Assembly (NCBI GenBank): GCA_000310025.1
Contig: FN649737.1
Location: 2,834,165 to 2,885,275 of the forward strand
DNA length: 51,111 bases
DNA from: Ectocarpus siliculosus
Taxonomy: Eukaryota > Sar > Phaeophyceae > Ectocarpales > Ectocarpaceae
Direction: 5' to 3'
Shown: one piece after another, positions 1 to 51,111 of the stretch
Layout: every line of letters begins with the position of its first letter
How positions within the stretch are numbered: position 1 is the first letter of the stretch
Made by a program: the position numbers and the translations under genes
The notes under the pieces: generated by a model
The model's input: the letters and a program-made list of their open reading frames with translations, nothing else
What the model was told of the DNA's origin: nothing
The model's database searches: none

Positions 1-60
1 GTGGAGGAGGGACGGCGGCTGGCACCCCGTGGCTTGGAGGAGGGGGGGGGGGGGAGGGCG

Positions 61-236
61 CGAGGAAGAAACCCGCGGAATCGGTGGCGGTCTTGTGTTG
101 ATGGGACGGAAAAACCCGCCAAGAAGGTTGATGTGCCATGGGTGATCGCGAGGGAGAAACCCGCGGAATCGGTGGTGGTATTATGTCGATGGGACGGCAA
201 ACCCCGTGAAGAATGGTGTACCGCGGCTCATGGCGG
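61..236. repeat. Imperfect 88-bp tandem repeat
   Basis: The block starting at 61 (CGAGGAAGAAACCCGCGGAA) recurs at 149 (CGAGGGAGAAACCCGCGGAA), and the following 80 bases stay similar. The stretch at about 5-40 also resembles the end of the unit (GGGACGGC..CCCCGTG), so the array probably continues beyond the left edge. Confidence 0.75.
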
Positions 237-1436
237 CTGTTGTGTTGCGGATAACCGCTGCTGGGAAAGAGGCGTGTTGGGAGCTGCTTGTCGCTCTTTC
301 GATCGAGATTTCGTCCTTGTGTAACGTTGCCGCATTCCCTTGCGCGGCCGCCATGGGAGCAGTTGGTGGGCCTTTTTGTTTCTGTCATGACGGAGCCAAT
401 CTTGTTCTCCTTTCGCCGCCCCCTTCTCTCGCCCAAAGGCTAAATTAGGGATTAATTTGTCATGAGCACCCGGTCGTTGAGCCTGTGGAGTGTGCACTAA
501 CCAGGGGACGTCGTGATTTTACTTGTTGAGATGATGCTGCGAGTAGCGTCTAATTCGATGGCCTTTGTTCTTGAGAAGAGTTTCGGGTTGAAGGAGGAAA
601 GAAGGCGAAACCGGGATGGCGCTTCCAGTAGCACGCCGAATTAAGGCGTCGGCACGCATGCAGAGCGTTCGCCCGCGCCCAAAGCGCTCGTCCCTAAAGA
701 CGCTTGCGCAAGAATGTGTTTTTTCGACGAGGAAGCGGGGTAGCGAAAATACGTCATCCAAAGCAGGGGGCGGAGACCACGAATCGAGGCTGTTGACTGT
801 ACAAAAGAGAGAAATCAACAGCCCTAGGGGAGAGAGAAGAAAAAAAAAAGCGGTCAATGAAAAAATGTGCCGGTCATTTTGGGCCCCCGGCTTAGCTGCC
901 GTTGTTTTTATTCAATGGAGGATACGTTGTGACGGCCCCAAGTGAAGATGTTGTGCGAAAATTGAGTTTTTTTGTTTTTGGGTGTGGGTTGTGGTTTGGT
1001 TGGTCGCGAACGGCTGGCGATACTCTTTTTTTTTTTTTTTGTGCGTATATTTCGGATGCGTGTATCTGTTCCGGTCATTAATGGTGGTAAGGTTGTATGG
1101 TGTTGCTACGCTGACGACAGACGAGGCTTTCGTCTTGACGAGGGTGTTGTTTTGTTCTCTTTTTCGGCTGCGGTTGAGAACGAATGCCCCCCGCGCGTTG
1201 GGGCACACAACTTTGTACATACAGCAGGGGGAGAACGGGCGGCGGACATGGGGCAGGGTTTTGGCGCAGGGTGGACGTATATATCTGGGTATTTTGTCTT
1301 TTCCATCGGGAGGTTTTGCTGAAAACGAGGGGGGCTGTTTGGTTTTTTCGTTTTCCTGAGTGGGGGAGTTGGGGGAGACTGGCCAGGATTTTTCAAATGT
1401 AAATTTTGACCCTTGCGGGATGGCCTTTAATTCGCA

Positions 1437-1457
1437 GGGGGGGGGGGGGGGGGGGGG
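1437..1457. repeat. G homopolymer, about 21 bases
   Basis: An uninterrupted G run. Such tracts recur in the window (C run at 4693-4709, G run near 45916-45932, C run at the right end) and are likely places for length errors in the assembly. Confidence 0.9.
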
Positions 1458-2910
1458 CACGAGGCAGAAAATGACCACGAGGGATTAGCGTTTGAGACAG
1501 AAAAAAAAAAAAGTTGCGACGACGACGACACTCAGTAGTAACAGACGGCTGGACGAAAATGGTGGGGGGGTCATCCACTCCGCAGACACGGGCCCCCTTC
1601 CCCCGGAGTTAACCCTCAAGGCGTACAAAACACACGGCTGATTATTGAAAAGTGTAAAATGTGCACCGGATGGAGGGTCAGCATGTGGTGGTAATGGTTC
1701 AGTGAAAACGAGCAAATGAGAAGTATAATATTTGCTGCGCTGTGGTCGGTATTTCGTCTTTTGTTTTTCGTCACAGCCGTATGCATAGTAGTGTTTAATC
1801 GCGCCCCTCCACTGTTAACAAGCGTGGCCCGGCCCTAGTTGGCTTGGTGCGACAAGAGATTTTGGGGCGACCGACGCCATGCGGGGTGTGTGTGCGGGCA
1901 ACAACCCGCGTGATGGTATTACCAGTAGCAGCAACAGAGTTGGACCGCGTTTGTTCGCCGTGCCCTCGCAATGTGCAGTCCGAGGGAGAGTGCCAGTCTT
2001 CAAGAAATATCCTCAGGAACACATAACGCGCTGATGATGTGTGGCATGCTTCGTTCGGTGTTTTTTCTGGGAGGGTGCGGTCGCGTGCGTGTAAAAAGAA
2101 AGGTCGCGCGTCTATCTGCCTGTTTTCGTAATGCTGGAAAACAACAAGTCTCGAAAAAGGATTGATGGTTGTTGTTCTCTTCACCTTCACGACCGCCGTT
2201 GGTTCCGGTTTTCGCTAAAAAGTACCTATCTTTTTTGTCAACATGCGTGTACTGGTCCACCTGACGCGAATGCCCTCCGTGGGCCCAAGCCCCAACTACC
2301 CCAAAAAGGGTACGCCTAGGGCTTGAGATGAGCTTTGGGGGGCAACCGACCCCAAGCTGTTATGGTACAAAAACCGTACCATCAGTTGTAAGACCGCGGT
2401 GTACTATGCGGTATCGCACCTATCGGAGGTACATCCCGCCGGGGACTATTATGGAGAAACTAGCGCGAAATAGTTCGATGTTAATGTTCGAGCCCGCGGT
2501 ATCATGGTGGGTTTCGCTCTCACCGACCGGGGTCATATGCACGAACACCGGGACGTGAAAAAAACACATCAAGAACAGAAACTAAAAGCGATCGCACCCC
2601 GGTACGTCCATCTCCACACACACACAGTCGCGCTCTTTTTCGTCTACAATATAGAAGGATACGTTCTACTTTTCATGCACAAAAACAAGTAGAACACTGA
2701 CACAAAAAAACGCAATGGACACAATCAACTGAACCTCCTGCTCGCCGTCTAGAGCAGCTTACGTTGAATGTTGTACGCATTCCGCGATCATATAAATCCA
2801 TCCTACCAGACCAGCACGTTCGTTCCTGTTTTGGGAAAGAAAAAAAGAGGGGAAAGGGAACACATCCCACCACCACCACGAACGCCAACGCGAACAAAAA
2901 CTACCCCCCC

Positions 2911-2992
2911 GATAAGAGTCGAACTCATGCCGCAGCGTACAGCTAACTTCAAGTCAACCAAACGTCTCTTGCCAACAAGACACCCTGCTCCC
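2911..2992 (-). tRNA. tRNA-like relic, class II type (Ser UGA-like), probably not functional
   Basis: On the minus strand a T-arm (ATGAG stem, TTCGACT loop, CTTAT stem) follows a possible anticodon arm with loop CTTGAAG, which would give anticodon UGA (serine). A D-arm-like hairpin lies upstream. The 3' acceptor strand would be CGGGGGG, but no complementary 5' strand is present, so the cloverleaf cannot close. It may be a decayed or organelle-derived tRNA. A covariance-model scan was not possible. Confidence 0.25.
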
Positions 2993-3507
2993 CAATAAGG
3001 TTCCAAACCATGTCACCGCTTACAGCGACTGACCGCAACGAAGTAAAGTCAAGCCCACCATGTATCTTACCCCCAAGACACCCACGCACTTATTTTCTGG
3101 GATTCCATGCTCAGAAAAGCCAAAACCCAACCATCCACCTCTTCGCGCGCGGGCTCTACTGCTACTGGGCTGCTGCTTGGACGTACACGCGGAACATATG
3201 CTGTTGTCTTGCGAAGCTTCTCGACACAAGAACTACTCGCGCATGTCGAGCGCCCCTCTCCCGTCTCACCGCCCGGGCCAACCCACCCGGCAATACCAAA
3301 CACGAGACGCAGCAAAAAGCTTTGTTCCACAGGCAACATGTCGTTGATTTCATTTGGCTTGCGGACCCTTCGGGTCCATCTTGTTCGAGTACAGTATACC
3401 TTTTGTAGGTGAGTTAGCCTGTGACCACGGGAATCGCCTGGTCAAGTGCTCCATCAGGACGGACAGATGAAGGCACTGGGTACAGAGAGGTAAGAACGCT
3501 CTTCAAT

Positions 3508-3553
3508 GCGAAGACAACAACAACAACAACAACAACAACGACAACGACAACAG
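3508..3553. repeat. (AAC)n microsatellite
   Basis: A run of AAC units with a few GAC interruptions lies just 3' of the Rab-like gene. Similar AAC/GTT tracts occur at about 7169-7233 and 10845-10885 in the introns and 5' region of the same gene, and around 34495-34537 in the large plus-strand gene. Confidence 0.85.
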
Positions 3554-3738
3554 GAGCACCACTTACCCCCCCGCCGCATCGACACCCACAAAAACAAGGA
3601 AGAGAACACCACCCCCCCCCCCCGCGTCCTCCTTGCGCTGCCGAGTGCCGGGTTGGTGGTCTCTCTGCTGGACGCGGCGGCGGGCGGGCGTTGGTGATCG
3701 CCGGGAGGGAGTCGCAATCAGGCCCTAAGCACCAACCA

Positions 3739-3919
3739 TCAGGACACGACGCACGCGCACCCCTGCTTAGTGGACACGTTCTGCGTCCCGAACCACTGGT
3801 GGTCTCTCAGTATCTGCTGGCCCGGGGAACGCTCCCTGTCGGACCCTGGCCCGTTGAGCTGGGTCAACTCCTCGTCCAGGGCATCCACATCGTCCTGCTC
3901 CAGCTCACCAAACGCAGAC
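3739..3919 (-). CDS. Last exon of the Rab-like gene: hypervariable tail and prenylation motif
   Basis: The acceptor is TTTGACAG followed by one base that completes an Arg codon split across the GC-AG intron. It encodes 59 residues: an acidic helical stretch (GELEQDDVDALDEEL) and the terminal GCACVVS. In Rabs this part is the variable C-terminal linker, and the cysteines receive geranylgeranyl groups that hold the protein on its membrane. CVVS is also an acceptable CaaX box. The length fits a Rab C-terminus, which supports this exon over reading straight through exon 6. Confidence 0.8.
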
Positions 3920-6900
3920 CTGTCAAACAAGTTGGTTTGGGCGGGCGGGCGGGCGGGTTGGAGGAGAGCAGGTTGTACGCCTGCCGTTGGCAAGTGGTCC
4001 TTCGCGGGGGAGAGATGATTATGACCGGGGGTCTTGACGGAGCTACACCGCATGCTGTGGGTTGGTGTCCGCCTTTTTTCCACTACCATGGGTGACGGAA
4101 GATATCACACGTCCTGGACTGATTTCACAGCTCCATTACTCCCCAGCATCAAGGGGGGTGGTGCCTAAAATGGCGGCGTTGGAACACCGTCTCGTCGTGA
4201 GCTTTCCCAAAGGATGGTGGTATCCTCTTCGTGGAGTAATCGATTGTCCAGGGGGTGTAATATCATTCGTCATCTACAGGTAGGCGGTAGTCTGTCACCG
4301 ACCTACTTCGGTCGCGTGCCGCCTCCATGTCACCCCCCGTAACGCAAGAATTCGGAAACTATGTAGTTGTACAGCATTTGTCGCCCGCAGCTAAATAAGA
4401 AAAACAGGCTCAGGTTGTCGCGAGAAACAAGAAAATCGGGATTAGAAACACAGCTACACTAAAACGATACTGTACTTCGAAAATACTTCGAAAATAAAAA
4501 ATAATGCGCTCGACCGTCGCCACACCGTAAACGATTTGAGAACCTTCACCCGGAGCTTGACGTTTCCGCCCCCGGCGGCCAATTGTGTTGATCCAGCAAC
4601 GGACAAACCAAGACGCGGCGCGCGTGTACTTCTGTAAGGAGACCCGGCACCAGCGCAAGAATGGCAAATCTTGGTATGCATAGCAACGGCAACCCCCCCC
4701 CCCCCCCCCGGCCCCTCTTGCTTGCCTTGCGCTTCCCTGCAACGCCCGCCTCAACACCTCCTTGATGGCCAGGTCGATGTTGGAGTTGTCTTTCGCAGAG
4801 GTAGCGTACCTGGACCGCGATGAAAAAGAGCGAGAGATAGAAAAAAAGCGAAGGGTGTGAAATCGGCGTCATCAATGGCCGCGGGGGAGAGGTGGGAGGC
4901 TCAGTGCGATGTGCGGTGATCGATGAAAAAGAGAAAAACGAAAACGGCGGAGGAACAAAAAAAAAAAAAAAAGCGAAAATCGGCGTCATCAATGGGCGAG
5001 GGGGAGAGGTGGAAGGCTCAGGGCCATGTGCGGTCGAAGGATAAAGGCTGCCACGTATGAGCACCTCCAACACACGCCGGCAGAGCCGCCACACATGGAC
5101 ACACCGAAGGGGATTGGGGGAGCACGCAAAACACGGGTGAGGACGGGGATCACCGAATGTGACACAAGATAACACACCCACGCCCTTGGGGCACACGATA
5201 GCACACATGCATGGGGCTGGGGAGGGGGGCTGTAATGACACAAGGTAACACCCTCCCCTCGCAAGGAACCACCCCCCACAAACGCAGTATGCCACGCGCG
5301 GTGCCAGAAGTATTCTTACGGAACAGCATTTACTCCTAGATCAAGCAGTAGGGCCGACGGAAGATACCACGCACACTCAGGTGTTAAAAGCCAAAATGTC
5401 ATCACCGAGGAGGGGGTTATCTTGAGATGAATGAATAATGTGCGCGACGTCCGGGTCACCTACAATGTACCTTTGCGCAGACGGATAAAGTATTATCGCT
5501 CGGGCAGGACGACCTAACGCGGAACGCGTTCTGGGATGCTCGTGTGGTAGAAGACGTGTTGATCGTTTGAAAAGTAGGTAGGCAGGCTCTTCGTTTCGAG
5601 CATCGGTATGCTGTATGCTATGCTGTTGAACCCCAACACAGGTTATTCTTAGATAAGAGAGTGCGATAAAATGTACTGCTGTGCACACATGCGGCACAAC
5701 ACGCACCGTGCACGCACTCAAGGGGTTCGAGAAACGAACCCGCAAAAAAACAAAAAAAAGACGGGCACACAAAAAACTAACTGCATTTCAGTGTCAAATA
5801 ACATGTTCCGAAACGGTTATCGCTATCCAGCCAGCTAGCTCACCAGCCATGAAGTCGATGCCTCTTGCAAAGCTTGTCCATGGAGGACTTGTTCAACGAC
5901 ACTCCGTCCTCCCCCAAGCGATCGCTCTGTCGCAGCCACGGCACACGCGCACACAGGAGCAGACGCAGCGAAGGTCAAGAGAGGTGGAACAGTTCCTTAT
6001 CCCAGGCGCGAGTGTGTGCCGGCGCTGTCTGGCTGTCTACCTGTCTCCAACCCGTGGTTGCAGGTCTCCGCCGATTCTAGCAAAGACGACACGCCCGCCA
6101 ACTTACCATCTGCCCAATGCGCATACTTGTACGAGAAGACAAAAAAAAAAAAAAATGGCAAAGCCGCCATGTCGGGGTATTTCCAACCCTGCCGGAATCC
6201 GTGAAAAGTACTCAAGAATCAGCGGTATGGCCACCACCGGAAAAAGGGATGCGGTACAAGGGAGGTCCGTCCTACGTCAACTGCCCCTATCACTTGACGC
6301 CAAAAGTTTATCCCGAGCCGGGCGGTGAGAATCGGCGGTGTTTTTTGTGTTTGCCAGGCTACGAATTGTCTCCGCGATATCTCTGCCGTATCCTTCCTCG
6401 TCTGAGATCCCTAGGAAACCAAGACCGAAACTCCTCTCCCCCAACGCTATAGAAGCATGACCAAAAGTTTAATCGAGAGTTGTGAGATTGGAGAGCAAGC
6501 TCCCTGAGGGAGGGTTGTCGACCCATACCCGCATTGCGCTCGCTAATGATCGGGGTGGGCTTCCGCTCTGGAGGCTACTACATAGGGGTAACGTTTCGGA
6601 ACGAGCAATCCAGAAGGCTGAAAAAGCGGAGGTCAGACGCGCACACCCAAGGCCGGAACCGCCGATGCTCTCACCGTACGTGACATGACGTGAGATATCA
6701 CACCCCCTAGACTGATTTTCAAAACGCCATCAGAGTGGCGTTGTAGAAAATGCCGGCGCGTTGGAACCGTCTCTTCGAGCCCGCATCGTTTGGCTTAAAT
6801 ACATTCGTCTTGGGGTACAATAGTGGGGCTCTGAAAATCGGTTCAGAGGGGGGGTGTTATCTTGTGTCACGTACGGTATATTTCCTCACCTTGTTCGCGA

Positions 6901-9900
6901 GAAGGACCACCGGCAAGCTACCCGCCCCCACCTCCGCCAGCTGTTGAGTCGGGACACGGGTAATCCACCATCGCGATCGCCATCGAGGGTTTGCAGGTCA
7001 TACATTTGGGAGCGTTTGGACAAGGCGGTTTTGGTTAGAAATCAGAGGGTGTTTCGGCAGGTGGGTGGGAGACTATTGCCAAGGCGAAATGGGTGCGTGG
7101 AATTACACCCCCGAAACTATCCATCACTACCAACACCACCACCGCTAACAAAATACAAATCGTCATCATCCACAACAACAACGACAACGACCACAGCAAC
7201 AACAGCAACAGCAGCAACAACAACAACAACAAACTACAAACAAAGGTGGATGAGTGAGAGTGCCTATTATAGGCCGGGGAGGGACACCGTCAACCACAGA
7301 CTTTTCCACGCGCACACAAACAACGCAGGCACCGTCAGTCCGTCCCACCTTCTCGTCGATGATCTGACGGAACTTGGCCACGCCGTGGAAAGTCTCCTGT
7401 CTGGCGATGTCTGCCACGATGAAGGCCCCATGCAGACCCCTGAACGTGTTCGTGGCCAGGCTGCCCTCCTTCTTCTCTGACACCTGGGGGTTGAGGAGAG
7501 CAGTGGACCAACAATCAATCAGCAAAGCCTCAAACTGAGGAAAGTTGCGGACCAACAGTCACCGTCCGTCAGCAAAAAAATCACCCTCTGAATCGAACGG
7601 GAAGATTAGGACCATTATATCAACTGCGGATCAGCGAAAGCATCGTCTACCACCGCTCCATTAAATCGCACAACAAGAGGAGAGCGGACCATACACTCAA
7701 CGTTGATGAGCAAAACCACCCTCTAAAATCGAACAGAACCAAAAGAAAGTGGAACACGTCCTCGCCGTTGGTGGGCAACACTAACCTCTACCACCAATCT
7801 TCTTTGAATCGAACAAGAATCGAACAAGAAGAAAAGTGGACCAATACCGTATACCATGACACAAGATAGCACACCCCCTGGACCGATTTTCAAAGCTCGA
7901 TTTCTCGACGGCAGAGAGAGTCACAGCGCCGAAAACGGCGTCGTTGAAGCCGCCTTGTCGAGAGCTCTCCGAAAATGAATCGTTTCGTTTACGCATGTTC
8001 TTCGTCGTGGCGTAATCGAGCTTTGAAAATCGGTCCAGGGTGTGTGTTATCTTGTGTCGTATACGGTAGTCACCGTCGGTCAGCAACACCACCCTCTAAA
8101 TCGAACAAGAAGAGGAAGAACGTGGGCCAATAGTCACGGTTGGTGGGCAACACTATCCTCTATGTACCACCAATCTTCATGCACGTACCACCAATCTTTG
8201 AATCGAACAAGAAGGAAAGTGGAATAGTAAGCACCATCCATCAGCAAAACCACCCTCAAAATCGAACAACAAGGCAAGTGGACCACGAATCGAAGAGCTT
8301 CAACCGTAGTCTGGAAAAAGAGGAGGGGGGGGGGGGACTACTCCAGCGTATCCCTCCGACACAGCTACAGGTCCAGAGTGTGATTCAAGGCCTCCGGTGT
8401 CCCGCGGGCGCCGTACGAGACGCAATCCATTGTCCGCACCCACGTACAGGGCCTGGTTGCGCCACTTCCGTACGCCCGGACCCCGAACAGCGACTATTCA
8501 GTGCTCTCGTCGATTAGTGTCTTCGACAGGTGGGATGCTCACGGCTGCATACGGCAGGAAAAACAAGATTACGTAGACCCTATAAAACCCTAAATTTAGT
8601 CCCCGAAATCCCGCCGATTCGAACCCCCATCAAATAAGTTTGCTTAACGAAATCCTGCGCATCTAGGCGAAGACACAACACACTTGATCAAAACAATACA
8701 CGCGACTTGCCTGCCACAACGCTACCCGAAGCCGCTGCTCCCCCACCATGACGTTCGACTGCGTGAAATCCACGTCCATGGTGGGCTTGTAAACTGGGTC
8801 AAACGTGCCCGTAGCGAACCTGGGTGCAAGGCAGCGGCAGCAGCGGCGGCGGTGGCGGAAGGCATAGTCTGGTGAGAGAAAAGTGCGAGGCAACGAGCGC
8901 TTGATCTATATGGTAAAAATGGAGGTTGTGAATTCCCACAAAACACAAAACACAAACAAGAAAATAGAGGGTAGACGGAAACCGATGCAGAAGGTTCGTC
9001 TGGCGCGTGAGACAAGAGCTCAAGTAGAGCCTCGAAATAAGCCCAGTATCTTGCCGTAAACCGCCGCAGAAGGTTCGTCTGGCGCGCGAGACAAGGCGCG
9101 CGAGACAAGAGCTTGAAAAGAAACTCGAAATAAGCCCAGTACCAAGCCTGTTTTTCTCGCACTCACCGCTATAAAGACGTCGACACATATCCCCTTCGAC
9201 TGCCGCAGTTATACAGTATGTCTCAAGCGGGCAGTCTTTCTGTGATTGCATGAAAATAAAAATGTGACGAGATAACTCGACCCACGACGTTCAAGGGTAG
9301 TCACATATCCCCACCAAAAACGCGAAAAAAAAAAAAGACGGAAGCAAAGATTCTCGCCGAAAATTGGTATCTGCATAGGCGGCAGCGACACCAGCATAAC
9401 GCCTCCAGGCTGTTGGTGTCTACGTTAGGAACGGGGACGGTACACGGTTGGGACACGTGGTCTTACGACTCAAGTGACAAAAACGCAAGCGCCAGTAGAG
9501 TATCCTGGAGGGATTGTCTGAGCGCGACCTTATTCCCCGACGACGGGGACGGTAGGTCACCCCCAAAAGCGTGGTGGCCATATCAACGCACTCTCTCGGT
9601 TATTCTATCAACAGGAATAGTCCTTGTCAGTGATCTAAATGGGAGAGCAATGATAGGACGAGTCGATAAGGTCGCGTCACCAAACGAATTTGGGCACAAT
9701 GTTGAGTTTGTACGACAGGGTGGTGAGAGTCGGCACACGCAGCCACCCAGCGGGTTTGGGTGGAGGGGGTGCGTGGGGAAAACGATCGAAACATCTTGTG
9801 AGCTCCGTCGATACACAGCAGTGAAGTCAGCGAGCAAAGCGCGGTTGAACTTCTCTGTTCTCATGTCGTAAAGCCGGGAACGCTGCCGTTGACAAACACA

Positions 9901-10774
9901 TGATTTCACCACGGTGGCGAGGGATCAATTACTGGAGCAGAAGTCGCTCAACGAAAGCACACTTGCTGTGCTCCGTTGGATGACGGCTTCATGCCAAGGT
10001 GTCGCTTGCGTCGCCAAGCAGTCTGTAGGTGGCTAGACGTGTACATGTAGGTGACTAGAAGAGGTGTCGCATTAAAAGATGAATCATATTTGTTTACAAG
10101 AAGTAACTAAATGAAGGCATACCCGGGTTTTAAAGGGTACGGCAAGGAGCTCGATGTTACCGTTGGCATGTTTATCTTGATACTGGAGTCTTACAGCACT
10201 TACTATTCGTCCTCACTTATGGAAAAATTGTAGCACCCCACTCCTTCCACTGAGACACGTGTACAGTACACGTCTCACCACGAAAAATGGGGGGACTGTC
10301 GCCATAATAAATATGCATAGTCTATGCACAGGACGAAAACAAACGAAACATCCCATCAGTAGACTACCCGTTCGAGACAGACCACGACATCAACATTCGA
10401 GGGTGGAGGGGATGCGTTCACCACATGTATGCATAGAATATCAGAACATAACCTCAACTTCCGAAATCCGGCGGCGGAACAATCGCCCCACGAAGAGAAA
10501 CGAGCAGACAAAAGAGTATTCCAGAAGATCAAGCTCTTCCTAAACTACTGCTTGCAAGACGTAAATGTACTCCGTTCCAAACTTCAAAGCAGGTGTACGG
10601 CGGGACAACAGCAGCAGTGCTCTGTCCCGTTGCTGCGCACCCGCGCGCGCAGTCAAGGGACATACAAACCTAGGGACATGCATTCCGAGAAAAGACCGGC
10701 CGCTAAACCCCTCACCTAGTAACGATCGCGGTCTTCCCACACTCGGAATCCCCCAAAAACATAAACTTCACCAT
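3739..10774 (-). CDS. Rab32/38-like small GTPase with degenerate G3 motif (7 exons)
   Basis: A vesicle-traffic GTPase of the Rab family. Exons in transcript order are 10774-10716, 8819-8711, 7483-7349, 6940-6890, 5926-5844, 4809-4726 and 3919-3739. They sum to 702 bp (233 residues plus stop) and all phases agree. Visible motifs are the P-loop GDSECGKT near residue 8, the switch I threonine in KPTMDVDF, G4 ANKSD and G5 TSAK. The segment HGWYATSAKDNSNID closely matches the Rab32/38 pattern GWFETSAKDNINI. The catalytic G3 D-x-x-G-Q is replaced by QVSEKKE directly after LW. The protein ends GCACVVS, offering a CxC and a CaaX-like tail for prenylation. Two introns use GC donors, after exons 2 and 6. 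Length and order are normal for a Rab; GTP hydrolysis is doubtful. An upstream open frame encoding poly-Q (10775-10945) and a candidate 5' exon at 11716 leave the true start uncertain. Confidence 0.85.
4084..4282. mobile_element. Degenerate MITE-like inverted-repeat element, copy 1
   Basis: The left arm GGAAGATATCACAC.TCCTGGACTGATTT is mirrored by the right arm TCCAGGGGGTGTAATATCATTCGTC about 180 bp away. It is the most diverged of three copies in this gene and lies in its last intron. Its ends are only approximate. Confidence 0.5.
4819..5035. repeat. Imperfect tandem duplication, about 103-117 bp unit
   Basis: Two copies begin GATGAAAAAGAG (4819 and 4922) and both contain CGGCGTCATCAATGG followed by a GGGGGAGAGGTGG block. 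Read on the minus strand, the copy ending at 4819 supplies the pyrimidine tract of the acceptor before exon 6 of the Rab-like gene. The second copy carries an A run of about 16 bases. Confidence 0.75.
6674..6876. mobile_element. MITE-like inverted-repeat element, copy 2
   Basis: It begins CCGTACGTGACA and ends TGTCACGTACGG, a perfect 12-bp terminal inverted repeat. Inner arms match copy 3 (ATATCACACCCCCTAGAC against TCAGAGGGGGGGTGTTAT). It is 203 bp long with no coding capacity, so non-autonomous. Flanks are CA on the left and TA on the right, compatible with a TA target whose left base has mutated. It sits in intron 4 of the Rab-like gene. Confidence 0.75.
7349..8819 (-). CDS. Rab-like gene exons 2 and 3, spanning switch I to the lost switch II/G3 motif
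   Basis: Exon 2 (8819-8711) ends VALWQ with donor CAG|GCAAGT. Exon 3 (7483-7349) begins VSEKKEGSL after the acceptor CCCCCAG. Both junction phases are 0. The joined segment aligns with Rab LWDxAGQERF... without room for a missing micro-exon: 17 residues lie between the tryptophan and the RG that precedes the hydrophobic strand, against 18 in a typical Rab. Downstream, HGAFIVADIARQETF matches the normal beta-4 strand of Rab32-type proteins. The loss of D, G and Q therefore looks real and not a splice artefact. Confidence 0.75.
7495..8300. repeat. Degenerate tandem repeat array within a Rab-like gene intron
   Basis: Units of roughly 60-100 bp share the phrases CAGCAAAACCACCCTCTAAA, TCGAACAAGAA..AAGTGGACCAA and AGTCACCGTC.GTCAGCAA. 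Recognisable starts lie near 7550, 7650, 7710, 7800, 8068, 8125 and 8235. The array is interrupted by the MITE-like element at 7847-8066. No ORF of protein character is present. Confidence 0.7.
7847..8066. mobile_element. MITE-like inverted-repeat element, copy 3, TA target duplication
   Basis: 220 bp. The left arm CCGTATACCATGACACAAGA and right arm (reverse complement CCGTATACGACACAAGATAA) continue to match for about 50 bp, ending GGACCGATTTTCAAAGCTCG on both sides. It is flanked by TA at 7845-7846 and 8067-8068. The host repeat unit occurs elsewhere without the insertion (GGCCAATAGTCAC near 8123, GGACCAACAGTCACCG near 7549), which acts as a paralogous empty site. TA duplication with CCG termini suggests mobilisation by a Tc1/mariner-type transposase (inference). 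Confidence 0.85.
8820..10715 (-). other. First intron of the Rab-like gene (1.9 kb)
   Basis: It joins ACTAG|GTGAGG to CCCAG|G, restoring an Arg codon. Apart from the 79-bp tandem duplication, no exon, RNA gene or transposon is recognisable here on either strand. The ORF at 9413-9871 has no splice-supported or domain-like content. Confidence 0.6.
8990..9147. repeat. Tandem duplication, about 79-bp unit
   Basis: GAAGGTTCGTCTGGCGCG begins at 8990 and again at 9069, and both copies end with CGAAATAAGCCCAGTA. It lies in the first intron of the Rab-like gene. The second copy contains an internal 16-bp stutter (GGCGCGCGAGACAA). Confidence 0.8.
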
Positions 10775-11121
10775 GGTGGTGCCGCTCGACTTTGCCCCCG
10801 GGCTATCGGCGAACTTCTGAGCTCGAGAGTTTATCCTTCGTTGTCGTTGACGTTGACGTTGACGTTGTTGTTGTTGTTGTTGTTGATGATGTCCGCGTAC
10901 ACAGACGGAATATTCCGATGGGTTGCAAGGCAGGGAGAGCAGCAAACGCGTTCAGCAGAAAGCATTGGGGAGGCACACCACGGGAGATCAATTTGAGAGC
11001 GGGGGGGGGCGCGGGAGAGGAGCGGCGGCCGGTGACGGCGGGGTGGTCCTGCGCACTCGTTCTGAAAACAGCAAACCACAATAATAAGCTGCTCTACTGC
11101 CGCCAGCCTCTGGCAAAGTAG

Positions 11122-11124
<3 letters not shown>

Positions 11125-11152
<28 letters not shown>
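11125..11152. repeat. (CAG)n microsatellite
   Basis: About nine perfect CAG/GCA units lie upstream of the Rab-like coding start, inside the presumed 5' intron or UTR of that gene. They read as poly-Ala or poly-Gln in spurious frames. Confidence 0.9.
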
Positions 11153-11715
11153 GCCCCGTGCCCCCATCCGGCGCTGCTCCTCTATCTTGCTGCTGCCCGC
11201 CCGCTCTCTCTCCCCTTGCGGCAGACAGATCTGTTACAACTACTTGTATAGCGTTGATGCCTTTTCGCAGCGCAATTTCCTAACTCTGCTGTCGTCTTAC
11301 TCTTACATCATGTCTGCAAGTGTTGTTGTTGTCCGTGCCCTCTCACGACAACGTGATCATCTACGGGTGACACGGCACCGAAACCCGGCAAGCGTACTTG
11401 CTTCGACCCTGCCAGCGTCGTTGCATGGCTGTCACTCATCACCGTTGCTTCAGGGTGCGGGAGACACACCCTACACACACGGACGAACAAACTTTGGGGC
11501 GTGGGTTGTTTGAACGGTCATTCAACTTGCGAACCTCCGCCAACAACACCCCCTCTCTCCAAGGTTGCAACGCATAGGAAAAGCCACAATGCATACGGGG
11601 CCCCGGCATACGGGGAGAGCCCGCCATGGTCAGCAGGATGTCGGAGACGGTGAGAGCAAACAAGAACTTTTTTACGCTAGAAAAACAACTTGTTCGACAC
11701 AGCAGCAGAACTTAC

Positions 11716-11846
11716 CGCGCCATAGAACCCTCCCGCTCAGGGGGCAAGCGCCGCCCGGGCGGTGCCGACACCGCCGGCAGCCCATCCCCTGGCGAGCCGG
11801 AGGTGCTCTTTGCCCTCCGGCTATCGCTGACCTTATTGACCACCAT
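11716..11846 (-). CDS. Candidate 5' coding exon of the Rab-like gene
   Basis: Starting at ATG 11846 the minus strand encodes 43 residues (MVVNKVSDSRRAKSTSGS...SMA) and meets a strong donor, GCGCG|GTAAGT, in phase 2. Several AG acceptors with the required one leading base lie just before the P-loop exon, for example at CCGATAG or GTCGAG. Splicing would give an extended Ser/Pro-rich N-terminus before MVKFMFLGD. Against this, the P-loop exon already has its own good ATG at 10774, and a Rab needs no such extension. It could equally be a 5' exon with an alternative start. Confidence 0.4.
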
Positions 11847-12205
11847 CTGTTGCGACACCAGCGAGCACGCTGGCTAGCCGAGATAGTTAACGATCACCGG
11901 TTAATCTGTAACGAGGGAAGACGAACGGTGAGCTCTCGCTCTCCGAGCGTGTGATAACAAAAGCGGCGGAATGATCGGGGGTGTTTTACGCGCCCTGGTT
12001 ACGCGTTTTCTTGAAACGGCCAAACCCTTCGACATATATCCAAAATCCAAACATCATGACATATCGATGAACCATGCCATCCTCTACTTGACAATCAATG
12101 AACTGGGTAGCAGCAACGGGCGAAGGCATGGAGACCTGTTCTGATTGCAGCGGGAGGAGAATGTGGGCCACCGCAGTCGTCCGTGGCCACCTATGATACG
12201 GAACC
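11847..12205. promoter_or_regulatory. Short region between divergent genes, presumed bidirectional promoter
   Basis: If the Rab-like transcript starts near 11846 and the 44-exon gene starts at 12206, their starts are divergent and about 360 bp apart (about 1.4 kb if the Rab-like gene starts at 10774). No TATA box or other element is clear enough to call. The assignment rests only on gene orientation. Confidence 0.35.
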
Positions 12206-14012
12206 ATGACTGAACCGGAACATCAACATCAACAAGACGACGACCATTGGCGCGCGCGGCTTCTGCGCCAACGCGTCCATGCCCGCCGACGGCACGGGAA
12301 GGAAGAGTCGCCCGCGGTGCCGGATGATGAGAGGAAGCAGACGAGGAACGCGGCGGCTCTCCGGGCGCTTCAGGTGCCCGAGTCCGTCGCTACGGATGTA
12401 TCTGTGTTCCAGTATAGACGGCAGCAGTCGGCGTACCGATACGCGGCATGAACACAAGGTCCATTACTTGCTCCACTCTCCCACATGTTGCGATTGTAGG
12501 CAATTGGGTATCTTCCCGCGGATCTTTGGTGGGACATTGCGGCTATTATTTCGATTCCTTCCAACCGCATCGTGCCACCAAGCAGCTTTGAAGTGCCCTA
12601 TTGTTGGCCCGGGCTCCAGCTTGCAAGCACCTCGTACTCATTAGTCTATGTGCCACACAGCGGCCAATGTGCGGGGCAAGGCATACATCACGAGTTCTAC
12701 ATTACTGCAGATGGAGGGAGAGGAAATATACGCATATACGCATAGGAGGTGGCATGACTCCGCAGGAGACTAACATGTAACATCGATGTAAACATAGTCC
12801 ACAACTGGAGTGTGTTTTACGAAGGTCTAAGACCTACGGGGGTAACATTTGTCAATATCATGGAGCGCTAGACCTGAATGTTGGGGATTGGTAGCTACAT
12901 GCTCGTTGGGTTATTTGCATCAGCTTTGGGGTCAGCGTATTCAGTAAATATACCACCATGTACCTCTCCGCGTGAATGCAGTGGGACAAGCGAAACAATG
13001 CCCAACTTCGGGCGAAGGTGTACGAGGAGGAAGTGGAGAACAGGGATCTGCTCAAGCGCGCTAGCCAACACTTCGTCGTCGACCGCTTGGTAAGTGCATA
13101 GGAGAGGTAGAAGGTACACTGCGTTCTTTGTGATGCTGTGACCCAAAAGAACAAAACGTTTGACGGGCCACTGCTGTGGAAGAGTAACTTGACAACAAAA
13201 CACACAAGTTGTGTGTAGCAGGGCCACAACCCTGTTTGACTAATGAAAAAACGAAGCATGTCTTCCTGTGTGGCACAAGGAGTGCCCAAAGAGCCAACGT
13301 CGATTCCTTTCGAAATGATGGTGGCGGGCATGCCATGCATTACACAGCGCACGCGTTCTGGCAAATGTTATTGTGCGGATGTTCTGGGTTCCAACGATCG
13401 TGTGTAGTAGACGAAATATCTTGTGTCAAGTTCAACGCCTTGATCAGAATGAAGCGGGCCGGCTGACCAAACATGTTGTTCACAGGATCAATTACTACGC
13501 GTAATACCCTTCGGCCTCCAGAGACTTGTCTGGAATGGGTGTTGGGGATGCAAATCTTGTTCATCAAGTTGTCCACCTGGGAGAACATGCTTATTGCGTT
13601 CTCCACCTGTTGCTAAACTGATAAACTTGACACTGCTTCTCATTCAACGAAACACAGGAAAGGTCCGTACATCTTGACCTTATGAAGCAGTATCACACCA
13701 GGCAGGTACGTCCAACTCGAAAGAAACCACCCAATATTGTCAGCGAGCTGACTGATGACCTCCGGCTGGCTGTAATCTTCTTCTGTGTACGAACCGAACG
13801 CCACGCGTTCTGCGCACTCTCTTAACTCGGTACATCGGTTTTCGACCCACTCACACAACGGCAAGGTTCAAGTGTTGTCAGAGGATATTTGCAGTCTGTC
13901 CCGGCACAGCAAGGAGAACTTGGATACGCTGGGAAATCTCGAGTCGAGGGTGCAAAAACTGCGCTACACGAACATGCACGGCGCATCGACCCGACCGTGG
14001 GCCGATCGACAG
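12206..14012 (+). CDS. Exons 1-3: N-terminal charged, helical region
   Basis: Exon 1 is 12206-12373 (ATG in context GAACCATGAC, 56 codons, rich in Glu, Gln and Arg). Exon 2 is 12982-13089 (WDKRNNAQLRAKVYEEEVEN..., donor TTG|GTAAGT). Exon 3 is 13866-14012 (LSEDICSLSRHSKENL..., donor CAG|GTTCGG, acceptor AAG). All junctions are phase 0. Composition and heptad spacing suggest short coiled coils. Exon 1 is provisional: the ATG frame stays open to 12451 and the best in-phase donor is only fair. Confidence 0.6.
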
Positions 14013-17000
14013 GTTCGGAACGACTAAAGATAGCCCGCACTCAAGCACCTCTAGTTTGGGCCGGGGCTGGGGTTCATATTTCGTCTTGTGGGCTACAATT
14101 GGCCGGTATATAGGGTTCAAGGTAGGGTTATTGACCGGGCTCGCTCGCAAATGGTGCTCGAGTTCGCGCAAATGGTGCTCGAGTTCGTGTGTTTGATATC
14201 ATGTTGAGATGAAGTTTTTAACTGTCAAGTTTGTTGCAAGCGCTATCTGAGAGGATGTTTTACGATACGCCAGTGTGATTATCACCACGCGGTTTTTTGT
14301 CCACTATCACCGATCGACCTGTCCATCGACCAACCGATCAAGCTCTCCGCGAGACACCACGCCCGTGCGGTCGGTGTGTCCCTCACCTCTCGTGAATGCG
14401 TCGTGTACTTGAAAATAAAAACGATCGGCTGACACGCGTGTACTGCAGGTGGATGTCGACCTTAAGGTGGACCTGTCCAGACCAAACGCGATGCAATTCA
14501 GCACATGCTCAAAGTGCAATGCGAGCGTGCTGAAGAAAGTGCTCGACACACACGAGCGCTTCTGCTACGGTGCTGTGGAAAGGTGAGCCTTGATTCGGTT
14601 CTGGTATTGTCGATCGATGAACTACCCACAGCAGTGACAGATGCACGGACGACAGCGTGCCGCCCATCTCGAAATCACTCTATTGTCCTTCCATGAGTTA
14701 CCCGATTCACAATCGTATCCCACCACCGATCTCAAAACCGTCCTATTGTCCGTCCTCGACTTACCCGAGTCACAATCGTATCCCGCTTGCCATCGATGCC
14801 GCGAGAAGTCTTGACGACCAACCCGACGAGGACGGAGATGATGCCGACGGCAGGGAGGCGGGGCGCACAGACAGCCCAGCGGGACCCAACGCGCAGAACG
14901 AGAACATGAAGCCTTGTCAGTACTGCCGGCGACCGTTCCGGAAGGAGAGAATGGCCAAGCACGAGGAAGCGTGCAAGAAGAAAAGCAAAGCGCTAGGTGC
15001 GTGCCGCTTTTTCCAAGGCTATATGTGATCTTCCCGATGGTAAAATTGGGCAGTAGTCGAAGAACCGGAAGTGTCAGTACGAAAGGGTCGAGGGGCGGTT
15101 CAAGCCCAAGTCAGCGTCATGGAGACGTCCAGGACACCAGCCTACTGTATCGGTCCTTCAATTCGATTTTGCATATAGGTGACCGATAGGTACAAGGATG
15201 ACCCGCGTTTTCCAACACCGGCAACAGATATATTTTACCGTAACTCGCATTGCTGAGAGTGGAGTGGCTATTCTCCCTCGTTTGCGCAGGAAACCGGGAT
15301 GGAAAAGAAGAGCGAGCCAGGAACGCTGCTGTGAAGATGACTCCACGGCCACCACGCAACTTGAAGGTCATCTGGAGAACATGCGACCAGGTGCGACGAG
15401 ACAACGTCCGCACGTTACTACACAGCACAACCCAAACAGTGCTTGCCCCGTTTTCGGATGATGCTGCCGCGCCTTTCGAAGAGATTCAAAGATACTAATA
15501 GTGAGATGTGTCCGTCATCAAGCGTGTGTGTCCATGTTCACCTCGTGACGAAAAAGAGTCTGATCTACCACCGTTGCAAGAGGTACAATTGAAAATGTTC
15601 CCTGCTTGCTCAAGCACGCGAAACGACATACGAGCATGCGATTCGAGGGAGGGTTCTGTGGTCGTTGAGATGTACATTGTCCAGGCGTTGGTCGTGTTTC
15701 CCCCTACACCATGCAGGTGCTCTTTTTGATATTGCGAAGGTGGTTTTGTCATATAGTCTAGTGATGGCTTCACCACTGTTTCGGGACGACCCTCCGCAAG
15801 GTCACGCTATCCGAGGCTGCTGTCGCGATTCACCCTGCTGGTGTCAGGGGCCAAAAACAGCGGACGTGCATGTATGAGCACGTTGGTGTTTCCAATTCGC
15901 AAGAATTCACCATGTATGACCACCCCTCCGATCGAAGGTACGGTGAAGATCTAGACTGTATCCTTTAGGTTCCCCCTCCGTTTCTCGCGTATCCACCCTC
16001 CGTCTGTTCGCTCCGATTGTCTTGTTGCCATTCCAAGGTCGCGCTGGCCTGGGACCCGCCAATACTCGATGGCGGCGCCACGGTGTTTGAGCACGAGGCA
16101 AGTATGGTCGAAAGGCCAGAGGGGATAAGCGGGCCGAAACATTAGGGGGGTGACGCATAACCTCAGAGAAAAGGAGTACCACCTGCTTCTCCTAGTGGGG
16201 CGAGCCACCTGGTGGTGCGTAAGTACTCTTGGCACCACCGGTGTCACGTACGTTATTTTTCGACTGAATTTACAACTGCTATCCTTTCGACTTTCAGGGA
16301 CTGCGGCCTCTCTCCCAAAGGATTCTCGTTATTAGTGTATTCGGTCCATACTTGATGCAATTCAAAACACATTTTCTTTAAAACACAGGACAGTACCAAC
16401 GGCGGGAAAGTTCGTTGTGTTTCTGCTGCGTAAGGCACATACGGAGTTTTGTTTGCTGGTGTCTTCGGCTTTGTTTGACCTCCTCTAGCCCTTCCCTTCC
16501 CAAAAAACAGAAACGGAGTCACTACCACAGCTCGACGACCCCGAATTGCTAGACTGCGGGTACTTTTCAAAGTAGCCCAACCCGCCCTATCCTCTACGAC
16601 GCAAGACGAGCTGTCCTCTCTCACGTTGTCGAAAAATGCCTCATCGCAGGTGTCTTACTCCGTGCACGAGGTGGTGAGGAAAGACAAGTACCACAAGGAG
16701 GACGTCACAACGGCCATGGATCCCGTTCTCACCTCCAGGTGGGTCTCCCTGAGAAAGGGTCCTGAGCCCCATGGAAGCACGGAGGGGGTGTGGTGTGGGG
16801 AGCGCACACATCGCGAATGGCGTCGGTGTACTTGTGTGGGCCCTCGCGTTCCTGTGGCGTTGCCGCGGCCTTACTATGCAGGCCTCGCGCCGAGTAAGCA
16901 GCTTGCGTGAGGTGCTCTCCGAGTCGAGTATGGAGGGGGACTGGGGGGGGGGCGAGGGAGATTCAGTCGTACGGGAAAAACACAGCAAAAGAGCGGATAT

Positions 17001-20000
17001 TAGCCGAAATTCTGGCACCCGTGATAATCGCCACAGCCGTTCCATTGCAACAAGAAGCGCTAAACGCGGTGGAGGTGATAAATGCCTTGATCTATCTACG
17101 AAATCCAGAACGGGTCCGACAAGATACGAAATATTCCGTCAAGAGATGGACGCTCAACTATTCACGAAAAAGGAAATAGGGATAAGACACACAGCTCAGC
17201 GGTGGACCTTGCACTAACCGCGCTCGACGGTGGCGACGAAGCAAGAAAATGAGCTTCAACCAGAAACTGCCGTTTCTTAACTGCGTGCCCGTTCTGTACC
17301 TGAGAGGGTGGGCGCGTTCAGTAGAACCGCGGCGACGATCCGCTCAACGAAACGTATGTAAAAACGACAGGTGGTGCACAGCCACGCCGGTGGCTGTCAA
17401 AGGCTTTACGCTCACGGGGCTAGAAGCGAAGACACACCTCATCAACATATCTGTGCGCTGCCAGAACGAGGCGGGATGGAGCGATCCGAGCGAGGTGGTG
17501 CCGGAAGTGTATACGGAAGGTGAGGAGACGACGTGGCTGGGGGGGTGCAGGGCAAGGGGTAGAGAATGGAGTAGAGCGACCCCAGGAAGGTGGTCCCAGA
17601 AGCTCCTGTAGTAAGTCATACTGAATCGGTCGCCAGAGTCGGACCATGTACAGAGTGCTGTGTGTTCTTGCAGGCGGTGCAAAATGTGTTTCAAGGTTTT
17701 CGCGTTAGGTTGTACAACATTTGTGACGTGGCATATACATTTTGTTGGGATAAGAGGCTCTCATTCCGGTTTGTAACAGGCAAAGGGGCGTTGCGAGAGA
17801 TCCGATATTTTATGACAGTGTACCTATCGTGTTGTATACTGTTGAAGACTAATGATCGTGGTGGCTCTTGATGTGTTGAAATCCTGGCGGCGACGACCGT
17901 CGAAGATCCGGTACCGCCAAGTCCACCTTTGTTCTTTCGGGTAGACTTGGTCAAGTCCAACCGGGCCGTACTGCGGTGGATGGAGCCTCTCTGCAAGGGA
18001 GGAGAGGAGGTGAGTATTCAAAACAAACGTCATCCTTATCTTGGAATTGTAGGTGGGTCTTGAATATGTACGGCCCTCGTCGTAATCGCGATGTTCATTG
18101 ACAAAGAACAGCTGCCAAAATGTGGAGTCCCAAGGCAAAGTGAATCATGATGGAATATAGACCCATCTAAACGCATCGGGGAGGTGTACATAACGCTGGT
18201 TGATCAGCGACGGTGCCCCTGTATAGCACCGGTGAAATTGTTAGGCACAGGCTGAAACATCAAGTCATTCTGTACGTGAATAGCGCCGATCCCTTTGAAT
18301 ACCGCCGGTCGATGCGCCGGGCACATACCGACGTTATTGAGGGCTCCCCAATGTATCCGTCACGTTTTCTCGCGCAATTTGTCGAATCATCTTCAGCGTT
18401 TGGGAACTGCCAAAGAAGACCAGGGAAGTTTACCGAGGCTAGACCACGAAATACTCAACCCGCCACCTGCGAAACGCGTTATCTCCCTGCGCACTGTGAC
18501 GTCAAGATTTAAGGTCGCCAAGGATACCTACCTGCTGTGAGAGGGTGTCGAACGAATACTTGCGTATTACTACTGTACAATGACTTGGGTGCCGGCGATA
18601 AGTCACGGGTGAAATGCTCGATCCTTCAGCTAAAACGCCCCCCCTCGCGCCTTTTGCGAAATTTCTCCCTTGCTGTGGCGTCGTCACTGAAGGTGACCGA
18701 GTACGAGTTGACATACTCTGACGTCGTGCCAAAGGACAATCAGGCTGTCACCACCAGGAAGATCGAGGAGGATCGCCACCACGAGGTAGGTCACGAGCTC
18801 TGATAACAAACAAAATCGTGGTGGTCACATGCACGGCACTGAATCGGGTCCGGTTAGTGTCGGTTCCTCGGGGTGTCTACCCACAGACAGGACGTGCGGG
18901 TTGGGTCCCGAGCTATGCCAAGCCGCGGAAATATCACTCTTGGCTGTTTTCCTTGTTTTCACTCCCGAACGAAATGAAAGTAGGGAGAAGTGCACGCACA
19001 AAAGGTGACACATTGGTATGGGCATGGGCACCAGACGCCCCACGTCTACGAAGAGATTTTCTTGGCTGGAGCCACAGATGTGGCACGCACTCTGCAACGG
19101 GGAGACACTCTCCCCTTGGTGTTGCACGGTGTGTCGCAGATGAAAGTACCGGCGAGCGCTAGCGAGGAGGATCAAGGAGACCAGGTCCTGGTCTTACGAG
19201 GGCTGCGGGCGTCGACCGTGCACAAGGACCTAACGCTCAGAGCCATCGGGGGGTCGGGAATGGCGAGCGCCGCTGTTTTCGCACCTACCTTCACCACGCT
19301 ACGTGAGTTGCTTGTTGTCGCGGTTTTTGTTGTATATAGCCGCGGGCTTTATGTCCGGCGCTTTGGTCGACAGCATCAAGGTTATTTCTAGTACCCTACA
19401 TAACCAGGATTGGTGACAGCGACAGCAACAGCAGCTGGTGCTCGACAACGACATGATCCATGTCGATTGTATTGACAATGCTGATGACAGCCCCCGGCAA
19501 TCGTCAGCGCATAATGGACGAGCTCAGGCGTGCGCGCGCTGCTACCGGAGGTTGGATCGATACCGACTTCTACAAAGGTTTCATGCAGGTGAGGATATTG
19601 AAACGCACCAAGCAACTGCCACAAATCCAATTCACAAGCTCTCAAAGTGTCTTGCAAATCAAGCGTTGTGCATGCCAATGAAAGGTGTCGATTCCCTTTT
19701 AACCACTAGCTGCATTTCCGCGTTGAAAACGTCAAGACAGAATGACGTCTTCAACAAGAAAAGCAATTAGCAAAGCACGCGAAACTTTGCCAATAGAGCG
19801 CCTCAATGTTTGGAAGAGGTCATTTTTTCAAGCGGTCCCCAAACTCGGCTCATCTCGCCCACCTGTGCACCGCCTCCTGTTTCTAGCGAGAGAACCGTGA
19901 AGAGTACATAGCTAGGCTGGAGCGAGACCTGGAGAGTCTACCCGTCCAGCTAGCGGGCGAAGAGGATAGCGACGAGGAAATAGTGACTTCTCAGGTACGG

Positions 20001-23000
20001 CATCGAAAGAAGAATGCCAAAACAGCTGCAAAGCCTATTCGAATGGTGGTGGTTATTTGTCTTCTAAATTTCAACTTCGTTATTCAAGATACGATACACC
20101 GTTACAGCACCCCCCCTATACCCGAATATCAAGTCGTCGAGTAGCCGAGGGTAGGTGTCTTTTCGTGACTTGTCTCGCTTTAGGCATTGAGGAAATTCAT
20201 GCAATGAGCGGAAATGGCGCCTTGTGGTTCCAAAGGTCGATCGCGACTTATCCAGTAGAACGAATAGACAAACGACACGGTCATCAAGGCCACCGCTATC
20301 GAAACCTCTTCCACGAAATCCGTAGCATCGCACAGACGAAAAAGGTGACGGCATCTGATGGTTCATGAAGTAGCTGGCTCGAGGCTCATATTTTCGTGAC
20401 CAAATTCACCCTCAACATGACGTGCACGATTCCGCCGCTGCGTGCTGCTGTTGTTGTGCTATGGCTATCATGCTGGGGGCAGGCCGAGGGAGAGAATGAA
20501 GAGACTCCGGTATCCAACAGAAACTTAGCGGAGGAGGTGGGTGCGGCGTCGGAGTGGTGATGTTCCACTGACCGTTGTTCAAGGTGTACAATACATCCCT
20601 GTACTAAATGATAGATCCCGAGCTACTGTGCTGCGCGGCTTGTGCCCGGAGTACGATCCCATGAATGCGAATTCCTGCAATATCCACAGTACATCCGTTT
20701 GTTCACAGCACGACGAAAAAGTCCCCTCTCTGATTCCACGGGTATTGAACCAAGCGATTTTAGCAATAAACTACAACGATTTGACCGGACACAAGTAAAG
20801 GTCGTGTGTTTATTGGTCGTTTACGTCGTATAATATACAAGATAACTGGGCGTGAGAACGCTGATCCGTTGCGCATCGAAGTGTATGTGGCACTTGTACA
20901 TGATGCGTTTTATTGTGTACCGATCAGGGATGTTGCCGTTCGTTTCCATCACATCGTTTCGACTTGGAGAGAAAACAAGACTTGCTTTTTGGTATCCGGA
21001 AATCTTGGAAGTGCCAAGACTATTTCCCAGCGCCCCCCGTGCTGCTTCAGAAGTACGCACGCACCCCTCTCTGCGTCGGGGACAGATCTAAGCCGTTCTC
21101 CACAGTAAAGAAATATTTTTTTTGAGGGGCAATCCCCACTGTGGTAGCAACGGCTGAAAGAGGAGGTTAACGTGGCGTTCTCCTTGGAAAGGTGGTAATG
21201 GGCTGTCTGCCACGAAGAAAAGCCGCGCGATTCTGCGAACCATCCAAGCGACTACTCAGACTGCCTATTCGACCGTAGCGCATGTTCGTCTGCCTTTGAT
21301 GATGTCTCAAGTTGCCGTACCTGTTATCTCCGTCCGCCGCTCAAACAGCTCCATCGGGAAAACCACTGCCAATTACTTTTTGTTCTGTGATACCACAACG
21401 ATCGTACGTTCATGTGATTATACCTGACTTTTGTGTTCGTTTTGTCTAGAACAGGAGCGCCTGAAGCAACAGGAAGAACTGCTCGAGTCCGTGTTCCATG
21501 GCTATAAGAGAAGGAAGTTTCAGTTCGAGGTCCGCCTCAGGAGGCTGCGCGAGCAGGCAAGCACGTTGAAGACAATAAATACATACAATTATGACTAGAT
21601 TCGGGCCCTCATGCCTTTTTCACCTCTGGAGATTTGCTTGGCCAGTCATGATTACCACCAGCAGCGGCCGACCGACGTATTTTTTGCCAATCGTTGATTG
21701 TATACGAGGGCTGCACGAGCACGTGCTCGGTGGGTGGGTGGAGTAGCAATACCGCGTTTGGCAGAAAACTCAAATTAGCGGCAGAATAGACAACAACGAC
21801 GAGTCCTCTAGCGCACCATTGGACCATTAGTTTCGACGGCTGTCTCAAGCTGGGCATTCAATTTCGGTGTTGTTGGGATCATGGCGTTCGAGCACCCTCG
21901 AGAAAGACACAGCTGTACCCCCTTTACTCTCTCACTAGCGGCGCACGGTGCTCGTTGGTCCTCGTACACAACGGATGGTATTGTCCGCGTCCGTCACCGC
22001 TGTCCGCCACCACTGTGCCAACCCAGATTGAGGAATGCGAAGAGACTAGGCTTGGGCACATCGGACTCAGGGCAGTCCTGGCGCAACAGCTCAACTCCAC
22101 ACAGGTCGGTCGGTCGGTCACTACCACCCTGAACGGTGCTGCTGGCGATGCGGAGAGCCGTACTTGATGACGACACGGGGCTACCATGTTCAAACCCTCT
22201 TGGATCAACCACATAGCCGTGGAATACACACGTCCAGCTGGTGGGGTGAACATGCGGAATACAGATGTATCCGACAGTACCATGTTTCCGAAACACAGCT
22301 GAAAATCATGGGACACTGCCATCGTTCTTTCAGGCGAGGGTAATGGAGCTTCAGGCGGAGCTCGACCGGCTGGCTACGTTCAAGGGGGGGCATGTCAACT
22401 CGTCCGTCCTGCACGGGTCCCAACAACGGTTTCCCATTAAAGTGGGTAGCGGGGTTTCAAGGGGAGACCCGCGAACTCTTCCACTCGGTATAGAGCACGA
22501 CTTCAGAAGTGACCCATCAAGGGTGTAGCCATTCTTCCTTTTCCAACATTCAGCACTAATTCTCGGCAAGACTCGTTTCGTAAGCGTCAGGTACAGGTTG
22601 CATGGGGGGTTGAGAAGTCGTGCCTCTTACAAAGATCCCGTCAAACAAAATGTGATTTTGGAGTGAGTGAACACGAATGAATGTCGATCCGTCGTTAAGA
22701 GCAAATTTATCACGTAGAACCGACCACGGCGATCAAACCTTAGACGCCAACGGTGTGGCCGCACACCGTGTCGTACGACTAGGATCACACTTTGCGAAAA
22801 CATTCCGGCCAAAGTGACACAATCGACGCGATCGACAGATCCTACGCCAGAAACTGCGGAAGGAGTTCGAGTTGGGCCAGGCGTCCATAGCGCGGGATAA
22901 GGCAAACCTCATGGAGGGCACGAAGACGTCTCTCCGGGCCATGCAACTCAAGCTCAAGCGGGAAGGGGAGCTGAAGGAGAGGATCGCGGCGTTTGCGGTG

Positions 23001-26000
23001 TTCAACAAGAATGCCGAGAAGGCCAAGAAACTCAGCGCGAATCTGAAGGCAAGGGTTTGTCTGGTGACCAAGTGTCACATTGAAAACAATTGTGGGCGTG
23101 TGTGTTTCCTCGGCTGACTCAAAGTTGGAGAGAGAGAGAGGCGTTCTTTTGAGAGGCGAGAAGGGAGGATTGAAGAACTTCTGGCTCGAATTATGGACAG
23201 AACGAACGCCAGGAAATGAATTCTGGTGGAATCGTAGTGCGTATTGACTATCCAGTCCTGAATTCCGGGTTGAGCACGTACGGATATTCTTGGAGCGTGA
23301 AAGGGAAGAAGCCACGCAGCACGGAATAGCATTACCTGTGGGACCAAGGTATCGTACCTCGCACGATACTACCAGATTGACGTTGTAAAGTTCAATCCCG
23401 GCACATGGCTTGGGGTCATCTACATGTAGAAATAAGTTCGTGTATCAGGGAAAGATCGGGAAAGATTCCGCGACTTCTTGGGACTTATTCAGGAGGAGTC
23501 ATCTAGTCGTGCTTTCAAATCATCTTTGATGCCAAAATACGCAAACCTGGCCAATCAATGCGAGCGGGATCTAATCCACAGCTGAACCGAACAACAACCG
23601 GCACCAGGCTCCGTTTCCTTCTTCACATCACCTTGTGATCGTTGACTTCATCGCGTCTTCACCAATGGTCTTCTCTGAGTACCGAGGGGCCTTTCTGTTT
23701 CTCTTCAAGAACAGGGCAATATATGCGCTCGCCACATGCATAAAAAGAACATGATGATGTACGTTTACACATCCACTTCAAGAGTGTTGGTTACGACGTT
23801 AAGTGTGGTAGCGTTGGACACGATGTAACAGGTCAACACACAGAGTGACGAGGCGGTGAAGGAGAAAGCGTTTTCGGCGCTATTATCAGCGGTCAAGTCG
23901 ACACAGCAGGAGAGGGCCGTCATTCTCAATGCTCTCGTCAGGATGCGGACGAGGTAGTACGTGTTGATTTTTCTGTCGCTTGTACAAGCGTCAACAAGCG
24001 TGCCGTTGGTGTAGCTGTCGTATCTTATATGTTCGTGTCAACAAACAACAATATATTCAGCACTTTGTGTGCAATTACTGAGATTGGCGTCACGAGCTTA
24101 CTTGAAAGCTCTTGAGTACCGACCACGTGCCCTCGCGTCGTAAGACATGAACTGCAAACTCCACTCACTCCACCCGAGTTCTTCAATCCCGTCCGCGAGA
24201 CCAGAAGCCCCGCCTCAACAACATTGACATGGCACAACATTCGATTCTAAAATCAAGTTAACGGTGTGGCCCCCTCCAGGTTGATTAGCGCGGCGTTCGC
24301 CAAGTGGCATACAGGAAAGCATGCCACCGTGGACAAAGTGGAGATTTCGTCCGAGTACGTCATCCGCGGCATCGGCGGCCGACACCTTATGTGGGCAGAG
24401 GTATGCTACTACCGCAGTTTCAGGAGTTAACGTCTCCATCGCTGCAAACGCCCCCGCACTCTGTTGAGCGAAAAACGAGCACGTAAACATCGCAGAGACA
24501 TTTCCTCCTTGGAAAACGAGCGCTTTAAGAATATGCGGCACAGGCTTGCGCGGCAATAAATTCTCCCTCTTACTTGATACAAGGTACTGGGGTACACACC
24601 CCAGGTTTGAGATGCACGCGACGAAAGAGGGGGAATTAAAACTAGAATCTGTTTCGCGAATAACAGAGAGAACAGCACTGACTGACCATTATTATTATCA
24701 CCGTGAGTGTAATAAATGTTTCTCATGTTCCGAAACTATGAAGCTATAAAGTCTGGGAAAAACTCCCGTTCGTTATATCTTCTGACGGCAGCTACATACA
24801 CTCACATCGAGCAAGGACACCCAAGCCATCTGCCCGCACCCTTGCCGTTGGGCATTTCTAGATAGTGCAACCTAAATGCAACGATTATCCTACGCAAACA
24901 AATCGAAAACTAATCGCTTGTTACGGAGCACTTGTGGCACTTCCTATTTTCTTCGCAGTTTTCAGAAATGTAACGTCATAGGGTGTGTATCGCCGGCTGG
25001 CAAGGGAGCCTGCGGAACCCGCACAGAACGCTCAATGCGTTAATCTCGGAATGAAATGGCAGAGAGGGGAGCATGAAAGAGTCGCAATACCCCAATGAAT
25101 AATGTCAAAGCTTGTTGAGCGCAGTAGGGTTGATTCTCCGAGCAGGTCCTTGATTTAGAAGTACTGGACTCGAAGACACCTTTCAAATGCATCAGGTTCA
25201 TCTGTCTGTCTTCAGGAAGGACGTGAAGTGATGGAGAAAGAGCTCCAGGTGGTAATGAGAGATGCGGCGGCGCTCCGCCGAGATTTCGCGCGGATGAGCT
25301 TGACCAACAAGCAGAAGAAGGCGCTGGAAGGCAGTGCCATTTTCCACGAAACCGAGCTAGGATCCTTTGTGGAGGATAGCGAAGCGGCCGGGTTGGACAC
25401 GGCTCTGGTTGCGCAGGTAAAATAAATTGCTCGAACATGTATCATCCCGTCGAAACGACTAATAATATATTTGGAGCTGAAGATTACAACTCGATGACAC
25501 TGGCGTTCTGAAATGTATGGAGAAAGCGCTCCCGAACAAATTATGCCTGCTCGAGACATGCATATACAGAACGGGCCCAGACATAAGAGAAAACGTCAAC
25601 TTAGGTGGAGGCTTATTTTCTCATTTCATCTCCACCGCACAGATTGTTCATTTAGCTAGGGTATACCCGCTGAGCTAAATAGCTGTGTTTGTTCATTTTT
25701 CGCGAAAATGTGAGCCTCTTTTTCTTCACGAAATATTTCAAATAGCGGCGGGCCCGTTCTGCAAGGCGCGACCCGGACCTTTTTCCGGAATTCCTCCGGC
25801 GTTTTCTTGGAAACCCCCTTAATAATGAAAGTACTGTAGTTCGATGGGGAACGATTACTGTACCCGGAAAAAATCGAAGAAACACAAAAATCGTCATGTA
25901 TGTGTGGAGCTCAGAGCCTGTGGTCGCAAGGAACGCAGAGAGAGGCAAGACGAGGTTCACCTTGCATGCACGCATAGCGAACAGAGGGTGTGTGTGTGAA

Positions 26001-29000
26001 CGAGAAGGAGTTTGTATATACATCTATCTGTGCCCGTTCACGAGGTGGGGGGATCGAATCGGAAACGGTTACTACCGTGTTGCGTGGTGGTAGTATGCAT
26101 ATCACGAATAAGAACCCGCGCATATTACGAGGATCGGAATCCGCCGCTGCAGGCTGAGCAGTTTTAACGTTGGGCCAGAACCGTAGAAATATCTCTGAAG
26201 AAAGATACCACATTATTTAGCGGGACAAAAGAGAGATTATGTTCACTTTCAAAAAATACCCACCACACACAAACGAAAACAAGAACAAGGGATGATGTGA
26301 ACGGAAAAAAAAAAGAGAGGAAAAACATACGCGTACGGAGAATCGAACTCCGGGCAAGTGCTTGGAAGGCGCTTATGTTACCACTACACCACACGCGTCG
26401 TGTTGCTTGATTGATATGCAGATTTTGCCTACATGAACCTTCAGCGGAACAATCATTCATGACGCAAAATGACTGCTGTAACATAGCCAGCTCAACACAG
26501 CAGTAGACCTCGAAGCTGATGCGTAACAAGAGTTATGTGTGTAAACACGGAATGCCCAGCCAATAATGGAGAACGTGCGGCAGCAGGCGCCATCTTGAAC
26601 TTGAACCCAGTGTGGTGATGAACAGCACTGCTTTTTTCAGGTATGTACGTTGTACCCTTACCCCCGACCAAGATAGCTAATGGCGACGCCTGAGTACGGC
26701 CGCCGTGTGCTCTCTCCTACCCCCAGCGTACGTGTCCGGGCTAGAGAAAAGTCTGAAAGTCTTTCCAAAACAACCCATGGCAGGACGCGCCGCCCAATGC
26801 TTGTGGTCCTTCATCTACAGGGCAGAGCCGTAGTTTAGAACTCCAGGGTGCTGAGCCCCGCCCAACACTAGAGCCACCACTGCATTCTCTGTTGGGTTCC
26901 TGAGAGTACAGCCGCGAGGGTGGCGCCGGTCTGCAAGCTACGCCGCTGCTGAAGCACTACTCCACATGTAGACTAATAATATCTAAATATCTACTGATGG
27001 GCGTGTGCATTTATTCGCCACCCGGTGCGTCGACGTGGACGGAGTCCAGGAGACATCACGAACCATGTCCGTATACATCATTCTATAAGTCGACATGCAT
27101 ATACAGCAGCAGTGCAGTGTCAACTCTGCACGTGTCTTTGAACAGAGACCCTGGTTTGGACGCGGGCATCTTTTATGTACATTGTACTGCTGCACACCCC
27201 GCGTCTCATCCTGTATACAATGTTCGCGTATCGCCCACAGGCTCGTAACATAGGAGCGTCGTCGATATCTTTCAGAGCCCATCCATACGCTTCGATGTAT
27301 TTTTGGTGTCAGAGAGCATGTTGATGAGATACAAATGATTGATCACGGAGCGAGTAAATGCGTGTGCCAGTCAGTGTTCTTGTCGCAACATACGTGGACT
27401 ACATGATGTACACGTATTGGCGTGGTGCATTTTATGCACACCTGTTCGCGACAGCGCGCGGTGATGTTCGTCGACCACTTCGGTGCAAGCAGCAGAGGAC
27501 GCCTGCTGTACTGCACGTTCCTCCCTTTTATCAGCCGTGCATTCCGCTGTGTCTCTCAGCAGGTATCTAGCACTGTATCTACGTAGTCTTCAGATGGATG
27601 TCTACGCATCGTCGGGGCGATGATTGCAAATGTCTCGCTGAATGTTCATGTAGGCAAAATCTACACTACTCCCAAGCAACAATGACGCGTGTGGTGTAGT
27701 GGTAACATAAGTGCCTTCCAAGCACTTGCCCGGAGTTCGATTCTCCGTACGCGTATGTTTTTATTTCATGTCTGTAGTCTAGACCTTATTTTTTTAACCT
27801 CCTCCCTGTTCCTCGTTTCGTCTTGTCGTGTGTTTTTCGTCCCGCGAGTGCCGTCTCTATTGTATTCATTTAAATTAAAGCTTACGTTACTTTTGGGAAA
27901 GCTCTATGGCAATTAAATATCGGTGTGTATTTTGTTGTTCATCTCCCTCTTTTTCCGTCTGGCCCTTCTCTGCACATCATTGTACTCCGGAAAATATGCA
28001 GATGAAGGCGCCTGCGTGTCGTCTCTGGCGATGTATTTCTTTCCGCATGAACAACGTTGTCTGTCGAAGACCAAATAATATTGTTCGATCGTGGCCGTCC
28101 GTGAGTCGTCATACTGGCATCTCCTTCTTTTGGACTCGCCGAAAAACTGCACAGTACTACTTGTAATACGAAGTGTAATACTCAAACAAATGCAACATAA
28201 TTAATCGTCAACGTGTCTTCTTGTCGGGCTCCCGCGGTTTGCGCGCACATCTTCAGGGCGATGGGTTCATCAAGATTGGCCAGGCAGCGAAGGCTTGCAT
28301 CTGCTACTCTCGGCAGGTGTGAAGCAAACACCACGATCGATCGTGGAGGGATATCTAGTGCTACAACTGTAGTCAGCCCTGAATGATGTCACATCGTTTT
28401 TCTCTGGGTTTCGTGTCGGAACCTCAGCCATTGGCTTCTTTTGTGTACCTCTCCCTTTGCCAAGTCATCTGCTCTTGGGATGGCCAATTGTTTTTTTTTT
28501 TAAAGGATCGGGATCCTGCACGTATAGATTTTCCTAAATGCCCTCTTGGTCTAGACTAATAGTTGATTTTTGCCCCCGCCAGACATGTGAGTCATTCGGA
28601 TAGAAAGGGACGTAGGACTCAAGTATCACCCCCCCCCGCCTGCGCGTGGTCCGGTGGTGCATGCACGCTTACACCCGCGCGTTCAACCCACACAGATTTC
28701 AAACCTTGACGTGCAGTCCGATCGAATGGGCCTCACTGCTCTCGGCGTGGCCCACGCTAGGCTAGCAAAGGCTCAAAAAGCATGCGATCGTGTCGACCTC
28801 GCGGCCGTGAGCTTCGAAAGGTACGTGCCGAAATGTTTGCTTGCGTCCGTCGAACGGAATGTGCGTTTTGACAAGCATACGCCACGAAACAAGTTTGGTC
28901 TTTTTGTCGGTCCGACGGTTCATGTACAATAGTGTCCACTGGGTGCCGTACGCAGACCTAGACGTTAGCTTCTGGATCAACCTGAACACGTAAACATATT

Positions 29001-32000
29001 GCCTGTGTCCGCACGCCTCACTGCTACTGACGACAAGTACAGAATTTCTCGAACAGGAAAAGCGACGAATCTTCTCACCATCAACAACAACAAAAAACAT
29101 GTGCTAGAAGCATGCTCTAGGGTACAACTCTGAAAATAGAAAACAGGCGCAATAACGTCACACGAAACCTTCGAAATGGCTGCCCACATGTGTGTCTCAG
29201 GACGTACTCAACGATAGAAGCGAATCAGTGGTGGAGGAATTCGGCCTCAAGGGGGCCCGATTTCCATATGAAGTGAAGATCAACGCATAAACAACCCATG
29301 ATGTGTTAAGCGCGTTGATAGAGACAAGGCGAGCATCCGGAAGTAAGAAGTCCCCTGCTGACGACACAAACAAACATAACGCACGTTCAGGGCACTGGAG
29401 CTTTCCACCGAGGGGAAGCACCTCCCGGGTATTGTGGACGCGCTCGAAGGTCTTGGCCGCTGCTGCCTCGAGAACTGCCAGTACAGGTGTGTGGGCTGTT
29501 GCTGCTGTCTGACCTCCGAACCACTCAATGACCTGCGTGAGGGTCGAACAACGAAAGAGTTGCTCGTTAAGAAAAGCTGGCAGCTGGTGACTGAAGCAGC
29601 AGCATTCGTGGCAAAAGTGCTGACCTTTTCAAACTTGTTAGGAGTTGTCTTTGAAGACAGCATTCAAATTGTTGTAGCTGACGTGTGCAGAAAACCACTC
29701 GCCTCTCCCTGCCCCACCCCGCCAACCGATGGTGACGTCTTGTAATTTCGGAACCTTCATGTATGGCTCTCGTTGTTCTTTGTATATGTAACACAGGGAC
29801 CCTCCATATGCGAACCTCATTCTCTGTTGTAATGTTTGTTTGGTGATTGCCCAGGGATGCAGTTTCATTGTTCAAGCGGGCGCTTGCGCGGAACGTGGAG
29901 ATAAGGAATCTCCCGCAAGACGCACGTCTTTTTCGCCTTCTAGAGGAAGGCCATCGCCGGATGGTTGATGACGTACGCGTGGGATAGACGTCGTACTATT
30001 CTTTTTATCGCTACACGATTTTGGTTGCGGGCAAGGCTCTCCACTTTGAAGCAGCGTGGAATGAGTGGTTACACCCCGCACTTGCATCACTGGCCGGGAG
30101 AAAGTGGAAATTTCGTCATTTCCTAGTATCCTCCGCTTCACTTGTTCGGGTAAATTCACAACATCGAAGCTAAGCCTGACAGCACATCCATATCCCATTA
30201 CGTGCCTCCTCTATCTTGGCGGATACTGGCGTCGCCAGGAGCACGCGAAGGTTTACGCGGACAGGGCCGAGTCGATCGAGAAGGAGATGGAGAGCAAACT
30301 TTCGAAAGCCAAGGCTAGTCTCGAAGATTCCACCACGCGCCTCGTCGGGCGGACGGCTAACAGCGCCAAGGTCTGCCCGTGCTTGTGGAGCACCAATACC
30401 TCATATCCTGAGCTTGCTTGTGTCAATCTTGCCCCTCTTCAAGTAGCCTCTTGTGTTAAGCTCGCCCGTCTTCTGGTAGCCTTCACTATCTACAGTACTG
30501 GTTGAGAATTTGGAGCTTCATGCGTGTGGCATGTCGCCGTGTAGTTGCAGAGGGTGCCCTCGTCAACTCGTTGCTGTGTTCTCTTCCCCCTTTGATTGTT
30601 ATGGACAGAAAAACGTATAAAATTTGTGTTTTAGGTCGGCCTATTTCGTCGATATCACGAATAACCCCCAACTTGGATACGGCGTTTTGTGAAGGGTGAC
30701 GTTGAGTCCGTAGCTTTCGAAAGACGTCTCTATCGCTCGGTCATGGCCCCCACGATGTTTGGGAGCAGTGAAAGGGGCGTTTGGTTTTGTAAACGGCGCT
30801 GTTCATAAGCACGCGTTATCGATCGCTCGGATTCTCGCAATTTAGTGTGCACCCTATATCTTGTCCGTTATACTTTTTATTCAACGAACAACGCCATTGT
30901 TTGACAGAGTCCGAGTATAGAAAACCAGTTTTCCTCATGTGCAATTTTAAACTGGGGGGCAGGTGATTCGCTTGGAGAGGGTCACGGCGGGCTACGTAGC
31001 CATGTGCTCGAGACGGGCGTACCTCGTCGAAAATCTGAAGGAAACGCTCATCGCTAAAAAGGCGCAGGAGAAGGTGCGTGAGGTATCAAGCGATGTGCTC
31101 AGTATAGAACACACAACAGCCTGATAGGATTGTATTTTTCTGCCCTCGGCAGAGAATGTGGAGCACGTTGAGTGCTGAACATGTCCTCCCGCAGTTCGTC
31201 CGCGGCCGCGATCGGGAAACGTGGTTCTGGAATATTCATCACCATCGCAGACCCGCAAGGGAAGTTTGGAATGTTGAGGGTTTCGTGAGAATGGAACATC
31301 TTCGGCTTTCCTTGTCTTGGAAATCTGCTGTTCCACGGGACAACGTATTTACTCCAAGGCAGCGTTTCCATCTCATTAGCTCAGGATGACTACGAGGAGG
31401 TCATGCTTGCGCTTGACGGATTGGGAAAAGCAAGGGTTGAGCTTGCCTCGTCTTTTTTTTTTTTCCCTGTATCCTGGCGCCTCCATCGTTGAATGACTTG
31501 GGCAGGTGGTGAAAATGCATGAGGCAAAGCTCCAGCTCATCAAGGAGCAGCTGCAGGAGGCCCTGGAGACCGACAAGGACGCCATGTCCTCCACACTCAT
31601 CGTCGAGGGAGAAATCATGTCGTTCGAGATAGAGGAGCTCAAGATCAGACTCAGAGAGAGAGAAATTGAGGTACGCGTGCATAGTGTACAGCAAAACACT
31701 CAGAACGCATCAAGAGTTACTCCCGTTGATCTACTACAGTAGTGCAGTTTTTTTCCGCTAGACGTGACACATCATTCAACGACGAATTCGATGCTGAAAT
31801 GGAACAAAAGAGAGAGGAGGTAAAACTGGGCCCAAACCTCGGTTTCTGTGGTTATGTGTTCACGAAAGCCGTGTTTCAGAGCCACTGGCAGCAGCACGCC
31901 GCCGAGGGGCGATATTGCTGGGTTTGAAGTGTGTCCCGGTGTGGCGACGAACAATGACAAGCTGGCGTAACGCAGTGACGGTGACAACATACGAACTGAC

Positions 32001-35000
32001 AACACCACAACAGGTGTCTTCCGAATTGACGAGACATGCCGGGCTCCTGACGGCGCTGTCCAACCGCGTGACCAACTCGGCGGACGAAATCGATGGTCTG
32101 GACCAGGTACGGGGGCTCCACATCACCGAATCGAGTCTTCGCCGTAAGAGAAGACTTCGCACAACAAAAAGTAGGCAACAACCGAATTGGACCAACCTCT
32201 TCTCTCCCACCGTCAAAATCAAGCACCGTATGTGTCCACTTTCTTCTATTGCGCGGTACTTAACTTTGTCTCGCCAAGGAAATCGCCATTGAGGGTGGCC
32301 CTCTGATGACCAGCGTCGTCGGCAAGGCTCGCCTGCGCCTGATCGGGATGAACCCGTCCAACACAGCCGGTAACGAGGTGGAGGGCACGGCGACGGGGGG
32401 GATCGAAAAGATCGTAGCCGCGGAAGGGAGAAAGGTACCCTTTTGTATACAGTGCTAGAAACGCCTCGCCACATAAACAAACAGTGTTGAGCGCAATCCC
32501 CAACGGGCTAAGGCACATAGGAATCGAATAGGAGGAGCGAAAGGGTTCTGTTGGAATGCGTTCTATTATAGTAGGGCCATCGTGCAACAACGCGCAAGGG
32601 GGAGGCGGCGACTTGAGAAACCGAAGTATCCACGACATGTAGCCTCAGGCACACACGTGACACTACCTTTGATATCCGTCGCGAGAGCGACAGTCAACCG
32701 CCGCATGCTAGGCAATACCTGATAGGTCACCGCGCCTATCGATTTCCCTGGAGTGCATGGACTCCGGACTGGCGGTGTTGTAGGGTAGACCAAAACTAGC
32801 GTGGATACTCTCATCACAAGTAGGGAGAAAACCGTGTAGCCCCCACCGGAGCGCACAGCTTGAAAAACTTTCGGAGTTGATTAGACTGCGCCGGGTCCAG
32901 CACCTCGCTCTGTATGGTTTCCGTCCCCATCGTGCTTGTTGGCGTTGCTAACACCGTTGCTGCCGTCACTTATCCGCGAAGGTCTTGGTGTACGGAATAG
33001 CGACGGGAACGCTGGAGCATGTGTTCAGCGGGGATGAGCCGGGCAGACACACGGGAGAGCTGCTGGGACACTCTAGGGTAATAACTGCCCTCTTTTTCTA
33101 CAAGAGCGTGGTGTACACTGGTTCCATGGACTGCACCGTGCAGGTAATATGGAGTGGCAGGCTACCTCCTCGGCGGGTAGATGCGACATGTGAACGCTGG
33201 ATTATGGGAATTATAGGCACCACTCAATGGTTGCCCGTGGCACGGCATCGTTCTTTTTTTTTGTGAGAATATACACATGCGGTTCCTGGCAGGACCATGA
33301 AGGCAGAAAAAAACGAATATCATCAATGGATACAGGATATATTCGGTCAAGGTTCATTTCAAGGGCATAGTTCGCTTTCCGACAACTTGTTCTCTCTAGA
33401 TGACGAGAACAGACGGAGAATTCTGGGACTCCCACGTTAAAAGGTAGCCAATGTATAGCCCATGAATGGTCTGGAAGTGCTTAGCAATATCTGAAACGAA
33501 TTGCGGGATAGTGTGCTGAAATGGGCAGAATCTGCAGTCAAGGGCACATTTTCTCAGTCAAGGGCACATTTTCTCAGTGCCGAAGACTACGCGTCCATCG
33601 TTTCGTACAAATACCCTAACCTTATCTCTGCCCCTTTCTGCATCGGTGTTCGCACAATCCGTGCGTAGCCTCGACACAAGGAATCCTCGTAAGCACGTTT
33701 CAGCCGGGATAAGCAATGACATGAACGCGAAGAAAAACCGATTTTGCCGCGCTCTCTACCGAACAAGGTGTGGGACGTCGACGAGAGAAAACGCCTCATG
33801 GTGCTTCAGGGACACGAAGCTACGGTCTGCAGCGTGGTGGCGGACGAGCACAAGATCGTCTCTGGAGCGGCGGATAAGGTTCAGAAGTAATCGATGTTTT
33901 CCCTTTCCAGCTTTACGTTCATATTTCGCGCGATTCGACCGCTCTTTACGATGAGTCTCGTTGTATAGCTGTCTACACGAGGGTTAGGTGGCATTTCTTT
34001 TTTCTCGCGGGACGTGGTTGAAGCCACATCCGGAGCACTATGGAGAGTATACAGGAATAGACTGTACCCCCTAGGTGAACATTCGTGCTTTGGCGCCCTC
34101 GGTCACCACCGCGGACGCCTCTTTGCCAACCAACCAAGGATTTTTGACAGCCCATGCTTGTGCGAAGCCTCACAACGTCATTCTTAAAACGAAAAACACT
34201 CATCGGGATCACGTTTCCCTTTGCTGACACACCTCTATCCGATTCGCCCTTGCTTACGATCAGAACATCCTTATTTGGAATCATGGAGACGGCCGCATTT
34301 TGCGGGTTCTTCACGGACACACCAAGAGTGTCATCTCTTTGCATACTGGTGAGAATCTGGTATGGAGCACGACGTTTCGGAACATGAACAAGCTTTCGAA
34401 GAAGACCGGATTTTCACTCGTTTCCATCGTGGTAGGGCCGGAGATGGCGACGTTGGATGAAAGACCACAACGAGTAAATTTACGGTAGAAAGCAGACAAC
34501 AGCAGCAACAACGACAACGAAAACGACAACGACAACTCCACCAGGTGCCTCGTTCATCCTGAGTGGGGGAGCCGACGGGGATATTCGTCTCTGGGGCGCT
34601 GGAAACGTTTCGAGGTTCTCGAAGGCGAGGACAAACAACGCCACCGTGGACAACGAAGATGAGTTGGAGCGGTACGAGTGCAAGCAGCGGTTGGCCGGGC
34701 ACTATCGTTCCGCCACCTGTGTGTCGTACGGGCGGCTCGAGCTCGTCAGTGGCCACGAAGACGGTGAGAAGCGCCGTGAACTTTCTTTCTTGTCTCGACA
34801 TCTTGGCGGGGGTGCTTTTAAGGGCAAAAGCAACTACCTTTACGGTTGGAAGAGCGTTTCCTCTACTTGCAAGAGCTTCGATAGAGACTACGATGTTCGG
34901 CCAACTCGAGCTGGTCAGCGAATGGCGACGGCCAGAGAAAAACACAGCGGAATGCTACTTGAAAGCTTTTTGTGAATGCGAAACATGGCAATTAGTTATC

Positions 35001-38000
35001 GAAACCGAGAATGCGTGACAGGACGCAAAACACGGCAACCTTGTGCAGCTACCTGCTGTAAGACAAAATGATGCGGTTCAGGTTCAGCACGACTGAGCGT
35101 ACGCGATGACCACAGCGATATGACCGTGGACGTAATCACTATTGTCGCCACAACGAAAAATGCAGGGACTGTGGTCGTTTGGTGGGCCTCGACAGGCTTA
35201 ATTATGATGAAAAGCAAGGTACACTCAGGGCCAATTCGTCAACTACAATTTGACGCCACCAAGGTGAGAAAACCACGGTTCAAAAAGCAATGTTGACAAG
35301 TACTTCTCGCTCAAGCATGGTTGCGAACGTGGACGCGCACTTTGTCAACCCCGAAGGAAGCGTTGCCCGAAGCGCCGCACGCTGAAGCTATGCGCAAGAT
35401 TTCGACACCTGTCCAAACACCTCATCCTAGGTACACAGCAAAGGAACACTCAAAGTTTGATTCTTGATGTTTATGTGGTGATCCTTGCTTCTTGTATCTA
35501 CTGTCAAGGTGGTGTCTTGCAGCACCGACGGCACGATCACTGTCACGGATCTCACCACGGGGGAGTGTACGATGACCCTCAGGGGCCACGAGGGAATGGT
35601 ACTCGCCGTCGCGTTCGACAGGTCTAAAATCATCAGCGCCAGCGACGACGGTACCCTGAGGACCTGGGTGTGGGCGGCGAGGGGTCCGAGACAGGTGGAG
35701 TTCCGTACCAGAGGGTTTTACCGCCGTGCACATTGGCCTAACGGCTACCGCTGCTGCAGCAACCCGCCATGGGACGCAACCTGTCTGGGGGAAGACAGCA
35801 GTACAGGGCATGTTATTTGCCCTCACCCACTCAAGTCGTCCTCTTCTTTGGCTGAGCCCTAATTCGCTTTGCAAACAGTGGACAATTGTTGGGACGACAG
35901 AAGAGCTAGATAGCTTCCGTCTCGTAAAGCTGGTTCGCCCACGATGAATATGTGTAGGGAGACGGGTTGTCTCGAGGCTCACCAATACCGGACAATCGTG
36001 TTCTCGCTGTCAATAATCTGATCCGACTTGGTTCGCCCCAACTTCTGACAGTGTCTTTGTGCCCCGCTCTCCGGTCATCAGACTCCGAGAAAAAGTCTTT
36101 GTTCCGGGTGTATTTGTGGCCAAGACTTGTTCTGTCCCTCCCTGCCGCTCCCTCTGTGGACGGCTTGTGTGTCGCAGGACAAGTACGCTGTGTTGGGTCC
36201 CGGCGATAACCTCAGTAGACTCGCCAAGCAGAACAACACCACAGTTGCGGACATTGCCAAGTGGAACGGGGTGCGAGATGCAAGACAGCTCGGGGTTGGA
36301 GTCCGGCTAATCGTGGCTAAAGGTTAGGAAAACCGTTGATGTCAAGCGAGCGGCCAATCTCAATTTTCGACATTCGTGTGGTTAGACTCAATCAGTCGAG
36401 CTGGTCAGGGGATGCAGACATAGACGGATGACAACATAGGGTACGTAAAGCACGACAGCTAACCCTGGCCGTCACCCTGGCACTTCTTGACGCCTTCCTC
36501 GTCGAGTCGAAACTAGTCTCGATCTCGCTTTCCGTGTGTCTTCGAGGTCCCCCCACCACGTCCTTGTAACGACAATTAGAAAACAACCATCACGAAGCCG
36601 CAAGCACCTTCTATTCAATTTAATTTCCTACCGATCGCCCCCTACTAACAGAGTTGTTTCCGTCTACAACAGTCTAGCTGTACATACCATCACCTGTGAT
36701 TGCACCGCCTTGTGTACTTTCAGGAAACCCGAACGAGCCGACCGCGGCGGAGAAGGAAGCAGAGAAAGCAAACGCAATCAAGGACCGACGCTCCAAGACT
36801 ATAGAGAAAGCTAGAAAGAAGATAGCCGAGTCAACGGGAGTGGCGGGGGCGTACCGTCGGTGAGAAGCAACTTCCGTTCCGCTATGTTGTGTCCGTCGCC
36901 ACCATTTTGTTTTTTTGCTTCACTTCAAATCAACGCTCACAGAACTAGTGCCGTTTTCTCCAACCCGTGGTCACACAGAAGGGCCCCTCTCTACCCTCCC
37001 CTCCTGCGGTGCTTTGCCTTCGATTTTTAATGCGAGAAGAGTTCAGCACTCTCTTCCCTCTTTACGAACTAGCGCTTGTGTACACACAAACTAGCGCTAT
37101 CCACTAGGCCAGGAGCGGAAGCGAGAGAAAATCTACTTCGTTTGCAAGAAAAGCTCGTTTACGCCGGGATTCGAACCCTTGGCCTGACCTCTAGAAGGTT
37201 TCGAGGATACCAACTAGACCACCGGGGCGACCGGCATTATACCAATTCGAAAAGATGGCCGGCTTGCGAAGAGATGTTGATATTTTTGAAAAGGTTTTGT
37301 TCGGAAGAGCCAGGAACGTTGTCGTTGCTAAAAGTAGAGAGCGAGATTTGCCGTATGTAGTGCGATCCGTGCACTGGCACCTCGCGCGGAGGTGTGAGGC
37401 TAATCACCGGGTGGAAAGGAGTGGTGCAAGTACGGCATGGCCGGCCGGGAGAGTCAGAGCTCTCTCCATCATAAATGGCCCAAACGGTATGGTTGGGCAC
37501 GACACCGACAATATACCCGCAAGGTTGATGTATGAGCGTCACCTACACCCTATCGTTGGTAGTGATGTTTAACAGCTTCTGCCATCTTCGGCTGCCAGAA
37601 ACATGTGTCCCCATTGTCGGGGTAGAGATGAAACGGTAATGACACACAGTAGATGATGTTGCCCTCCCCCCCTCTCTCTCCGCCTGAATTTCATGGCAGT
37701 CCAAGAGGCGCTTTAGCGCCTTTGGATGATTCTTCCTCGCTGATAGGACGAATAGCCCGAAGAGATGCGAGCTTCTCGGAGATGTGGCAAGAGGCGCGAA
37801 GGTCGGTCGGGGTGACATTGACAAGACACACCAGGATTGTCCCGGTGCTTCTTGCACATCCGCAGTAGATCCGTTGGGAAAATCGTTGAAGGAAAGCTCA
37901 CCCATTCAGTTGAACACTGTCACAGTACGGGAGCAAGAATGCGTATGATGCGGGAACCTCACGCAAGGAGTTTTTCCCAATACATGGGAAGAGAAAACAG

Positions 38001-40468
38001 GTGGTGCAGTTTCGAACAACGCCGAAGGGTAGATGGGCAAACTCGTTAACAGACGGCATCACCAACAACAGTGAGCGTCTTTGGTTAGGGAATCGCGTGC
38101 AACGCTCTTGTTCTGAAGGTAGGCCTCGACTGTTGTACTGTTAGCAAAGTTCACAACCACTATTCGTACCACCGAGAGTGCCACGCGTGTTCCTTCGCCG
38201 ATACGGGCTGCAAAATCAACGTGTGAGCCGCCCGTTTGCTCCTCTTTGTTTGTCTAGGCTTGAAATTGTCCGCGATACAGTTGATACCGCCGGAGACAGG
38301 AACATGGCTGGCAGGTTACGAGAGCGAATGCGGATCATTGCGGAAGAGGCTACCATGTTTGATTCAGATAGGTATGCATGTGCACGCTAGAGAATGACCA
38401 TTGGGTGGAACATGATGAGGTCTTCAAGATTCAAGAGCTGCTAATTTGCCTGTGTTTTCACCCAATCTGAAGCACTCAAAGCGTTGAAATTCAACTCTGG
38501 TCATCACTAAACGTTTGTTGTCGTTTTTCAACAGTTGGGAAGGCGTGGCCATGTTTGTCTTTATCATTGTCAGTCTGGTGCTGTCCGACGCCGATCTTTG
38601 TTTATTGAGCGCCCAGATCAGCATCTTATCGAGCGTTCGTTCATTTCGTCGATTTCGTCAATTTCGTCGATTTCTCGATCCTCGCCAAAGCTTCCTCGCT
38701 TGCGCGGCGTTTGAGGTTAGGGACACCTTACCACCAAGGCTGGTTTTCAAGTTTGACACATTTGTGCCAGTCTTTGTTGCTGAACGATGCGCGCTGCGAA
38801 CGCCAACCGAAAGCGTTGCACAGCCTACGTCCTCGCTCGTAGTACAGAAACACTATTCGAATATGCAGCAACGATGCATTTCCATAAGATCGGATCGGAA
38901 CCACGAAGACAGGGTGGGTCTAGGGTGGAGCCTACATTCTAGTAAACTTCGTCAACATTACGGGAAAATACTTTTAGGTGCATAGACTAAACACAGTACC
39001 TGGCGCGCCATGATTAAAGCTGGACTTTCGGGGGAGACTGACTGAACTATACAGGCTGTGGTAAAGGGGTTGAGTATTTCCACTCAACCCGCCGTTCTAT
39101 CAAGGGTCAAGCGAATTGCCGCATTGAAACAACGCGCCACGCATGAATTGTCTACGCCGCTCCTGCAGTGACAAAGACGGAGATGGAAGCGGGTCCGACT
39201 TAGACGGGGACGGGGACAGCGAAGACAATGCCGAGGATGATATCCTCGCGAAGCAAGCCAGGGAGAGAGAGCAAACGGTTGCAGATGTCACCGGCGCCGT
39301 TCTGGGAGCTATGGTAGCGCTTCTCGCCAAAGAAATCGCGCGCGACGCGATTGGGACGTCCGTACCGAAGAAGGTGAGTTGGGAATGGTCTCCGTCGGTA
39401 GTACCGACAACTTTTTGTTCGTTAGCTGTCTACACATGAAACATTCCTATGCAATAGAACTTTCTATGCAAATACATGATTCGTTCCTATGCTATGGAAC
39501 GTGTTGATGTATGGAGTAGAAAGCCCACAAAATTGACAAGATATCTACCCTGTATTGCTTCGTCTCTTCGATCTCGTAGCTTTGGAAAGAATAATTAACG
39601 CGCGAGCACAAATAACCTCACTCTTCAAGAATCGACCATCGTTTTCCGTCGTGTAAAATGGCGGGATATTGCACCGTTTGTCTTTATCACGCACATTCGC
39701 AAATGGGAGTCTTATTCACGTTTCGTACGGCCACTTGGCCTAGCGTACCACCGAACAACGGCCCCCCTCTCTCTGTCTTCCCCTCTCGCAGCCATTCTCT
39801 CACCCTCTCCAATTTCATTTCCTCCCATGACTCTCCCATTCTTCTAGATGCACTGCACGTTTTCTACAGCTGCAAGATTAGTTGTAGACTATCACGCAGC
39901 ATGCCCCCCCCCTTGAGGATGAAATTAGGTGGTAAAAACGCAGAGCGAAACCACAGGGAAGCTATGGTTAGTTGAGCTATCTAACCTTTGGCAGCAATCC
40001 GATTTTTTCGGCTCCTCGTCACCCTCCGCTGTGCATTTGCAAGTATCACTTTGAGGAATGCTGCCGGTAGGGTATGGATGCATTTTCTATGACACGAAAA
40101 ACAACATTGTAGACGACATGCTCCTCTCTTCGCGTTGTTGTCGGCATTTCGTCTCTTGGTATAATTTCCAAACTCAGGGGATCATCGGTCGCGTGAACAC
40201 GTACTACTCCTACAACGCCGCGATTGATGCTGCGGAAGACGCCGCCGAAGCAGAGGAGCAGAAAAAAGCGTCAGCCGCTGCAGCCAGCCAAGGCGGCGAT
40301 GTCGACGAGCCTCGGCTACACTTGCCTCCCATTGAACAAAGCAGCAGCAATGGTAGCAGAACCGGAGATGGGCAGCGTCCGAAATCACCACCGCCCCGTC
40401 CTAGATCGGCGTCGCGACATATTATCTCCGGGAGACCAAGCCGTAGCGACGGGTGGCATCTGGGATAG
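12206..40468 (+). CDS. Giant multidomain scaffold-like protein: C2HC zinc fingers, FN3, coiled coil, TPR-like, WD40, LysM (44 exons)
   Basis: Forty-four exons with mutually compatible phases total 5,709 bp, exactly 1,903 codons including the stop. Approximate residues: 1-141 charged helical; C2HC fingers 161-180 and 222-241; FN3 266-381 and 383-501; coiled coil 502-922; TPR-like helices 923-1035; coiled coil 1036-1293; WD40 1294-1606; LysM 1607-1655; acidic about 1739-1762; basic/Pro tail to 1902. No signal peptide or membrane segment is evident, so I infer an intracellular scaffold. Thirty of 43 introns are phase 0, and four use GC donors (after exons 7, 16, 19 and 29). I do not recognise a named family with this order. 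Exon 1 is the least certain because its donor CAG|GTGCCC is weak. Separate gene models could be imposed by a predictor, but the unbroken phase agreement argues for one gene. Exon coordinates are in the block entries. Confidence 0.8.
13341..13864 (-). CDS. Possible antisense gene or relic inside intron 2 (unknown function)
   Basis: Within the 776-bp intron 2 of the large gene, the minus strand has two adjacent open segments with protein-like composition. The upstream one (about 13864-13672) includes SYTEEDYSQPEVISQLADNI and WTYLPGVILLHK and can end at donor AAG|GTCAAG. The downstream one starts after the acceptor CAACAG near 13607 (VENAISMFSQVDNLMNKICI) and ends in TAA near 13341. Joined in phase 0 they give roughly 150 residues. 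The phrase LADNI..LPGVILLH loosely recalls the LxGIIYLHRI strand of AIG1-like GTPases, but this is weak. No start codon is evident, so it may be a fragment. Confidence 0.3.
14146..14187. repeat. 21-bp perfect tandem duplication
   Basis: CGCAAATGGTGCTCGAGTTCG occurs twice, end to end, in intron 3 of the large gene. Confidence 0.9.
14449..14996 (+). CDS. Exons 4-5: two C2HC zinc fingers
   Basis: Exon 4 is 14449-14582 and exon 5 is about 14809-14996 (donor CTAG|GTGCGT). Each encodes C-x2-C-x11-H-x3-C: CSKCNASVLKKVLDTHERFC and CQYCRRPFRKERMAKHEEAC. This spacing is that of the small C2HC finger found in ZC2HC1-type proteins, often present in cilium or centrosome-associated proteins. An acidic linker (DDQPDEDGDDAD) separates the fingers. 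The exon 5 start may be 14806 or 14809; both keep the frame. Confidence 0.85.
14661..14784. repeat. Tandem duplication, about 63-bp unit, next to exon 5
   Basis: Two copies share ATCTC.AAA..CTATTGTCC, TTACCCGA.TCACAATCGTATCCC. The second copy ends about 25 bases before exon 5 and thus supplies the sequence around its branch point and pyrimidine tract. Confidence 0.85.
15290..17519 (+). CDS. Exons 6-9: first fibronectin type III domain
   Basis: Exons are 15290-15390, 16038-16097, 16650-16738 and 17371-17519. The domain opens PRPPRNLKVIW, continues VALAWDPPILDGGA (the FN3 W-x-P-P-x-D-G-G signature), and closes FTLTGLEAKT...VRCQNEAGWSDPSE, matching the FN3 L-x-P-x-T-x-Y ... N-x-x-G-x-S pattern. 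Exon 7 is only 60 bp and ends in a GC donor (GAG|GCAAGT). A predictor that requires GT would lose it and break the domain. Confidence 0.85.
17906..19302 (+). CDS. Exons 10-12: second fibronectin type III domain
   Basis: Exons are 17906-18009, 18693-18785 and 19140-19302. The order repeats that of the first domain: PVPPSPPLFFRVDLVKSN, LRWMEPLCKGG, then VTEYELTYSDV and VLVLRGLRASTVHKDLTLRA. Exons 10 and 11 use AAG acceptors. The domain is more diverged than the first; the G-strand reads AIGGSGMASA in place of NEAGWS. Confidence 0.8.
19491..25416 (+). CDS. Exons 13-22: long coiled-coil region
   Basis: Exons are 19491-19588, 19887-19994, 20483-20536, 21455-21556, 22027-22104, 22334-22441, 22839-23048, 23832-23953, 24280-24400 and 25216-25416. 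Sequences are rich in E, K, R, L and Q with heptad-like spacing, for example ERLKQQEELLESVFHGYKRR, QKLRKEFELGQASIARDKAN and EGREVMEKELQVVMRDAAAL. Exons 20-21 contain RMRTRLISAAFAKWHTGK, resembling the hydrophobic-AF..W helices of centrin-binding or basal-body coiled-coil proteins (weak inference). GC donors follow exons 16 and 19. Exon 15 (54 bp) is the least certain; because it is 0-0 phase it could be optional. Confidence 0.8.
26328..26398 (-). tRNA. tRNA-Gly(UCC), minus copy with an anticodon-stem mismatch
   Basis: 71 nt. Acceptor ACGCGTG pairs with TACGCGT (one G-U). D-stem GTGT/ACAT, anticodon loop CTTCCAA giving UCC, and T-arm CGGAG-TTCGATT-CTCCG are intact. The anticodon stem AGCGC/GCACT has one C-A mismatch (29-41) that the plus copy lacks. 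A T run follows downstream as a Pol III terminator. Likely still foldable. Confidence 0.85.
26328..26470. repeat. Inverted duplication arm, partner at 27614-27755
   Basis: The reverse complement of the segment next to the minus tRNA (ATTGTTCCGCTGAAGGTTCA, then TGTAGGCAAAATCTGC) matches the 5' flank of the plus tRNA (TCTCGCTGAATGTTCATGTA, then GGCAAAATCTACAC). Similarity covers the tRNA plus about 70 bp of 5' flank and stops quickly on the 3' side. Confidence 0.8.
27685..27755 (+). tRNA. tRNA-Gly(UCC), plus copy
   Basis: 71 nt, identical to the minus copy except that the anticodon stem is fully paired (AGTGC/GCACT). It reads glycine GGA codons. Flanked downstream by T runs (GTTTTTAT, then ATTTTTTTAA). 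It shares about 60-70 bp of upstream sequence with the minus copy (GTTCATGTAGGCAAAATCT), so the two arose by inverted duplication. Confidence 0.92.
28257..29972 (+). CDS. Exons 23-26: TPR-like helical repeats
   Basis: Exons are 28257-28316, 28696-28820, 29391-29486 and 29855-29972. The joined sequence reads GLTALGVAHARLAKAQKACD, AAVSFERALEL, GLGRCCLENCQYRDAVSLFK and RALARNVEIRN. These match the TPR pattern of a small residue, Y/F-x-x-A-x-x-x-F-x-x-A-L in paired helices. A decoy acceptor at 29190 gives an open frame but does not restore phase or the TPR helix. Such repeats bind partner proteins. Confidence 0.75.
30239..32434 (+). CDS. Exons 27-33: second coiled-coil region
   Basis: Exons are 30239-30370, 30963-31073, 31385-31429, 31506-31670, 31748-31819, 32014-32106 and 32279-32434, all phase 0 on both sides. 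Typical sequence is ADRAESIEKEMESKLSKAKA and KMHEAKLQLIKEQLQEALET. Exon 29 is 45 bp with a GC donor (AAA|GCAAGG) and precedes a 76-bp intron, the shortest seen here. The exon 31 start at 31748 was chosen because it alone keeps frame and avoids a stop. Exon 33 leaves helical character and may be a hinge before the propeller. Confidence 0.75.
32982..35694 (+). CDS. Exons 34-39: WD40 beta-propeller
   Basis: Exons are 32982-33143, 33768-33878, 34264-34348, 34545-34763, 35088-35263 and 35509-35694, about 313 residues, enough for six or seven blades. Repeats seen: GHSRVITAL..TGSMDCTVQVWD, GHEATVCSVV..SGAADKNILIWN, GHTKSVISL..SGGADGDIRLWG, GHYRSATCV..SGHED, AGTVVVWW, IRQLQFDATKVVSCSTDGTI and GHEGMVLAVAFD..SASDDGTLRTW. 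The blade after GHYRSATCV is irregular. Several introns fall near the same place in successive blades, as expected from repeat growth with its introns. WD40 propellers are protein-binding platforms. Confidence 0.9.
33535..33574. repeat. 20-bp perfect tandem duplication
   Basis: CAGTCAAGGGCACATTTTCT is present twice in a row in intron 34 of the large gene, between the first two WD40 exons. Confidence 0.9.
36178..36322 (+). CDS. Exon 40: LysM domain
   Basis: A single exon holds a whole LysM of 48 residues: YAVLGPGDNLSRLAKQNNTT, VADIAKWNGVRDARQL and GVGVRLIVAK. It shows the LysM features Y-x-V-x-x-G-D-x-L-x-x-I/L-A, the W-N/L-N core and the terminal G-x-x-L-x-I/V strand. Acceptor GTCGCAG and donor AAAG|GTTAGG. 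LysM usually binds chitin or peptidoglycan outside the cell, but in animals and protists intracellular LysM (TLDc/OXR type) also occurs. With no signal peptide, the intracellular role is more likely here. Confidence 0.85.
36724..40468 (+). CDS. Exons 41-44: helical, acidic and proline/basic C-terminal tail
   Basis: Exons are 36724-36859 (EKEAEKANAIKDRRSKTIEK), 38258-38371 (RDTVDTAGDRNMAGRLRERM), 39169-39373 (DKDGDGSGSDLDGDGDSED then a helical stretch) and 40178-40468, which ends in TAG at 40466-40468. The Asp-rich run resembles an EF-hand or calcium-binding loop only in composition. The final exon has an Ala/Glu-rich helix and a Ser/Pro/Arg tail with RPKSPPPRPRSAS, a possible kinase or SH3-type target. 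Confidence 0.75.
37158..37229 (-). tRNA. tRNA-like sequence, probably a pseudogene
   Basis: The minus strand has a well-formed D-arm (GGTGGTCTAGTTGGTATCC) and a T-loop GGGTTCGAATCCC with only three clear stem pairs. The putative anticodon loop TTCTAGA would give anticodon CUA, but its stem keeps only three pairs, and the acceptor ends (GCCCCGG and CGTAAAC) do not pair. The D-arm resembles tRNA-Glu. It lies in intron 41 of the large gene. It is best read as a decayed tRNA; a true UAG-reading tRNA is unlikely without pairing. Confidence 0.4.
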
Positions 40469-41318
40469 TCGTTGGTTGTGGATAAGAACTCAATGACCTC
40501 CAGTGGATATTATCACGGTGTGTTTAAGAGCTGTTCCAGTGGGTATTGTCACGGATGGGTCGAACTCGTCGGGTTTCTTCACTTGACAGACCGGCCTTTT
40601 CGGGGGGGGGTTTACCCTTGTGGGCCATTATTGAAAATATCAATTGCTCGGTATTGGCAGGGATCAACGAAGTCATGGAGGTCAGCTGTGCCTCCATCTT
40701 CTGCGCCTATTCCAGTGAAAAAACGAGCGTGACTGGCCACAGATTACTGTGAAGGTGTACGGAAAATGGTAAAAGGCAGATGACGGATCTGCCTTAACAC
40801 TTTCCGCCCTCAGAACTTACACTCAGCTGGGAACCCATCGGGGCTAGGCCGATTGTGATAGAGGTGTCGCAGATTATTTTGCTAGGGTCGAGTCCATGAG
40901 GCATTATCAGGACTGACAAATTTTCCTGTTGTACTCGTGACACCGTTGTCGATCACTTGATGTAAGTACGATGAGACCTCCTGCCCCCCCGGCTGGTGGG
41001 CCTACCCAAAGTTTCTTTGTATACACATGCGTGCTCTTCGACGCCAGGCCGGGGAACGGGTTACTGCCTCACGAATCCAACAACTTACTTACTGAAACCA
41101 TGGCGCCGCGCGCGCCGAGAACCGTTCAGCCTAGTCGGGGTTCGACGGCGTGTATCGTTAGTGTCTGTGGAATGTCTCTCTTACGTGCAAGCTTCTCCCC
41201 GGGTCGCTGTTGGTCGGACCGGTGTACCATTTGTTCCCCATGCTCCGGGTGCCAAGCGTTAGACTGTTTCTTGTTGATGTGTGTGTTGCTTCGGTGTACA
41301 TTCGTCTTTCTTTCACAG

Positions 41319-41465
41319 GAATATTTTCTCACGCTTCTTTCTGAGGAGCATGCAGGAGGCTCGTCGGCACATGAACGCCTCGCATGCAAGCCGGAGAAGC
41401 GTGTTGGTCATCCGTGGCACATTTGCTCGACACCAAAAGTCGCGGGGACCTGCTCTGTATGCCGG
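41319..41465 (+). CDS. Candidate isolated exon, function unknown
   Basis: A strong acceptor (TTCTTTCACAG) and good donor (GCCGG|GTGAGG) bound 147 bp that is open in two frames. One reads EYFLTLLSEEHAGG...CSTPKVAGTCSVCR. The other reads IFSRFFLRSMQEARRHMNAS. In the first frame it would join in phase 0 to an acceptor at 42924 before the next gene's first exon. With neither domain nor homology visible, this is weak. Confidence 0.25.
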
Positions 41466-42139
41466 GTGAGGTAAACCCGAAAAAAAATGTTGACATCCAT
41501 CAAAGTTTTCCAACCCGTATTCGGTTCGTGCTTCGCCCCCAATAACTGAAACGACGACGCCAACGATGGACAAGAAAGTCCGCATGCTTGTTTCGAACAT
41601 GCCTCCTTCTCCCAAAACGACATACGACTGCATGCAATGACACATACAACCAATCTCCCTGCTCATTATGTTGCCCATTCGGAGATTGCGCCTCGCATCC
41701 ACTTGCTGACATGAACGAATTATCACCTTAGAAAGAAAAACTCGTAGGGGACCAGTACGGTTGCCCGAGGCAAGCTGCGACATACAAATCGGATTCACAT
41801 TCAGTTCCACCGGAACGGGCCATCGAACGAGACTTCGTGTTGTTGGTCTCCATTATTGGTATAGATTATCGTTCTGCATTCATGCTCCCTGCATACACAG
41901 AGACAGATCGCTGGGTTGCTTCAATCAACCTCCAACAAACACCGCCAGCAGCGTTCTTCGCCTACCTTTCGCAGCCGCGGCACACACCGTGATAGCCACG
42001 GCAGACAAGAGAACACCGAAAGTTCATCTCCGCACAGACGCGGCCTTGTTCGTTTTTCGTCCACCATCATGATGTTGTTCTTCGGAGTCTTTGCGCTCTC
42101 GCGCCACTACTTGGTGGTGTTTTCAAATCATCTACACCT

Positions 42140-42144
<5 letters not shown>

Positions 42145-42199
<55 letters not shown>
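42145..42199. repeat. (GA)n microsatellite, about 55 bp
   Basis: Uninterrupted AG dinucleotides in the intergenic region upstream of the last gene. Confidence 0.95.
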
Positions 42200-42202
<3 letters not shown>

Positions 42203-42944
42203 CGGTGGATCCTACGCTACACCCTCTATCTATGTAAATGGTAGTCTTGCTCGACGGTGGCGACGAACGAAACTGGAAACTGGTGTTTTATGCAAGATAT
42301 CTTGTGTTCCAGGATTTGGATACCTCGTTTGACGGGTAAAAAATCACGAACTCGACCTAATGTTGTGGCGCCGGCAAGATAGCAGCGCAGGATCATGAAC
42401 AAGATAGACGAATCCATGAGAAAACGTTCGGCGTGCCATCTGTCGCCCCAAGGAGCCCCGATACCACCGTCCCGAGGAGGGCCTTGTGTACTACAATACT
42501 TTGCGCTGGTGTGTGTGGTGATGGTGCATGCATTTGTTTTTGGATGTTGTGGGCGCGGCTCCGTAGAATGGGTGACGGGGTGGGCGGGGTGTTGGTAGAG
42601 ATGTTCCTCTTTACGGTGTACGGCTGGCGCGCGCGCCCCAGCCAAAAAATAGAGCGAGGAGGAGAGGGCGCAGAGAAAAGGTGTTGGGGTGTAGGGGCTA
42701 TTTGTGTATGTGCGCTGCGCGGGCGCAGGGAGAGGTTACTTCTAGATGGCCCTGGCGTGTGGCGCTCGTTTCGGGCTGTGAGTGACAGCAGCAGCGGTGT
42801 GGACGGCAACGGAGGAGAGAGATACGGACGGCGTTCAAAAACGAGGCAGAGTCCAAGGACCTTTTTGCTCGACGCTGTCCGCCTGTGTCCCGTTGGATTT
42901 TCCCCCGCCGCCTTGGGTCAAAGAACGAGAACAGGGCGGAGAGG

Positions 42945-43120
42945 ATGAATATGACGATCTTCGATGATGATCGGTGGCTGCACCTGATGTCCGTCGGCCG
43001 GATGCAGCAGCTCCTCCCCATCATCGACCGAATCCAGGCGGCGATGGTAGCCTCGACCTTCAACAGCAGTGCCGACAACGAGAGGGCTCGGCATCATTTC
43101 GCGACGCATACTCTACCGTG
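42945..43120 (+). CDS. Putative first coding exon of the last gene
   Basis: It encodes 58 residues: MNMTIFDDDRWLHLMSVGRM, QQLLPIIDRIQAAM, then an Asn/Ser linker. The donor is CCGTG|GTGAGT in phase 2. The reading frame is open upstream to 42885. The alternative is that the exon begins after GTCAAAG at 42923, adding seven residues. Confidence 0.6.
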
Positions 43121-46100
43121 GTGAGTCCTGTCTCCGCTTGCCTCAGATAGCAAGGGATTAACTAGCTCCGTGCGTGGTGTGCTTTGTCTGCTGTGCGGGA
43201 CTGGGCTGCTGCGCACAGCAGCAGGGCAGTGCTGTTGTTTCTGGCTCCCTCCATGGCAATAGTGGTTTCAATCAGGAAGGTCTTGGAGGTCTTGAGAGAA
43301 GGGTGCGGTGCGATGTTCAAATTCGCAGAGTAGGCTTTGCGGACACCGGCGATGGCTGCCTTTGGCAAACCGCAGCGGCTGCGTCATCCAGTCTTATCCG
43401 AGCCCCCTCCTCGAATCCTTTTTACCCCCCCTTTGCCCTTCTTGATGAGATACGTTGAATCCGCATTGAATTTCACGCGCGCGACATGTGCAAAACAAGG
43501 CACCGCTCTTGTTTAGAGCCAAATCTGTACTTTAGTCGAGAGAAGAACTCCCGCTTCACCTGGTTGCATACCATGAGTATTGTGATGTACCTGCAGGACA
43601 CACTTTTGCTTGCAAATAGTGGCATCTTGCTAGGCCACACACCGCCGTGTCACCGCAGACATCCTTTCAATTGCATCCTTTCATCGTCCAGCGTGGTCGA
43701 TGCTGGATAAAGAAACACGTAAACGCCTTACCTCCCTGTTGCGGAGACATGAAACTTCGGAGTACAACCTCGGCATTTTGAAGGAGTACGGCATGTGACC
43801 TCTCCTGGAACAGCAAGATGACATACCTACGTGTGCGACATGTCGGGTGACAACTCTCAGCGGGTGCCGTCGCAAATACCCCCGCTCCCTCTGGGCTCGC
43901 CCAAATTGCACACAGAGACGGGTATGCCTGAACCCGCACACTGTTTGGTTTGCTTTGGTCGGTGGACGTCCGCTACACTCGCGGATTTCTTGAAGTTGTT
44001 TCGGCCGTAGGTTGCGTAAGATACCACACCCCCTCGACCATTTTTACGCAGCTGGAATGTTCCGCGACCCCCAAAGAGGGTGCCGAAGTCAACTGATGCG
44101 TTTTCGGAAATCTGTGGACGAGGCTGTTCCCACGCCCCCGTTATCGTTACTGCTGAGCAGTCGAGCTTCGAAACGCGGCCAATGGGTTATTTGGGGTATC
44201 TTATGCACCCCACCGTAAGCTATACAGCTCCAGGACGGGGGGGTGCCTGTTTAGTGTCGGTATGCATCTGTGCCCAGAAAACTCACCGGGACTACAGCAG
44301 TACACCGGACCGGCTCTATTCAAAGTAGTACTTACAATGACTTGGAAAAAATTGTGTACCCGCCGAAAACACCGGCACCATGCCGGGCGTTAGCACTATT
44401 CAACCGGCACTAGATGGGGACCCCCTCTTTAAATCCAGCCCTTGTTGCGTCCCCAAAGCTGAACATTAAAAACTTCCCAACACACGAATCGTATGTGTTT
44501 TTTTGCGCCTATGGGTCGAGTCGACGAGGGAAAGGGATAGCTGGAGAGTTTGCGCGATATAAACACTAAGGCAAGCACCGCAGGCGGAAGAGGGGGGCAA
44601 GAAAACCAAAAAGAAAATGAAAAAAGCTCCTGTGTGACCCCGGCTGATACGTCAGGCGTGTATACTGTACGCCGAAAGGCTTGCAAAACCGGCGCCAGAA
44701 TAGATGGGACGAACAAACACACGCACACATTGGTCAGGCGGTTAGCGCGGTCGATGCTAATAATAAAGACACACACACACACACACTTGTAAAGACTACT
44801 GCATCGGTTACACCGGTGTGGTTCTTCGGACCTATTTTTGATCTACCGGTATGAATGTATATAGAGGGAGGTTCCCTATCCCTAACCCTAACAGTACCCC
44901 CTACTAAAACCAAGATTAATCATATCCTCGCGAAGTCTACTAGGTTTTTCGCGTGGACGTGAAGACGATCGAAGAGCTCCCACACGAGACGGCAGAAACG
45001 GGCATAAATTAGTGCCGCCCAAAACGAGACACTCTACATCTCCATGTTGCGGCTTGATTCGCCGGCTTACTTACTGCTGTGTTTTTTCGTGCGCGCTGTC
45101 GTGGTATCCCTTGGGGTTTGGTTTCCTTTTTTTGTATTGTTGTTGCAAAAACACAACATATTAATCTCTTCCACAGATAGAGAGTATTTTGCAGAAGTCC
45201 CTCATGCAGAAGCGTACCATCGCCTCCGTCCCATTGTAGGTTTCCACTCCGAATTGTGATGTGCTAAGCGTATGTTTGGCACGATCCCACTGCTGCCGTT
45301 GTATGCATATCCATGTTGATTTTCTACTAAGATGAATGAGAATTACTTCAACCTTGAATATACCAAAGCGGGTGGCTACAACCTTCTCCGTGTAGATTGG
45401 CGTAAATTGAACATTGTCAGGAAAAATCATTTACCGTTGGTACATACCTTGCCCAGCACCCTGTTTCGACAGAATCTTCGACGCATTCCTACTGAGGAAA
45501 CGGTTCAAAAATGATGCCGCATGGCGTTCGCAGACTGCTGTAAGTTGAGCATTGTGTGAATAATTGAGGCAAGCATCGCAGGAGGAAGGTGAGAGACAAA
45601 GGAGCACAAATAAAAGCCTGTGGCTTTCCTTTTATGTTGCCGCGGCTGGTGCGCGAAATAAAACGCCGAAAGGTCTCAAAATCGATGCCCGCAATACGGC
45701 ATGAGAACCCACGTACTATGCGTACAATCTTTGACTTTTAAGTGCCCCCGTTAAGTATGTCTGTCGTGGAACAATCCTAAACGGTTTGATATCCACGGCG
45801 AGAAGCAACGCCTCTTCCACTCGTACCTTCCCGAAAAGACATATCATCCGCTTGGTCTCGGCATCCCCGTTTGATTCGGGGCTACAACTCAGGTTGGAAG
45901 GAGCGGCGGAAGAGGGGGGGGGGGGGGGGGGTCGTTTTCAGTTCGTCATCTCTAGACCAACGGGCCTCCTGCCTCGGACTACCATTGGGCACGCGGAGAT
46001 TTCGTTGGCACGCTTCCAGTACCCGAACCTCGCCCCATGTTGGCACGTTGCTCTGATGCGCTATGGTCGTTCTCGTTCTCGTTTTGTGGCGTTGTCTCTC

Positions 46101-46636
46101 CGAACGTGTTTTTCCTCATGTCGGAAGCACTGATTGCCACACAGAGGTTCGTTGCCGCGCTTGTAGTACCCGAAACTCGCCCCATGTTGACGCGTTGCTC
46201 TGATGCTCCATAGTCGTCGCTGTGTTGTTGTTGTTGTTGTCTTGACATTGAAAACCGTCCCGACCTCTCTGCCGTGTGTGTTGTCCCCCTCGGTGGTGCC
46301 AGTGCGGTCACGGCGGTGATGGGAAGGTCTGACCTGGAGAAGGACAACCCCGCACAAGTGTTCCTGATGCACTGCATCCAGTTCTTCCTCGCCACCCTCG
46401 AAATGGTGTGTTTGTACAGTAGCAGTCGTGGTGCCGATATTCCATAGGAAAAAAAAGCGCGGTAAATTCGGGACACCGCACGATTGACTGTTGGGGAATA
46501 TGAAACGGTAGCCGAACCCCGTGGTTACCGTGGGGTATCGGGACCTGCACTATTCGGGACCGCGGTACGGTATATCGGGACCACCACTGCATGCTGTTGT
46601 GGCCGCTTAAGCTTTACTTTTGGGAAGCATGCCCTC

Positions 46637-46669
<33 letters not shown>

Positions 46670-49600
46670 TGTCCCGCCGATGTACTTGTTTGACACGGTA
46701 TCGTACGTGGCGTGCAAAGAAGGCGGGGTTCTGCAGCCCCTTTGGCATTCTATATTCGCTTTGTACGTAAGCACGTTTTGGTGCCATTTCTCACGGAAGG
46801 AACTGTGCGACTTTACGAAGTAGTTGAGCAACGCTGTTTTGTTTCGTAGTAAGTGGGGCCATCCTTCTTTTGCTGGTTTTCCATGAGGGCATCTGCATCC
46901 CAGCGTTTTCGGAAGACCTCCCCTGAATTATTTCCGGGGTAGGCAGTGGTGGCTCCCCCCATTGCCAACAAAATCCTGTGGGACAGTTGAACGATCTCGC
47001 CCCATTCAAGCACTTGCTGAAGTTGTCTGTCCCAGCGCAAGCAGAAGCGTAGGGTTCCTGGTGGCCAGTCTGTTGGCACGAGGTTTTCTTGTGCACCCAG
47101 CTGCGGTCCTGTTCTCAGAACTACGCGCCGACATGTTTCGTGCTCTGCTGCGCACCAGGATAACGAGGCTCTTCTGGAGGCCCTCCGGCCCGTCCTCCTC
47201 TTCCGCCCGCAGGCTACGCAGAACCACCGCCTTCGACCGCGGACGAATGGCCCGTATGACTTCTACGTCAACAACATGTGAGTGAGGGTTGTTGATGCAA
47301 TTTAGCGTGAGTAGCAGCAGCAGCAGTAGCAGCGGCAGGGGCAGCGGTTTAGTGGCGGCGGCAGTTGTGTCGGAAGGCTGGAGGTCGTGCTGGGTGTAAC
47401 TAGTGCGACGTAGAAGTTTCTGCTTTTTTTTCTCGCTACCAGCGTGGGTGAACGAGAGAGAACAGACAACCGCAAGGAGTAGGTGAGATTGAGTTAGACA
47501 ACGAAATTGTATGCAAACCTCGATGCTCACGGCCCGGTTGCGCGGTGACACACCCGGTCCGCCTGATTGCATGGCAAGCGGCTGGTACACGGACGATTCG
47601 AGGCTCGTGCCTAGATTATGATCATTTGTCTTGTCCTTTGCTTTCATAGTTGTCCCTGGTTGCACCATTTCTCCCCCTCCCCCTCTCCCCCTCCATCTCT
47701 GTCATTCTCTGTCTCTCGCTCCATCCTCTTATCTCTCTCTGTACACGCACACAACAGGCAGAGTGCGGGCGCCGGGGGGACACTGTTCGAGATCCAGGGG
47801 GCCCCGTCTCTGTACCGGGAATACTACAGGCAGAGGCGGAGGCAGCTTGCGGCGGCGAGGGCTCTCGAGGAGCAGGAGGCACGCGGCGGTAAGCGCGGGG
47901 GGGGGGGCAGCGACTGTACTGGCGGGGCCCCCTCCGCCGGCGGCGGCCCGGCCGGAGGGGACGGCTCCCCGCCGCCGCTACGCGATGACGACGGCAACGC
48001 GATGATGCACGACGACTCCGAGGATGATCTGATCGGGCCTCGAGCGGCCCCAGCAGTAGCAGCGAGCACGGCAGCGACGGGGGAAAAGGTTGTCGGGGAT
48101 AGCTGCAGCTCTTCCTCCGGCTCGGGGGATGAGGCGGCGGCGGCGGCGGCGGCGATGCCTGCTGGTGCTTGCGAGCAAGGCAGGAAGAAGCCGGAAGGGA
48201 GCGTGGAGCGGGAGGCGGCGTCAGACGAACGCGATGACACGGCAGTTCGGAGACAGCGGAATGGCGACGGCGCGCACGTTGAGAATGCCGCGGCCGGGGC
48301 AGAGCATGATGGCCGTCGTGCTGCTGCCGCTCCCGCCGCTGCGGTTGGCCACGGGGATATGAGCGGCGGGGGGGAGCGTCTCGGCCCTTCGGTGGGGGTG
48401 CCAACGGTTGCTAGGCGGGCCCCGCCTCCTGCGATAGGCACGAGAACGGACGATTGCACGCCGGCGGCAGCGGTACGCCAGGAGGATGCAGGACCCGATC
48501 ACAGGCGCGAGGTAGTCACGGGCGGGAGGAGCGGGGAGCCCGAAGCTGTAAATACGGCGCAACCCGCGACGGCGGCGGGCCCAGCAAACCAGGCACCGGA
48601 AGGGAACGATACAGAGGTCACGCTGCGAGAAGGCGATGAGGGGGGCCAAAGTAGTCCTGCCGCAGCAGCAGCTGCAGCAACTGCTCAGGAGCCCCCGGCC
48701 TGTATGCCGGTGGGCGTTTCGCCTGTTAGACGCAGGGCGGCGCGCAGGTCGGTCGGGGGCAGCAGGGTCGGGGCGTTCGTCCCAGGGGGCGGCCGCGGCG
48801 GCGCGGCGGCGCTCTCGGCCGGGTTGCACTGCGACGACGATAGCGGGGACCCTGACGACGAAGACGACGATGAAGAAGATGACGACGAGCTTGACGATGA
48901 GCTGGAGGATGACTCGGAGGACGAGGGTTACCAGGAGCGGCTCACGAAGGCCCTGCGGGAGTCGGAGCAGGCGGAGGCCATGAGAACGGTGGCGGCGGCG
49001 GCGGCGGCAGCGGCGGCGGCCGCTGGGCCACCGGAGGCTGCGACGGAGGGGGGCGGCGGTGATGATGGACTGACGGCTGCTGCTGGTGCTGCTGCAGAGG
49101 GTGTTACAGGGCAGCAGAGTCGACAAGTCGCTGGACGCGCGTCTCCGACCAAGGAGGAAGAGGGCGGCGGCGGCGGCGGCGGCGGTGGTGGTGACCCCGT
49201 AATTTCGGCGGACGACGAGGAGGAGGAGGACGACGACGACGACGATGACGACGACGGCAACCTCAGCGAGCGGAGCTGGGAGAGCAAGATGATGCAGCCG
49301 CTGCTCGACCTCCAGAAGGTGAAGCAGCTGTTCGAGGACTGCTACGGCGAGACCTGCCCCCACTACCTGTCCAGCCTGAACTGGTTCCTCTGCATCGGCG
49401 GCGTGGAGAAGTTCGAGGCTCGCCTGACGGCGAAACCTCCGCCCAAGGCTACCTTCGTGCGCGGCCTCGTTGAGATCCTGTGCATGGTTGCCGAGGTGGT
49501 GTCGGACGCAACGGCGCTCAAGATCCTCAACGCGACCCTGACCAATGTGCGGGCGTACGTTGCGGGCGTGTCGAGCGACGACCTAAAGCGGTCTCCGGAG

Positions 49601-51111
49601 AACAGGGCGGCGCTGTTCAGCGCCATGGACGTCATCAGGTGTGTGTGTGTAACGGGAAACGTTCGGCGTTTGAGATGTGGTTGCCAAGTAGAGAGAGAGG
49701 CAGAGAGAACCCGCCTTGAATGTCGTTCGCTCTCGAGATATGGGGCCGAGTGGTTGGAGACTGCCGGCCTTGTTCACTGTGACTTTCTCGGGTCGTTTTT
49801 GCGTTCACGCTCTCGAAGCCAAGAGGTCGTTGTTTCTTCTTGCTGAAGAGGGGTTTCGCTTGCCCGCCTCGCACAGAGTAGATTTACTTTTCTGTTTTGT
49901 TCTTTCTGTATCGACTGGTCGCCCGTGCGCGCACGCGTGCGTGTGCTTTTCTTTGATTCGCATCGAACGGCGGCAGCCGGCTGACCAATGAAAAGGCGTC
50001 AGTCTATTCGCGGGTCAAAACACGCAGGTCCGCTTTGTAGTCCGCGGCTCCCCTCACAGGGGGGTTGGCGAGGAGACCGGGCGACCATGGTCCACTGTCC
50101 GTGTATGTGTGTGTGTACGTGTTTTTGTTGATTGGCATCGACCACGCCAGCCGGCTGACCAATGAAATTATGTCAGTCTTTTCGCGGAATATATAACGCA
50201 AACATGTGTGTGTTGTATATTGTTGATTAGCATCGACCGCGCTAACCAGCTGCCCAATGAAAAGACGTCTGTGCCGGCAGGTACAATATGTGTGTTTGGT
50301 TCTTTTATGATGCGCCGCCAATTGTCTTACCAGCGTAAGCGTGTTCGCGTGTGTGTTGTTTGTTATTTCGGCGTACGCTCTGTCCCGGGGGGGATAGCTT
50401 CCTGATAGACCGCATACCGACGAAGCTGCCGATCGGCTACAAGAGGGCCGTGATGAAGACGAGGTACGGCCTGTGCCTCGAGTACCTCAAGGGCCCCACC
50501 CTTCAAGTGCGTCTGTCCGGGCTTATGGAGCTCGGGAAGGCGATCCACAACATGCACGCTTCGCACGCCCACCACTACCAGCAACGGCAGCTAATCCAAA
50601 TGGCCCATCAGAAGGTGTGTGCTCCGTCGCGTTTTTTTTTTTTTTGCGTGTGCGTGTGTGTGTGTGTGTGTTTATTTTTTGTGGGGCGATTGTGTCCTTG
50701 AAGCGTCCATTGGTGTACAATGGGATTGTACGTGCGTCTATTCTGTACGTCACTTTACTGACTTGGAAGTACTTTATATTGGCTACGTGATGCCTTCTCG
50801 CGGCCGGGAATAGTACCCCCCCCCCCCCTCCCCTTCGTTTCGTGTCCGATCGTGTTATTTCTCTTTTCCGTCTGCAAGCGGATACTCCAAATGGAGATGT
50901 ATCTGTGCGACTTTTGACGGCCTCCCAGACATACACGACAGAAGCCAAATTTTCCAGAAGCTGTTTTTGATCACTCTCGTACACACCAGAAAAGAAACCC
51001 CTTCACCCCCCCGGCATATCGCTCCGTCCGGGCATGGTAGGGATGTGAGGTCATTGGTCTTACGGCATGCGTTTACATGAGTACCCCCCCCCCCCCCCCC
51101 CCCCCCCCCCC
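42945..51111 (+). CDS. 5' part of a large gene, tentatively a giant USP9X/USP24/USP34-type deubiquitinase (runs off the window)
   Basis: Supported exons are 42945-43120 (ATG context GAGAGGATGA; an acceptor at 42924 is possible), 45177-45235, 45473-45539, 46303-46405, 47159-47277, 47758-49638 and 50398-50614. Phases agree from 45177 to 45539 and from 47159 onward. At least two short exons are missing: between 43120 (phase 2) and 45177 (needs 0), and between 45539 (phase 0) and 46303 (needs 2). Sequence is helical and armadillo-like: DDRWLHLMSVGRMQQLLPII, NPAQVFLMHCIQFFLATLEM, DFYVNN, LSGLMELGKAIHNMH. This recalls the long N-terminal helical part of giant ubiquitin hydrolases, whose catalytic Cys/His boxes would lie beyond the window. 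The family is an inference; that it is a real coding gene is much surer. Confidence 0.6.
43686..43799 (+). CDS. Protein-like segment ending in TGA, unplaced
   Basis: After the possible acceptor CATCGTCCAG (G at 43691), with two leading bases, the frame reads WSMLDKETRKRLTSLLRRHE then TSEYNLGILKEYGM and stops. Composition is helical and convincing, but no preceding exon in the matching phase was found. It may be the last exon of a small gene, or an alternative 3' exon of the neighbouring gene. Confidence 0.3.
44729..44790 (+). repeat. tRNA-half-like short repeat with CA tail, copy 1
   Basis: ATTGGTCAGGCGGTTAGCGC followed by GGTCGATGCTAATAATAAAG resembles the D-arm and the 5' part of the anticodon arm of tRNA-Ile(AAU), whose loop is CTAATAA. 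It runs directly into (AC)n. No T-arm follows. Three relatives lie on the opposite strand at 49940-50270. Confidence 0.6.
44944..45012 (+). CDS. Protein-like segment ending in TAG, unplaced
   Basis: After the acceptor TCTACTAG the frame reads VFRVDVKTIEELPHETAETG and ends at TAG. There is no GT donor before the stop, so it would be a terminal exon. A matching upstream exon was not found; it is kept as weak evidence of a small or alternative gene. Confidence 0.2.
   Translation, partial: VFRVDVKTIEELPHETAETGIN
45177..45539 (+). CDS. Two joined exons of the last gene
   Basis: 45177-45235 (IESILQKSLMQKRTIASVP, acceptor CTTCCACAG, donor CATT|GTAGGT, phase 2) joins 45473-45539 (IFDAFLLRKRFKNDAAWRSQ, acceptor TTTCGACAG, donor GCT|GTAAGT). 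The split codon becomes Leu. This is a typical amphipathic helical pair. Confidence 0.6.
45995..46217. repeat. Two diverged copies of an approximately 75-bp repeat, 147 bp apart
   Basis: Both contain AGTACCCGAA.CTCGCCCCATG followed by TTGnCnCGTTGCTCTGATGC and TATGGTCGT / CATAGTCGT. They lie in the intron before the exon at 46303. Confidence 0.75.
46303..46405 (+). CDS. Exon of the last gene
   Basis: Acceptor CTCGGTGGTGCCAG after a clear pyrimidine tract, donor GAAATG|GTGTGT. It encodes 34 residues (AVTAVMGRSDLEKDNPAQVF, LMHCIQFFLATLEM), a buried-helix pattern usual in armadillo-type repeats. It needs a phase 2 exon before it. Confidence 0.55.
46639..46668. repeat. (CAG)n microsatellite
   Basis: Ten GCA/CAG units. 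In one frame they read poly-Ala followed by VPPMYLFDTVSYVACKEGG, which is open to a possible donor at 46768 or 46772 but does not fit the phase of the preceding exon. Confidence 0.85.
47159..47277 (+). CDS. Exon of the last gene
   Basis: Acceptor CTGCTGCGCACCAG, donor AACAT|GTGAGT. It encodes DNEALLEALRPVLLFRPQAT and NGPYDFYVNN. The split Met codon is completed by the next exon. Confidence 0.65.
47758..49638 (+). CDS. Very long exon: Gln/Arg-rich helix, acidic and Ala/Gly low-complexity region, then armadillo-like region
   Basis: 626 full codons between acceptor CACACAACAG and donor ATCAG|GTGTGT, about ten times the usual exon size here. It opens GGTLFEIQGAPSLYREYYRQ, then a long disordered stretch with poly-Ala, poly-Gly and two Asp/Glu runs (about 48830-48930 and 49213-49257). 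It ends in ordered sequence (PLLDLQKVKQLFEDCYGETC, LVEILCMVAEVVSDATALKI). The open frame extends upstream to 47618, but that part is intron. The large minus-strand frames at 47622-49363 are shadows of this GC-rich repetitive code. Confidence 0.75.
49940..50270 (-). repeat. Three tandemly placed tRNA-half-like repeats, copies 2-4
   Basis: On the minus strand, copies near 50013-49940, 50185-50101 and 50270-50203 share TTCATTGGTCAGCCGGnTnG, CGnGGTCGATGCnAATCAA and a following CA-rich tail. Copy 4 (GCTGGTTAGCGCGGTCGATG, CTAATCAAC) is closest to copy 1 on the plus strand. All three sit in the intron between the exons at 47758 and 50398. Tandem placement plus a simple-sequence tail suggests tRNA-derived retroposons or their amplified remnants. 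Confidence 0.65.
50398..50614 (+). CDS. Last visible exon of the final gene
   Basis: Acceptor GGGGGGATAG, donor CAGAAG|GTGTGT. It completes a Ser codon from the long exon and encodes FLIDRIPTKLPIGYKRAVMK, YGLCLEYLKGPTLQVRLSGL and MELGKAIHNMHASH. The motif of a stretch followed by R-L-x-G-L-x-E-L-x-x-x-I is typical of armadillo-type segments of giant ubiquitin hydrolases. The gene continues beyond the window. Confidence 0.7.
50615..51111 (+). other. Partial intron and poly-C window end
   Basis: The intron contains a T run, a (TG)n tract at about 50647-50670, a C run near 50816-50828, and ends in 28 or more C at 51084-51111. No exon is recognisable. The terminal homopolymer probably marks the contig or scaffold edge. 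Confidence 0.7.

What the first reader, a model, noticed from the sequence alone, without database searches (positions are those of the whole stretch)
12206..40468. A 1,902-residue protein with a domain order I cannot match to any known family
Joining 44 exons by splice phase gives one frame: two C2HC fingers, two FN3 domains, long coiled coil, TPR-like helices, second coiled coil, WD40 propeller, LysM, acidic region. Each domain is recognisable from signature residues, and the exon sum is exactly divisible by three. Each part is common; the combination is not one I know.
Basis: partly seen in the sequence, partly recalled or inferred. Interest (0 to 1): 0.9.

Follow-up and report, generated by a model that had tools for sequence, protein, structure and literature searches.

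The report
Large multi-domain probable scaffold-protein gene
A single, heavily interrupted gene appears to encode a roughly 1,900-residue protein that strings together common protein-docking domains in an order not matched here to any described family; it is probably an internal scaffold protein of unknown exact role.

Summary
The core observation holds. A splice-and-codon decoder recovers a long + strand gene at 12206-40468 (score 430; reverse strand 21; six shuffles at most 12.6; it was trained on this gene).

Pfam confirms two FN3 domains, WD40 repeats and LysM; TPR sits near its cut-off and the second C2HC finger below it. The first finger rests on spacing identical to the second. "Long coiled coil" is not supported: 4 of 268 windows show heptads, against 18 of 36 in a tropomyosin control. 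Divisibility by three follows from building by phase and is no evidence.

The suspect point is the 2.84 kb intron 23, which holds two tRNA-Gly genes. Exon 24 beyond it looks real and coding, which favours one gene (about 0.8); two genes remain possible.

No second copy was found in its genome. No listing searched showed this domain order, but no eukaryotic protein database could be queried. Best reading: a cytoplasmic scaffold, possibly linked to flagella or centrosomes (weak hints only).

The parts
12206..14012 (+). Exons 1-4 (12206-12397, 12982-13089, 13658-13705, 13866-14012): N-terminal charged region, aa 1-165; short heptad stretch at aa 113-154
   Evidence: Decoder and frames; heptad scan. 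Exons 3 and 4 set by hand.
14449..14996 (+). Exons 5-6 (14449-14582, 14770-14996): two CX2CX11HX3C fingers at aa 185-204 and 259-278
   Evidence: Identical spacing in both; Pfam zf-C2HC_2 E=0.0018, below cut-off, for the second only. The exon 6 acceptor is weak (score 1.5).
15290..17519 (+). Exons 7-10 (15290-15390, 16038-16097, 16650-16738, 17371-17519): FN3 domain 1, about aa 303-418; intron 8 is GC-AG; bounded by phase-1 introns; exons 8-10 set by hand
   Evidence: Pfam fn3 over residues 306-413; best PDB sequence matches of the first 1,294 aa are titin FN3; phases
17906..19302 (+). Exons 11-13 (17906-18009, 18693-18785, 19140-19302): FN3 domain 2, about aa 419-539; bounded by phase-1 introns; exon 11 start set by hand
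   Evidence: Second fn3 stretch; phases
19491..25416 (+). Exons 14-23 (19491-19588, 19887-19994, 20483-20536, 21455-21529, 22027-22104, 22334-22441, 22839-23054, 23832-23953, 24280-24400, 25216-25416): charged, probably helical region, aa 539-932
   Evidence: Decoder (exon 20 start by hand); no heptad windows here; helicity is inferred
25417..28256 (+). Intron 23 (2,840 bp), holding two inverted tRNA-Gly(TCC) genes at 26328-26398 (-) and 27685-27755 (+)
28257..29972 (+). Exons 24-27 (28257-28316, 28717-28820, 29391-29486, 29855-29972): TPR units, Pfam-supported over aa 967-1030; a further TPR-like unit (aa 926-959) straddles the exon 23/24 junction
   Evidence: Pfam TPR_12 2.8e-8 and 28.4 bits in the whole protein; exon 24 scores 15.3 against 0 pseudo-exons of 15 or more in 19,705 bp; junction unit is in the top 16 of 1,872 windows
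30239..32434 (+). Exons 28-33 (30239-30370, 30963-31073, 31385-31435, 31506-31670, 32014-32106, 32279-32434): second charged, probably helical region, aa 1059-1294; short heptad stretch at aa 1205-1246
   Evidence: exon 30 donor uncertain
32982..35694 (+). Exons 34-39 (32982-33143, 33768-33878, 34264-34348, 34545-34763, 35082-35263, 35509-35694): WD40 propeller, about aa 1283-1605; exons 35-38 set by hand
   Evidence: Pfam WD40 1.8e-30, six stretches; PDB WD40 hits, E=8.7e-76 with Tako8 and 5.4e-34 with FBXW7
36178..36322 (+). Exon 40: LysM domain, aa 1617-1655
   Evidence: Pfam LysM 3.6e-7, over cut-off; one of 3 LysM places found in the genome
36724..40468 (+). Exons 41-44 (36724-36859, 38258-38371, 39169-39373, 40178-40468): charged C-terminus with acidic stretch (exon 43) and Ser/Pro/Arg-rich tail, ending in TAG

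Best explanation
This is one protein-coding gene of about 44 exons for a roughly 1,900-residue intracellular scaffold. Shown: an open, splice-consistent gene with two C2HC motifs, two titin-like FN3 domains, TPR units, a WD40 propeller and one LysM. Inferred: the FN3, TPR and WD40 parts are separate docking sites spaced by charged helical segments, so the protein holds several partners together, and the LysM acts as a small intracellular interaction module rather than an extracellular sugar binder. A place in the flagellar or basal-body apparatus is my leading guess for where it works, at low confidence (about 0.3).
For: Gene signal against controls. Domain hits. Exon 24 is exceptional among intron sequence; its coding score in frame 0 is reached by 115 of 9,983 open 60-nt intron windows, and its other two frames score negative, so it reads as coding and needs an upstream phase-0 exon; exon 23 is the only strong one found. 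The next gene upstream, a Ras-family GTPase predicted on the - strand, starts at about 11846, which bounds the 5' end. No second copy found. Flagellar hints, all weak: TPGS1_C E=0.0054 and CEP104_ZnF E=0.16, both below cut-off; the genome carries a radial-spoke gene.
Against: No transcript or orthologue was available. The largest intron holds two tRNA genes and is twice the next longest. Pfam TPR does not extend over the exon 23/24 junction, and exons 23+24 alone give no hit. About 4% of positions have a local score as good as the junction unit. Exon 24 was in the training set, and most of its 15.3 comes from its splice sites (5.2 and 6.2). The decoder also joined this gene to flanking sequence when left free, so its preference for joining proves nothing. 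The best 19-residue hydropathy mean is 1.57 at aa 1776-1794, just under the usual 1.6 for a membrane span (recalled), so solubility is not assured; no signal-peptide predictor was run. No TPGS1_C match appeared in the genome, though the controls did not ring either. Nothing was found on function.
Confidence: 0.6

Rival explanations
1. Two adjacent genes: a C2HC-FN3-helical gene ending at the stop just after exon 23 (25423-25425), then a TPR-helical-WD40-LysM gene starting at the ATG at 28726 inside exon 25, with exon 24 either spurious or a non-coding leader exon.
For: Reading through exon 23 meets a TAA after two further codons (sequence). ATG 28726 gives the best-scoring alternative first exon (12.3). 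The 2.84 kb gap holds two tRNA-Gly genes. A leader exon would also explain good splice sites: two site pairs at least as strong exist in 22,545 bp of introns.
Against: Exon 24 is open in all three frames but coding-like in frame 0 only, which a leader exon need not be. Its total of 15.3 is met by 0 phase-0 pseudo-exons in 19,705 bp of other introns, and none reaches 13 inside intron 23. Apart from ATG 28726, no ATG-started first exon in the interval scores above 5.5.
Confidence: 0.2
2. An intracellular immune-type sensor: TPR and WD40 as variable recognition parts and LysM for chitin-like sugars.
For: Brown algae have been proposed to use shuffled LRR exons in ROCO genes as immune receptors (PMC11378527, abstract and passages). 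LysM often binds chitin-type sugars (recalled).
Against: No NB-ARC, ROC-COR, kinase or TIR among the families shown (for the WD40-LysM part only the best 25 of 36 were shown). No close second copy found for the FN3 or WD40-LysM parts. That this genome is a brown alga is not established.
Confidence: 0.07
3. Artefact: a chance chain of open frames, or an assembly join.
For: The model was edited by hand and the decoder was trained on this gene.
Against: The real score is 34 times the best of six shuffles, and most domains are found at strong or moderate E-value. The gene lies inside contig C12 in one orientation.
Confidence: 0.03

Closest known systems
Titin/myomesin-type intracellular FN3 domains
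   Same: Two adjacent FN3 domains; the best PDB sequence matches are titin, E=1.2e-23 over several stretches
   Different: Only two FN3 here; no Ig or kinase among the 6 families listed for the N-terminal 607 aa
WD40 propeller proteins (FBXW7, DAW1, WDR3 and similar)
   Same: Propeller of WD repeats; FBXW7 5.4e-34, DAW1 1.2e-31
   Different: No F-box among the families shown; of the subfamily-specific propeller models shown only Beta-prop_TEP1_C reaches its cut-off (best 25 of 36 and of 34 shown)
Intracellular LysM proteins such as OXR1/NCOA7 and LYSMD (recalled)
   Same: A lone LysM in a protein that looks intracellular
   Different: No TLDc among the families shown (capped lists); here LysM follows a WD40 propeller
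C2HC-finger proteins (PDB 9y6s chain 4E, 'C2HC/C3H-type domain-containing protein')
   Same: Matches the second finger region, E=0.062 over query 250-295
   Different: 353 aa, so too short for the whole; match not significant

Membership tests
zf-C2HC_2 (PF13913) | Score over Pfam cut-off | tested here: not met
   18.4 against 27 bits, second finger only; not listed for this locus at E 0.001 or below in G000
C2HC finger (by motif) | Regular Cys-Cys-His-Cys ligand spacing | tested here: met
   CX2CX11HX3C at aa 185 and 259; 0.0001 expected by composition. Zinc binding itself not tested.
fn3 (PF00041) | Score over cut-off | tested here: met
   44.8 against 25 bits, two stretches
TPR | Score over cut-off of a TPR model | tested here: inconclusive
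   TPR_12 34.3 against 30.1 bits in the fragment, 28.4 in the whole protein
WD40 (PF00400) | Several repeats, score over cut-off | tested here: met
   104.5 against 27 bits, six stretches
LysM (PF01476) | Score over cut-off | tested here: met
   30.5 against 20.9 bits
Long coiled-coil proteins | Extended heptad periodicity | tested here: not met
   4 of 268 windows against 18 of 36 in the tropomyosin control; crude test
Tubulin polyglutamylase subunit TPGS1 C-terminal domain (PF24480) | Score over cut-off | tested here: not met
   16.7 against 27 bits
Any described family with the whole domain order | Same order in a known protein | not testable with these tools
   No InterPro or eukaryotic proteome search; listings of eight paper searches showed none

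The most novel reading that the evidence does not exclude
A lineage-specific scaffold with a domain order (C2HC2-FN3x2-TPR-WD40-LysM) found in no other described family, in which a LysM module was recruited inside the cell next to a WD40 propeller, perhaps as a flagellar or basal-body hub.
Probability: 0.25. Interest if true: 0.5.

Novelty: new variant of a known kind. Interest (0 to 1): 0.32.

Why it matters
If it is one protein, it is a hub carrying several kinds of docking module, with a LysM (a domain usually met in sugar binding, from recall) beside a WD40 propeller, and it gives a defined target for localisation and partner mapping. If it splits into two genes, it is ordinary. New combinations of common domains are frequent in large eukaryotic genomes (recalled), so surprise is moderate.

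Tried and rejected
Low intron cost in the decoder gave over-split models with 144-209 exons; rejected. Free multi-gene decoding ran this gene into flanking sequence, so it was not used to argue for one gene. Heptad scans did not support long coiled coils. The middle of intron 23 as a mobile element: no match in phages; of 28 matches in G000, all but the query's own place and one (C21, query 414-479) lie at its two tRNA ends, so I read it as an inverted tRNA-Gly pair. Relatives: none confirmed in viral contigs; one 27%-identity match over the WD40 part in a Bacteroidales MAG among prokaryote contigs, treated as generic WD40. NCBIfam, asked only with the 237-aa piece around the TPR part, gave one match far below its cut-off (AfsR). 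TPGS1_C in G000: no match, and the control genomes did not ring either.

I also changed the observation verdict to 'partly confirmed' (coiled coils) and noted the borderline hydropathy.

Full report
What was checked. I rebuilt the gene with a splice-site and codon-usage decoder seeded on open exon fragments, then edited it by hand for splice continuity in the FN3, TPR and WD40 parts. Of 43 introns, 42 are GT-AG and one (intron 8) is GC-AG; exon GC is 0.58, intron GC 0.50 and GC3 0.70. Of the 44 exons, 32 equal decoder exons in at least one of the 8 settings and 12 were set by hand; nine decoder exons were dropped, one of which (16882-17074) the decoder chose in 8 of 8 settings and another (29322-29342) in 7. 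Because domain continuity guided some splice sites, domain edges are partly circular.

Is it more than chance? Decoding window 12001-40700 gives 430 on +, 21 on -, and -4.2 to 12.6 in six dinucleotide shuffles. The model was trained on this gene, so these numbers are optimistic, but the gap is large.

Domains. Pfam: fn3 1.5e-11 (two stretches), zf-C2HC_2 0.0018 (below cut-off), TPR_12 2.2e-7, WD40 1.8e-30 (six stretches), LysM 3.6e-7. In the whole 1,905-aa protein TPR_12 falls to 28.4 bits, just under its cut-off of 30.1. The two fingers have identical CX2CX11HX3C spacing, with 0.0001 such motifs expected from composition. The best PDB sequence matches are titin FN3 for the first 1,294 aa and WD40 propellers for the last 611. 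The 'long coiled coils' are charged and probably helical, but heptad periodicity appears in only 4 of 268 windows against 18 of 36 in a recalled tropomyosin control; the test is crude.

One gene or two? A two-gene reading is available: a TAA at 25423-25425 just after exon 23 and an ATG at 28726. Against it, exon 24 (28257-28316) scores 15.3. No phase-0 pseudo-exon reaches 15 in 19,705 bp of other introns and none reaches 13 inside intron 23. Exon 24 could instead be a non-coding leader of a second gene, since its splice sites supply 11.4 of the 15.3 and two site pairs at least as strong exist in 22,545 bp of introns. But in frame 0 it is coding-like (3.8, reached by 115 of 9,983 open 60-nt intron windows), while its other frames, also open, score -4.1 and -5.4. 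Exon 24 was in the training set, which helps it. If it is coding, it needs an upstream phase-0 exon, and apart from ATG 28726 no ATG-started exon there scores above 5.5. A TPR-like unit spanning the junction (aa 926-959) is within the top 16 of 1,872 windows, but about 4% of positions do as well when neighbouring registers are allowed, and Pfam does not call it. I put the single gene at about 0.8. The decoder's own preference for joining is not used, because it also ran this gene into flanking sequence.

Surroundings. On the - strand, a predicted Ras-family GTPase gene starts at about 11846, 360 bp from this gene's ATG (Pfam Ras 1.9e-10 for a piece of it). Downstream on + lies a predicted gene with a long low-complexity exon (47758-49638). 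The genome is 189 Mb in 492 contigs. The FN3 part matches only itself: 9 of 9 matches lie in the gene's own span. The WD40-LysM part has 12 matches, 7 of them the gene's own exons and 5 weak ones elsewhere at E 4.7e-7 to 7.7e-4. These searches score only the best candidates, so a distant copy is not excluded. LysM was found at three places in the genome. A radial-spoke gene is present, so flagella are likely. The organism is not identified here.

How it probably works. FN3, TPR and WD40 are docking domains (established knowledge of those families). No catalytic domain stood out among the families shown (the lists for the WD40-bearing queries were capped at 25 of 36 and 25 of 34; sub-threshold enzyme names such as Glyco_transf_20 at E 0.045-0.05 are read as chance). 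The most hydrophobic stretch averages 1.57 (aa 1776-1794), borderline for a membrane span. A multi-partner cytoplasmic scaffold is therefore the best inference, not a demonstration. The flagellar or centrosomal idea rests on sub-threshold hits (TPGS1_C 0.0054; CEP104_ZnF 0.16) and stays a guess.

Known or new? Listings of eight full-text searches showed no paper on this domain order (one of the listed papers was opened). That one, the ROCO paper PMC11378527, was seen as abstract and passages: it describes LRR exon shuffling in brown algae, a different system. No eukaryotic protein database was available, so novelty of the order is untested. I file it as a new combination of known domains with modest interest.

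Noticed in passing
26328-26398 (-) and 27685-27755 (+): Two tRNA-Gly(TCC) genes in inverted orientation inside intron 23, within 79-nt arms 99% complementary and with partly similar flanks.
   Followed up: partly
G000 contig C185, about 39577-52284: Five 73-nt tRNA-Gly matches, each 100% identical to the window's copy and spaced about 3.0-3.2 kb apart, suggesting a tandem array of a tRNA-bearing unit.
   Followed up: no
15290-19302: Both FN3 domains are bounded by phase-1 introns (after exons 6, 10 and 13), although only 6 of 43 introns are phase 1: a pattern that fits module duplication or exon shuffling.
   Followed up: partly
11846-3739, - strand: Divergent neighbour: a predicted Ras/Rab-type GTPase gene (Pfam Ras 1.9e-10 for a piece of it).
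   Followed up: partly
42142-50917, + strand: Predicted downstream gene with a 1.9 kb low-complexity acidic exon (47758-49638); no Pfam match at E 0.01 for the 197-aa C-terminal piece scanned.
   Followed up: no
14690-14780: A near-duplicate of about 60 bp just before exon 6, leaving the exon 6 acceptor uncertain (read by eye).
   Followed up: no
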